From Flammula alnicola (taxonomy: Eukaryota; Basidiomycota; Agaricomycetes; Agaricales; Strophariaceae), in NCBI GenBank assembly GCA_015499995.1, contig JADNRV010000229.1, forward strand, positions 1-64,000: 64,000 nt of DNA, in the 5' to 3' direction. The notes under the pieces were generated by a model, which had not been told where the DNA came from, made no database searches, and worked only from the letters and a program-made list of their open reading frames with translations. Shown here in pieces: positions 1 to 64,000 of this stretch (position 1 is its first letter; every line of letters starts with the position of its first letter). The translations under genes and the position numbers were made by a program.

Positions 1-349
1 CGGCAGCGGGTGGAGGTCTGTCGTGCTCGCGGTATCCTGGGGTAGTCGTCGATGCACGCGCAGCTGCGGCATTGTCGTCGATGCACCCGTCATCGCGGCT
101 TCGTCGTTGCAGCGGCGGTGTCCTGGTGTCGCCTCACCGTCACCGCGTCCGCCCGCCCCTGCCCGCCCCTTTGCCGTCACTTGCCTCGCTGCGTCCATCT
201 CGCCTCGCTGCTCCTGCCTCGCGTTGCTGCGCCTGGTGGTCATGAGGGATGCGTGGATGTGCGTGGCAGCCGTCGCATGATGTTGTCAGATCGGAGGTGG
301 TCATAATGGGTGTGGGCGTGGCAGCTGCCGAGAGGCAGGGTGCGGGTCG

Positions 350-600
350 TCTTGCTGAGCTGTGTCGAACGAGGCAGGCGGGGCTGGGGTGGTGGGTGGT
401 TGGGGGTGTCCGGACGAACCAGACGACATTTGGGGAGGAGACAATGATGCGGTAAACGTCGTCTCCCCATACGGCCTGGAGGGGGTGGGTGAGTGGTGGG
501 CTATGGAGAGAAAAATCGCGCAGATTGAGTCATATCAACAACTCATTCTGCTACTCACCTCATTCCGCCCACCCAGATCCTTCAAGAGTGAGCACCCGCG
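350..600 (-). other. Hairpin module U1 (decayed)
   Basis: On the minus strand an intron-like segment runs from donor GTGAGT at 558 to acceptor CATAG at 501 (58 nt). Seven nucleotides into it lies a stem-loop (520-551) with 11-nt arms, one A.A mismatch and a 10-nt loop. Downstream, around 437-466, is a degraded version of the GGAGACGACG...GTCTCC stem seen in the other modules. It matches modules U2-U5 in order and spacing, so I treat it as an older copy. Confidence 0.5.
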
Positions 601-654
601 GCGCCGTGGGGTTGTCGTCGTTGGACCCGCAGCGTCGTGGGGTAGTCGTCGATG

Positions 655-1000
655 CACCTGCGGCATCGTAGCGTCGTTGTCGTTGGACCCGCGGCCTCGT
701 GGGGTCGTCTTCAATGCACCTGCAGCTGCGGTGTTGTCATTGATACACCTGCCGGTGCGGCGTCGTCGATGAACCCGCTATCGCGGCAGCGCCGTTGCAG
801 CGGCGGCGGCGTCATCCCGCTGTCGCCTCATCGTCACCGCGTCCGCCCGCCCCTTTGCCATCACCTCGCCTCGCTGCGCCCACCTCGAGCCATGCACCCC
901 TTCCGTCGGTTGTGTTCGCAGTCCGTCGGTTGCCATCCTCGCTGTCTGTCGGCCATCCCCGCCATCTGTCGTCCTTGTAACGGGGGCGGCGGTCATGGTG
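655..1000. repeat. CGTCG-rich minisatellite-like tract
   Basis: Degenerate tandem repetition of short GTCGTCG / GATGCACCTGCGGC-type words, interspersed with GC-rich pyrimidine tracts. Equivalent tracts follow the modules of copy II at 27.2-27.5 and 28.66-28.93 kb in the opposite orientation. Open frames through it are by-products of the repetition and are not supported as genes. Confidence 0.5.
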
Positions 1001-1115
1001 GTGTTGTTGCTGGAACAGGGTAGCAGGTGGACAGCACTTGGTGACTAGATGGCGCAGCGGATGGGCTTGCCGGTGGTGTAAGGCCGTGGGGGTGTTAACG
1101 TGAGGCTTCAAGCAC

Positions 1116-1290
1116 AGATTCGAACGCCATCTGCATCAGACGACGTTCGAATCTAAGGAGACGACGAACGGCAGTTCGTCGTCTCCTCGTACAAACTGTG
1201 GGGAGAGGTGAGCGTCCGTGTATGTGGATTGAAGTAGAAGTGCAGAACGAGTCGGCATTACCGACTCGTTCCGCTCACATACCTGGTGGA
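1116..1290 (-). other. Hairpin module U2
   Basis: Minus-strand order: donor GTATGT at 1282, stem-loop H1 (1245-1271, 11 perfect pairs, 5-nt loop), acceptor CACAG at 1196 (87-nt intron-like segment), stem-loop H2 (1157-1186, 13 perfect pairs, loop GGCA) and stem-loop H3 (1116-1154, 11 pairs closing a 17-nt loop). H1-H3 are collinear with the stem-loops of U3 and U5, but their stems differ by paired changes. What the module does is unknown; a structured non-coding RNA is an inference. Confidence 0.55.
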
Positions 1291-1474
1291 TCCCCCTCTA
1301 CCAGGGCCTCCCCTTGGTGTCTCTGTCCCCTGTCCATCACCCAGATCCTTCGAGACTGAGCCCACATCCCTCAACGAGGGGGTGGACACGCAACGGGTCG
1401 GCGGGGTCGTTCCTGAGGTAGTGTTTTTGGAGAGCGGAGAAGGCGAGGGAGAGGTGAAGGTGGAGGTGGAGGTG

Positions 1475-1501
1475 GATCAACGACGTTCACTGTCGTTGAT
1501 C
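1475..1501 (-). other. Stem-loop H0b, copy I
   Basis: GATCAACGAC (1475-1484) pairs perfectly with GTCGTTGATC (1492-1501) around a 7-nt loop. The counterpart in copy II (26710-26736) has the same length and loop size with one pair changed to a wobble. Confidence 0.6.
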
Positions 1502-1592
1502 TGTTATCCGGCAGTTTCTGAGAAAGACCGAATATATCGGTTTGGAAACGCAGAGGCTCGCAGAGAGCGGTGACGATCCAGCAAGGCGTTAT

Positions 1593-1620
1593 GGATTTGC
1601 GACATGCATGTCGCAAATCC
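1593..1620. other. 28-bp perfect palindrome H0a, copy I
   Basis: The half-site GGATTTGCGACATG is followed immediately by its exact reverse complement. Copy II has the same core (TTTGCGACATG and complement) as a 24-bp palindrome at 26608-26631. The outermost bases differ between copies but remain self-complementary in each. It could be a dimeric protein-binding site or a cruciform; the sequence alone does not decide. Confidence 0.6.
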
Positions 1621-1811
1621 GTCACAGAAATAAACGAAAGTAACTGAGACTCAGAGAGATCGCGACGCGACGCGTGTAGTCACGTGATTATTTCTGAAAT
1701 CTTTGATTTTTCGCAAAGTCGTTTCAAGCGGGGTTCAAATAGCTCACATGACGTGTTGAACAATGTTCCACATCCCAAATTCAACTTACACGTTCAACGT
1801 TCAACGTTACC

Positions 1812-2558
1812 CCCATTCCCTCCCTGTTCCTTCGCCCATCCTTTGGTGTCTGGTAAGTCTTTACTTTCTTTATATTTGATACTGACAGTTACTGTGCTAG
1901 TTAAATGAGCTAAGCGCCCTGCCTGAGTGATGCAGGCTGGCTCTTTCTCAACATGCGAGTACCTGGAAGAACGGCACCGCTGGTGGCGAATATGGGACAA
2001 AGGTCAAAAGGTAAGAGGAGCATTGTAATTCACATCAGCAGACACAGTACGAGGTTGATGAAACGATGTACCAGCAGGCACGGATAGCATTCTCAGCCAC
2101 CACCACCGCACTCCTCACCGACGTCTCCAGTCCGCTCTCATTCTGGGACGAATGGATGGTGTGCAACTGACTGAAGGTGTCCAGTGCAGGCTTTGGAAAT
2201 GGTAAGCCATCTGTTTCATGGCCTGCAAAGACCGACAACTCACCTCTACTCGTTTCTGGTTGTGTGTTGCCACGTCAGTGTCTTCTTTTCCTCCCACCAC
2301 CACCCCTCTGCCTCTCACCACCCCCGTCGACATCAACATTGACCCCACCTCACCACTGCCTTTTGTCATGACCCCACGGCAATTATGAAGAGCCTCGGGA
2401 TTGCACGTCAATGAGCCACGATGGCTCATCATCGCCACTGCACATCACAAACAGGACTCGACACATGAAGGGCAGCACAGCACGGGGTTGGATACAAAAG
2501 GGGGGACCCAGGACATGGGAGGCCCACACGGTGCATCATAAACAATGACCCTGCAACC
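1812..2558. other. Intergenic, no gene recognised
   Basis: I see no supported gene. The short open frames on either strand have no recognisable motifs, and splice-like signals are not organised into a consistent model. Confidence 0.5.
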
Positions 2559-4455
2559 ATGGCTGACCCCCACCGCATCCCTCACAGAAGCGATGTGCCC
2601 CAGGCACTGAAACTGACGCCAGCGGCAGCATCACATGCGCGATGTGGTGATGGCGGTCTTACTGAGAGCAAGGGCAGAAAAAGGGTAGTGGATGATAGCA
2701 GCTGCGAAAATGCAGAACTCGAACTGTAAGTGTTCTATTCCCTCCAACATATGCATGACCTGGGTATAATTTGGATATAAGTAGTTATGTAATTTACTTA
2801 ATAATCCTTGTACTGTATTGTACTATAATATATATATTGATTCAAAATTACTGGGAATGTGTGCTTAGAGGCAGAGCAAGGGTACCACAGGGCAATATAA
2901 ATGTGAATTGATCCAATCCTAAGATCTATTGCGTTTTCCTAGGACACTCTGAGTAAATTTGACTGAAATCTAGGAAACCATTAGGTTGCCTCTGGTATGT
3001 CCTAGGGCATCCTAGGGACGCCCTAGGTTACCCTAAAGAAAAGTTATCTCCTAACTGACGCCCAAGAGCATATGAGCACCCTGACTGACCTAGCACTCTT
3101 AGGCTGCCCTAGGAGTTCCTTGGGAAAACCTGGGGAAAAAGTGTTTTTCCTGATGGTGCTGTCTTTCTGCGAACAAATGCAGAGCTGGAGATTGAAGCTG
3201 CCATGCTGCGCTCTAGCCCCCCACCAGAACTGTCGACCCTTGGGAAACGACCGCGTCAGGAAGGCGATTCAGCCAACGGTGGAGATACTGAACCCGAGGA
3301 TGATCCTTCGACGACGCCGACACAGTTTCAAGCATTGGCGCCATCAATAAGCAATGTTACCGCGGCGAGTCTACGTTCTGCAACACGCAAGAAGCTGCGG
3401 GCAGAACAACGCGACGAATTGGAAGCGTTCCTGTTGGTGAGTCCCACTGACCGATTGATGTGTTGTTTGACTTGCACGTCTAAACGTCATATGTAGGACT
3501 CGCCCCTTGGCCAGCAAGCAAAGCTCTTGATTTGTCTCTTGTCAGTGGAGAACAAGGTGGACTCGTTCCAGTCGGCGGCACCACCATTTCAGGTCTCTGA
3601 AGAGCTCAAAGTATGTCTCTAAGACTTGACCTGTTGCTCATAGCTTAGCTGTTCATAGACCAACATCAGCAACTATGCGCTTGCTGTTCTCCTTTCTGTC
3701 AAGATCAGCGCCTATAAAGGCAACATTCCTCGTAATCATATCTTGGTCTGTCCTTCACCCTTCCTTGAACTTTGCATTGATCACTTTATATAGAATATTA
3801 TTAGCAAATATCGTTTTGATCTGCCACCTAGAATTGAGCACGACTATGCTAGTTGGGAAAAGATAAAAACCCAAGTCAGTTACGCCCTCACCCAACTTCG
3901 ATCAAAGATCAAGAAAATTGTACGTGACGCACCAGTGCGAGTACCCTGTTTTACTGACAGGGACCCAACGTTTCCTCTCTTCTTGAACAGATTAATCAGA
4001 GCATCATTTCCAACCAGAACATATTTGCCCTTGCCCAGCAGATCGTCAAAGATACGCCGTGTCGTCCCACCGTCCAGCTTTGCGCCCGAGTGGCAATTAT
4101 GGCAAGTGACGTTTTCTTCTCCTGCCACTGCTCCCGTCTGACATATCTTGACAGCGCAAGGTTCACAGAGAATGTGGGGGCTCTGAGAGGTATTGGAACC
4201 TGATTGACGACCGCCTTGAGTTTATTCGCAAGACAGCAGACTCCTCCGTCTCTAAAGTCACAAAGTGGGTTATAATCTCTTAGGTTTCCTCACAATCACT
4301 TACCGATCTGACTCATTAGGGCTTTCAATGCCATCCTCAAGGCTGACTGACAGTTATACGGAGCCGACGAGGACTATGAAATCAAGGATACTTTGCCCGA
4401 TGAATTCCAACAGCGTGTAGATGACGTAGTGTCTGGGAATGTAGTTCCGGAGTGA
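2559..4455 (+). pseudogene. Intron-rich gene of an uncharacterised Agaricomycete-type family, premature stop
   Basis: Exons that keep frame: 3497-3610, 3659-3745, 3794-3919, 3991-4101, 4155-4264 and 4320-4455, preceded by an exon ending at 3436 and a probable first exon 2559-2725. Introns are 48-71 nt with GT-AG ends, except 4102-4154, which is GC-AG (GCAAGT donor). The product is a mid-sized hydrophilic protein without signal peptide or membrane segment; I recall similar multi-exon hypothetical proteins in Agaricomycetes but no assigned function. An in-frame TGA at 4348-4350 lies in an otherwise well-formed last exon that continues to its own stop at 4453-4455, suggesting a recent nonsense change. 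Intron 1 (2726-~3180) is unusually long and AT-rich, probably because of an insertion, and I could not place its acceptor in frame. It could still be expressed in truncated form. Confidence 0.55.
2726..3180 (+). repeat. AT-rich insertion-like intron with CCTAGG cluster
   Basis: This ~450-nt segment replaces what should be a ~55-nt intron. It contains five CCTAGG palindromes (2938, 3001, 3011, 3022, 3108), the last four within about 110 nt, plus a (TA)n run near 2825. Similar words (TGCRGAACTC / TGCAGAGCTGG) border both sides. A small inserted element is likely, but I could not define termini or a target duplication. Confidence 0.35.
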
Positions 4456-4970
4456 TATCAGCACACTGCTGTCACGAGCGCCACATTAGAAGTATTCTCA
4501 TTTTTATATACATACCACCAATAAATATGCACATTGTGCAAGCCTTATGCGTATCATGCGAACCAGACTCAGGAGGCTGTTGGATCCCGGTGAGATATCA
4601 CCTATTAGTGTCAGATATAATTTGCTAGCAATGACGTGGAAACTGCTGTTTGCGAAAGTCTCAGCTTTCATTCAGTGCCAAACCAAATAAACTGCTGAAA
4701 AAATGCATTAACACAACGAGCAAGCCACCAGCTATGCAACATCAAGTACATATCAGTGAGTTCATTTGTCCGACAAGTCGTGCAACACAGGGAGAGGGCA
4801 GACAATTTGATGGGATGAGAGGCGGTTAGGTGGTATACTGAATGAGTTCAGCAGCATTGATGGTCCATTAGCACCTACAAGTGACCGAGGTTTCAAATCT
4901 CGTGAACCACCTATTGTATGATGTATTATCACAATCTGACTCCACAGCACAAATATCTGAGTTGAGTATG
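4456..4970. other. Intergenic, no gene recognised
   Basis: 3' flank of the preceding pseudogene, AT-rich. No supported coding or RNA gene seen. Confidence 0.4.
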
Positions 4971-5196
4971 ACAGACGGCACATTATTTTTTGGGTCTGGA
5001 TAAGGTGTCAGAATTTATGACCCTCGTAAGGGGTTACACGCGTTCAGGATCTGACCAGACACAGAGGGGGTACCTGCCTCAACAGCCTACAATCACGGGA
5101 CAACTAAGACAGACAGCACATCATTTTTTGGGTCTGGATGAGGTGTCGGAATACATAGACAACCCAAAGCATTACATGCGCTCAGGATCTAACCAT
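4971..5196. repeat. Imperfect direct repeat, about 87 bp, offset 138 bp
   Basis: Copy A (4971-~5057) and copy B (5109-~5195) both begin ACAGACRGCACAT, run through TTTTTTGGGTCTGGAT and end near CTCAGGATCT(G/A)ACCA. They differ at many positions, so the duplication is not recent. Both copies stay open in one frame, but no family is recognised. Confidence 0.5.
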
Positions 5197-5199
5197 ACG

Positions 5200-7270
5200 G
5201 CGAAAAGTGAGGAATTATTATGCGTGGACAATCCATGGCTCTAAACGTTCGACCCACATCGAACTGGCACCACGGTGTCCAAATTCCGGGCGTCGACTGG
5301 CTGCCAGCCTCTGTTCACATTGACTCCATGTTCCAAAAATACGTTGGCACTGTGCAGACTTCACGTGTCCCTCACGTTTTTCCCAATTGGCGGTGTAGTG
5401 AACTAGTGAACCACAGTATTATACACAATACAGAAAGGCTCGTCTCTCGTTGAGTCATTGAGTTGACCATTGAGCCTCCCGCGGTTTCTTTGAGAATATC
5501 CATTAGATATCCACCACCTCGGCAATATTTGTGGCTCGCTCAGATATGTACATCGTGATATGACGCATATCGCCCATGAGGCCCAAGTCCAAACCAAAAT
5601 TCACCACTGGCACTGGCGCGACGATCCCCCCCGCACCTGCCTTTTACGTGCTCCTCCGGCCCATGCTTGCTTCGGCTCGACCTTGAGGGGGGAGGGATGT
5701 GGGGAAGCCAAGGAGCACCGCACCGTACATGCTAAAAGTACGATAACCTCAACAAGTACTGTAAAATTCGTGGGGACAACGTTAACAAACGGCTGGAGGA
5801 TGCACCACCGGGTTCGAACATAGGGAGGGTGATGGTCAATAATGTGAATAAGGATAAGCCTGCGGCATTGATTGGACCTCGTCGGAGTGTTTTTACTTAC
5901 TTACTATCGAGAGATCCTGCATAGGGACTTGGGATTGACCATTATGCTGGAGATGTTGGCCTCTCAAAGTTCAAGAGCCCAGGAGATGCCCCTCGGCTGG
6001 ACGAATCGACATGGTCCCCTTCCTTCCACGAAGCACAAAGAGCTCGAAGACGTGAATTTGGCGTCTCCAGCAATCGCGCTGCAATAGCGCATGCAAAGTC
6101 GTGCCACACACAACCCCAGTCAGGCGGCCGGCCGGTGGTTATAGTGCCTACAAGTAAATTGCAATTAAACTTGTCGGGGCATGTGGTGAGTGGCGTTGCG
6201 GCAGAGGGTCCAATGAACCGTCTCGGAGAACGAATCTTTATAAATTCAATCATATGTATAACAGTATATGCATGTCAAATGCACGCGCACGGACTGAATA
6301 AAATCCTGGCTTTCAATTGGTTTTTAGTTCCCATAAGGATGACGATGAGGATTGGATACAAAAAATGCGTCTGGATATCAATATTTACCATGATCATGCT
6401 GACTAGTACTTACAAGTTACAATGGCGCAGCAGCTGTACATAATCACGTTGTCGAGACTCGACAGAGTCTGGGCCAAAGACGAAGAAAAAAAAAAAAAAT
6501 CAATCACAGTGGCCGATCAGTGATTCCTTCAAGTTGACAAGGTTTACTTACCATCCGTCCTCGAGTCACCGGAGTCAACGGTCAACGTTTCAACCCACTC
6601 GCCATACATAAACGTTCAAGAACGTTCAAGTCCCTCGTGCATCCATTGTCTGCCACATATGTCAATTAGAGCTCACATCACTTATGTACTCGTACTTTAA
6701 TACTCTACGTACATAGTGCACGTAAAAAGGCAAAGTCTATCGAGGTACGGCTCGACTCCCCGTTGTTGGGGCAGCCACCGCCGACGGAAAAGAGTGTTGG
6801 CTGTCATTGTGCCTTCGAGCTTCGAGCTTCAGCCATATCCATATCACAACTAGCGAGTTCACTCACCCAACCAACGTTAACCCACCTCCACCCTGACCCG
6901 CCGCCGTCGCACCAACCCACCTCGCCACTGCACCCTTCCAGTAAGTACCAACTAAGTACGTCCCCTGCATCCCTTTCAAATGTCATCCCCGCCGATCACA
7001 CCCACACACGCGTAGGTATACGCAGTTCCAGCCCGCCCAGACGCTGTATGTATCTATATCTTGGTGTAGTATATGTTAGCACCCTCCATTCCATACCCGA
7101 CTCGGAGGGTGTCGTGACGAAACGGCGGACAAGTTGACGGTTGAATGAATGGGCCAACGAAGACACGAAGATGAGCTCACTTACTTACGAGGTCCAACGA
7201 AACCCAGTGCGCTTCCGACGCCTTCACTCGTATGGCATGGTATAGTAACACCGTCGAGACTCGACTAGCG
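5200..7270. other. No supported gene; degraded sequence
   Basis: About 2 kb without a convincing gene. Around 5870-6090 a short plus-strand stretch has coding-like composition but stops in all frames, so it may be an exon remnant. A 13-nt A run lies near 6485. Around 6560-6640 there are tandem AACGTTCAAG/CAACGTTTCAAC motifs resembling the leader of the hairpin-module repeat. The rest shows nothing I can name. Confidence 0.3.
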
Positions 7271-8130
7271 TTGGCGGGAGCTCCACGGCAGGATTTTGAC
7301 GTTTGTCGATCAGACTTCTTCAGTTGCCGGTTCTGAGTTTGAATTTTGCTGGCTGTCCTCTGCCCATTTGTGCGGTATTGTCCAAGTATTGTCCCTTCTA
7401 CAACCACATTCTGTCTGCATTTCCTGCACATTTGTGTTCAATTCTTCGTATTTTATTGTTCTTTACAATCTAGATATATATATGTTGAATCATAAGTCAA
7501 TAAGAAGCTCTTTTCCCCTCATTTTGTCTTCTTCCTGTTCCTTTTCATAGGTCCAATGCATTTAAGTAGTATGTATGTTGTTCTCACCATTGCACATTGA
7601 CTTTCAGGCCGCATATCACTCGAGCCATTTATTTCATGGTTTTACATATTTCTAGGATTTTTTCGCACTGTCCCACACCCTCAGAAGTCACTCAATATGT
7701 TCTTGCATTGTTGACCGTCAACAGATTTCATTTGTTGGACACCTAATCTTCGCACTTTCAGAATTAATTAATTTCCTAATGATGCCTGTTCTAGCACACA
7801 AAAATAAAAGTGGAAAGCATTTGGGAAGCTTTTCATAATTTTTGCCTTCATTTTATTGCTAGTTGCAATCTGGATGACTTATCTTCACAAAATAAGCTGC
7901 CGTAGGGGATCTCGAGACTGAAGAGTGAAAATATGATGGTAAACTTACATAAAGGCCATAGATTTACCTGAAAAACTTGACATTTCACGCCTTTCTTCGT
8001 GAAGTAAAGTGCCTTGAGGTGCAACTTATGAGCTGCCGGGCCTGCCGGAGACGGAGTTTGATTCTGTTCCATGCGCGGGAAGTCAGAAGACGAAGGTGAA
8101 AAGGAATTCCTGCCGTGGAGCTCCCGCCAA
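7271..8130. repeat. 0.86-kb segment bounded by 23-bp perfect inverted repeats
   Basis: The 23 bases at 7271-7293 (starting TTGGCGGGAGCTCC) are exactly reverse-complemented at 8108-8130, with weaker similarity for roughly 15 further bases outward. The interior is AT-rich and lacks a supported gene, unlike the GC-rich arms. This fits a small non-autonomous DNA transposon, but I found no target duplication on either side, so the class is not assigned. Confidence 0.45.
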
Positions 8131-8651
8131 CCTTACTCGACAGTCGCCGCGTTCCAAAGACAGCTGTCTGATTCGTTTTCGTGATCGCCGTCTTCGCTTT
8201 TTCTGGCGTTTTGTTTTTGGCACTCCGCGAATGTGTGGTTGTTGGGTGGGAAAGGATCAGTATAGTACATATAGAAGCCGATCTTTCACCTGGCTTGCGA
8301 GAATATATAGATGGATGGATGGGTGGACTGACGCCAGAAGGACGATTAGCCTGGTTAGCGGCAGTTCGATTGGCTATGGCGTGATCGGGTGGGAAGGATT
8401 GGGGTGGCACCGGGTGTGTTGTTGTAAGAGGGCTATGTAAGCGCGTGCAAAGGGTGCAGGGATGTTCATTATCAGATTAAATGGAGAGGACGGGGATATT
8501 CTTATCAGATTAAATGCTAGCGACGGAGATGAAAGTACGCTTAGAAGTTACATAGACAGGGTCGATTTTTGATTCTTTTTCACGACCGTAACATCCTTTT
8601 CATATGTAATAACTATGTACATGCCTTTCTGTTCCTCCTTCAAACTCTGCC

Positions 8652-11600
8652 ATGCGCACCCTCACCTCCCTCCCCACCGAGCTCATCCACAACATCATAT
8701 ATGCCCTCGTCGCACACCACCCCCTCGGCCCCCCCACTGCCATCCTCCCTCTCCTCTGCACCTCCAAGGGCCTGCACGCCATCGCCTCTGCCCCAGCCCT
8801 CCTCGCCCGCATCGCCCGTCTCAAGTTCGATGTCGGTGCTGTCACCCGCAGGCTTTTTCACCCGTACACCGACGACCTCGCCGAGCAGCTCGTCCATGCA
8901 TGCCGCCTCCTCCAGGCCCTCAGGCGCGGCGACGTCAACGATATAGATGCGGACGGCCATTTGTTCACGGCCCTGCTGCTCATGCTGGATAACGACGGCA
9001 AGAACTATGCGCAGCTCGAGTGGGCGGGCGTGCATGTGTACGTCGACGAGTTCGTGCAGCAAAAGTTGTGGGTGGGCCGCGAGGCGAACGACGGCTGGCC
9101 CCTGGACAACCAGGGAAATGCATGTGCGCTGTGGCTCATGTGGTTGACTATGGATAGACGTGCGTGTTTTGGGTGTGCTGTCGTGCGCGTTATCTGATCT
9201 TTCATAGAGCGATTGTTAGCGGAATCACCGCGCGAATGCGAAGAGATGGTCCTGCGCATCCTGCCCTACGTCTTCCTCCACCACCGCGTCAGTCTTCTTT
9301 CATCCATCTATGACCCCCCACCCAACCTAACCCTCCCTTGAAATTAGTACGCCGCCTCCGCCGCACCCCCAAACCACTTCCACCTCCCCCTCTCCCCAAC
9401 AGACCCCACACACCAACCCGCGCTCGCATTCCCCATCCCCTCCTCCCCACAAAATCTCTACCCACACTACCTCCCACCCCGCTCCTCCTCCGAGGTCCAC
9501 TTCCGCGCCCGCACCGAGCTCACGCCCCCGCTCGCCCGCACCGCCGCCAAGCTCCTCTACGTCGTGCGCCGCGAGATCCGCCCCATCGCCGTGCCCCCGC
9601 ACCTGCCACCCACCCGCGCACCCGGTACGCCAGGCCTGACGCAGGAGGACTATCAGGAGCTCGGGCGCGCGAGGGCCGCTGTGTTGCTGAGGGGTGCGAG
9701 GTGGGATTGGGATGGGGGTAGGGCGCGGGGGGTTAATTTGGAGGACGGGGAGGGTGAGGGTGAGGGTGGGCGTGAGGGAGGAGGAGGGGGGGATGGGGAG
9801 AGAGTAGGAAGTGGGACACGATGTGGTGGCGCATGCGCCTTTGTGGTGATTATCGTGCACCGAAGCCCAAGTTCGCACCCGGCGCGGTGTTCACGCCTGG
9901 TTGTATGCGTGGGATGTGGAAGGGCAAGATTTATGTATGTACCGCTGTTCTATTCCTTCCTTCCTTCCTTCCTTCCTTCCTTCCTTCCTTCCTTCAAGTT
10001 CTCTCCGTCTCCGTCTACGTATTCCTTCATCCATCCTTACGCTCTCCTCCGCCAACCCAACCCAACCCATAACTAACTAACCCCTCCTTTCTCCTCCACA
10101 GATCCCACAAGGCAACCTATTCAACCAGCTCCTCCACTCGCCCATGTACCCCTCCATCCCCGACGCATGCGGAAACTTCTCCGAGGCCTCGCTCGGCGTC
10201 ATCATGCAGCCTGTCTTCCTCGATGTGCAGGAGCACCATCGCGTGTGTCTGTGTGCTGGTGCTGGTGCCAGTGGCGTTGGTGCAGGTGCGGGTGGTGTTG
10301 GCGCGGGTGAAGGACATGGAGAGGCGTGTGGGACCGTTCCTGTACCGCCGCCTGCGCCGCGCGATTGGGCCGAGTTCCAGTTTCCTTGGGTGGGTGGGGG
10401 TCCGCCGCCGCCGCAGCAACAACAAAACCCGAACGTTCCTCCTCAGAATGTCGGCGGCGATGGGCAGCAGAACCCCAACCAAAACCTGCAGCACCAAAAT
10501 GTCGTCGTCCAACACGTACACGATGTTGCTCAACAGCAGCCTCAAAATGTTCATCAACAGCCCCAAAACGTCCCTGCCCATGCCCATGCCCATGTGCAAC
10601 AACAACAACAACAACAAAACGTGCATGCTGTGCCCGCCGACGACGACCTTGACCCCGACGAGGAAGATGAGGAAGAAGACGATCCAAGCGCCACCCAACG
10701 CGCCGGCGGGCTCGCGGTGTTCGACCGCCCAGCGCGCACCGACAATGTCAACAGCATGAGCAACGCGTGGTTCCCGGGCCGGTTGGGCGAGGTCGCGTTC
10801 GCTCCTCGGCGCGTAGGTGTACTAGCCGGTACTGCTCGAGTAGAAGGTGCGACTGAGAGTGGTGGTGCAGGTGCAGGACGCGACAAGACAGGCGAGGCGC
10901 GGAGGGAGAGGAGAGACGAGATGGTGTTCGCGCTGGACGGCGGGAGGCCTGATTTGTGGGCTGAGGGGCGGGCGTGTGTGGGTGTGGGTGCGGGTGTGGG
11001 TGCGGGTGGCGGTAGTCATAGTGCGTCCAATGTGAACAACGCGAACAGCAATGCGTATGTGTACGAGACGTACGATCCGAAGCGGGTGTCTGCGCATGAG
11101 TGCCATCAGGTGCCAGTGCCAGTGCACCGTGCAGACGCAGTCTTTCCCCCTCCTCCTTCATCTAACCCTGCATGTGCGCGCTGTGCGGGCATCGAGCGTG
11201 CGAGGAGGGCGGAGCGGAGGAGGGCGGAAAGGGAGGCGCAGAAGGCGATGGCGCGGAGGGTGTTGGATGGGGCGTTGAGGGCGTTTGGTGGTGAGCGCGA
11301 TGATCGTCGGCGGCGGCCTAGTGGGACTGGAGATGGAGGTGGGACTGGAGAGGAGGAGGAGGAGGAGGAGGGTATGCGCATGAAGGATCTGGATGTGCGG
11401 GGCTTTGGGTTGAGGTTGGAGGGCGAGGAGGGTGAGGATAACCGCGAGGATTATAATGAGCAGGAGGAGGAGGATGATGGGGATGATGTCGACGCGCAGA
11501 TCGAGGTCCTGGGTGACGATTTCCCGGAAGGCCAGCCTGCGTTTTGGGTGGAGGAGCCTTTCGACGACGAGCATGGCCCCGAAGAGGAGGAGCAGGCGCA

Positions 11601-12083
11601 ACGGCGTGAGGGTGGTGTTCGTATGGACGTCGACGACCCCTCCTTCTCTGCTTCTGCCCAACCACCCTCCGCCTCCAAACCCCCCCAAACGCACCTACAT
11701 CCCCGCCACGCGGCGCGAATTCGACCGCGCCCGTATAACCACCGCCTCCTGCCTCTCCTCCTCCAATAACAATAACAATAACAATAATGCCATCCTGCTC
11801 ACAGGCCACACCCCCCTCCGGCCTCGCGTGGGGGCAGCGCTACACGACGTACGGGCGCGTGCGGGGGTGGGACGGGCTGGTGGGGCTGTTGCGGGTGGGC
11901 AGGGCGCCGGTGAATTATATTTTCATCTTCGGGTATGTCGTTGGGGAGCGGACGTTCGTGGGGGAGTGGAGGGTTGCGGCGAGTGATCCGTTGAGGCCGA
12001 CGTGGGGGAGTGCGTTTGTGATGAGTCGGGTTGGTGGTGGGGAGGAGGAGGAGGGGAGGGAGGAAGGGAGGGCTAGGGCGTGA
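8652..12083 (+). CDS. Large F-box protein, five exons
   Basis: Exons 8652-9159, 9208-9287, 9348-9715, 9808-9934 and 10102 to stop 12081-12083; all four introns (48, 60, 92, 167 nt) are GT-AG and the phases agree. The first ~45 residues form an F-box (LPTELIHNIIYAL...LLCTSKGL), so the protein probably acts as a substrate receptor of an SCF ubiquitin ligase. The middle (exons 3-4) contains a conserved-looking W-rich block ending in a G-C-M-R-G-x-W-x-G-K motif, and the C-terminus resembles the beta-rich end of a basidiomycete F-box family (YIPATRREFDRAR..., then a W-G...G-R-V-R-x-W-D-G-L-V block). Exon 5 holds long Q/N/H- and D/E-rich low-complexity tracts. Two apparent +1 frame changes lie in exon 5, at C runs near 11690 and 11812; either real lesions, missed introns or homopolymer errors. 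Expected product about 1,000 residues. Substrate unknown. Confidence 0.75.
9953..9995 (+). repeat. (TTCC)n microsatellite in F-box intron 4
   Basis: About ten tandem TTCC units inside the 167-nt intron 9935-10101, which explains why this intron is longer than its neighbours. Confidence 0.9.
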
Positions 12084-12332
12084 TTGGTTCGCTTTTTCGC
12101 TTTTTTTGTCGCTTGCGTCGTCTCGCCTCGAGTCTGTCGTTGATGCTGTTCCTTTCTTGATCGCTGCCCTGCTTCTTGCTTCTTGCTATTCGTCTCTGTG
12201 CGTATTCGTATTCGGTTTGTTGTTCTTCGTCTCGTCTTCCCTCTTTTCCTTCTCAATCTTCGAGGTCCATTTCTGCTTAAGTCCCTGGTCTTGATTGCTT
12301 TTCTTTTCTCGCTTCCGCTACTATGGCTGTAG

Positions 12333-13459
12333 GGAATGGCTGGGAATACCCTCGAGCCACGCTTGCATTCCTGAATTCCCGTCCAGATGGAACCAACTTT
12401 TACGAACGAAACTTGGTGGCAGTGGGCCACAGTAGTGGGGGATGCACCGTGTCAGTACCTCAAACAACAACAATTGGCTCATCGCGCACATCACTGAAAA
12501 CAGTTCGCAGTGTCCTACTGCACGAGTTGCAGCCCACCCTCTTTTCTTCGTTCATCTTGCAAGATCTAGCCATCGTCTGACTTGAAGCTTTGAAGATGCA
12601 ACGGCAATATACCTGGACAAGGCAGGATACATGGCGGGATAGGAAAACTGCCCGCAAAGCACTAGAGGCCCAGGAGGGTTCACGATATTGGCATCCATGA
12701 GTAATGGACGCATACGTGGTACGTGAATATTACATTCATTGACTTGGAATTACTTTATACTTATCCGAATGCCCTCTAGGAAAAGGGACTTCGTGCACAC
12801 CTGGCAGCTAAACTTCCTGACCCATTTATGTTCAACGGCGTCAACCTCGCATGTAGCAGGGCTTACGAAGCTGTATGTATCTATTCTTGAACCGCATCTT
12901 TGTTTCGTCACACTAAAACATAAGCTGAAGGCCATGATATGGACAATCGAACTATACCCTCGCTCCTACAACACCCTCAAGTCGCTATACAGGCGCGAAA
13001 AGCAAGTCCACATGATTTTCGCCACGCTCGATAAATTCAAGTAGGAAATGGATTTCGTTGTGTTGTTTTTCTCTCCTCTCTTGATGAGCTTGTCCTGACA
13101 TATGAACAGCGTCAAATCAGACTCATTATTGCTCCCGGAGCCTGTGTTCGGTCGTAAAGCTGACAGCGTCCAAACACTGGAGAGAGATGGCCACGGTACG
13201 CACTTTTCTCCGGCTTAATAATAACATTAACACGTCGTACCTTATACGTGTTTTTAGTTCATGCAAACAGAGCCAGAGGGGGCTGCTCGCGCTGTACATA
13301 ACGCTCTCCGCGCCATAGTGGGAAAGGTGAGAAGCGGGGATTTTATTTAATGTGGATATGTCTCCAATGCTCGTTAATTTATTAATTCAGAAGGAACTGG
13401 ACTCTGATCGTGAGACTCTGGAGACTCGACGCGTGGCTCCTCTGCGTGCCCATTTGTAA
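12333..13459 (+). pseudogene. Alpha/beta-hydrolase pseudogene, N-terminus missing
   Basis: The 5' part reads W-E-Y-P-R...VAVGHSSGG, the nucleophile elbow (G-x-S-x-G) of an alpha/beta hydrolase with the catalytic Ser. A middle segment around 12600-12830 matches the lid region of the same fungal type, and the last exons (13265-13327 and 13390-13459) form the C-terminal helix that follows the catalytic His. Roughly the first 100 residues expected before the elbow are absent. There is an in-frame TGA at about 12699 just before an intron donor, and the frame is lost after the GGC of the elbow. It is a remnant, not a working enzyme. Substrate cannot be inferred. Its last two exons are duplicated at 32545-32741. 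Confidence 0.6.
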
Positions 13460-14369
13460 TTTTGTATCAGTACCGCTCCGAAGAACTGTACGGAAGGAGG
13501 ACCTTGAGGCCCTAGAATGTTGTAACTGTAGACGCATACCTTTGCATAATCCATTTCTCCACCTGTAGATTGTTAGGGAACTGCATGGGTATCGCTGCGG
13601 GTTACGCGGGTTTTTCGATGTCTAGCACGTAGTATTTGTCAATACGAATTTTTTGCAATTTTTTTTATGCAAAACGGTTGAAAACTGACCAAGTTATGCA
13701 TTTTTTAAGTTTGGTACTCAAAGGTTCGAAATTGATGTCACACGGGCCACGGGTAAGCGTCACGGGTGTCACAAATACCCGTGACGCTTACCCGTGGCCC
13801 GTGTGACATCAATTTCGAACCTTTGAGTACCAAACTTAAAAAATGCATAACTTGGTCAGTTTTCAACCGTTTTGCATAAAAAAAATTGCAAAAAATTCGT
13901 ATTGACAAATACTACGTGCTAGACATCGAAAAACCCGCGTAACCCGCAGCGATACCCGTGCAGTTCCCTATAGATTGTATTTTATATTTCTATGTATGTA
14001 GCAGCTGGCTGTCTTTCGTCGTTAATTTAGTATCGCATTGTTGTAGTGTCAATGTTGTACCTTTTTTTTTTTTGGTCTGCGCTCGAAGACCTACACCGAC
14101 CATCGGTTTCCAGAGTGGCGGTATTGGTAGAACTGTGCCGCAGCGAATCTGGTTTTTTACCATGGAGATGCAAAATAGGACTCTGTAGACACATACAGTA
14201 GTATCACTAGCCATGGTGCTCAGCCAGACTGACCGAGCGCCTCGACAACGGGTCGACGTGTCGACCCAATCCTACGGTTGGACCAACATTGGAAGGAAGG
14301 ATAATGTCGGGACCTCAAGCCAGCACCCGAAGCCATCAGAGCTGAAAAATGCAAGGTCTGGAAGGAAAC
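13270..14369 (+). repeat. Segmental duplication, copy A (MITE-bearing)
   Basis: Without the 397-bp insertion and its 8-bp duplication this is about 695 bp, collinear with 32545-33268. It contains the last two hydrolase exons, the 3' flank and the start of a further unit (ATGTCGGGACCTCAAGCCAG in both copies). Similarity stops abruptly at both ends. Several substitutions and small indels separate the copies, so it is not recent. Confidence 0.75.
13574..13970. mobile_element. 397-bp foldback hAT-like MITE
   Basis: Two arms of 194 bp (13574-13767 and 13777-13970) are near-perfect reverse complements separated by a 9-nt spacer. The ends are TAGGGAACTGC / GCAGTTCCCTA, and the element is flanked by the 8-bp duplication TAGATTGT (13566-13573 and 13971-13978). 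TAGGG ends with 8-bp duplications are typical of hAT elements. The empty site is preserved in the paralogous sequence at 32848-32855, so the insertion and its exact length are proven inside this window. It has no coding capacity and its transcript would fold into one long hairpin. Confidence 0.9.
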
Positions 14370-14579
14370 ACATTCGTGTAGCTTGCATTCACGTACGCAT
14401 TCAGGATTGCAGACAGTACAGGGGCGATCTCCAGAGCAATCTTCTCGAGAGACTTCAGGCTGAATGAAGACACAACTTTCCATGACACCATATTCGAATC
14501 GCTTTCATCGCCTCCTCCTTTTTTACTGCCTGCCCTAAGATTCAAACCGGTGTCTTGTTGAGTCATGTTTTTAGCCTCT

Positions 14580-14960
14580 TTGTTTGCAAGTTCACTACAT
14601 CAGCAAACCCTGGTTGGGCTACCCAGCACTGGGTAGCACTGTGCAGAGCCATAGAGTCATAGTAAGGGGTACTAGATAGACAGAGCCAGGCGGGTTCTGT
14701 GTAGTACTCTGTAGCAGAACAGGCTTTCTGCACAGAACTCCACAGCGTGGCACCGCCACTCTGCAGAACCCCACAGTGCGGCACCGCCACTCTGCAGAAC
14801 TCTGCAGAACTCTGCAGCATGGCACTGCCACTCTGCAGAATGTCGCTGGATTCTGTACAGCACACTGCAGTTTACATATATAATGACCCAGAAACCCTTA
14901 TATTTCCACATTCTATCCTTATATTCACATTTTTATCAGACAAAGAGATGATTTATTGAT
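14580..14960. repeat. Short tandem repeats (CTCTGCAGAAC type)
   Basis: Between about 14735 and 14845 units of the type CACAGYGYGGCACCGCCACT followed by CTCTGCAGAACTCTGCAGAA recur two to three times. Flanking sequence holds further GCACTGGGTAGCACTG words. The open frames through it are repeat by-products. Origin unknown. Confidence 0.55.
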
Positions 14961-14999
14961 CACTAACGATACTCAAGGCTACACTAAGGTAATTATATA

Positions 15000-15380
15000 A
15001 CAAACCATTCGTGTGCCATGTACGCGTCGCATCAGGTTCCGTGACATGGCAGCTTCGTTGATTTAAATGAGGGCGCACATGCTCGGGGCCATGTTTCATG
15101 GAAACTACTAGCATTGCCGCAGCGAGGTTTTGATGCGTGCAGCGCCATTATCTGGATGGAGAGTAGATGTGAGGGATTACTAGCGTGGTGTGGGTGATCA
15201 GTGACTTACCAGGCACCGTTCACCCTAGTCTTTGTCATTGCTGGTGTTGCGTTTCGGCTTGCAGGCAACATGTAATGGTGTCAATGAGCACTTGCAGCTC
15301 GTCGCCATCCATTTGCCAAGCTCTTCGTGACATGTGGGTGGCGCTCATTGCACAGGCAGCGTGCGGTGGCCTCGAACCGC
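15000..15380. other. Exon-like flank of the module array, unresolved
   Basis: The minus strand next to 15384 has a short open stretch (…W-Q-M-D-G-D-E-L-Q-V…) that could be the next exon of the array. No start, end or family can be given. Confidence 0.25.
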
Positions 15381-15383
15381 ATT

Positions 15384-16614
15384 CTGCACAAAAAAAGGAG
15401 GATTCATGTTAGGCGGATCTGGTGGGGTGGTTTGTCACGTACATTGAGCCTCCTTCATCCTCATACATTTCATTACCATTCTGCACTGCTGTTGTTCCTC
15501 TTGCTCTTGATGCATCATTGTGACGACAATGTGGTGGCTTGTGGTTGGCCGCCGATGGTGGGTTGGAGACGTCGTGGGGTTATCTGGACAAAATAGGGTG
15601 TTAGCAGCAGTGGGGTGGGTTGGTTGCCACGTACTTCACGGTGTTTTTTGTTGCCTTGTTCTCCTCCCGCCCTCCTGCGCAGTGTCGTATCATCTCCACA
15701 GCCAGCCGGCTTCCTGGTGGGATGGCGATGACAACCCTTTGTGGCTCATTGTCCCCTTACTCTTGGCCCTATGATGTATCGCGGGTCATGGTGGTGCCTG
15801 GGGTTGCGGTTGGGGGCTGTGGTGTCCACAGCAGGTCGGAGGCGAGACAGTGACCTCGAACAGTGTTCTATGAGAACGGGGGAATGGGGTGTTAGCCATG
15901 TCTAACAGTGTCGTTTGTCACGCACCTAGTCCCTGACCCTCCTATCCGTGCCCTGTCCAGTCTTGGGTGTCATGTTTCGCGGTTATCCGTGCCGTCGTTT
16001 GGCATTTCAGATACCCAGCATATCGTTACCTGGACAAAAAAGGGGGGGTGGGGTTAGCAAAGGCGAGGATGTGGGCAGCCACATACCTCGTGGCATTTCA
16101 GCAGGACATTGTCATATTCTGTGGCTCCCCGTGATGTATAGGCGGCATCTGTGGCAGATGCGGGACAGTCGTCATCTGCTCACGCAAATGAGGGTGAGGT
16201 GGGCGAGGCGGCGGCCTCAAACCTCATTCTACACAAACGAGAGGGGAGTTGAGTTAGAGCTGTCATACCCACATACCCGGCGCGGCGTTGTCACCTGCTT
16301 GAAAAGGGGGTGCGGGGGGGTTAGTGGCGGTTAATGGCAGGGCAGGGGTGGTCTGTGCTGTACCCAGTGGCCGTTGTCTTCATCTTCGCGAGCTTTGGCG
16401 GCATCAGCGTCATGTTGGCAGTAAGGCATGGCATGCGAGTTGGCTGCTCCTGCGGCGTGCTGCTGGCGTTCGGGGGTTGTAGCGCAGTTTTGCAGCCATG
16501 TGGTGGTTTTGTGGGGATTTACGCACCCACGGGGCGAGACAACAGCCTCGAGCCCTGGCATCTGCAACAAAAAGGGGGGGTTAGCGACATCGTGGGGCAC
16601 CGTTCGCCACGTAC
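15384..16614 (-). other. Array of exon/intron modules (six short introns)
   Basis: On the minus strand six intron-like segments with GTRYGT donors, a CTAAC-type branch sequence and C-rich TTTTGTCCAG-like acceptors lie at 16562-16614, 16229-16276, 16030-16086, 15868-15925, 15584-15634 and 15384-15442 (48-59 nt each). Exons after the first, second, fourth and sixth start with related sequence (GGTTCGAGGCCACCGC and variants), so the modules derive from one another by tandem duplication. The reading frame is not maintained through the array, and no protein family is recognised. It looks like a decayed, tandemly amplified gene segment. A related intron/exon junction sits inside the hAT-like element near 25.8 kb, and similar introns occur at 30.2-30.4 kb. 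Confidence 0.45.
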
Positions 16615-17298
16615 CTGGTGGCCTTCGTGGTCATGCACTACCTTGTCCAGTCCTCCTCGCGCTTCTTCAATTGGTCATGCCTGTCATCCAGTGAGGCTCT
16701 CACTGCTGTGGGGCCATGGACCGTGGTCGAGGTAGGTGGTGCGGGCTGTGGCTGGGATGAAGGTGGGACATAGGGTTGCGGAACTTATTCCTCGGCCTAC
16801 ATGTAACTATGTAATTTACAAAGTCCGCAATTTTCGACGGCATGTAATGTAATTTACATCGTAATTTACAAAGCCTGTATTTTCCCACGCAGAAAAACGT
16901 GACACCATCTGCTGGCTGCAGAAATCGTAATCTGATAAGATTACCGTGCTCCAACCTCGAACCACCTCCCAACGTCTCTAGACCCACTCACCGAGCTCGA
17001 AAGTACCTCCCAGTGCTCAGCCTCATCCTGCATAGATGTAACGTTGATGTAACGCGTAACAGGCCAACATAGGCCTTTGCCACAAAATAAATCACGTGAG
17101 AATTTTATGCATAAAATGCAAGGCCGATTTCTGGACTTGCATAAAATAGGTAATTTACATGTAAATTATATGGCACATATAATGTGCAAAAAATCAAATA
17201 TTGTCCGGAAGCCATTTTCGAGAATTTTTTGCGCAAGTTGGACAGAATATTTAAGTTTGTGCACATGTTCTGCATTGTTAATTTATCCACAAGATCCT

Positions 17299-17806
17299 TG
17301 TTACGACTAGCAAGAAACAACGTGATTGCGATGTTGAAGTCAAGCAACCAGTGATTCCAAAGTCGTGCCAAGAGGTGCCTGGATCAGATCGTTCGCACTT
17401 AGAGGCTCAGACGAGCTTAAGTGATCGTGTCTAGAGGCTCGATGAGCTTAGACGTTCATGGCGAGGAGAGAGGCAAGACAAAATAGTCAAGATTCTCAAG
17501 AACTAGCTAAAGTACATCGTTGCGTGTCTACGATATTTATACTAGTTCTGAGTGTGCACAGACCATGATAAAGTGACTCCTTTAGAGTCATTAGAATGGA
17601 GTCAGGAATGTGGAGGAGTCAGAATGGAGAGAGGAGAGTCCTCTCGACGATAATAGTGTCGTCGAGGATGCATAAGTATGGAAACTATAAATAGTCCGGA
17701 ACCGGGAAGGTACTCATACTAAAATAGAAAGTGTCCAGTATAGCTGGCGTACATCTAAGCGCGGGTGAAGATAAGATAAGATAAAAGAAATGAAACGGTC
17801 GTAACA
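17299..17806 (-). repeat. 3' LTR (508 bp)
   Basis: Same length as the 5' LTR with four differences, all transitions; three change CpG to TpG or CpA relative to the 5' LTR. Confidence 0.95.
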
Positions 17807-17809
17807 TTA

Positions 17810-17819
17810 CCCCCTTCTT
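17810..17819 (-). other. Polypurine tract
   Basis: On the element strand AAGAAGGGGG lies three bases upstream of the 3' LTR start. This is the expected primer site for plus-strand DNA synthesis. Confidence 0.75.
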
Positions 17820-17840
17820 ATGTCGAGACTCCGTATCGAC

Positions 17841-18830
17841 TTATACTTGGACTGGTTCACCGGCGGCATTGAAGTAGACTTCGATGCTGTCGCTGTCGCT
17901 GCTGGAACCCCATCGTGGGCAGTCATTGGTGGTGTGCCCCGGGGCATGAACATGGCAGCTTCGGCAGACATAGCGAGCACAGTCTTTCTTGACGTGGTGT
18001 GGTGAGTTGCAGGCGTAGCAGCGGTGGCGAGCATTGTACGTGGGGCGTTGTCGGCCTGTGATGGGTGATTGTGGAGCTGTGTGATATGCCGAGGACCTGG
18101 TGCATCCACTTCAGTTGGTAGAGGAGGAACTAGAAGGGTCTGACCTTTCGACGATGATGGTAGGGACGAACTGGACGCGAGGGGTCCTTCGAAGGGTTCT
18201 CGGTCCAGCAGGTGTATTCCCTCGAGTTGGGACAAACGTCCTTCGTAGTTCGAACATGGCTTGGACCTGGTGTTGTAGCCCATGCCATATTGCATTATCG
18301 AAGGTGGTATGCGCGTATGCCTGTAATCGGAGCAATTCTGCACGAAGAGAAGTGATGGTCTGGTGGGTGTTGTGGAGGATTTCCACGTCATAAGACAGGA
18401 GGGTGTGGTTTCTGACCAAACGGCGGACTTGCTCGTAGTCTTGTTCAGTGACGATCCTGTTGCGGTACTCCTCGTAGGTGATGTTGGTCTCCGTTGGAGT
18501 GGCCCAGTTGGACGTGTCCGGCACGGGCGCGGTTCCCCAGCCGAAGTTGTCGGAGTTTGGGATGGGTTGAGGGATCTCGCCATCTTCGACTCCAGCTTCA
18601 GCGGAGTTAGGACCAGGCCCCTCGGGGCGATCAGCCGCATCGGCGTTGCTATGAACTCTGCTGAATATGACCTCTATGGCTGCTCGGCGAGATTCTGGGG
18701 TGCTTGTGGTGTTCGCAGTGGTGTGGTTGCCGTCGATCGGCTCTTGGGTGGAGTTGAGTGGGGTTTCTTCGAGGGAAAGGTCCTCGGTGTTGGCAATGAC
18801 CTGATCGATAATGTTAGAGGTGGTAGACAT
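17841..18830 (-). pseudogene. Extra ORF between Pol and 3' LTR with two zinc knuckles, internal stop
   Basis: A 330-codon frame (ATG at 18830, TAA at 17841-17843) interrupted by one in-frame TGA at 18111-18113. The N-terminal third is acidic and low-complexity; the middle (E-Q-D-Y-E-Q-V-R-R-L...) looks helical and coiled-coil-like; the C-terminus has a C-x2-C-x4-H-x4-C knuckle followed by a C-x2-C-x6-H-x4-C one. This is outside the standard gag-pol set. It is not an envelope protein: there is no signal peptide or membrane segment. A nucleic-acid-binding accessory protein is a reasonable inference; the function is unknown. Confidence 0.65.
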
Positions 18831-19469
18831 GTTTGAGTAGAATGGGATGGGGAGTTATAGTACAGAAGATACAATTTATATACTAAAGGTCTCCTGGTCT
18901 GTGCGAGAGGAGGGCGGTGTCGTTTTGACTGGTTCTGAGTCGTTTTACTGGGTGTGTTTCCGGAACGACTTGACTAAGTCTTCGATTGACTTGTTGATTT
19001 TTCGGAGCAGTTGGAGTGTCGGTTCCGACTGACTCTTCTTGATAGGTCGGCGACCGAAAATGAGTGGGGTCGGGTCCGGCGAGGCTGTGGAGAACCTCGA
19101 AGAAGGTTCAGGTGAGTCAGTGATGACTCAGAGTGTTAAGAGTCGGGGTTGTTCGTGCGAAGTCTGTAGTTTTGTAGGAATTCCTTTGTCGTTAAGGATT
19201 TCCTCCAGTTCTTGTCGTCTGTATTCCATTCTCCTTGCGATTCTCATAAATTGTCCTCTTCTCTCCTCGCATCTCTTAATACGTCATCAGTTTCTCGTCG
19301 AATGGGCGTCCATCCTTCTTTGAATAAGGGTGGGCATCGTGTCGAATATGGTCTGGGTGGCGGTGACGATTGGGCTCGATGAACAGAAGGTATTCGAAAA
19401 TAGAACATTGGGATTGACATGTCGTATGAAGCTGTGGCTGTGTTTGATTGTGCGGTGGGCTGTGAGCGT

Positions 19470-20009
19470 CTAAGTTTGACGCTTCCGGTAGGGCGGGAGG
19501 TGGACTCGTTGTTTGTAAGCCGCGAGGATTTCCTGTGCGTTTGTAAGCCTGCTCTCATTTTCCCAATTGGCTTCTTCGACCGAATAGCCTTTCCATTTGA
19601 TGAGGAACTGGTATCGGCCGTTTCGGAGTTTCTTGTGGTTCAAGATTGCGTCGACTTCATATTCTTGTTCTCCGTCGATGAGATCCGGGGAGGCTGTGTG
19701 AAATTCTTCCCATGAATCTCATTTTCCACGTATGGCATCAAGAGGACAGCGTGGAAGACGTCGTGAATCTTCCAGTGTTTCGGGAGTTGCAGTCGATAGG
19801 TTAGGGGTCCCAGAACGTCTTTGATCAAGAATGGTCCTTCCCGTTTAGGTGCCATCTTTTTGTTGTAGCGCGTCTTGAGATTCCGTGAATCCAACCAGAC
19901 TCTTTGTCCTTTCTTGAAGGGGACAAATCTTGATTGGCGACGTTCGGCTATTCTTGCTCGGGCTAGTTCATGTGCCGCGAGGCTTCTTCTCGATCTTTGA
20001 TTAACTGCT
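19470..20009 (-). pseudogene. Integrase C-terminal domain and chromodomain, frame-broken
   Basis: The Pol product continues in other frames: a GPY/F-like integrase C-terminal module (…G-P-F-L-I-K-D-V-L-G-P…, 19700-19900) and then a chromodomain (…Y-Q-F-L-I-K-W-K-G-Y…W-E…, about 19500-19680) ending at a TAG at 19470-19472. Frame changes near 20035, 19985 and 19695 separate the parts. Chromodomains at the integrase end direct insertion to modified chromatin in this group. Whether the breaks are mutations or sequence errors cannot be told here. Confidence 0.7.
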
Positions 20010-23000
20010 TCATTCGGTCTTCAACGGCGGGAAACTTGTGTTTTCGAATGAAGTGGGAACGGAGATCGGTGAATACCCCATTTGTAGCTCAAACGGGGTT
20101 CTCTGTCTGTCCGCATGTCGTCGATCATTGTGCGTGAATTCCAGAGTACTGATGGAGTCTAGCCAAGTGTCTGGGTTTGATGAGCAATATATGGAGATAT
20201 ACGCTTCTATTTCTTGGTTTAGACGTTCCGTGGCGCCATCAGACTGCGGGTGATAGGCGGTGGTCAATTTGGATTTGATGCCTAGAAGCTTCAGAAGCTC
20301 TCGGAAGGCTTTTGCCGCAAATTGAGGGCCACGGTCAGACCTGAGGCTGTCAGGTAGTCCGAATCTTCTGTATAGATTGTCCAAAAGTAGGCATCCGGTC
20401 TCTTCTTGCGTGACCGAAGTGGAGCAAGGAATGGTAATCACCCCCCCTGTAAGACCATGGTCGACCACGACCAGTACAGCATCTTTTCCGTTGATCTCGG
20501 GCAATCCAGTGATAAAATCCATTGTTGGATCGGCAAAGGGTCGTTTCGACTGAGCGGTTTCCTGTGCAATTAATGCCGGGTGTGACGGATTTCTGTTGAT
20601 CTTGAATTGTTGACAGATTCCGCATCCTTTTACGTAGGATTTCACGAAAGTTCGCATGCCTGGCCACCAGTAATGTTCCCGGATAGCATTATATGTTTCC
20701 AGTTCGCCCGGGTGTCCAGCTGTCAGAGGTTCGTGATATTTTTCCACGATTTCGCGTCGCAGTGATTGACTATTAGGGATATAGTTTTTCCCTTTATAGA
20801 ACAATAATCGGTTTCCGTCGTGTTCGGCAGTGGTCCAGTCCTCTAGTCCTTTTCGTAGGTGTCGCAGTCCATCCTCCAGCAGTATTCTGAGCACTTCTGC
20901 TGCTTCAGTGTCGAGGTTTGAAGAATTGGCAATCTTTTCTTGCAATTCGAGGTCTATAAGGTTTACGAAGAGTCCTTCGGGCAAGAGTGTCATGTCGTCA
21001 TTATCTGTATCATCATCTGGGATGTGGTCTGGTCGTCGGGATAGTGCGTCGGATTGGATCATTTTACTTCCTGCTTGGTGGACCAGTTTGACGTCATATT
21101 CTGACAGGAACAGGGACCAGCGTGCTTGTCGCCTGTTTAGTTTCTGGGCAGAACGGAAGTAGGTTAGGTTCTTGTGGTCAGACAGGATGGTCATTGTGAA
21201 TGGTGATCCTTGGATGTAGTGTCGCCATTCTTGCATTGCTCGGATGATCGCCAGAAGTTCTCGGTCATAGATTTCATAGTTTCGTTCTGCCGGTGAGAAG
21301 GTCTTCGAGATGAATGCGCATGGGTGCCTGGCGCCGTTTGTGTCCAATTGTGAGAGTACTGCACCTGACGCGTATTTTGAAGCATCACATTCTATCTGGA
21401 AAGGTTTGGTCGTATCTGGCATCAGGAGTACGGGTTCTTCAGTGAAGCGCCTCTTCAGGGTGTCAAAGGCCTCTTGTGCAGCCTCCGTCCATTCGAAGGG
21501 CTGGTCTTTCTTTAATAACTCGTTCATGGAACGGGCTATTTCTGAATAGGCTCTAATGAATTTCCGATAGAAGTTTCCAAATCCAAGGAATGATCTGACT
21601 TGTTTGAGCGTTTTCGGTACTGGCCAGTCCGCGATGCCTTTGAGTTTGGCAGAGTCCATTCTAATTTGTCCTTCTTCAATGATCATGCCTAGGTATTCCA
21701 TGGTAGGCAGTTCAAAGAAGCACTTCTCTGGTTTCAAAAAGAGGTCGTTCTCTCTGAGTCGTTGTAAGACTCGTCTGGTGTACCCTTTGAGCTGTTCTTT
21801 GCTTTTCAAAAAAAGCAGGATGTCGTCCATGTAGATAATTATCCAGTGTTCGACTTGGGTGTCAGTGGTCATGTCCTTGAACATGTCGTCCATCATGGAT
21901 TGGAACGTCGCCGGTGAATTGCACATCCCGAAGAACATAACGGTGGGTTCAAACAGTCCTTTGTTTGTCTTAAACGCCGCTTTCCATTGGTCTCCATCCC
22001 GGATCCGAATATTGTTGTAACCCCAACGCACGTCTAGCTTAGTGAAGAATTTGGCCCCTTTGAGCTTGTCCATAAGCTCAGGGATGAGGGGTAGCGGATA
22101 TGCGTTTTTTATCGTCCAGTCATTTAGGAATCGATAGTCTTGACAGGGTCTCAGGGATCCATCCTTCTTCGAGGTAAAAAAGAAGGGTGATGCCATGGGC
22201 GAGGTCGAAGGTCGGATATAGCCTTTGTCGAGGTTTTCCTTCAGAAATTCATCCAGCTTTACTTCTTCGACTGGTGACAAGGCATAGGTTTTGAATGATT
22301 TTGGCTCAAAGCCTTCCTTCATCTCGATCTTGTGATCCCAAGGTCGAGATTCAGGGAAGCGAGCCGCCGCCTGTTTGTCGAAGATGTCCAAGTATTTGTG
22401 GTATTCTGCCGGTATCATTTCTTCCAGGGTTTTCTCTTCCTTGGGCTTTTCTTGGGCGAAGGCAAAGGTCTGAGCTTGGGTCGTTTTGGCATTGATCCAA
22501 GTCTCTTTCGCTTCTTTGGTAAGTTCGCCGTTGATAAAAGAAATTACTAGGTCGTCCATGGTGTCTGTTTCCAGGTGGGGTCCTTCCGGGGTTTTTTCAA
22601 CAGTCCTCTTCAATACGGGAGTAAACTCCTCGCACGTGGGGCTCCTGTCAAGTGTTGAACCCGTGGATAGTTCATCAAGATGTAGGTCCATTTCGTCCAA
22701 CGAGGGAGTGATACTCCCTTGTGGTTCCTTTGCGGTCTTGGTCTTGAGGAGTCTGATGAGTACGTTCCTGAACTTTCCGAGGGATTTCCGAAGTCTCTCC
22801 CTCCAGGTTAGGGTCCCAAGTTTCCAGTTGATGTTTGGGTTTCGTTTCTGGAGCCATGGGAAACCCAGAATAATCTTCTGCTTTCCGAGGCCGGTGACCA
22901 TAAGTTTGGTCGGGTCTGTTCTTCCGTTGATGGTAAGGTCAATGACGACATAGTATGATATCATCCCTTCCTTATTAGGTGTCCCATCGACGTTCTTGGC

Positions 23001-23243
23001 TTTGATTGGTTTCGGGAGCCGGTGTAGGTCGAGTCCAAGGGATTGTGCGAATTGCTGGTGGATGAACTGTCCGCCAGCCCCAGAGTCTAGGAGAGCGGTG
23101 GTTCCAACGATTTTTCTACCAGTCTGATTTTCACACGAGAGAGAACATGGCAAATGCATAGTTTGATTCTCGATCTCGGCTACTAATACAGAGTGAATAG
23201 AAAGGTAGGGAGAGACTGACGTTGGGCGGCGTCTCCCTATCAA
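20010..23243 (-). CDS. pol: Retrotransposon Pol (protease, RT, RNase H, integrase), 3' truncated by frameshift
   Basis: 1,077 codons from the overlap with gag. Domains in order: aspartic protease with D-S-G-A at residues 53-56; reverse transcriptase with Y-M-D-D at 471-474; RNase H (F-Q-I-E-C-D-A-S region, about 600-720); integrase with an H-H-C-C zinc site (about 825-870) and the D, D, E catalytic residues (T-M-D-F-I-T, S-D-R-G-P-Q-F, G-A-T-E-R-L). There is no ATG at the 5' end; the frame is -1 to gag, so expression should be by ribosomal slippage at the T run before the gag stop, giving a Gag-Pol fusion. The ORF ends early at 20010 because of an indel near 20035, before the integrase C-terminal domain, so this copy probably cannot make a full integrase. 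Confidence 0.9.
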   Translation of the reverse strand: MIGRRRPTSVSPYLSIHSVLVAEIENQTMHLPCSLSCENQTGRKIVGTTALLDSGAGGQFIHQQFAQSLGLDLHRLPKPIKAKNVDGTPNKEGMISYYVVIDLTINGRTDPTKLMVTGLGKQKIILGFPWLQKRNPNINWKLGTLTWRERLRKSLGKFRNVLIRLLKTKTAKEPQGSITPSLDEMDLHLDELSTGSTLDRSPTCEEFTPVLKRTVEKTPEGPHLETDTMDDLVISFINGELTKEAKETWINAKTTQAQTFAFAQEKPKEEKTLEEMIPAEYHKYLDIFDKQAAARFPESRPWDHKIEMKEGFEPKSFKTYALSPVEEVKLDEFLKENLDKGYIRPSTSPMASPFFFTSKKDGSLRPCQDYRFLNDWTIKNAYPLPLIPELMDKLKGAKFFTKLDVRWGYNNIRIRDGDQWKAAFKTNKGLFEPTVMFFGMCNSPATFQSMMDDMFKDMTTDTQVEHWIIIYMDDILLFLKSKEQLKGYTRRVLQRLRENDLFLKPEKCFFELPTMEYLGMIIEEGQIRMDSAKLKGIADWPVPKTLKQVRSFLGFGNFYRKFIRAYSEIARSMNELLKKDQPFEWTEAAQEAFDTLKRRFTEEPVLLMPDTTKPFQIECDASKYASGAVLSQLDTNGARHPCAFISKTFSPAERNYEIYDRELLAIIRAMQEWRHYIQGSPFTMTILSDHKNLTYFRSAQKLNRRQARWSLFLSEYDVKLVHQAGSKMIQSDALSRRPDHIPDDDTDNDDMTLLPEGLFVNLIDLELQEKIANSSNLDTEAAEVLRILLEDGLRHLRKGLEDWTTAEHDGNRLLFYKGKNYIPNSQSLRREIVEKYHEPLTAGHPGELETYNAIREHYWWPGMRTFVKSYVKGCGICQQFKINRNPSHPALIAQETAQSKRPFADPTMDFITGLPEINGKDAVLVVVDHGLTGGVITIPCSTSVTQEETGCLLLDNLYRRFGLPDSLRSDRGPQFAAKAFRELLKLLGIKSKLTTAYHPQSDGATERLNQEIEAYISIYCSSNPDTWLDSISTLEFTHNDRRHADRQRTPFELQMGYSPISVPTSFENTSFPPLKTE

Positions 23244-24199
23244 AAATCCTCGTTCAAATCTTCCAAACAGGCAGTCTTCTCCTCTAGATCCAATTCCTCG
23301 ATGAGCGAACGGATGTGTGCACTGGTTTGTTTTCCAGTGAGTTTCTTCTTCGTCGGTTCATATCGTCGTTGATAGTTTGTCGTGTTTCGTCTTTCTTTCT
23401 TCTTCGGGCAGTCACGCGCCATGTGGCCGGGCTTCTTGCAGAAGAAGCATGATCCTGTCCTAAGGAGTTTGCTTCGTTCTTCAGTCGTCATCACATCGAC
23501 GTCCATGGCGTCGGGGTCGCGTGGTTTATATGAGAATGGGCGTCTCGCAGGTCTGGTTTCAGTTTTCAGTTTCTGATACCCTGCGTCCTGTCTGGCATAT
23601 CTTCGTTCGATCGTGTTGGAGATCTTCATGTTCGTTTCTCTGTCTTTGGCTTTGTCGTACCAGCCTTGGAGCATGGTAGGTCGGGTCTCGAGTCGCATGA
23701 CTTCCCTTAACAGCTCTGTTCGAAGGGACTTTCGGAATAGGTCAATCAGGATTGACGGGTCGGAGATCCCGGTCTTCTTTACCAGGATCTTGAAGTTCGT
23801 GATGTGTTCTTCTAAGGGCGCCTTCCCTTGTCGGATCGCGTATAACTGTTCGAGGGAGTTGCCCTTCAGGTCGGTGATCTTGTAGTCTTTGTCAAGTTGG
23901 TCAATAAAGGCGTCCCAGGTTCCAAGGTTCAATGACGCTTGGACCGCTGGAACGTTTCCCGCTGCGGGTGCAGCCGGAGTGTAGTGGAAGTCATAGAACT
24001 CTTCGGCCCAGTTTCCTGCGGCTTCTCCCCACATGAAGGAGAGAACGAAGACGATCTTTTTATCATCAGTGTCGTAGACGGCGGAATTGATCTTTAGGTA
24101 GAGCATGACCGTCTTCTTCCAAGAGGCATATTTTTCAATATCCCCATCAAAGTCCTGGGGTCGGTTCAAGTTTATTTCTTTCAGGGTAGGATTAGCCAT
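23240..24199 (-). CDS. gag: Retrotransposon Gag with CCHC zinc knuckle
   Basis: 319 residues. The first ~200 form the helical capsid-like Gag domain (W-K-K-T-V...F-V-L-S-F-M-W-G-E-A-A-G-N-W). A basic linker is followed by one zinc knuckle, C-x2-C-x4-H-x4-C, at residues 251-264, which binds the RNA genome during particle assembly. The stop codon TGA is preceded by a run of five T, and the pol frame lies at -1 and overlaps it. The methionine at 24199 is the first in this frame, but homologous-looking coding sequence continues upstream, so the natural start may be earlier. Confidence 0.85.
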   Translation of the reverse strand: MANPTLKEINLNRPQDFDGDIEKYASWKKTVMLYLKINSAVYDTDDKKIVFVLSFMWGEAAGNWAEEFYDFHYTPAAPAAGNVPAVQASLNLGTWDAFIDQLDKDYKITDLKGNSLEQLYAIRQGKAPLEEHITNFKILVKKTGISDPSILIDLFRKSLRTELLREVMRLETRPTMLQGWYDKAKDRETNMKISNTIERRYARQDAGYQKLKTETRPARRPFSYKPRDPDAMDVDVMTTEERSKLLRTGSCFFCKKPGHMARDCPKKKERRNTTNYQRRYEPTKKKLTGKQTSAHIRSLIEELDLEEKTACLEDLNEDF

Positions 24200-24700
24200 G
24201 GGTGGAGCGGTCTGTTGACCTGGGGGGTTCAGGGGAAATGGAGGTGGAGGTGGAGGTGGACCTTGCGGTTGTCTTGAAGGCTGTCACCCTGGTGGTGGGG
24301 AGAGTTCTTCTGAAGAACTAGGAGGGTCAGGAGGAGGTTCTGAAGGCGCGTGGTGGTCGTGGAGACCTTCGTCTTCGAGATCCGAGAAGGAGGGAAGTTG
24401 GACGGGAGTTCTGGATCTGGAAGAGGTGAAAAAGCTAGCGGATAGTGGATCTGCTGCTTCTTCTAGGGTTTCGGTGGGCTCGCGGGATGGGACGCTGGGG
24501 GTAGATGGTTCAGGTTCAGGAGTGGCTGCGACAAGGAGTTGTTCTCGGGTGGCTGATCGAGTTACTCGTGACCTAGCTTGCGAAGCTACTGTCGGTCGAG
24601 TTACTGAGGGTTTCGGAGGCGTTGTGCAGGCTTGGACTCCGAGGAGTCCTACTGCGACGAGTGTCGAGGTTCGAGGGATAGTCGACCACTAGATAGTGGT
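24200..24700 (-). pseudogene. Frame-broken leader of gag
   Basis: Upstream of the gag methionine the minus strand is open in two successive frames: an acidic, proline- and serine-rich segment that ends at a TGA near 24280, then a proline-rich stretch that runs in frame into the gag ORF. One small indel near 24280 would account for the break. This suggests that gag originally had a longer disordered N-terminal region; it is an inference from frame continuity only. Confidence 0.4.
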
Positions 24701-24710
24701 GGAAAGGAGT

Positions 24711-24725
24711 AGTAGCTAGTTCTTT
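24711..24725 (-). other. Primer-binding site, complementary to the element's own 5' end
   Basis: Directly after the 5' LTR the element reads AAAGAACTAGCTACT. Twelve bases, AAGAACTAGCTA, are the reverse complement of the predicted start of its own mRNA. No match to a familiar tRNA 3' end (ending in TGG complement) is visible at this position. This is the arrangement described for Tf1 and sushi elements, in which the 5' end of the mRNA itself primes reverse transcription. Confidence 0.65.
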
Positions 24726-25233
24726 TGTTACGACTAGCAAGAAACAACGTGATTGCGACGTTGAAGTCAAGCAACCAGTGATTCCAAAGTCGTGCCAAGA
24801 GGTGCCTGGATCAGATCGTTCGCACTTAGAGGCTCAGACGAGCTTAAGTGATCGTGTCTAGAGGCTCGACGAGCTTAGACGTTCGTGGCGAGGAGAGAGG
24901 CAAGACAAAATAGTCAAGATTCTCAAGAACTAGCTAAAGTACATCGTTGCGTGTCTACGATATTTATACTAGTTCTGAGTGTGCACAGACCATGATAAAG
25001 TGACTCCTTTAGAGTCATTAGAATGGAGTCAGGAATGTGGAGGAGTCAGAATGGAGAGAGGAGAGTCCTCTCGACGATAATGGTGTCGTCGAGGATGCAT
25101 AAGTATGGAAACTATAAATAGTCCGGAACCGGGAAGGTACTCATACTAAAATAGAAAGTGTCCAGTATAGCTGGCGTACATCTAAGCGCGGGTGAAGATA
25201 AGATAAGATAAAAGAAATGAAACGGTCGTAACA
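24726..25233 (-). repeat. 5' LTR (508 bp)
   Basis: First LTR in the element's reading direction. It contains TATAAATA (24961-24968, minus strand), which should position transcription start near 24936, dividing the LTR into U3 (~297 nt), R and U5. Confidence 0.95.
24925..24968 (-). promoter_or_regulatory. LTR core promoter and predicted transcript start
   Basis: On the minus strand TATAAATA begins at 24968 and 30-33 nt downstream comes TTTAGCTAGTTCTT. The usual TATA-to-start spacing puts the mRNA 5' end at about 24936. The twelve bases from there (TAGCTAGTTCTT, 24936-24925) are the exact complement of the sequence next to the LTR at 24713-24724, as expected for a self-priming element. Confidence 0.6.
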
Positions 25234-25479
25234 ATCCTCATTTTGTCACAAGGCCAATACTTGCCAATTGTCGCAGGCTGATGTCTAACAAAATATTTCT
25301 GCGCAGGTTGGATATGCAAAATACTTGTTACACATGTTAGGTTGTAGAAAAGAAATCTTCCACATGTTATATTAAAAAAATTTCCGCATGTAAAGTGGGT
25401 TACAATTAGAATTGCACAAGCAGAAATTCCAACCCACACGTGGGTGTTTTTGATCACCCGCGGCCATACCTGCATGGCC

Positions 25480-25910
25480 ATCATTTTACCTGTCTGGAAA
25501 GGGAATTGCGCCACACGTCTATTTCAAATCACCCTCACATACTGGTCAGCCGAGCGCATCATCGAGCGGTCCACCACCCACCAGAGCTGCAAATGAAGCT
25601 GCGAATGAGCCCAAGACGTGTCCTCCAAGCCCACAAGCATTGTGACGCACCTTGATGCACCTATTGGGCCTCCGTTTGCTCTTGGTGACCGAAACTCCAT
25701 CCTACAGCATCCCTGGTTCGCCATGACAGTCATAGACATTGTCAATGCCCTCACCGTTGTCACTGTGTTAAATGGGGGTAGGTGATGATCTGATGCGGGT
25801 TTCGAACCTGCGCCATCATTTTCTGTTCAAGGAGGAGCGTTAGCAGCATCGGAGGCAGAAGCTACCTACATACCAGGTAGGCCTTGGGATACCTGAGCAT
25901 TAACATTAAT
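25480..25910 (-). other. Captured exon/intron-like sequence inside the hAT-like element
   Basis: The minus strand shows a GTATGTAGG donor and a CCTTGAACAG acceptor with CTAAC in between, followed by exon-like sequence containing GGTTCGAAACC. This resembles the junctions of the array at 15.4-16.6 kb. The neighbouring plus-strand sequence has coding-like composition. It is best read as host sequence carried by the element; the donor gene is not identified. Confidence 0.35.
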
Positions 25911-26040
25911 TACGCCGGGCCGCCAGACTAAATTGAGACCAATGTGCCCAGAGTGACGACAACGACTTACATCCTTCATCATGTGTGTTCAAATTTGAAC
26001 TTGTGTTTATTGAAATGAACCTAGACAGACATTAAACAGA

Positions 26041-26160
26041 CATGCGGAAAAATCTTACAAACCTTAAATGAGCTTGTGTAAAACTTTCTACCCATCAAAC
26101 ATGCGGAAAAATCTTAGAAGCTTAAATGAACTAGCGTAAAACTTTCTACACATCAAACAT
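26041..26160. repeat. 59-bp tandem repeat, two copies
   Basis: Units start CATGCGGAAAAATCTTA at 26041 and 26100 and share the TAAAACTTTCTACNCATCAA end. A third partial unit begins at about 26158. It lies in the subterminal part of the hAT-like element. Confidence 0.75.
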
Positions 26161-26989
26161 GTGGAGAATATTTGCATCAAGATGAACTTGCATTTGATAA
26201 GGAAATTGACTTATGCAGTATGATCATAACTTGCATAATAAGCAAAGAGATACTGTTCACTTGCAGAAATATTTGCATTCACTGGAGATACCTGTGAAAA
26301 CATGTCGTTTACTTGCGAGAAAAACATGCCTTGATTTTTTGCACATTATATGTGCCATAAAATTACATTGTAACTTACACTTGGGAACTTATTCGGAGTT
26401 TTTTCCGCAACCCTAGTGGGACAATAATGGAGGAAGTCGAACGTTGAAACGTTGAACCAACATGTGACTGTATATTTAGAACTCCGATTGAAATGACTTT
26501 GCATGATTTTGAAACTTGATATTCAAGATCGGTGCAGTCATGTGACCAGACGCGTCAGAGCGCGTCGCATCTCAGTCCAACGTGAGTTCGTTTATTCTCT
26601 GTGACACGTTTGCGACATGCATGTCGCAAACTCATAACACATCGTGACGGAGGCCCTCGGTGGTCACGTTTTCTGACCACTCATGTCGTTCTCGGAAACT
26701 GCCGGATAAGATCAATGACGTTGAATGTCGTTGATCTTTATCTTTAACCAACACCATCACCCTCTCTCGCCTCTCCCTCCCTTTCATCTCTCCCAAGAAC
26801 ACTCAAAAAGGTATGTAAGTTATCTTTTCATTGTTATATTTGTATTTCTAATGTGCTTTTTGACTCTTACAAGTACTCTACCGTGCCTACGAACAAGGCC
26901 GACCCGTCGCCTGCCCCTCCTCTCGTTGAGAGATGTGGGCCGACATTTAGAAGGCTTAGGATGGGCGGAGACGGTGCCGAGAGAACAAG

Positions 26990-27173
26990 GGGAGACCCTC
27001 GAAGAGAGAGACCCGTGAGGTGTGTCACAGAACGGGTCTTACGACCCGTTCTGTTATTCATCCCTCCGTAAAATGCTACTTACCACCCAAACCAAAGGCT
27101 ACACACGGAGACGACGACGTGTTTAACGTCGTCGTCTCCTCCTCAAACGTGGTCTGATTTCCCAGACCATGTT
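26990..27173 (+). other. Hairpin module U3
   Basis: Conserved lead-in GGGGAGACCCTCGAAGAG, donor GTGTGT at 27020, stem-loop H1 (27027-27054, 12 perfect pairs, loop TTAC), acceptor at 27097 (78-nt intron-like), stem-loop H2 (27107-27139, 14 perfect pairs, 5-nt loop) and stem-loop H3 (27146-27173, 11 pairs with one wobble, 6-nt loop). Order and spacing equal those of U2 and U5. Confidence 0.6.
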
Positions 27174-27179
27174 CGAGTT

Positions 27180-27480
27180 CGTTTGGACACCCACGACTGC
27201 CCACCACCGTCAACGGCCACCACCCTCGCCGCCATCGACGCCGCTCCGCTAGGACCCAACGACGAGCCAGCGACCGCGCCGGCGAGCGAGGCGATGACGC
27301 CACGATGCCGCTGGTGCAACGACGACGCCATGATGCCACAGGTGCATCGACGACGATGGCCCAGTGACGCAGCAACGCCGGGTGCAACGATGACAACGCC
27401 CCGACGCTGCAACAGCGCGTGCATCGACAACGCCGCAACGGCGGGTGCATCAACGATGACGCCACAACGCCGCAGATACA
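27180..27480. repeat. CGACGACGCC minisatellite-like tract
   Basis: Degenerate repetition of short CAACGACGACGCCA / GGTGCAACGA words following module U3. It corresponds to the tract at 655-1000 in copy I. Confidence 0.55.
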
Positions 27481-27589
27481 ACGACGACTGTACCGCACCA
27501 ACGAACGAGCCGACCCCGTCGCATGCTCCTCCGCTCTTCGAGGGAGATGGGCTCGCTCTCACAGGCTTTGGATGGGAGGAGAAGGAACA

Positions 27590-27753
27590 GGGAAATCAAA
27601 GGGAGTCCCTGGCAAGGGAAACCCACGAGGTACGTCGGAGCGTGTCATATACACGACACGTTCTGCGAATCTTCCTTTTCACTGCCCCACCACTCACCAC
27701 CCTTCAACCTACAGGCTGAAAGAGGAGACGACGCCGCTGCCGTCGTCTCCTCT
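27590..27753 (+). other. Hairpin module U4
   Basis: Donor GTACGT at 27630, a shorter stem-loop H1 (27638-27663, nine pairs including one wobble), acceptor CCTACAG ending at 27714 (85-nt intron-like) and stem-loop H2 (27721-27753, 13 perfect pairs, 7-nt loop). No clear H3 remains. Confidence 0.5.
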
Positions 27754-28439
27754 TACATCCATGTTTGTCCTGGCTGCACCCACCAGCTACCCCGTTCTAA
27801 CAACTACACCATCACGACCGCCCCCCCGTTACAAGGACGACGGCTGGCGAGGATGATACTTCTCCCCTCACCCAACTCCAACCGCTCTGACATCTCAAAC
27901 TTAGATGCCAGTCCTGACTTATCGGCCACATCCATCCTCCAGCCCGCCGCCCACCGCCATGCGCCACCATCGCTCTCACTGGCTCGCCTATTGACAGAGC
28001 CGAGCATAGCTCAAGCAGCGTCTGCGAGCACGGCACGGACAGTGACCACGAACGGCGATGGTGAATAGCGACGGCGAACAGCAACAAATAGCGAGCATGG
28101 GTACAATGGGCATCGCAGATTGTCAGCGGCTGGTCCAGATCCACGCCCGATTGTACACAGCACCCCACCCCGCCCTCTTCTCTCGCCGTCTCTCAAGCAT
28201 GGATGCTCACGGTCCAGCTGACCCCGCAAACCGTACGACGCCGTCATCCACATCGCTCATCTCGGCAACTGCATGGCATGCTCGTGGTGAGTTATTTTTC
28301 GTTCTTATATTTGTATTTCTAACTTTTTTCCCTTACAGGTACTCTACCATGTAAACGAACAAAGCTGACCTATCGCCTGCTCCTCTCGATGTGGCCTGAT
28401 GTTAAGTAGGCTTAGGATGGGCAGAGAGGGTGCTGAGAG

Positions 28440-28634
28440 AACAAGGGGAGACCCTCGAAGAGGGAGACCCCAAGGTGCATCACGGAACGGGTCCTACGAC
28501 TCGTTCCGTTATTCATCTCTCCGTAACATGCTACTTACCGCCAACCCACAGGCTATACAAGGAGACGGTGACGTTAGCCACGTCGTCGTCATCCCTCCTT
28601 GACTTCGAACATCGTCTGTACGATGTTCGAAGTC
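28440..28634 (+). other. Hairpin module U5
   Basis: Lead-in GGGGAGACCCTCGAAGAG as in U3, donor GTGCAT at 28475, stem-loop H1 (28482-28509, 12 pairs with one wobble, loop CTAC), acceptor CCCACAG ending at 28551 (77-nt intron-like), a bulged H2 (28559-28600) and a 15-pair perfect stem-loop H3 (28601-28634, loop CTGT). Compared with U3 and U2, the stems of H1 and H3 differ by paired substitutions. Confidence 0.6.
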
Positions 28635-28659
28635 TTTTCACCCGCCGCGATTGTCTATT

Positions 28660-28935
28660 AGTGACCACGACGGTGAGCAAGATGACGACGCCACGACGCT
28701 GCAGGTACAACGACGACGCCACGACGCTGCAGGTACAACGACGATGCCACGACGGCGCAGGTGCAACGATAATGATGCCGCATCGACGACAATGCTGCAG
28801 CCGCAGGTGCATTGACAATGACGCTGCAGCTGCAAGTGCAACAACAACGACACCACGACGCTGCGGGTACAACGACGATGATGGCCCAGTGATGCTGGCG
28901 CACCTGCAAGTGCAATGACAGACTTGCGAGCACGA
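28660..28935. repeat. Minisatellite tract, ACGACGCTGCAGGTACA type
   Basis: Two near-identical units at about 28690-28745 are followed by degenerate ones up to about 28935. This is the 3' part of copy II. Confidence 0.6.
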
Positions 28936-30170
28936 TGCCACTGGTGCAGCATGCAACTAGTACGCGATGGAGGTGTACTTATACCTATATTATATGCATT
29001 CATGTATATTAATCTAGTTACTTATATTTAATGTCTAGTCATTGAGTCCATGAATAATTGGCCAAATTCAAGAGGTATACAACCTCTGGATGTGATGACC
29101 TACCTGTATAGAGTATCATTTGATGCTAGGCAGCACTACAAAGCAAGCACAACATACTATGCGACACTATGGAGTATCCCTGCATACTATGGCAGTGCTA
29201 TGGAGTACCCAACACATTCTATCCAGTGCTGTGGAGTACCCACCAAATACTATGGAGCACTGTGGAATCACTGGCGTTTACTATGGAGAACTGGAGCGTG
29301 CTGGGGCGTGCTGTGACACTATGACATGCTACAGCTACATAAGGGGTTGCTAGTGCCTACTATATCTGGGTAGGGGCATACTGTGGGAACCAAATCACGC
29401 TTTGCTGATGTAGTTAAACGGACTGCCCAGGTTACCATTGCAGGTCGTGCATGCCTGATCTCACCGAGAGGTTTCTCTCTTTGTGCCAGCATCAGGAAAA
29501 AGTCAGAAGTATATTGAGACCAACATAGTCTACATAGTGCCCATAGCTCCATTGCAAGCCCCTTGTTATGTTGTGATCCATAGTTTGTCATGTTTACAAT
29601 GAAGTGCTATAGACAACTATAGAGTTGGCCATAGGCTCTATGGCATATGCATAAACTCGTTGTATCATAGTCTTCATCGTTAGCTATAGGCCTTGATAGT
29701 TCTCAATAGATTTGTTCATGCAGCAAGGAAAGCAAAATGGCAATTGTATATTTTTCAGGGGGCAATGAATATGTAGGTTAGTACTAGTCTAAATTCTCAC
29801 CCTCTTCCTCAGTCTCAGTTGTCTTCTTCAAGGCAGCAGCAAAAGCAGACAGAGATCAACAAGGCGACGAAGAGGAAAAAAGACTGAGAAACTCAAGAGT
29901 TCAATGTCAATATGAGGTTACTGTGGGATAAATAGGTATAACGTACTAAGATCCCCATTGCCGAGAAGACCATACTATTTCCACTTCAGACGCTAATCTA
30001 GAGGGGTATAATCAGACATGCTCCTAAAGACAGAAGGCGGGCGACATACAATGCTGCGCCATCTACCAGCTAAAGACAATGGCTAGCAATCTCGGTGTTG
30101 CTGTCAGGTCAGGATTGGTCCAAATAGCTGACACCTACATTTGTGCAGCAAGAAGGCAACCCCTCCAGCC
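28936..30170. other. No supported gene; CTATGGAGTACCC repeats at 29150-29320
   Basis: Words of the type ACTATGGAGNAYCC recur five to six times between 29150 and 29300. Otherwise the region is degraded, with GCTATAG-rich sequence around 29600-29700 and no tRNA-like fold or coding gene that I can support. Confidence 0.35.
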
Positions 30171-30177
30171 GCACTAT

Positions 30178-30480
30178 CTGAACCAAAGAGGATGATTGTT
30201 CAAGGTGGGTGGTTTTGCCACATACCTGGTAGCACCTCATGTTTGGATTTTGCTCGTCGCCAGCGACACTGGAGGCACGGTGGGGTCGTGGATGGGTCCG
30301 GATGGGTCGCCTCTTGAGCGAAGGCCGACCTGGATGAGCGTGGGTTGTGAGCGGAATGACGCAACATGCTCCATCCTAAATACCTGCATGAAAAGTGGGT
30401 GTGGTTGTTTAGTGAGTGCGTAAGGGTTTTTTCTAAATACCATTTACCAGTCGTTGTCGTTGCCGTTGTCACCATGGCTG
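30178..30480 (-). pseudogene. Small gene fragment with two short introns
   Basis: Minus-strand introns 30384-30447 (GTAAAT...ATGCAG) and 30178-30225 (GTATGT...TTCAG) enclose a 158-nt exon-like segment. The splice signals resemble those of the 15.4-16.6 kb array. No family recognised; the ends are undefined. Confidence 0.3.
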
Positions 30481-31223
30481 CAGTACTTCTCGCTACATGA
30501 GATACAAATCATGCCAGTAAGCTGGGACTGCTTGAACGGGAAAGTCGCGATGGCTTACCAGCGCTGCACCAATGAATAAAGCTCGTGTGAGGGTTATATC
30601 AAGCTTGTGGGTTTGCTTCAGCAGGAGAGGTCAAGATGCAGAGCTGGAGGGATTTGTAGGTGGTCAAGAGGAGAGAAATCAATGGCGATTGTCGGGAGAC
30701 AACATTGAACCATCAGTGATCATGCAATCAACAAAGTCACGTGCATCAGAGCTTGAACGAACTTCATAATAATCAGAATCCTTGCATTCAGTGTCCACCC
30801 GCATTCCTTCCTCTCTTTTGCACTCGTCGATGAGGTATTGTAATACTAGATAAACATGTTCAAGGCCCATTGTTTGCATACCATACTATGTTGCTTGATT
30901 GTGTCATTTATTCAGTCTCGGTTAATAGATGAGTGAAGCTCGAAGATGCTTAAGGACATCAAAGATGCGGACAAAGATGTGACATGTCAAAAGGTGAATT
31001 GGACAGTTTCCTGATATTGTACTATATAGTAACTCATAGTATCTCATTGCACATATAGCCGATAGAGCCGACCTCACAAACAATAGAGTGCTCGAGATCG
31101 TTTCCAGGGCACTCTATATTTCAATATTTCCAATGTAGGTCTGGCCGGGGTCTCTAGATAACTATATTTCCACCGGCCGAGTCTATGGTGAGCAATCACT
31201 GCAATATCGGTGAACAGAGCTAA

Positions 31224-31628
31224 TCAGGAAACTATGGCCAAATTGACTTTTTCCTGATGCAGCATATTGAACCCGGGTGGCATGGATGTGTCATCTGCCC
31301 TAAAGGACGTGGATTCAGCTTTCTCAAAAAGGGCTTGTAGGATCGTGCCGAGATGTGGTTTGGAGGTTCCATTGAGCATCGCCGTGAGCATTCTTTCATG
31401 TTGTTCTGTCCGGTTTTTGAGGTTAAGAAAATGATTTAGGAATGTGGGTACAGTCCAACCAGCGTCGGAAATGCCAGCAAGCACGGTCGCCATCTTTTCC
31501 GAATTGGTGCGAGTAGTCTTTCGAGTCGACGCTGGGGTTGCCGATGGGACATTGACATTGTGAGAGGGCCCCGCATCCGAGGAGGCCTGCGTAGCACTTT
31601 TTTGACGTCGAGGGGTCTTCGGTTGCAT
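31224..31628 (-). CDS. Fragment of an Agaricomycete hypothetical protein (resembles N-termini of DUF6589-type proteins)
   Basis: 134 codons, ATG at 31628, stop at 31224. A basic S/T/P-rich start is followed by a helical stretch with a W-T-V-P-T-F-L-N motif. I recall this arrangement from the N-terminal part of repeat-associated Agaricomycete proteins that carry DUF6589 downstream; the attribution is from memory and weak. The expected long C-terminal part is not present on the 3' side, so this is probably a truncated copy. Confidence 0.3.
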   Translation of the reverse strand: MQPKTPRRQKSATQASSDAGPSHNVNVPSATPASTRKTTRTNSEKMATVLAGISDAGWTVPTFLNHFLNLKNRTEQHERMLTAMLNGTSKPHLGTILQALFEKAESTSFRADDTSMPPGFNMLHQEKVNLAIVS

Positions 31629-31780
31629 GATGATATTTTATTGTCAAGATTACTACACTAATACATAGAGTACTTGCTTTTCTGTTGGGCGGAAGCAACG
31701 AGCAATGACGTGAATTTAATGAAACAAGTCTTACCAGCACCTCGAGCAGAGCGCGTAAAGATTAGATTAGATGACTTATC

Positions 31781-32396
31781 TAGTGTTTTAAAGTCCGGTC
31801 CAGTCCGGTCTTTTGGCCCCCAGGGACATAGACCGAGACTGAGACCGGTCCATATACATCCCAAGATGTCAAAAAACCGGACTGGACCGATTCAGACCGG
31901 TCTACGTCGGTCTTTTGCAGTCTTGGACCGGTCTGAACCAGATTCCGGTCTTAACCAGTCTTAACCGGTCTAAGACCGGTTTTTCGATGCAAACCACCAG
32001 TAATTTGATATATATGTATCAGTAATATTTGTAGACGTAATATATACCTTGAAATTGAGCCCTGGAACGTTAAATTTTGTTGAGAATTGACTGTTCTACA
32101 CTAATATTCCGCATTTTCTACTCTTTTAGAAACTTTTTGACTGTTTTATTTATTTCTCAGCCAAAACTTTACCAATCTGGATGCCCTTGGGGCCGATTTG
32201 AAGGGATAAATCAGGGCTAAAAAGTAGCCGGTTCAGACCGGTCTTAACCGCAAAGACCGGTCCACCGAGACCGGTCTTTTTGCGGTCTTTGATTCTCAAA
32301 AATCAAAAGACCGGACTGCTGGTCCGGTCTTTTTGCGGTCCAGTCCGGTCTGGTTGCGGTCTTTTTCCAGTCCCAAGACTGGACCTTTAAACACTA
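31781..32396. mobile_element. 616-bp hAT-like MITE with GACCGGT subterminal repeats
   Basis: Ends TAGTGTTTTAAAGTCC and (complement) TAGTGTTTAAAGGTCC, flanked by a perfect 8-bp duplication GACTTATC (31773-31780, 32397-32404). Both subterminal regions carry many copies of AAGACCGGT/ACCGGTCTT in both orientations, which would be typical binding sites for the transposase. The centre (about 31990-32210) is AT-rich. No coding capacity. The TIR differs from the other three hAT-like elements here, so it belongs to a separate family. Confidence 0.88.
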
Positions 32397-32544
32397 GACT
32401 TATCGATGGACACGTGATGTTCAAAATGTGTTGATTTTTGTCCGAGAAGGCCGAATCGACCCACCCACCAAAGGGCCATCAAATTGAAACAGACCTTATA
32501 TATAGATCGACTGTCATCTATTATTTGGTCTGTCATGAGAGACT

Positions 32545-33268
32545 AGAGCCAGAGGCGGCTGCTCGCGCTGTACATAACGCTCTCCGCCGGTGCGCCATAG
32601 TGGGAAAGGTGAGAAGCCGGGATTTTATTTAATGCGGAGAAGTCGCCGATGCTCATGAATTCATTAATTCAGAAAGAACTGGACTCTGAGCATGAGACTC
32701 TGGAGACTCGACGCGTGGCTCCTCTGCGAGCCCATTTGTAATTTTGTATCAGTACCGCTCCAAAGAACTGTACGGAAGGAGGACCTTACGGCTCTAGAAT
32801 GTTGTAATTGTAGACGTAAATCTTTGAATAATCCATTTCTCCACCTGTAGATTGTATTTTATATTTCTATGTATGTAGCAGCTGGCTATCTTTCGTCGTT
32901 AATTTGGTATCGCGTTGTTGTAATGTCAATGTTGTACCTTTTTTTCCGCGCTAGAAGACAATGCAAGACTTGCATCGACCATCGATCTCCAGAGTGGCGG
33001 CATTGGCAGAATCCGTGCCGCAGCGAATCTGGTTTCTTACCATGGCGATGCAAAATAGGACTCGGCAGACACCTAGTATCGTTAGCCATGGCGATACCAG
33101 ACGATACTATATAAGCAGACTTTTCAGCCGCCGCTGCGCCTCGACAACGCGTGGACGCGTCGACCCAATCCTACAGTTTCACCGAGGTTGGAACGTAGTG
33201 TAATGTCGGGACCTCAAGCCAGCACCCGAGCCCATCATAGCTGAGAAATGCGAGGTCTGGAAGGAAAC
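32545..33268 (+). repeat. Segmental duplication, copy B (empty MITE site), with hydrolase 3' exons
   Basis: Paralogue of 13270-14369. It contains the penultimate hydrolase exon to 32608, an intron 32609-32672 and the last exon 32673-32741 ending in TAA, then 3' flank. At 32848-32855 the uninterrupted target TAGATTGT is present once, where copy A has the 397-bp MITE. The rest of the hydrolase is absent upstream, so the fragment is not functional. Confidence 0.75.
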
Positions 33269-33591
33269 CGGACAATGGTGCGCGCCGGAGAAGTTTCCTA
33301 GAAATGGTCTTCCATAGCTAATCGACCCAGAGGCACGGACAGAGACACGAGTAACACACGTCATGAATCGAGCGTGATCCGCCGGTGAAAGTCTTCAGAG
33401 TTGGTTGGCCAGAAGGCTATTGTTCAAATCCAACAACATCGATGTTGAGGGGGTTTCATTGCTGAGAACTAAGAGCACAGCTGATTTGATTAGGCGAACA
33501 ATGGGACCATGCGAGATGGCGGCAGCAACGAAGCTAGTATGCGTGCCATTAAAGCGAGCATGAAAGATACAAGTGACGACGCTACCGCTCT

Positions 33592-34569
33592 TTACATTCG
33601 CAACAGCTTAACGGGAACTGTCCGCATCTTCTCCGACCTCTGGGTCGAGGGCACCAAATAACCTCCTATGCTCGAAATCAAACGGAGGCGTCGGGAAGGA
33701 TCGATGTCGGTGTTCTTCGAACTTGTGGACGATGAACATTGATGAGTGGATTGCTTTGTAGGTGATGTTGGCTTGGAAGACGAGGAAGATGCAGGTGCAC
33801 CGATGACTTGGACGATCTCCTGCGTCTCAATACTGTGTGTGTATCTCGATTGTGTCATTCGTAAGCAAGGATGTGATATATGGATAGTCAAGACCTGAAA
33901 CAGATAGTCAGCAAACAGACGGTTGGTAGGAAAAATGAGAAATGACGAACATATAGCCTCGGGGTGGCTTGGTCACTGGAGGGTGCCTCTTACAGGATCT
34001 CCGTCTCCTGTTATGAACATTCCCAACGTACTCGCTCCCGTCCATGAGAGGATCAAGGACTCGTTTTGGCTGATCACCGTGATCGATGGCTTGACCACGA
34101 ACGGCGTTGGCTCCAATGCTCGACACAGAGGAATGACTTGGAAGAGCGAGGACGCTTGGAGGTCGAGTATGCTGTAATGTAGCTTATCGGCTATACATAG
34201 CGATTTGCCCGTCCGTCGCGCAAGTGTGATTGTTGGACTTCCTTGTGGAAGGGGTATCTCCTGCACAAACTGTTAGAGTATGGCCCTATGAGGTGCTTTG
34301 CAACAGACCTTATGATATACGAGACGATCCTTCATTGAATACAGGGCGATGGAACTCCGCTTGACCACACAAAACTCGACAGGTTCAACTGGAAGGGGGA
34401 TTCCGGATGCAGAGAGCTGCGGCACGAGACGCTTCAGGTGCTGGTCATCCACAGCAAACGTTACAACATGTCGAATGGGTTTGATAGGGAAGGGATCGAG
34501 CGATGGAATTGTGTACAAGTGGATTTGATGGTCTGGGAGGCCATAGTGAGAACATGAACAAGGTTGCAT
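33592..34569 (-). pseudogene. CNH-domain fragment (Vps39/TGFBRAP1-like)
   Basis: Exons 34309-34569 (ATG at 34569), about 33973-34260 and 33592-~33893 on the minus strand, with GT-AG introns. The product matches part of a citron-homology (CNH) beta-propeller of the Vps39/TRAP1 vacuolar-tethering type: K-P-I-R-H-V-V-T-F-A-V-D, then the S-I-T-V-I-S-Q-N-E-S-L-I-L-S-W-T-G block, then G-Y-L-V-P-S-T-Q-R-S near the 3' end. Such proteins are about 1,000 residues and act in late-endosome/vacuole fusion; here only about 280 remain, without the clathrin-repeat C-terminus. A CA-dinucleotide slip near 33830 breaks the frame. Confidence 0.65.
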
Positions 34570-34960
34570 TCAGGAAAGAGGGAATGTACGGGAGTACCAG
34601 AGAGTACCAGCACCCGAGAAAGACTGGGTATGAGAATGATTTCGTGAATTGGTTTATCGCCTAGGATTGTCTGCCTCGAGATAACAGTATATGATTCAAG
34701 CTGAACGAAGTTGTTATGAGTGATGTTGGTTACATGTTTGAAGAGTCAGATATCACACCTTGTTGCGGTCATCAGCTTTCAACGCAAAGCATTTGAGTTC
34801 TCCGTTGGATGGAACACCCGGCATAAATTTCAGGTCCTGTTGCAGATATTCCTTCAGGCTTCAGCTCCTCGTAACAACTGAAACGATATGGTACCAACCT
34901 AACGCTTGAGCACACCGAACCTGAACTTTCCCAGATGGACTTGAAGCAGAGCTCTCGTAG

Positions 34961-36512
34961 CATCAGTAAAATAACATGTCCTTTTGAAGTCCTTTTCTGA
35001 CGCTTTTGCTGCTTTCGCTTTGAGAGCCCTTTTGTTGGAGATTCTCACTGGCTTTAATCCGGCATTTTGATCAATTTTGGCGCTTTTGCCGGTTCCACCG
35101 CTTTGGGATTCTGCAACTTTTGAATCTTGCTAGAATGTCTGCATTGAGCTTATATAGGCTGGATTTGAATAGATTTAACATTGTAGGATTCCTATTCCCT
35201 TCTGCTGCGCCCCATCAGGATGGGTGCACGAAGCGATGTAATGTGATTTTTTGCTAAGGCAATTCAGTCTCCGGCATACACGTGACGTTACCGCCATTTC
35301 CCGAACTTCCGTCTCGTTCCGGATCGATAACCTTCTCTCTTTCTTTCTCCTCTCTCCTCTCTTCCACCGCCCAGCTGCTCAAGACACCCAGATGCCTGAG
35401 TCAATTCATGCCATTCTAGACTTGGTAAGTCTGACATTGCAAGGTATATCTTTACTCTGCCTGCATGCTGATCATTTTCCAGCGAGCGGCAGTCATGCCT
35501 TCCTGCGAGATAAGTGTAAATTGTGTTTATCGGAGCAGAGATAACTTACTGGGCACTCTAGCATCCCCTTCTGTCCTCCTCGCCGGCAAGTTAACTAAGG
35601 TAATGTCATCAACCCAGTGGCACTGCAAGATGACACTCACCTTTTGAATTACAGGGTTGTCATTGCCATTCCAAGGTGTCGCAGGGGGCAGCTCACGAAG
35701 ATCGACCAACCACATCAGCGGCCAACTCTCTCTCTATCCAGGTGGGTTGGATAATGTATTGGATGGAAATGAAACCCACTTCCTCCTTTGATCACAGACG
35801 TTAATTGGTGATAACGGTGTTCTGCTCGCGGCGCAGCGGCTGCTCATTGCCCCCTTGAGGGGTTGGGTGTTTGCGGTGGACGGCGAGTAGAAAAAAGGCA
35901 CGGGTGAGTGTGATAAGTATTCTGGTGGCGGCGGCAGATATGATGCAGGGTAAGCAACCCGAACGTAACGCGACGAGGACAGGACACTGATGCCATCCCG
36001 TCTCAGGACATCAGAACACCAGCGACCAAATCCCGCATCGGCAGCATCACATACTGGATGGCGCTGGACGGCGGCTACCTGGTGCACAATGCGGGTATCT
36101 GGCGCACAATGCGGGTACCTGGCGCACAATGCGGGGTTTGGTCGCAACTCGGCCCACAGCAGCGGCGTGGGCCCAATGCTGGCCATATTGCATGGTGGAG
36201 AGCTTGTCGATGATGACAGCGAATTAGATTAGCTATGTAGTACTGTAATGTGATTATTATTATCTTCAATCCAAATGCTTTTCTCGCTACTTTCCATGCT
36301 TCGAAAACACTTTAAGAGATCCTTTTAGAATGCTTTGCAAGTCACTTCTACCTAGCTTTTACCTCTTTGAAAAGAGGAAGACCTTTTCGAAGCGCTTTGA
36401 AAGCCTAAGGCCTTTGCCATCAAAAGCGGCAAACTCTTTTCCTCTTTTGTCTCTTTCAAAGCTTTCGAAAGTGTAAAAAGCGTGTAAAAGGAGAATTGTT
36501 ATTTTACTGATG
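34961..36512. mobile_element. 1.55-kb element with 16-bp terminal inverted repeats
   Basis: CATCAGTAAAATAACA at 34961-34976 is exactly inverted at 36497-36512. Subterminal regions on both sides are rich in CTTTTG/CAAAAG and CTTTGAAAG words. The interior (about 35390-35740) includes plus-strand intron-like segments (GTAAGT...TTCCAG, GTAATG...TTACAG) between short open exons, so it may carry a captured or own small gene; no transposase seen. No clear target duplication (AG at both flanks at most), so the superfamily is unassigned. Confidence 0.6.
36077..36136 (+). repeat. 20-bp tandem repeat, three copies
   Basis: Three consecutive units of RYCTGGYGCACAATGCGGGK inside the 34961-36512 element. 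Confidence 0.85.
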
Positions 36513-37766
36513 AGACTGGTATAGTTTAGGATCTGATAGCAGATAAGAGAAGGATATGCTCACCATATGGTTCAATGACATCAGAATCAAGCGCTACAGT
36601 TGAAAACTTGAAAAGGAGGCACGTCGACCGGGTTTTGAGGCGCGTATGTCATGAATGCGTGTTTGACCGCAGAAAAGAGCTCTATGGGTTTCGATACGTA
36701 GCACCTGTTTTCAAGTGGTCCCAGAAGCCAGAGAAAGCAGCAGAGTTGAGTTGCGGTGAAGGTTCGTGAACGTGCTGTAGTGGATCCCTACACAGCCGGG
36801 TCACTCCATTGAAAAAAACTAGATTTTGTGATGGATGAGTTTTGTGCAAACAGAATTTGAAATTTCCTGAAAGTCTAATTCACCGGGTTTCTTTTATCAC
36901 GCCAAACTTTAAGTTGCGTGCAAATTTACTTGCACAGCGTTCAAACATTCTCCATGCAACCTAGGTGCACCGTGCAGAAATCCATCCGCTTGCTAATACG
37001 GCTACACTACTTTCAATTTTCCCTTACTACAAGCACATCTGAATAGGATGAAGAGAAATGAATTGACTAGCAGACTTGATATAAGGTACATGGTAATCAG
37101 CGACAACAGCTTGGCGAAGTGAAAGAGGACAAGCACGAAAACAACTGAATTTCCCCCCTCTGGTCCCAACCCCAAGGATCCATTGTAACACGAGAACGAA
37201 GGCTCTTGAAGTAATGAAGGCAGTTGCCAGCTGCTTGAATGATACGGATTGCAACCTGCATCAGTATTTCCTGAATTTACTTTTTGGGACTTGTTGCGAC
37301 TTGTTGTGACTTGTACAAGTCAAAAAAGTCAAAAAGTCACAAGTCAAAAAGTTAGGTCACTTTTCTCACAAGTCAAAAAGTCATTTTCAATATTTCTCAT
37401 TTAACTCAAAGAAAAATTTAATTATCTGTCTGGGCATAGAACTGTTGATACATAAGCATCTCAAATCTCACTTTTTGAAAGCTTGAGTGATACTGAAGGG
37501 CTCAAATGTACCATTTTGTAAATGGGGTCAACTTGTCAGCATATCTCACCCTCTGTGCATCAACCACAAACTGCAGTGTCAATTTTATTTGAAATATATC
37601 TACAAGTATATCTAATGGAAGAAATCTATGATTAAGTTCTTCAGAAACTTACCTGTGGATGATGAGCGAAGGCGTTCTTGTTCTCCGAAAGTGGCAAATC
37701 ATGGTTTGACAAGTCGGAAAGTGCCGAAAGTCTGACAAGTAAATTGTGGATTTGCTGATGTGCAAG
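36513..37766. other. No supported gene; AAGTCA-type repeats at 37285-37385
   Basis: Around 36590-36770 one short plus-strand frame is open but unrecognised. At 37285-37385 the words GACTTGT and ACAAGTCAAAAAGTCA recur in both orientations, which resembles the end of another MITE; a partner around 37705-37740 is weaker. Nothing else can be named. Confidence 0.35.
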
Positions 37767-37974
37767 TAGGGATTGTCACGGGTAACCCTGGGGTATTCCA
37801 GGGCTACCCGGACCCTTACCCAGGCAAACCCGTACCCACCACCAAGGGTAAGGGTTTCTGTGGGTTAGGGTAGGGGTTTTGGGGGTTTCACGGGTATAGC
37901 AAGGGTCTCGTGGAATTCACGGGTATACAAACATGTGCGGGTCCGCAGGAAATTCACGCGGGTGCCGAAACGCC

Positions 37975-38185
37975 CATCAACCGTGTAAGTGTTCACACGG
38001 TTGATGTTCAGCGTCTCTTATCTTATCGCTCCGCTGCTATCACAATTTGGAGCTCTTTCACTCGCAGACGATGGAACGGAGAGATAGGACCAGAAGGGAA
38101 GACCCATGGAGTGGGAGATCCCACAGGTGCGTCATCCGACGCCCATTTGAAATCCCCAACTAACACACGGATTTCCCTTACACAG
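37975..38185 (+). other. Hairpin module U6 inside the hAT transposon
   Basis: A 12-pair perfect stem-loop (37975-38006, CATCAACCGTGT arms, 8-nt loop) is positioned like H0b. It is followed by a lead-in similar to the other modules (GGGAAGACCCATGGAGTGGGAGATCCC-like, with changes) and an intron-like segment 38127-38185 (GTGCGT...TTACACAG) with a small stem-loop GCGTC/GACGC two bases after the donor. Order and position match U2-U5, but the stems are different. Confidence 0.45.
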
Positions 38186-38219
38186 AGCACCCAAGGTCTA
38201 TAACTGCCACGTCCATCCT

Positions 38220-38740
38220 CCCCGCCGCCACCTCCTGCAGCGACGTCGAGCATGAACGTGCTTCGTGCTCGCTCATCCGCTGCCGCACGACCTCCACGGC
38301 CACGACAGCCGCCTCGCCGTGTCCACAACCGCAGCTCTGTCCTCTCAACCTGCTGCCTCCACTCCGGCAGCATCTAGCATGCAAGAGCTTCATGCTCGCC
38401 CATGCAGCCACTCCGCCACATTCACGACCGTGGCATCCATCCTGCAAACGACCCCAGTTCGCTGCCTCCACTCTGGAGGCATCGAGAATAAACGAGCTTC
38501 ACGTTCATTCGTGCAGCCGCTTTGCTGCATCCACAACCCCCTGCGTCCATTCCCTCGCTCTCAAGCCTCCTCTGCAGCTACGTCGAGCACGAACGAGCTT
38601 CGTGCTCACTCGTACAGTCTCCGCATGGCCTCCACGACCACGACAACTGCCCCGCTGCTTCCACGACCGCAGCCTCCTTCCTCTCAACCCGCTGCCTCTG
38701 CTCCGGCAGCAATGAGCGTATACCCCTCTTATGCAGTTTA
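38220..38740 (+). repeat. Imperfect tandem repeats, about 110-130 bp
   Basis: Three to four degenerate units with GARCGAGCTTCGTGCTCRCTC, CTCCACGACCACGACARC and CCTGCCTCCRCTCCGGCAGC-like words. Open frames on both strands follow from the repetition. It occupies the same place relative to U6 as the minisatellites do after U2, U3 and U5. Confidence 0.5.
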
Positions 38741-39213
38741 ACAACACTGAGGGTACCCCCACCGCCTCTCGCGTACGGCACGTGCTTGAGGGCTCGCTGG
38801 GTCGACGAATGAGGCTGGGCTGGTCAGCACGAGAACGAAAGATGCATGGCTAGGATGGGCTTGCCGTGGCATAGGATATGGACATGTACACGCTGGAGCT
38901 CGGGCGGCCGTTGCTTGAGGGCTGTGCGACGTGGTGTTCAGGTGGGATTCAGCATCGATATCGCGGTGAGTGTGGATCGTTACTTACTTTTACGAGACGG
39001 CCATGCTGATGACTGACTGTACACATCCCAGACGGCATTCGAGATATCAGCAGCGAGTCAGTGGCGAAGGATCGGGGGCAGCACACGGTGACTCTCTGAC
39101 AAGTCTTTGCCCTATTCTCGACTACCTGGCCCACACTTTACGTAGATGGTAGACATCTAGATATATTGCAATAAAGTTGGTGTCTTTTATTATCCATGCG
39201 ACACAATTAGTTA

Positions 39214-42200
39214 CTAGTCAAGAATGGCATCCCAATCCAATGCCAGTGCCTCCTCAGACGTGTTACGTGCAACTTCAGGCAATGAAGTGATGGCCTTGAC
39301 ATCGGAATCCTTCACAAATCCTCGAAGGCTCCAACCTCCGAGACACATCAATGCACAGGTGGATTGGACAGAGAGGCGGCTACGAACGTGGGAGAGGAGG
39401 AGCCGCCCTTTGCTAAATACACGTTCAACATCAACGGAAGTTGCTAAAGTGAAGTTAGTTAAGATTATTAGTGTAATAGTTTGAGACGCACCAGGAATTG
39501 TTAAGTAATCCAAAGCCATACGATGAAGACGAGGGTATGCAACCCTCCTCTCATACCACCATCCAATAGGATCAGTGACGTGTTCTGGGTCGGTGCTGAG
39601 ATAGCGTTCAAGCTCGTCACGCAGCTCAGTCGCAGCAGGGGCACTGAGAGCCGGTAACGAGTCAAACATGTTTTTTGACTCTGAAGTGGAGGTTGGGGTC
39701 TAAAGTTTAAGACGTTATCTCCAAGTCTGAAAAGGATGTATTAAAAAACCTTACCTTGGCAACATCGACTTCGACATCGATGTCCATGAAAGCATACGTT
39801 CGATCGAACTCTTCGCGGACAATATTGCGTGCAGTTTCAATCCATCCGTCTTCCCAGCCAGCAACTTTGAAATACTGGAGTTTATGTCGAGGATGAAGGA
39901 CTACAATGAGAGTTTAAAAACAAGAGAGATGAACGGTGAGATTAAATAAAACTCACCCATAGCAATGCGATATACCTCAGAATGATCAGTCTTGTTATAA
40001 TAACGGTTTAGAGTCTTCTTCCCGATGGCGAGCGCTGAACGAATGGCGGCCGAATAACCAGCACTTTCTGCTGATGTGGCTAAATGCTCGTCGATACGGT
40101 CCATGGCAGGAATAACTGTGCTGATGCTTGGGGTGTCTCGTGAGAAGAAGAGTGTTGCGTGTTTGAAGATCTATATGCAATGAAAGTCAGTCGAGAAATG
40201 TAGTTAGAGAATTATATTACTTACCTTCAGCGTATCTCTTAGCTCTAATGCAATGGCCCATTCATTTTCATCGAGTTCAAGTTTGCGCATATTCATGTCG
40301 CGATTGCCGGTAATAGCATCGATAGCCGCACGGTACTGGAGGGCAAAGTTGATCATGTCGAATGTTGAGTTCCAGCGGGTCGAAACGTCCCGTGGCATCA
40401 TGCGAGAATTGAGCTCGAGCTCCTCGAGTGTCGAGTTCCATTCGGGGAGGATAATGGTAGTGGAGTTCTTAATGGTGAATGCAATTTTACGAAGCTGAGA
40501 CGATCAACATAAGTGATCACTGATAAGAAATCGAAGCGGAGTTTGAAATGACTTGCCTTCGCCAGCACCAATCGAACTGGCTGCACGCTCTCCTCCAGCA
40601 TCGCGATTTCCACAACAGACATACCGTTGTGCTCGTCCTGAAGTCCGTCCTCATCATCATCCTCCACTTCATCTAATGCTTCCTCCTCATTGTCCATGAC
40701 ATCGCCATCATCAGTGCTCTCCAGATCTGTTGCTAACGCAGCAAGCTCTTGCGCTGCATCACTGAGTAGGTTGTTGTCCTTGGTTTTGGGTGGCTCAAAT
40801 TGACGTAGGACACTCTTCGCAACTAGGTTGACGATGTGCAAGAAGCATCGTGTTTGGTTTGCTGCACCAGGGAACGTGTCGAGAAGTGTGGCAAGCTCGG
40901 AAATCATTGTATCGTTATTTGTGGCATTGTCGCAAGTGATACTAAGGATCTGAAACAGAATTACCAGGTGAGTTTGAGTACTATTCCTCTAGATTGACCC
41001 ATACCTTATCGCTGATACCAAATTCATGAAGGACATTGGCGAATGCACTGGCCAAGTTAATGCCAGAGTGCGACTTTGCAACCTCAACGAGATCGAGGAG
41101 CATCGAGATCGGGATGCCTTCATGTTCGAAGTGCACAGTTATAGCCACGTAGGCTTTATGGTTGGGAGATGTCCAAGCATCGGTTGCGAAGTTCAAGGCC
41201 CCATCGTATTCCTACGTAAGTCAGCACTTATAATCTATGCTATCAGAGATTAATATAACTGTACCTGTAGCATTTTCGCAATACGCTGGCGGACACGAAC
41301 AAAGACCTTCTTAACGTCACGAGAAACGGTCTCAGCAGATGGTATATGATAGTCAGGTCGCCCCGTTTTCATCAAAGACTGAAAGCCACGGTCGTTTACA
41401 ATCTGGAAAGGTCGCTTACTCTCCGCAACCCACCGGATGATTTCTGCGCTGTTCAAGACATATCAGAAGTCGGTTTGAGATAAACATTACAGAACATACC
41501 GAGACTCTGTCTTCGTATGTTGGCGATGACTGTAAGTCACTTTTCCTTTCGCAATTCTCTCGAAAGCTGCAGTGATCGAACTATCAACATTCTTTAGCTT
41601 TCCTAGTGCCTCTCGGGCAGCTGTCACATCGCGTGTCCCATCTGCGGCAGCGACAGCTTCTTCACCCCAGCAAATCTTCGCATGTTTGCGAAGGTTGCTT
41701 GTAGATTTCGCATCACCGGTGTCAAGGTAGCGGCGAACTTGACGACCATTACCGCGTCCCTTGCAGTGCTTAGCGGCACACTCAAAGACGTGGACACGCC
41801 TTTCCTTGATGTATTCAATGGCTGGGATAGGCTTAAAGAACACATACACTGGTGAGTTCCAGTCCTTCGAGAGCCGCTCTGCTGATGTATAAGCAAGCTG
41901 GCAATGTGACGTGTTATTAAAAAACTGACTTAATTCTGCCTCTGCAGACTCCTCGGGTTCTTCAACATCCTGCTCGTCTTCTTCGCCATCATTTTCTTTG
42001 TCATCACTATCACTGGCATAATACAATGGAGGCAATTCGTCGTCGTCGTCGTTCCCGCTGCTGTCGACACTGTCGCTTCCATTTTCGCGCTCGAGGATGT
42101 GAGAAACCTTCACGGACAAGGTTTTACGAGGCCTATGATCATCCTCGTCGTCAACGTCCATAATTTCGACTGAACGTTGGCGACGTGAAGTGGCCGTTGG

Positions 42201-42640
42201 CTTTGGATTAAGGTTAGCACAATTAGAAAGTTATCTGAATAAAAATGTACCTGAGATGTCTTTTTCGCAGCAACTGGGGCTGCTTTTTTGGTTGCGGCTG
42301 TCGTCACCTTGGCCACTGTAGATGCAGTTGCTCCCTAAAGGTCAAAATTTAGCACAGGACAGTGTTCAAGAATCTCGAAGCATACTGGGTTCGCTTTTTT
42401 CGCAGCCACTTTGGCTCCTTTGGTAGCGGCAGATACTGATGCAGACTATAGATTGAATGTCAGATAGCGAACATAATAGATTGAAGATTAACGTACCTGT
42501 GCATTGGTTGCTTTTTTGGCGGCCTCACGTGCCCTTTTGTTGGCAAGTAGAGGATCGCCATTATCGGTGACACGCTCGGTAGCAGTATGCTTACGAACCA
42601 TGGTAGGAGGGTTTGCAGAATCCACGTTCGAGGATGACAT
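39214..42640 (-). CDS. hAT family transposase (BED zinc finger, multi-exon)
   Basis: Many short exons on the minus strand. ATG at 42640 (M-S-S-S-N-V) is favoured because it begins an Ala/Lys-rich leader; an earlier ATG at 42775 is in frame. Then an acidic segment, a BED-type zinc finger (C...C...H...C, about 41690-41820), the DDE core with F-A-T-D-A-W-T-S and T-C-D-N-A-T-N-N-D, a R-D-V-S-T-R-W-N-S-T block and the C-terminal dimerisation domain (S-V-D-V-E-R-V-F-S-K-G-R, L-G-G-W), ending at 39214-39216. One intron near 40500-40560 is GC-AG (GCAAGT). All exon joins I checked keep frame and I saw no stop, so the enzyme may be active. It should cut and rejoin the element via its terminal repeats, giving 8-bp duplications. 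Confidence 0.8.
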
Positions 42641-42988
42641 ATCAAGTAATTTTTGGATGGATGGATGTCTCAGAATTGGGATAACGTTTGGTAATTTGGA
42701 TGTTGTTTCTCTTTTGGTCAAGCGGAAGTATTTAGGTACTGTACAGTTGGCTGGTGCAAGCCGGATGGTGGTCAAGGACGGAAGTATCTACTATATTTAG
42801 ATATCCCACCTCTGCGAGATTTAGAAACTCAAATACCGCGGGTAACCCGCCAACCCCTGCTCGGGTAACCTGCCAACCCCTGCTGAGGGTACGGGTATGG
42901 TATGGGTCAGAAAAACTCAACCCGTACCCTTACCCCACTGTACCCTACCCAAAACCCGCACGGGTTCTCAAACCCGTGACAATCCCTA

Positions 42989-43907
42989 CCTGCAAGATGG
43001 ACTTTGAAGCCAAGACAACCTGCAGCGGATGGTAAGAAAGACCTGACAGTGACGGAGTAGTGAGGGCAGAGAACGTACTGACTTTAATACTTCTAGGTGA
43101 AAATGTGCAGGACAGGGAGAGGGAGGAAAGAACAAACACACAAATGTCACAAAATACAGGAGCTGCTCTGTGCCACTCAACGTGGTTTCCAACAACATGG
43201 AAATTTGACTGTGCACAAACAATCACAGAGAGCTTTCATGATCAACATCATGCCACAGAAGGAGTGGGTGGACAGAAAAGGACTCGATATAGAGAGGGAT
43301 AAGGGATTGGCACCGTCGCTGAGGAGGTGGTGGCAGTTGAGAGAGAGGTGGGAAGCAACTTGAACATGAAAATTCGCGTTGTTATCAGAAGTAAACAATC
43401 CAAAATACGGCCTGATGATGCGTGAAATCGTCTGGACGACCGGGTCAGAACCGCGACTGGTGTTGTTGAACAAAATTTTAAATACCGAAAACTCATTCCA
43501 AAATGTTCATATATTCTGATTGATGCACGAAACATGAACGGCAACTCAACCAAAACTTGGCGATCACTTTTTGAAATTTGTTCAACCAAAATTCAAACAC
43601 AACTCAAAATTCGGACTCAACCACGGCGGAATTTCCGAAACTCAAGAATCACTCAATTGAAGGGCCAGCCGTGGTAAGTAGTCACTAGTCACTGCGGAGC
43701 TTGAAATATCCACTTGAACCACAAACCGACCTCAAACGTGAAATGAGTATTGCACACTAGTCATGCAATAGTGAAAGCGATATGCACCGTCACCGTAGCT
43801 CGCACTGTTTCTTTAGACCTGCCTAGATCTTAACTTCAAATTCCGTCACTGAGAGCCTTCGCAGGATTTCCATCCTTGTTAGGGCTGGTACACCTCGCAA
43901 TATCAGA
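42989..43907. other. Intergenic, no gene recognised
   Basis: Sequence that was continuous with 36.5-37.7 kb before the hAT insertion. Short inverted words (TGTTGAACAAAATTT / AAATTTGTTCAACC) occur near 43465 and 43575. No supported gene. Confidence 0.4.
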
Positions 43908-44843
43908 CACAGAACATTCGATTTCCCGTGGTCGTGAAACTTTCGTACGTTTTCTCCTTCCATATTTCGTCTCGTTATCGTCGCTCATATTCTTTTTGAA
44001 ATTTCTTTCTTTCAGCAGTCCACAGCCTGAGGACGAAGAGGAATTGGCAACATCCGCCAGGCCTCTGTCCCGCGACGCCCGGCCCAGCTCCGGCCCAGAC
44101 GATTTCTCCGTCACCCGTCGCAGAGAACTCGCAATGCCAACCACATAGGTATGTCATCGCTGCGCTCTAGATCTTCACGTATTTTTTCTTGATCACTTAT
44201 CTATCTTTGGCTATTCCTCCTCTGAGGTTTTCTCAACCGAATCCAACCTGAGGTCGATGCAGCTGAGCAGGAAATCATCAGGGAGTACGCCACCTCGCAG
44301 GCAGGTCCAATCGTACATTCACTTCCGCCTTCGTTCCAGGATTTCACCTGACATCATTCATTCCTTCGTCGCACTCAAGCGGCGGTGGCGGGATCGGCAA
44401 CATGAACCGCTCTCGCTCGCGTGATCTCACCTCCACCCCCAAGTTGTCAACTGGCCGTTCTCGATGGCCGTGGCAGAGCTGGCAATATCATACCAGGCGG
44501 CGCCAGTGTCGCGGAATCCATGGACGATGAGGAGCGCAGGAAACACATCCACCACACCACCGGATTGTGCGTCTTTTCTTAATACATCTCAGGTCCACGT
44601 TCTGAACTTCGTTTTACAGATACAGACACTCCGCCGGTGGTGGCGGCGCTGCGAACAGCAGCTCCACTCACGCGTGTGCTGTTCAGCATCATTCCCATCA
44701 CGCGGCCGAGTTCGAGTCGACTGGGCGGGGCGGGGTGCGCAACATCGTACACGAAAGATCGTCTCCTCACCATAGGACAGAACGTCGCTCGCCTCTACTC
44801 CTGCCTCTCTACCGTCTCCTTCCTATCCCTATCTTTGCATTAA
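43908..44843 (+). pseudogene. DUF3602 (GRGG-repeat) gene, frame-broken
   Basis: Segments with S-I-S-R-G-R-E-T-F, R-G-I-G-N-I-R, E-Q-E-I-I-R-E-Y-A-T-S-Q, G-G-G-G-I-G-N-M, R-G-R-A-G-N-I-I and G-R-G...-type motifs follow each other in the order typical of the fungal DUF3602/PAR32-like family, whose members repeat a GRGGxGN motif. Introns with GT-AG ends are visible (for example a GTACGT donor at 43944). At least three frame changes (near 44055, 44465 and 44720) break the reading. Yeast members take part in TORC1/nitrogen signalling; function in basidiomycetes is not established. Some breaks might be sequence errors. Confidence 0.55.
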
Positions 44844-45323
44844 TCCGTTAGCCTACGAATTCTAACGTCGAAGACGCTCGCCCGCACATTTCTCCGAATC
44901 ATTACAGGCATTATTTCGCGAGATATTCATGTCAAGTCCGTCAAGTATCGTTAACGCGGGATAATTGGAGACGGCTTTCCGGGGTTCTCGTCACCTCCGA
45001 GTACATGCACCTGTAGATTATGGAACAGATTCTTGACGCGATACCCAGAAATATTCAAAGGACTTAGATATCCGATACTACATTCACAGCGCTATATACA
45101 CCCCTACTGTACCCAAGCCCAACTTCAAGTTGTCCTACTTTCCCCAACCATATGCATCACAGTCATACTCTACCCTATGCTAGTGAATGAAAATAATGGT
45201 TGCCGATAACTTACATAACCCACTCTCGCTATGTCAGTGGCTTCGTCGATGTCCCTCTGCTCGCCCATCAGCGCATAACACTGTCTTGATGCTGTGGTAA
45301 ACTTCTTCAAAGACAAAGAGCGG

Positions 45324-48300
45324 TTAGGATCTTCGACGGCGCAAGCGAAGGTGTCGTCGGTACAATAAAATTACTTCGTCGCGGTCCTGAGGGAGGTGGC
45401 TTTTTTCGAACCGAGATTGAAGGGCAACAGCGAGGGCTTTAAGTAGGTTGGAATACTTTGGATGAGATGCTGGCCGAAAAACAAGTGCCTCTCGGTACAG
45501 GGAAATCGCTTCGTCAAGGTCGTTTGAAGCACCCCGCTGTTCAAAACGAGTTCGAAGGGCAGTGGCGAGGTAATTGAGTGACGTGGAGCAATTTGGATGA
45601 GGTGCTGGCCGAAGAACAAGTGCCTCTCGGTGCAATGAAATTGCTTCGTCAAGGTCGTTTGAAGTGCCCCGCTGTTCAAAACGAGTGTGGAGTGCAGTGG
45701 CGAGGTTATTGAGTGACGTGGAGCGATCTGGATGAGGTGCTGGCTGAAGACCAAGTGCCTCTCGGTGCAATGAAATCGCTTCGACGAGGTCGTTTGAAGC
45801 ACCCCGCTGTTCACAACGAGTTTGAAGGGCATAGGCGAGGTTATTGAGTGACGTGGAGCGACCTGGATGAGGTGCTGGCACAAGAACAAGTGCCTTTTGG
45901 TGCAATAAAATCGCTTCGTCATGGTCGTTTGAAGCACCTTGGTTTGCTGACTTTCGTGAAATCAGTTCCAGCACATGACGGAAGACACCAATTGCCTCAT
46001 CTAAGTTCTTGTTATACCTGCCGTGCTCATACAACCTGTTATAGGCTTCTCCCAATGCTGTCCACATCCCAACATTGATTGGCTGCAGTCGCACGGCAAT
46101 CTCGAGGCAGTAGAGCTGATAAGACAGCGTAGTAACATCTTCCTTCCCTATAATCATGGCTAACTTATACAGTAGCGCAGATTTTGGGATATTATCCAGT
46201 GAGTCATACCCGTCCTGGAACCTGGCTGCGACGCAAGGAAGAAACAGTGTAGCCCAGCGGCGCATATTTTCCTCGGATATGTCTATTAGAGCCCTAGTAG
46301 TAGATGGCGCTGAAGGCGGACGCGAGCTTCCATTTGAGAGGTGCAGAGGCCAAAATTTGACGGCATATGGTTCAACACCACGAAGCTCAGAGTAAGCACA
46401 GGTCTGCCCTCGGGGCGATTGGAGCAACTCGAAAAAGATAATCTCGAGGCATCTATTCGCCAGCATCGAGTGTGCATTGGTACTGCTAATAGCAATAGAG
46501 TGCCCGTTATATTCTGCGGAGGTGGACTCAATAAATTCGAGAAAAGATACGTGGAATTGTTGTAACGCTGGTGGAATAACATCGCTCTTGAAATCGCCCC
46601 GTGTTTGCAAAGCTGCCAGCCGCCGTTGAATCTCCTCTGCCGGACGGTCAGACATTCCTAAGAGACGTGCAAAATCGCGAATAGGAAGGGCTTCCTGAAG
46701 GACCATCATTGCTCCGAGGAAGTTTCGAAGCTTTTCCCGCATATCCGGTTCAGGAAAAAGGGTCGCTATAGCGTCACGATAGAGGCGCTCGAGCTGCTCT
46801 CCACTCCGAGTGCCCACCTTCTCTTCAGACGAGAGAATTTGGTCGAGTATTACATGCGGATATCGCTCATCAGATTCATGTGATAACAATGACCGAACTG
46901 TCGCTGCCCAGATAAGGAGGCCATGTGCGTGAGTTGCCAACCGATTGATGGTTTGTTGGTCAGGTTTCCGCCCTCTCCAATCAATCCTCTCGAAATGATG
47001 ATTGAAGTAACGCTCAACAATCTCCTGAGAGACTGGAGGAAGGGGGTATTGTTGAACTGGGATTTTATCGAGAACGCGTTCAATGGAATGACTGGGGCGA
47101 CTAGTCAGGACAAATTTCAGAGGTGACGATGAAGGAATGTGTGCGAGTTCCGCAAGGAATGATTCGTGATTTGTCCATTCCTCCAGACCATCGATTACGA
47201 TGACAAGCTGATAGGGATACTTTAATTCATGGACTGGGTCGATAATATATGCCGTGAGATAGTCCCTAAGAGGGCTATGAGGGCCATTAAGTTTCCTCGC
47301 CGCCTCGGAAATGTTAGCGATGGCTCGTGGATGCATCTCTCCAAGCTGTTTGGAGATCATCTGAATGACGGTCTTGGGGTGTTCCGTAGTCAGGTTGGTG
47401 AGAAATACACCACCGGCAAGGCGATCATCGTCTTGGAGAAGGTGGACGAGTTGCTGACCTACTGTCGATTTGCCTAACCCGGCGGTGCCGTGCATCCAGA
47501 GGACAAGTTCGTTCGGTTTATCTATCCAGCCAGAAATATATCCTAGAACGTCGTCGCGGCTTCCACCAAGGTATTCATTGCGCACATAGTGTGGATGATT
47601 TGGAAGGCTGTTCAGCGCCGCATAGTCTGATTTATTTCTCGGTTCACTTTTGCTGTTCGGTCAGGGGTCTGAGACGCACCAAATTTCCTGCTGAGATCCT
47701 TGATGTCCAGCTGCATGTGGACCTGACTCTCAGTCTAATCGTCAATTAGTACAGGGCTTCATCATTACAAGGACTTAACCAACCCGAAACAGTTCAATTG
47801 CGGTATTCAACCTTGTTCCAATCCCTTGGAGGGTACCCTTCTGGACATTTTGTTGGAGATAGCGCCAAAATGGATTGAGTCGACTCAATTCGTCGCATTC
47901 CACAACAATGCTTTCGAGTGTCCTATGTAACCCAGCAGTCAATACATTGCAGTGTGCGAATAGGGCCAATAATAATATCTACCTCGTAAATTTGTTCAGC
48001 GCTCGTTTGAGCTCCTTCGACGGTTCCGTTGTACGTTCAGAACAAATCACGGCACAAGAGATAACAAACTCTCCAGCTGTGGCTGCAATTTGTCTCATAT
48101 CATTGTAATTTGAGCGAGTTTGCTAATAACCGTTCTGTGAATTATGGAAAATGAAAGATATTTCAAGAACGTACCGTGACGGCGTTCAACAGACTCACGA
48201 CCCCTCCGATTACCAGTTTGACCCACGGTACTGGTATGACAGCACTGGCTTCCTTTAGACGTCGAGGACAGTAATACTTGCTCCAATGGTTGCAGTTAGC

Positions 48301-49074
48301 ACCTTCGATAGTCCCTCTGAGGTTCCGAAGCTGCGATCGCGTGCGAACGGTGGGTGTGAGGACTGGGCGGTGTGAGATCGAGTGCCGTAAAATCGGAAGC
48401 CGGAAACTGACCTTGATTTTGGCGATCTCATCATCCACCATGCTCGTCAATATATCCAAGGATTGCGCATCGCCCTCGAGTTGCACCATCTCGATCTTTT
48501 CGACCGTCCTAAACGATGGATGGAGATGATGAGAACAACAAGGATATATCGGCTGGAAAATTAAATCCTTACTTGATGAATACCGTTATCGCCTCTGTGG
48601 CTTCAGCGCGATGAGCCTCGGTAGCAGATGCAAGTTGGACGCTGAACCGGGCGCAGGTCTCGAGGACACTGATGAGCTGGAGGATGAATTCGTTAGAGAT
48701 CGTTATGCACGACGTGTGGATGACATTACTTGATCCTCCTCATCCTTATCGTGGATTACAACAATGAGATGAATGAGCCTCTTGAGCTCGGGATTTTCTT
48801 CGAGGACATAGGTCGCCGAGAGAACGGCGATATCTTTTTCAAACATTTTGCTTTTCACGAAAGCCTTCTGTGGAGCGACAGGAGGCTGGGGTATATCTGG
48901 TGCATTCGGCACCGCTGGCGCTACGTCGTCGTCGGATGACTGTGGTGGTATGGGAGTCGCAGGAGGTGGTGTTGCCACTATGTTGTTGGAAGCCTCCGGT
49001 GGTTGGGGAGTCTTACGTCGAACGAAGGCTTTGAACTTATCGAATATAGGAGTCAATCTTGGTTTAGATGCCAT
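45324..49074 (-). CDS. NACHT-TPR NOD-like receptor
   Basis: ATG at 49074 (M-A-S-K-P-R-L) starts a Pro-rich leader and a helical N-terminal domain spread over several short exons (48.7-47.6 kb; GT-AG introns of about 50-70 nt), followed by one large exon (47.6-45.3 kb). That exon has a NACHT nucleoside-triphosphatase with Walker A G-T-A-G-L-G-K-S-T and Walker B L-V-I-V-I-D-G-L, a winged-helix-like middle, and a C-terminal array of TPR units of 42 residues (A-P-H-P-D-R-S-T-S-L-N-N-L-A...). Fungal proteins of this build are thought to sense non-self and trigger incompatibility or cell death. The last units are nearly identical at DNA level, and similar coding sequence continues past the stop in another frame (45.19-45.32 kb), so the array is probably shortened by a frameshift. 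Ligand and effector are unknown. Confidence 0.75.
45400..45960 (-). repeat. 126-bp TPR-coding tandem repeats
   Basis: Four to five consecutive units inside the NLR, sharing most positions. High similarity between neighbours points to recent duplication or gene conversion, as is common in fungal recognition genes. Confidence 0.75.
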
Positions 49075-49191
49075 TACTGCACAAGTCGATATGGGAGAAT
49101 AGAGGAGAGTGTGTCGACAGGGATGTGTTGGCCGTTCCGCACGTGTACGGGATGCACAGCCTATGTCGGTCGCTTTCCCAGGCACATTCAC

Positions 49192-50452
49192 GCCTCAGCG
49201 GAAATCCCAATGGCGAAGCTGCCCCTGGCCTCCATATCAAGTGATCGATTGATCATCACTAAGGAGTCTGTCAAGGAGACTACCCCTGGCCAGGGCTTGA
49301 ATCCAACTTGCGACTCTATCTGACTTGACTTCGACTTGCAGGGACTGAGGGAAAAGTTCTAGCTGGCGGTTCATTCTACTCCTCCGACTCGTCTTCCAGC
49401 CGGTCATGATCGCCACCCGTCGCCCGTAAAACATAATGAACCTAACGGGATGATGCATAGCAGATGATGCGAGCTGCCTCGAGCTTTGCCATAAGCCGGG
49501 CTGTGCTTATTCTGCGCTACCAGCTGACAGCGGGACTCGGAGTTGAGCACATGTCGAACCTTCGTCTGGTCTCCTCTCGAGTCATGTAAGCGTCCGTACT
49601 CTTTTCCAGCTCACCTGCGCTGAAAAATCCACTTGCAGGCAGCCATTGCGACATAAAAGGCTTCAATGCACGCGCGAATTTTTGTTCTGTATCGCATTGG
49701 AAACGCGCCTCCACCAACACCAAGTTTTCTGAGTTTTCTGAAAACTTCCCCAGACCCATATTTTTGCCGCAACCACGGAGTGCCTCAGCCCTGGTTCAAA
49801 CCACACGATGCCAGCCATGACTCAAACGCAATTCAGCCCCTTCGGTCTAATTAGTCAATAATAGTTTCCACGTTCGTGATGCTGAAGAAAGGAGATACTC
49901 GCCTTGTATTAGTTCTGGAGGATTCTTGGACAGGAAATGCAAAACGAGGGGACCTCAGATGTCGGCCTCCGTACCCCTCCCGGCAATGCACTGGGCTTCT
50001 CTTGCCCACAATTGCCATTTGTACTACTCCTGACTCGCCCACAGTCGTTTTTGAAAGCGGCTGACCACTGGCCGGGTATTATGAAACTGATCGTTGCTTC
50101 TAGAATCGTCGTCAGCCACTCCTCAGACGTATAAAAGCCTCTCTATCTCTCAAACCACCACGCCTCTCAAATCTCATACGCTTTACTCGAAGCTAGCTAC
50201 ACTCGAGCTCCATCCTCTTGACATGCGTGGTGCTGTAGTTTCGTCTCCACCACCACATCGCCATGCGCATTCCTGGTGATCGCCGTTGTCGGTCAACGCC
50301 AGCCACCCCGCCTAGGCGATATTCCTCTCGTACGTCGACGCCCTTCATATTATTCGCTATATTCACGTTTCACTTAGATCTTGAATCTTCTTCTCTGTCC
50401 ATGCTTGATCCTCGCTGCCACTCAACTGCTCAACGTTCAATCAACTACGAAC
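49192..50452. other. Upstream region of the NLR; no further gene recognised
   Basis: Promoter-side sequence of the minus-strand NLR. A few short frames (for example 49517-49759 minus) have no features. Nothing else supported. Confidence 0.4.
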
Positions 50453-50465
50453 AAGTAGTCAATTT

Positions 50466-51388
50466 TTTTTTTTTTTTTTTTTTTTTTTAATTCCCGTTTA
50501 TTGTCATTTCAACTGTCGCTATGTAGACACCCCACGGACCGTATCTATGTATACTAGCTACCCCCAATCTAATTACTTCGTGTTGAGGCTATGCCTTATC
50601 AATCTCGGGGGTCGGGTTTACCCGTCTCGTGCATCGCACCCCCGCCGGAGCGGTCTGTCCCTAAGAAAGTCCTACTGTAATAGACCAATGAAGCTAGTTT
50701 ACCCCGGACTGTATAGTACATGAGAATTAATTGTCAGTTACTACTTATGGAAGGCCGTCGTCATTAGCTAAGAGAGTTCTGTGTGTTTTCATTCGTTCTT
50801 TACTTGACACGCCGGTCCGATCCCTGATCCACGACGACAGGTGTCGAGCGGAGGGAGAATTGAGTATGCTGCGGTGTTGTCGGCGGTTGTTCGGTCGGTT
50901 TGCGTCTTCGATTAACAGGTCTTCTTGAGCGTGAGAGAGCGTTATGATGTTGAACACGGCAGGTGGGAAAGTTCCGGAGGTCTCCACAATGGTGTTCCAT
51001 TTATTTGTAAGTTGGGTCGCTCCTGTAGGACCCCCCGAGGATAAATCCTCTTCCATTGCCTCCGGCGTATCAAAGTGTTGGTCAAACGGCGTCGGCACGC
51101 CGCCAGAACCCGGCACGACACTGTACTTCGGCCTTGCTCCTGATCCTGACATTATCCCGGCACCTTCCAGCCCTCATCATAGAGTCACGCTAATATCACG
51201 TGCCCCTTCCCCATTGTGTCCCCCAGAACTCGAGCATTTCCATCGCAATAACAGTGGTGTGAAGCCTCGTGGTGTCAACCCTGTAGTCCACGGGTGTCTG
51301 TCGGGGCAGGTAATTGAACCCTAGGCCTCTTGGCTTCCGAAGAAACCTGAGAAGCGAGCGAGTGGACCACTACACCACCGCGCCCCCT
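50466..51388 (-). mobile_element. Long tRNA-like SINE with poly(A) tail
   Basis: The minus-strand element starts with a tRNA-like head at 51388, ends in a 23-26 nt A tract (T run 50463-50488 on the plus strand) and is flanked by a 13-bp exact duplication AAGTAGTCAATTT (50453-50465, 51389-51401). A run of A, a variable-length duplication and an internal polymerase III promoter define a SINE moved by a LINE. At about 920 bp it is long for a SINE. The body contains a 135-codon open frame (50745-51152) that resembles nothing I know. No reverse transcriptase is encoded. Confidence 0.85.
51309..51377 (-). promoter_or_regulatory. Polymerase III A and B boxes of the SINE
   Basis: A box TGGTGTAGTGG (51367-51377) fits TRGYNNARNNG exactly. 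B box GGTTCAATTACC (51309-51320) is one base off GGTTCRANNCC. The distance of about 47 nt is in the range of tRNA genes. The fold is not a clean tRNA, so this is a tRNA-derived promoter, not a working tRNA. Confidence 0.7.
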
Positions 51389-52019
51389 AAGTAGTCAATT
51401 TACTACTAGTAACCGAATCATCACGATACGGTATGCCTCATGTCGAGTCATTAATTTCTTCTTAGCCACTGACCGGTAACTCGCCATCCATTAGACGCCT
51501 ACTCTCAACACCACAACTAGCCACAATCTCGCCTTGTCAACTAGGCTTCGAGCTCTTGAGCTTTCATTTGTCGCCTTGGACCACCAGCTATTATCTTGCA
51601 TCCTGTTCATTTCTCCCCGGGTGGCATAGTCGGGCTCATCTCTGATAACAACTGCTTATGGACTGGAGGTTGACATCATCCCGGTATTTATTATTTACCT
51701 ATGCTCTCCTTCACGACTCACGCGACATCTCAAGCGCCCTCCGTCTCTCAGATTTCTTCTCTTGCGCAACTCTACACCTCGAAAGAGCCATGCATAGCCA
51801 TGCATAGCGATAGGGTGACCCAATGTGGGGCACGTCGATCTTCCATGATTTTGCTTTAGCAACTTCAAAGATAAACACCACTACCCTTCGACCCAGTACC
51901 TATTGCTATCGCCATGGCTCTGGTAACTTCGGTCGTCCCCGGGGTTGTTCACGCCATACCACGCCATACCAAACTGCCAACGGCGCGCAAAAGCTCGTTG
52001 GAGACGGGTTACTGTAGAT

Positions 52020-52515
52020 GTCGGTAGACCGTAGTAGGCCACTGGCAGTTGGCGGTGCGAGACGTTCCTCGCCTGGGGGCCCTGCGCATCCTGGATGTTG
52101 GGATGCAAGGGTCTGCGACGACGATTGACGACAGAACGGCTCATACGATTCAGTGCTCACAGCCGACCTATTGCGGCAAGCCCGTCGATAGCTCTCGCCT
52201 TCGCATACTTCCTCTTTGAGCATCTGTCGTCGTCGTCCTAGTTACCCCGGTCGCGCGGGATTATTAAACCAACAACTGTCGATAGGCATAGCGTAGTCGA
52301 TTAGCTGGGGGTTCGCGGTTGAGGAGTGGCGACTATTGCAAAGGGGAGCCCGCGTATCCTCAGGGTGCAAGGGTTCACGCGACGACGGCCGACGACAGGA
52401 CTGTTCATATGACTCAGTGCTCACAGTTGACCTATTGCGACAAGCCCGTCGATAGCTCTCAATCTTCGCATACTTCCTCTATGAGCTGCAAGAATTCTGT
52501 CGTCGTCGTCGGAGG
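52020..52515. repeat. Diverged tandem duplication, about 220 bp
   Basis: Copy 1 (about 52020-52230) and copy 2 (about 52270-52515) share GACGACAG.ACNGYTCATA, CAGTGCTCACAG, GACCTATTGCGRCAAGCCCG and CTTCGCATACTTCCTCT in the same order, with many differences outside. No gene recognised. 51402-52020 and 52515-52857 show nothing further. Confidence 0.65.
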
Positions 52516-52857
52516 CACCTCGGGCTGGCATACTTCTGGAAGGAAAATTGCCCAAGTTGGAGAAGTCGAACCGAATAGAGATCGATAAAAGCATATGCAG
52601 TCCCGGTAGAGTACTCGCTTGCGAATGTCCTGGACAGCCCACAACAGGTTCCCGGACAGTTCTTCGCATATATGCTACAGCCATTTTTCTCTCGCTGCTC
52701 TGCTGCGAACGTGCAAGATTGCCTCGTGGATATCATCCTATCAATAGCTCGCCACATGTCCATGTCAATAGGAGGCTATTATTGGGATCAAGTTTTTACA
52801 CGGGCGACAGATCGGCCCTTTGCTTCAAAAACCGACGCGACCTACTAACCATGCATA

Positions 52858-55151
52858 ATGCGTTCCATCCCCACGTCCGTGCGCATCCTGTCCTTCCTGC
52901 TACTCCTTCCCATCCTCGTCTTCGCCCAAAATGCTCCAGTGAAAGTCGCATGTCCCAAGGACTTGATTCGGTCCGCAGGTCCCGCCTTCCACCAATCGCT
53001 CTCCACAGAAGAAGCGGCCTACGTATCGACCCGGAGTGAAGAAGTGCTACCAGGGGCATGGAAGGATTATCTAGGGAGTGTAACGGCCGCGCTGCCTCGC
53101 AAAGCATCTCTGCCTGCCTATGTCTCCAACATTTTGGCCCCTAGACGAGTATCGCGAAACCAAGACTTTCCAAAGTTGGGGATTGCCTTATCGGGTGGTG
53201 GTCTTCGTGCTGCGTATTTTGCAGCGGGGGTCCTGACATCCCTCGATGGTCGCAATAAAACGCATCCGACAGGCACAAACGGTGTTTTGCAGGCTGCCAC
53301 GTACCTAGCTGGGTTGTCGGGCGGCGGATGGTTCACGACGGCGCTCATCCAAGCGAACTTCCCGACAGTTCCAGAACTCGTCTTCCCAACAATCGATCCT
53401 AATGAACCTGCTTCGAATTCACGATTTGGAGGCTTCATGACTGGCATAGACTTGCTTTTGCCCAACGGAGCTACTGGCAATAATACTGGGTATTTTGAGG
53501 CAGTCGTAGCGGAGCTCAGTGAGAAGCACGCTGCGGGATTTCCGGTCACTATTACCGACGCGTGGAGTCGCGAGGTTGCTCGTCATTTCGTCAATGGAAC
53601 CACTGCGTCGAATATTTTGGAAGAAGGGACCCATGGAACAGGCATCTTGTTCTCTGGAATTCAGAATGTGTGAGTAGGCCTCGTTTTCTCTCCTTGATAA
53701 ATCTCTCATTATTTTTTGGCAGGCCAACGATCAAGTCGCATTCTCAACCATTCCCCATCATACTCGCCAACGCCATCCCTCCTGCTCTAACTGCGAACCC
53801 AAACGACACGAAGGAACTTTCAGACATTATTCCTGGAAATGATGTGCCTGTTGGCAGCGAAATTTGGGAGATAAATCTTTGTGAGTCCACTGCATTCTAG
53901 GCCTTCATTACATCACAGAGTTGATTTTCTTCAGTCGAGACAGGATCATGGGATCCCTCTTTGGGATCTTTTATCCCCACTCGTTTGCTCGGGTCGACGC
54001 CTGCTTCAGGGAGTGGCCCATCCAAGCGAGATGCGAACTGTGTCGTTGGATTTGATCAGGCTTCATATATCGCAGGAATATCGAGTAATGTTTGGAATGG
54101 AGATAACCGTCAGTATCATAGCTTTGAACTCTTACCAAGTTCGTTTCTAATCAGATCCTATATACAGTGACTACCGATTTCCTTGGTTTCACACCCGAAG
54201 GCCCAATACTTCAGTAATTGAAGCTGAATTCCCTGGTCAAGCGCCTGTGAGATGGACGCTGGTGCTGTTCCGAACCCATTTCAAGGCATCAATCCAGTGA
54301 GAACCGATAGTTGGACATCGTCACGATGATATTAAATTGCTTTTGTATTATCAGGGGGTCTTCAGCGCTTCGAGGAATCGTTTGTTGCTCTCGTTGACGG
54401 AGGATCCAACGGTGAGGTCTGCCCATTGCAGCCTTTGCTCGTTCGAGCGCGAGGTGTGGATACAATTTTTGCAATCGACGCTGTGAGTAATTCCATTCCT
54501 GCTTCTTCCAACACCGTTCTTACGTCTTCGATTCGTTATTTGTAGCCCGCTGATCGTACGGATAGCTTTTCTAACGGAACTGATTTAATTGTGAGAAACT
54601 CATCCCCCCCTTTCCAGTTGTTCTCGTCGTAATTGTGAATGTTTTAGACCACAGCGAGCCGCGCCGCCGCTTCGGAGGGCTTTATCCTTTCCCCAAGGTC
54701 CCCTCCTCGCCCGACACATTTGTCAACCAAGGGTTGACCTCACGCCCTACATTCTTCGGGTGCGACGAACCGAGCGTACCACTGGTGATATATCTGGCCA
54801 ACGGAGCGCCCTCCGCCAAGCGTCGCGCTCTTGGATTGCCCGGGATCACCAATATCCCTACAGCTGTATCACGTATAGCCCTGAACTGGTGCGTGCTCTA
54901 GACTCGAGTATAATCTGGAGATGACATTACATACCTCTGACCGATGGGATCCCCTAGGCACAAGCGTTCATGGACGAATCGTTTGCGATCGCCACTCAGG
55001 GATTGGGAAATAATAGTACTGATCCGGGGGCGCAGTGGAGTACGTGCTTGGCATGTGCGCTGGTGGATCGTGTTCGTGGTCGGCAAGCATCGCGAGAGAG
55101 GGCGTTTGTGTGACTTGTTTTACGAATTTCTGTTGGGATGGCAAGGAGTGA
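52858..55151 (+). pseudogene. Secreted phospholipase B (lysophospholipase) pseudogene
   Basis: Exon 1 (52858-53669) codes a signal peptide (residues 1 to about 23, L-L-L-L-P-I-L-V-F-A) and the cPLA2-like catalytic start: L-S-G-G-G-L-R-A-A with the oxyanion Arg and G-L-S-G-G-G-W with the nucleophile Ser. Exons 53723-53880 and 53935-54108 follow in frame, and later exons contain the catalytic-Asp region L-V-D-G-G-S-N-G and the Cys-rich end (C-L-A-C-A-L...C-x-x-C...F-C-W). Members are ~600-residue secreted enzymes that deacylate phospholipids. Exon 4 has TAA and TGA in frame (around 54215 and 54247), and frame shifts are needed near 54250, 54675, 54860 and 55100, so this copy is most likely dead although splice sites survive. 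Several lesions lie away from homopolymers, which argues against pure sequencing error. Confidence 0.65.
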
Positions 55152-55776
55152 GATCGCCGCGTGGTCAGCGATAGTGTTCAGATAGAAAACACAATATCGA
55201 TGCTTGATGCCCACTTGAAATCACGATTTAATAGGAAATATTGGAGGATGTTGACGTTACTGCTGGTCCCTCAGAGCGGACAAGGTCTAAGCTTCTTGAG
55301 ATGCCTGGTCTCAAAGACGAATTGCGCTTCGGTCGCTCATTTACAACAGAAACCACACCTAAGATGAACTGTGACATGGAATGAAGAATCGAATCGCGAA
55401 TTTTTCGTCAAAAGCGTAAAAAGATACATACTTCGTAAGATATACTAGTACCGTTACTGTAACCTACCTATACATCACCATCTGAGCGCGCCGCGAGGAA
55501 GTAAGTGATATTGAATTATATGACAACGCAAAAAGCAAAAAGCGAAACAAGAACTGGGGACTAAAAAGACAAGAGAGAAGAAGGGACAAGGACAAGGACA
55601 AGGCACAAAAAAACAAAGAAAAGAGGAAGTTTTAGTACAACAACGAGCTGGGGCTGACTGACTGACTGATTGACGGAGGTCAATGGGGGGCAAGGGTGAT
55701 GAGAGGAGAGGAGAGGAAGGTATAACAAACAATCGAAGAAGAAGAAAATGTCGTACATGCATGTAGGGCAGGGCTG

Positions 55777-55798
55777 TATGTATGTATGTATGTATGTA
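55777..55798 (+). repeat. (TATG)n microsatellite
   Basis: Five tandem units of TATG in the presumed 3' untranslated region of the Tup1 gene. Confidence 0.85.
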
Positions 55799-55921
55799 AA
55801 ATCTGTGGTAAAGTACGATGTAGTACGATAACGAGATATGTCATGGCATGGCAGTCTGGTAGATACGAGACGAGTCCAAGGAAACAAAGCGTGCACGTCG
55901 AGTCGCGTCGTGGGTGGATCC

Positions 55922-58900
55922 TCACGCCGGAATCGTATTATAACTCCCTATAACCCCAAAGAAAAACAAATCAGTAACCATCTCCAACCAGCAATCCCAT
56001 CTTGCTCCGTATCGCCACCAAAAAAAAAAACAAAAAGAAAGAAAAAAAGCCACTCACATATCCGCGCCTGCCAATCCCCACTCCCCGTCGCGAGGACGTT
56101 GCCCGCGGGACTGAGGTCGATCGAGATGACAGAATTCTTGTGCCCCTGGAGCATGCATTGAACGATGGCCGTGCGCGCGTCCCAGAACTGCACGCCGCGG
56201 TCCTTGGAGCCGGAGACGACCCAGGCGCCGTCGTGCGAGACGGCCACGGAGAGGACGTAGTCCTATCGGGAGGTGAGGTTAGATGGGGAGATGGGAAGGG
56301 CAAGAACAAAGACAGGAGAAAACGCACCTTATGCCCCGTAAAGTTCATCGTGCACTGACTCGCCTTATCCGCCTCCTTCTTCCCCGCGCCGCCGCTGCCA
56401 CTCGCCTGGCCCTCCTTGCGTCCTTTAACCCCCGAGCCCGACGCCCCAGACGTGAGCCCGCTAACATCCCAATACTTGAGCGTCTTATCCAAACTCCCGC
56501 TGACGAGGCCCTTGCCGTCCGGGGTGAACGCAACACTATACACACTATCCCTATGTCCCCTCAACCGCTCCACCAGCACCGCGCTCGCCACGTCCCATAT
56601 CCTCACGACCGTGTCCAAGCTCCCCGCCGCGACGAACCGCCCGTCCGGGGAAATCGCAACAGACGTCACGCCCGCATCGTTATTCAGCGAGTCCGGGTCG
56701 TTGATCGTGAGCACCTTGCTCGTGCCTTCGATCATGTCCCAGATCCTCGCGGTCTTGTCGCCGGAGCCGGAGACGATGAGGCGCCCGTCGAGGGAGAAGT
56801 CGAGCGAGTAGATTTCTTGCTGGTGCCCGTCGAAGACGTTGCGGATGCGCTTTTTCGCGATGTCCCAGATCCGGATTTGTTTGTCCTCGGCGCCGGTGGC
56901 GAGGTACTTGCCGTCCGGGCTGAAGCAGACGGAGCGGATGTAGAGGTCGCCGGATTTGCCGGCGGAGTCGTCTGCTAGGACGCTGTTGGAAGGAGGGTTA
57001 GTTGAGGGGTTTGAAGTGAGGAAAAGAACAAATGCACCAAGTTTTGGCACCGGTCTTGGTATCGTAAATCTGGGCGGTGCGGTTACACCCCGTCGCGAGG
57101 TACTTGCCATCCGCCGAGAACCGCACGCAGCACACCACACTAAAAAAAAAACTCAGCACCAAAGCAATCATGAACAGAACCGCCAACGCACCTCTCATGC
57201 ATAAGGGTATGCACCAAACTAACATCCAACACCCTCTTGACTTTATGGTTGAAAATCGCAAACCAATCCGAGCCCTCCTTCTTAAACTCGGGTGGAACAC
57301 TGTGCGGGTCCAAATCGTCAGGGAAGCTGCTCTGTCCTTGTGTGGGGTCATCATGCCGCCACCACTGCCGCCCGCAGGTATGAGCCCCAGGAGTTGCCGT
57401 CGTACGCCGCGGGGCCGCCCGGGCCACTGGGACCACCGGGGCCGTGCATGCCGCCGGAGCTGGAGGAGCCGGGCTGTGGCTGGGCTGGGGGAAGACCCGG
57501 GCCGGTGGAGACTGGCGGCGGAGGGAGTTTGGGTGCGAGGGATGGACTGAAGTGGTCTGAGGAGAATGAGTTGGATGGGTAGAGATAGAATAAATAAGAA
57601 CTAACCGGGTCTGTCTGATTTTATACCCTTGGGTCTCTTTGGATCTCTCGGGTCGCTCAGCCTGTCGCGCTCGCCCATCCTGTCTCTGTCGCGCTCTCTG
57701 TCGAGCTCTCTCAACCGGTCCCTGTCCATCCGCTCTCGCTCCCTATCGCCCATGCGCACGTCCCTGTCCAGCCCCATCCGCTCCGCCATCCGCTCCCGCG
57801 CATCCCGATCCCCCATCCTCTCCCGGTCCCTCTCCCTCTCCCTGTCCCTCTCGCGCTCCCTCTCGCGCTCCCTCACCCTCTCCCCGTCTCTCTCCCGTCC
57901 ATCGCGCGAATAATACGGCTCGCCATACATCCCCGCCGGCGCACCCGCGCCCTGCAGCCCCACGCCCCCAATACCACCCACACCCACCCCGCCCGGCCCC
58001 ATCGTCTGCGCGCCCCCAGGGCCCACTACACCCCCAGGGCCGCCTAGCCCTACAGGTCCTCCAGGTCCACTGCCCGGCCCCACGCCAGGGCCGCTGGGCC
58101 CGCCGCCATTGCCGCCTGCGCCTGAGGGAGCGCTAGATGCGAGCGAGGCGATACCCTGCGGACCGACGTTGGCGCGGCCCTCGGCGCGGGCGCGCACGAT
58201 CTCGTCTTCGTAGTGCTGCCTAATCTTGCTGTGCTGCGTCTCGAGGTCGTACAGCGATTGGCGGATGATGTTCAGTTCATTGACTTGTGAGGTAACTACA
58301 AACAAGTAAGGTGTCCGTCAGTATTCCTCATGTACGAGAAATGAATCCGACGAAAGAAAGAAAGGAAAGGACTAACGCTTCGCCTCATACTCATCCCTCT
58401 GCGCGCGTATGACGTTCAGCTCCTGCGACATCGCCTCGAACTCCTGCCTAATCACATCCAGCGAGTCGTCCACCTCCTCCCCCTGGTCCGCCACCACCAC
58501 CACCACCCACCATCATACCCCGCTCTCCACCAACGCCCATCCCCCTTGCATCCGCCATCCCCCGCGCATCAACACCCACCAAGCCACGCGGGTCGACCAT
58601 CCCCCCACCACCACCACCCCCACCACCGCGTTCAACGCCAACCATCGGCACCCCCATCCCGCCCGGCCCACCCGGCCCACCTACAACAATACGCTCTCTC
58701 TCCTGTCCCGATCCCTATCCCTCTCCCTCTCCCTTTCTCGCTCCCGATCCCGGTCTCTCTCGCCCACCATCCTCTCCCTTTCCCTCTCCCTCTCCCTTTC
58801 TCTTTCTCTTTCTCTTTCTCTCTCCCGCTCCCTCTCAAGCCCAATCGGCATACCAGCGCCCCCAGGACCGACGGCCTGCTGCGAGGCGTGTTGCGGAGGC

Positions 58901-59391
58901 GCGCCGGGGTTGATCAGGAGTTGCCCTTGACCGCCTTGCTGCTGTCCTTGTTGTTGTGGACCGCCGACTTGTGGACCGCCGCCTTGGGGTCCGCCGCCCT
59001 GGCTGCCTGGGGGTCCCTGTGCGCCGCCGCCGGGTATGGGTTGGGGGCCGGTGGGCTGGAGGGTGCGGTGCTGTTGGTGTTGTTGTGCGAGACGCGGAGG
59101 ACGCGGGCGAGGGTGGATGGGGTCGGCGGGGAGCAGGAGGATGGATGTAGAGGGTAGGAGGGTAGTTTGGGATTGCGTTGGGTGGCGAGAGTGGGAATGG
59201 ATTGAGATTGGGAGCGCGAGCGGGCGTGCGCGTTGTTGTTGTTGTGTTGTTGTTGTTGTTGTGGGGTGTACATTTAGGTTAGGATTAGGATTGGTGGATA
59301 GTGATGATACGGACGATGATGAGGGGCGTGTGTGCAGCAGATGTGGTGGGTGGGTGAGAGGGATGGAGGGGGGAGAGGAAGAGTCAGCCAT
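55922..59391 (-). CDS. tup1: Tup1-type WD40 transcriptional corepressor
   Basis: Minus-strand exons confirmed by splice sites and frame: to 58377 (tetramerisation helix, L-D-V-I-R-Q-E-F-E), 57607-58295 ([15 protein letters not shown], then a Gly/Pro and an Arg-Glu/Asp-rich linker), 57192-57556, 57038-57139, 56328-56982, 56058-56262 and 55922-55947, ending in W-S-Y-N-T-I-P-A and TGA. The last exons form seven WD40 blades ([16 protein letters not shown] and similar). Tup1 acts with Ssn6/Cyc8 as a general repressor recruited by DNA-binding proteins. The natural start is unclear: an open stretch begins at an ATG at 59391, but frames change at (GA)n near 58700, at a (GGT)n run near 58490 and at CACACA near 57345. 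These sit in low-complexity linkers and could be missed introns or assembly errors; the WD40 half is intact. Confidence 0.85.
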
Positions 59392-61600
59392 GCGTTCTTT
59401 ATGCAGGATCGAGAGATGGATGAAGGGATGGATGAAAGAAAGACGAAAAGACGAAAAAGCGAAAAAGCGAAAAACGGAGAAACGAAACGGAAGGAGAGAT
59501 AAAGCAAAAGAAATGAGATGAGATGAGATTTTCAATCGATGTCGACGCTGATTTTACCTTCCGTCGACCGAAGCCGACGAACGGCGGTGAAGTTGGAAGG
59601 ACGGAAAAAAGAAAGAAAGCAAGGACGGATCCAGATCAACGATAAACGGATCTTGTATGCAAGTAAAGTAACACAGCTAACGACGGCGATTAACGGCGCG
59701 AATAAGAAGGCGTGCCCAGCCGGGTGTAGGCGACCAACAGAGCAAGCAAGCACCCCAAGTGTGAGTCAAAGCAGAGTCGAAGTCAAAGCAAAGGAAAAAG
59801 CACGGAAAAACTTGAGAAGCAAAGACCAACAACGTTCCACCAGCACCACGCGCGCGCAAGCAGTACTAGTAGCGATAGGGGCGCCGGGATGGGAACGCGA
59901 AAAAAATAAAGCAACACAAATTCAACCCAACCCAACCCAACAGGAAGAAGAACGAAGAACAAAGAAGAAGAAGAAGAAGAACGAATCAAGAAGTTTTTCA
60001 AGTCAGCGAATAAACAAGGGAAGCAAGGGAATCAAAGCTTTGTGCGGATTCGTGTTATTTAAGCTCGGACGTGGGAATGGGCACGTCAGTGCTCGTCAGG
60101 CGTGGATGGGGATGGGGATGGAGATGGGTGTGGATGTGGATGGATACCGGGTGCGGGTGCATTGTAGAAGGGAGAAGAGAAGGGAGAAGGGGGGGTAAAA
60201 AAGAGAGAGAGGAAGAGAAAGCAAGCAAGAAAGCGAAAGCGAAATAGCCACCGGCTCCGTTATGCATGATGACGATGTCATGATGCGATGAAAGTAGGAT
60301 GCATATCCAAGTTCAAGTCCCCACCGTGAAACGAAACAAGGCAAGACAAGGCCGAAACACAATTCGCACCGAAAAATAGAATAAAAAATGCCGCAAAAAA
60401 AGAACTGAACGGAAGATGGGCAAACAACAAAGGCATCGATGATATCCACCATCGTTCGTCCAACCTAATCCAACCCCAACCAACCACCCCCGCGTGTAAA
60501 CGCCGAGCGCGTATCCGCCGTGACCATCGAGCGACCGGAGGGAGGGTAAAGGAGAGCCGCTCTACATTCAATTATGTAACTCTGACATACATACATCCAC
60601 CCAGCCGCCCAAGGAGTCCAGATATCACGCAAGCTCAAGGTGCGTGCATGCATGCATGCCGGAGGGATGAAGGCGGAACGGCTCGCCCGATGCCCCCCTC
60701 CTCCTCCTATCCCGAATAGAACGGGGGTTGCTGGATGTTATCCAGAGAGCTGAGCGCGAAGCTCGTTTCGAGGCAGGATCGAATATCGAACATAGGCCGT
60801 GGTGGACGGCAAGCGCCCGTATTCGGAATGAAAAATAGAAGGAAAGGGGGATGGATGGAAGCGAGAAGAGAGGCAGGCAAATGAACGAACGACAAGGAAG
60901 GCAAGGAGAGAAAATAAGAGGAAACGAAGGGAAATGCAAACTCAGAAACCCAAGTGAAGAAGGTGAAGAAAGAGGAGATCCGAAAGGAAAGGAAAAAAAA
61001 GGCAGACTCACGTTATATATCGTAGACGACATCGCGTGGTGCGTCCGTCGATCTATCTATCTTCTGTCGGCTACTTCAAGCTTGCGTAAGTCGGTTTGCG
61101 CAGGTAGGTTGGTTGGTTTTGTGTGCGTGATGCGATTTCTCTCGTGCTGCGTCGATATTGCGTTCTTTTTCCTCGTCTCTATCTTTATCTCTCCCAAAGA
61201 TCTCTTCTCGTGCTCGTCGAAACGCAAAGGTGTTGTTGTGTGCAATCGGACCGCCGGCGCCAGAAGGTCAAACTGAGCGTCCTCTTCGTGCGGTTGGTTC
61301 AGCAGAGTCCGACGTGGCCGTGAAGCGATGATGAGCGTCGTAAGTGTGCGCCGTAGAGTTGATGTGTGGGTAGTGCGGGATAATGCGGCGTGGAGTGTGA
61401 TGAGTCACGGCACAGCACAGCGAGACCGCCGAATGGAAGCAAAATCGAAAAGGAATCGAAAAGGAAACGAAAAGGAAAAAGAAAAAGAAAAACGGGTTAA
61501 TCAGGCGTCCAGTGAAATTCGAGGGCGAGCACAAACCTTTTTGCGGGGACAACTCCTTGTCAACGAGGGGGGGTTAGGGTGCTAGGGCGAGGCGATGTTG
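59392..61600 (-). promoter_or_regulatory. Upstream region of tup1, pyrimidine-rich on the coding strand
   Basis: About 2.2 kb without a supported gene. The minus strand carries long C/T tracts (CTTTCTTTCC, TTCTTCTTCTTC and others at 59.9-61.5 kb), as is common before and within long 5' leaders of fungal regulatory genes. Open frames on either strand here are low-complexity. No specific operator is claimed. Confidence 0.4.
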
Positions 61601-64000
61601 AAAATTCACAGAGATCAGTTTTGCCCTTGGCTCGCGTGCCTTTTATACCCTTTTCCCCCCAATTCTATTTCGATATTCGGTGGCTGGCAGATTGATCACC
61701 AGATCCAGATCCTGATCTCAGTCAGGGTCCTTGACAATGATTGCATATCGTGGCATGACTAATCGCTGTTTTCACACGCCTGCCTCAAAAGGAATTGCCG
61801 CCGGGATCTCCTTTTCGGGGAGAACCCCGTGACGCGGTGATCGAAGGGATGCGTTGGAACGTTCCTTCTTCTCAGAATATCTTTTCGAGCGCTGCGGCGA
61901 GTCGATGTGTGTGTCCCAGGCTATATTTACTGTTCTTCTCTGTCAATTCAAGTTGGACATGCGCTGTGTACCCGTGGAATTGGGTCGGAATGAGGTGGTG
62001 AGATGAGAGCGAGTGCGTGGCTCTGTGCCGTGCCAGCCATGCCGTCTTCCCCCGCTCGTCATGCGTTTGTCCCCTCCCTGAACTTGAGTGCGCTTCTCAA
62101 CCCGGCAGGAAGGAGACGTGGAGTAGGCAATTGGGATCGTGCATTGCCGCTTGTCTGTGTTCCCGCATTTCGGTGGGATTGGGGTAAACTATGATAGGGT
62201 AAGTTATTGACTTGCTTACTTATAGTTTGGCACTGACACGCACTGGCACTGGCACTGGCACTCGCACGGGGGATTGCGGAGGTAAGCTGCGTACCGAATT
62301 CGATGGAGTGGTCTTCGTTGACAAAGATATCGATAATCATGTACTTGACTTCAACTTCAAGTTCCGGGTTGTGTCATTCCAAGTATCGGAATCAATCGAA
62401 CTTGAAGCAGCGAGCTCGACGATCTTACGCCGATCGTCGTCGACGCGCCCACAACCCCAGTGCGTGTGGGTTCATCACCTCCTCCGCATTAATATCGACT
62501 GTACGCGTACGCGCGTATACAGCCCCACCCCCCTCCCCAGTATGATGATATCATGTTCACACCTCGATCTTGTCAATGATACATACGTAGATGTCGGAAA
62601 TCGTTCACTCGCTTGGGAACAGCCGGACCCCAGCCAAGCATCCTAACCGGTCGGCATTCGAACTTTGAATACAATACATGTTGAATGCATATAAAGTTTC
62701 AGGCCCGTGAGTCCTGGGTGTGCATGCGAGCGCTGGCGCTTGCCATGTCAGATGTCCCCTTCGATTCATGATCAGAAAGCAATTGCAAGGTGGGAGTGGG
62801 GTGACGGGCCGGGGATCCGGAATGCCTTGCCAAGGAGGATACATTGCACAATGCGCACATTGTGGGAGAACAAGGGTTGATCGTGATCTATGTACTCGCG
62901 AAAGCGAAGAGAAGAGAACTTTCGAATTCGAATTCGGGTGGGCGGGGGCGTGGGCTTATATACCGTACGAGTAAGTAGTAGAAGAAACGTACCGAGTCAA
63001 AACTGGTGACTCGCAGTATTATATATACTGCACCAGGATTTAAAAGCCATTTAATCGAGTTGACCATCGAGCCTCCCGCGACTTGTTTGTAATCCTCTCT
63101 TAATCCATGCCATCACTTCATCGACGCCCATCGTCCTCGCGATCATCGACAGCGTGCCCCAGTCCGACCAAATCCCCTGGCATGATTCCCCACTCCCCCC
63201 GCCCTCGCGCATTTGTAAAGATTTCTAGAGCTACCGCGGTCGTAGATAAATAGGCTTTTATCAACATTCTCCCACAACATGCCTGAACTTGAAGTGGATT
63301 CTGTATAGAGGTGAGCAAATGAGCAAATGACTCAATCATCGTCAACCCGGCCGGCCAGTGTCCACTGTACATGATGCATGAGCGTACATGACGCCAAACG
63401 CAAGCTCTTGGCGATGGCGTTTTCGGATGACGCTAGCTGCGAGAAATTCGTTCAAGCCGGCGACGCGTTTAGCGAGCTCTTCGCGATTCAAACAAGGGCC
63501 CGTCGGCTGAGTGCGATCATGAACCATTTCGCCAGTAATTCTTGGCTAATTCCTACGTGATCCTAATTTCTTGGGCTTTACATAAGGACCTACGCACCTA
63601 CTTACTGCGCGCTGTCCAAACAGCACCCCGAGGGTCTCCGGACACATGATATCTCAGCCGTCAGCGCCGTCACCCATCGATGATCTATTCCAGCCATGAT
63701 GGCGAAGTCGGAGGCGATGCCATACGCACAACGCGCACATAAATTCACACACTGAGCTTTAAATAATGTGCCCTCGACGTCGCCCACTGGCATCGGTGCG
63801 AGTATTAATAATTAGCACGAGCCTGGTGCGCAGTAGGAATCTATTATAAGGAAGGGACATAGGGGTAAACTCGAAGAGGCGCCCGGTCGTATTCGAATTC
63901 ATACATTCCGAGTTACCACTGACATGAGGTATGATCAGCATTTGACAATTCTTGACTACTTAAATAATATTAGCTGAAGCCTCAAGCCGGAGGCCCTAAC
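61601..64000. other. No recognised gene
   Basis: A (CACTGG)n run lies at about 62235-62262. Short open frames at 62212-62646 and 63378-63560 (plus) are unrecognised; the second has coding-like composition (S-D-D-A-S-C-E-K-F) and might be a remnant. The segment from about 63055 (GAGTTGACCATCGAGCCTCC) resembles 5460-5481, suggesting a shared dispersed repeat. Confidence 0.3.

What the first reader, a model, noticed from the sequence alone, without database searches (positions are those of the whole stretch)
1116..28634. A repeat family with hairpins at fixed positions whose stems co-vary between copies
Modules U2 (1116-1290, minus), U3 (26990-27173), U5 (28440-28634), with weaker U1, U4 and U6, share the order donor site, H1 stem-loop, acceptor, H2, H3. 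The stems are conserved as stems, not as sequence. In H1 one pair is G-C in U3, G.U in U5 and A-U in U2; another is A-U in U3 and G-C in U5. In H3 two pairs switch (A-U to G-C and C-G to U-A) between U5 and U2. Reading frames are not conserved. Paired changes through a wobble intermediate are the signature of selected structure. I know no described fungal repeat of this build. It could be a structured non-coding RNA gene, a small-RNA precursor, or hairpins kept by a replication or silencing mechanism.
Basis: partly seen in the sequence, partly recalled or inferred. Interest (0 to 1): 0.9.

Follow-up and report, generated by a model that had tools for sequence, protein, structure and literature searches.

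The report
Flipping hairpins inside a fungal transposon
Short hairpins inside a likely fungal jumping gene sit with their loops in either orientation in different copies; template switching during DNA replication likely flips them and keeps their arms matched, which would mimic the paired changes usually read as proof of a working RNA.

Summary
In detail: the modules exist, their stems exceed chance and paired changes exceed a shuffle control. The modules lie inside a TIR transposon with ends CATCAGG...CCTGATG and 2-bp target duplications at 10 of 11 sites, the published marks of PlavakaB; no transposase was found in the two complete copies scanned. New here: the hairpins occur in both orientations. 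In seven hairpin kinds the loop of some copies is the exact reverse complement of that in others while the flanks stay (CAGTA/TACTG, GTTTA/TAAAC, ATTCAAC/GTTGAAT, CAAA/TTTG and more). Flips separate two arms of a 99.8% identical inverted pair, two copies at one insertion site, and members of a near-identical group. This is the inverted-loop footprint published for replication template switching, which also copies one arm from the other; so covariation here does not prove selected RNA structure. A.C mismatches are not clearly rarer than G.T (12 vs 19 collapsed, p=0.28; 14 vs 28 raw, p=0.044). Against: B-type H1 shows no flips and a long-lived G.U, and one of three close comparisons shows no hairpin excess. 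A selected RNA is not excluded; no transcript data exist.

The parts
3133..3155 (-). terminal inverted repeat (left end) of transposon copy A, CATCAGGAAAAACACTTTTTCCC; the copy runs leftwards past the contig start
   Evidence: only match in the window with up to 3 mismatches, none in 100 shuffles
1..3155 (-). transposon copy A, cut by the start of contig C145
   Evidence: 2782-3156 is 93% identical to the left end of the complete copy C168
1593..1620 (-). H0, perfect palindrome with core TTTGCGACATGCATGTCGCAAA
1475..1501 (-). Hb hairpin, copy A
1107..1318 (-). module U2 (A-type), H1-H2-H3
1245..1271 (-). H1 hairpin of U2, loop TAATG on the element strand
1156..1187 (-). H2 hairpin of U2, loop TGCC on the element strand
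1116..1154 (-). H3 hairpin of U2, loop ATG, with one T.G and one G.T
418..562 (-). degenerate module U1
   Evidence: E 1e-8
16281..16770 (+). outer piece of transposon copy B, separated from its inner piece by about 9.6 kb that include a Ty3/gypsy element
   Evidence: 90% identity to C68:98976-99478, which is contiguous there with the next piece
17298..25024 (-). Ty3/gypsy LTR retrotransposon lying between the two pieces of copy B (LTRs 17298-17597 and 24725-25024, 99% identical)
26426..28640 (+). inner part of transposon copy B with modules U3, U4, U5
26608..26631 (+). H0 palindrome, copy B
26710..26736 (+). Hb hairpin, copy B, loop GTTGAAT (reverse complement of ATTCAAC in C68 and C25)
26984..27183 (+). 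module U3 (B-type)
27027..27054 (+). H1 hairpin of U3, loop TTAC, inside a GT...AG intron-like stretch
27107..27139 (+). H2 hairpin of U3, loop GTTTA (TAAAC in C68)
27142..27177 (+). H3 hairpin of U3, with one A.C and one G.T
27596..27762 (+). module U4 with H4 hairpin at 27720-27754
28440..28638 (+). module U5; H1 at 28482-28509, H3 at 28601-28634

Best explanation
The modules belong to a DNA transposon with PlavakaB-type ends whose internal hairpins occur in both orientations in different copies, likely because template switching during DNA replication inverts them in place and copies one arm from the other. Shown: the ends, the target duplications, the loops found as exact reverse complements with flanks unchanged, and flipped loops between near-identical copies. 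Inferred: when the fork meets a short perfect inverted repeat, the polymerase switches to the other strand or the folded nascent strand, copies through the hairpin and switches back. If the copied stretch spans the loop the hairpin is inverted; if it spans only an arm a mismatch is repaired in one step, giving a paired change. Copies are then spread by transposition. Stems would thus stay matched while drifting in sequence, without any selected RNA. Also inferred: that the copies are moved in trans by a Plavaka transposase encoded elsewhere in the genome.
For: Transposon: 91 TIR matches, 46 and 45 by strand, controls 0 and 1; 66 of the 91 form 33 inward-facing pairs 3.6-5.4 kb apart; 2-bp target duplications at 10 of 11 distinct sites; Plavaka transposase matches elsewhere in the genome (148, counted piece by piece). 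Flips: 11 reverse-complement loop pairs over five hairpin kinds in 172 copy reads, against 2 reverse-only and 2 complement-only pairs, plus ATATA/TATAT 17 and 8 of 26 and TTTA/TAAA 6 and 2 of 10. H1: CAGTA 6, TACTG 12 of 30. Near-identical copies: C68 arms, 10 differences in 6.15 kb, the only two transversions together making one H2 flip; C357 and C297 with the same 20-bp flanks, H2 AGCA/TGCT; C315 against C168 and C176, H1 TACTG/CAGTA. All eight orientation combinations of H1, H2 and H3 occur among the 15 elements scored for all three (loops one base from a known one were assigned its side). Hairpins change more than other sequence in these comparisons: 8 events per 645 bp against 17 per 7752, p=4e-4 pooled.
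Against: B-type H1 shows no inverted loop in the 13 readable modules and carries a G.U in 11 of 20 sequences with letters there, so correction is not universal. G.T exceeds A.C before collapsing (28 vs 14, p=0.044). Singly, the three close comparisons give p=0.035, 0.051 and 1.0. The Hb difference in C168 (GTTGAAC/GTTCAAC) could be one G-to-C change. The flipped form of H3B is seen only in the two C68 arms, that of H2B in them and in the C494 row. Several H2 loop pairs need only two base changes. Why so many hairpins exist is not explained by the mechanism. Gene conversion between copies could spread a flipped loop. The replication step was not observed.
Confidence: 0.74

Rival explanations
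1. The hairpins are a selected RNA structure in a transposon transcript (exon and intron hairpins of a non-coding RNA); stems are kept by purifying selection through compensatory changes.
For: Covariation above shuffles; promoter-like upstream part and GT...AG stretches in the same order in several copies; G.T outnumbers A.C 28 to 14; B-type H1 keeps a G.U in 11 sequences.
Against: Loops are found inverted in seven hairpin kinds, so loop sequence and orientation are not kept. A.C mismatches are common (12 against 19 G.T after collapsing). Hairpins also lie upstream of the intron-like part (H0, Hb) and about 70 bp from the right end (H5). No Rfam family matches the window.
Confidence: 0.13
2. 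A site-specific enzyme (transposase or host recombinase) or cruciform resolution turns the hairpins round as a DNA-level reaction, and the hairpins are its target sites.
For: Several hairpins flip separately; many arms are CGAC/GTCG-rich; copies at one insertion site differ by a flip.
Against: By eye, arms of the different hairpins share no common longer site, and loops differ in length and sequence; loop and arm deletions occur at the same hairpins, as expected of replication slippage.
Confidence: 0.08
3. The inverted loops are errors of sequencing or assembly.
For: Perfect hairpins are hard to sequence (general knowledge); C68 is a 12.5-kb near-perfect palindrome in the assembly.
Against: The same two orientations recur in tens of separate places with intact flanks; the C68 arms also differ by ordinary transitions and one-base gaps elsewhere.
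Confidence: 0.05

Closest known systems
Replication template-switch mutations in RNA hairpins (Monttinen and Loytynoja 2022, PMC8794818; abstract, passages and Discussion seen)
   Same: Predicts multiple paired stem changes and 'fully inverted loops' as footprints; reports 69 loop-inversion clusters in rRNA, enriched over simulation.
   Different: There inversions are called very rare and lie in rRNA genes; here both orientations coexist across tens of copies of a transposon, and some differ between near-identical copies.
Small hairpin-associated inversions of plastid spacers, e.g. trnH-psbA (PMC2903610, passages seen; Kelchner and Wendel 1996 seen only in its reference list, content recalled)
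   Same: The stretch between short inverted repeats is inverted recurrently, even within species.
   Different: Plastid loci with a 25-27 bp loop in the figure legend seen; here 3-7 bp loops in several hairpins of one element on contigs with transposons and genes.
PlavakaB DNA transposons of Agaricomycotina (PMC12730594, passages seen)
   Same: Termini CATCA..TGATG and 2-3 bp target duplications.
   Different: No transposase found in the two complete copies scanned; the passages seen mention no hairpin cluster.

Membership tests
PlavakaB DNA transposon | termini 5'-CATCA..TGATG-3' | tested here: met
   criterion from PMC12730594
PlavakaB DNA transposon | 2 or 3 bp target site duplication | tested here: met
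   2 bp at 10 of 11 distinct sites; C168 does not show it; in C335 the first base of the end is changed; the C68 copies were left out because their inner flanks lie in a palindrome
PlavakaB DNA transposon | Plavaka transposase domain PF18759 encoded | tested here: inconclusive
   not found in 10 ORFs scanned (of 44 listed) of two complete copies; present elsewhere in the genome, but no copy with these exact ends was linked to it; longer TIR pairs (7.7 kb and more) were not read
Template-switch footprint | loop inverted with flanks and stem unchanged | tested here: met
Template-switch footprint | several paired stem changes | tested here: met
   10 of 26 pairs changed on both sides in 24 modules; whether they arose in one step was not tested
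Selected structured RNA | significant covariation | tested here: met
   against shuffles and slides; not specific, because the rival mechanism predicts it too; R-scape not available
Selected structured RNA | G.U tolerated but A.C avoided on the transcribed strand | tested here: inconclusive
   28 vs 14 raw, p=0.044; 19 vs 12 collapsed, p=0.28
Selected structured RNA | transcript or small RNAs | not testable with these tools
   no reads
Known Rfam family | match at gathering score | tested here: not met
   0 matches in the window

The most novel reading that the evidence does not exclude
The hairpin cluster is a DNA-level device of the transposon: perfect inverted repeats that are flipped and re-perfected so often that they persist as structures without any selected sequence, and that may serve the element (for example as replication or transposase structures). 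It would be a natural flip-rate reporter inside a eukaryotic nucleus and the clearest case of mutation alone writing 'covariation'.
Probability: 0.25. Interest if true: 0.8.

Novelty: new variant of a known kind. Interest (0 to 1): 0.58.

Why it matters
Paired stem changes are the standard proof of functional RNA structure. Here a mobile element offers dozens of hairpin copies in which the process that would produce such changes leaves a visible signature, the inverted loop. That gives a way to measure how often template switching inverts and repairs hairpins in a nuclear genome (a rough estimate here: one flip per hairpin for every 1-2% of substitution), and a caution for covariation-based RNA discovery in repeats. 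In seven searches of the held library no listed title or abstract start reported recurrent hairpin inversion in a nuclear transposon; several of these searches matched hundreds to thousands of papers of which only 10-15 were listed, and most subscription papers are not held.

Tried and rejected
Rejected: a free-standing hairpin repeat or RNA gene as the unit, because the conserved region ends at transposon ends in C25, C68, C140 and C335. Rejected: local inverted duplication as the source of stem identity, since the same hairpins sit at tens of places; the one large inverted duplication (C68) was used only as a near-identical pair. Rejected: strand-specific RNA selection as proven, since the G.T excess is not significant on collapsing.

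Led nowhere: linking a Plavaka transposase to these exact ends (on C297 and C357 the listed match lies about 3 kb outside the element). Alignment A1 mis-registers H2 between A- and B-types, so H2 was left out of the covariation count. One search stopped on a script error and was redone. One search had an off-by-one in the right flank; one search corrects it. One search miscounted two of the three close comparisons (1 instead of 2, and 9 instead of 8, events outside hairpins) and one search used the latter; one search corrects both, the pooled figures being unchanged.

Rows dropped: near-duplicate modules (nine names) and for (24 of 51 modules used: E 2e-23 or better, near-duplicates removed), 2 of 13 H2B reads with unclear arms; of the 77 H3 reads (most hairpins read on both strands) the 40 with the element-strand anchor were kept; of the 57 Hb reads those whose arms or side were unclear were dropped, 28 copies used in all, some, 35 of the 39 mismatched hairpins, the 4 with other mismatch types only left out.

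Full report
1. What is there. A stem scan of the window gave 12 hairpins at score 11 or more, 8 of them in the modules or just outside them; three shuffles gave 1, 0 and 0. A 351-base piece of the unit matches at least 44 places in the 74.4-Mb, 861-contig genome that holds the window.

2. The carrier. Comparing long stretches of several loci shows common ends: CATCAGGAAAAAC.CTTTT.CCC at one end and its inverted counterpart at the other. The pattern occurs 91 times in the genome (46 and 45 by strand; reversed-pattern controls 0 and 1); 66 of these form 33 inward-facing pairs 3.6 to 5.4 kb apart, 6 further pairs are 7.7 to 25.5 kb apart. Two-base target duplications flank 10 of 11 distinct insertions (eight sites, of which C168 fails; C25, C140 and C335 read). 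PMC12730594 (passages) gives these features for PlavakaB transposons: termini CATCA..TGATG, 2 or 3 bp duplications. Plavaka transposase matches are present elsewhere in this genome (148, counted piece by piece). Among 10 ORFs scanned of 44 listed for two complete copies none has a transposase domain, so these copies are probably non-autonomous; one carries a stretch similar to ATP synthase. In the window, copy A has its left end at 3133-3155 on the minus strand and is cut by the contig start; the two pieces of copy B are about 9.6 kb apart, with a Ty3/gypsy element between them.

3. The hairpins. A complete copy (C168) has, in order, H0 (a perfect palindrome), Ha, Hb, then an intron-like stretch with H1, then H2 and H3, and about 70 bp from its right end H5. 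A second, B-type version of the H1-H2-H3 module is found in U3, U5 and others.

4. Covariation. On 24 non-redundant modules, H1 and H3 show 91.7% paired cells, 10 of 26 pairs with changes on both sides (5.2 expected from shuffles, 1 of 500 as high) and much lower values when slid.

5. The loops are inverted. Reading the copies of each hairpin in the orientation fixed by its flank gave: H1 CAGTA 6, TACTG 12, CAGCA 8, others 4, of 30; H2 GGCA 8/TGCC 9, AGCA 6/TGCT 5, CGCC 5/GGCG 2, CAAC 5/GTTG 3, CAAA 6/TTTG 2, others 12, of 63; H3 ATG 18/CAT 13, ACG 1/CGT 2, others 6, of 40; H2B GTTTA 6/TAAAC 2, others 3, of 11; Hb ATTCAAC 3/GTTGAAT 5, GTTCAAC 4/GTTGAAC 5, others 11, of 28. Over these five kinds 11 loop pairs are exact reverse complements, against 2 pairs related by reversal only and 2 by complement only, one of the latter (CAAC/GTTG) also being a reverse complement. 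H5 adds ATATA 17/TATAT 8, other 1, of 26 (here complement and reverse complement coincide) and H3B adds TTTA 6/TAAA 2, others 2, of 10. The TAAAC and TAAA reads are the two C68 arms; the C494 row also reads TAAAC. B-type H1 shows no flip in 13 readable modules. Among 20 elements tabulated, 15 could be scored for H1, H2 and H3 and all eight combinations occur, so the hairpins appear to flip one by one.

6. Flips between near-identical copies. The two arms of the C68 inverted pair differ at 10 places in 6.15 kb; the only transversions are the two that turn H2's loop GGCG into CGCC. C357 and C297 have the same 20-bp flanks in opposite orientation and, before the minisatellite, differ by seven transitions, one other transversion and the two changes that turn AGCA into TGCT in H2; beyond it they differ by an 89-base gap and a few bases. 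Five copies that align at about 100% differ in a 640-bp stretch by an H1 flip in C315, a possible Hb flip in C168 (a single G/C difference, so ambiguous), a three-base H1 loop deletion in C190 and C578, two single changes in hairpins of C176 and two changes at one base elsewhere. Pooled, hairpins have 8 events in 645 bp and other sequence 17 in 7752 bp (ratio 5.7, p=4e-4); singly p=0.035, 0.051 and 1.0. A rough flip rate per hairpin is 74 times the per-base substitution rate (interval 20-189), or 55 times (11-162) without the ambiguous Hb case.

7. RNA or DNA? In 87 distinct hairpins with 1229 stem pairs there are 28 G.T, 14 A.C and 4 other mismatches (p=0.044); with mismatches of the same context counted once, 19 and 12 (p=0.28). 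Strong selection for an RNA stem on this strand would be expected to purge A.C; it does not clearly do so. Loop sequence is not kept even in orientation. Against this reading, B-type H1 shows no flips and keeps a G.U in 11 of 20 sequences. A selected RNA is therefore less likely, not excluded.

8. Mechanism. PMC8794818 (abstract, passages and Discussion) states that template switching around a hairpin can produce several paired changes, stem extension, or fully inverted loops, and reports 69 loop-inversion clusters in rRNA. That is the pattern here. Small inversions between short inverted repeats are also known from plastid spacers (PMC2903610, passages). The replication step itself is inferred. 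Hairpin and loop deletions in C25, C68, C140, C190 and C578 fit the same kind of polymerase error.

9. Open. Why the element carries so many hairpins, whether it is transcribed, and what moves it.

Noticed in passing
window 13574-13970: 397-bp fold-back element, arms 194 nt and 99% complementary with a 9-nt spacer, ends TAGGGAACTG...CAGTTCCCTA, 8-bp target duplication TAGATTGT; the related sequence near 32848-32855 is the empty site. Looks like a hAT-type MITE.
   Followed up: partly
window 17150-17197 and 26331-26378: 48-nt inverted repeat (88% complementary) just outside the two ends of the Ty3/gypsy element; perhaps the ends of another element in which the retrotransposon sits, between the two pieces of copy B.
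   Followed up: no
window 32252-32333: Two neighbouring perfect hairpins (AAAGACCGGTC.. and AAAAGACCGGAC..) of another kind, possibly a second hairpin family.
   Followed up: no
window 27288-27489, 28679-28880 and 592-715: Degenerate minisatellite of about 28-31 bp (CGACGACGCCACGACGCTGCAGGTGCAA-like) next to the hairpin modules; in the same kind of sequence C297 lacks 89 bases of C357.
   Followed up: no
L052:2326-3543: The C357 copy of the transposon holds a stretch similar to ATP synthase alpha/beta (E 6.7e-18): perhaps a captured gene fragment.
   Followed up: no
L031-L033 (C68:89937-102413): Near-perfect 6.15-kb inverted pair (99.84%) ending at the transposon ends.
   Followed up: partly
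window 39214-39669, 45324-47585, 52858-53673, 55971-57140: hAT transposase C-terminal remnant; NACHT/TPR protein with 135-bp-spaced repeats 82-85% alike; lysophospholipase; WD40 protein.
   Followed up: no
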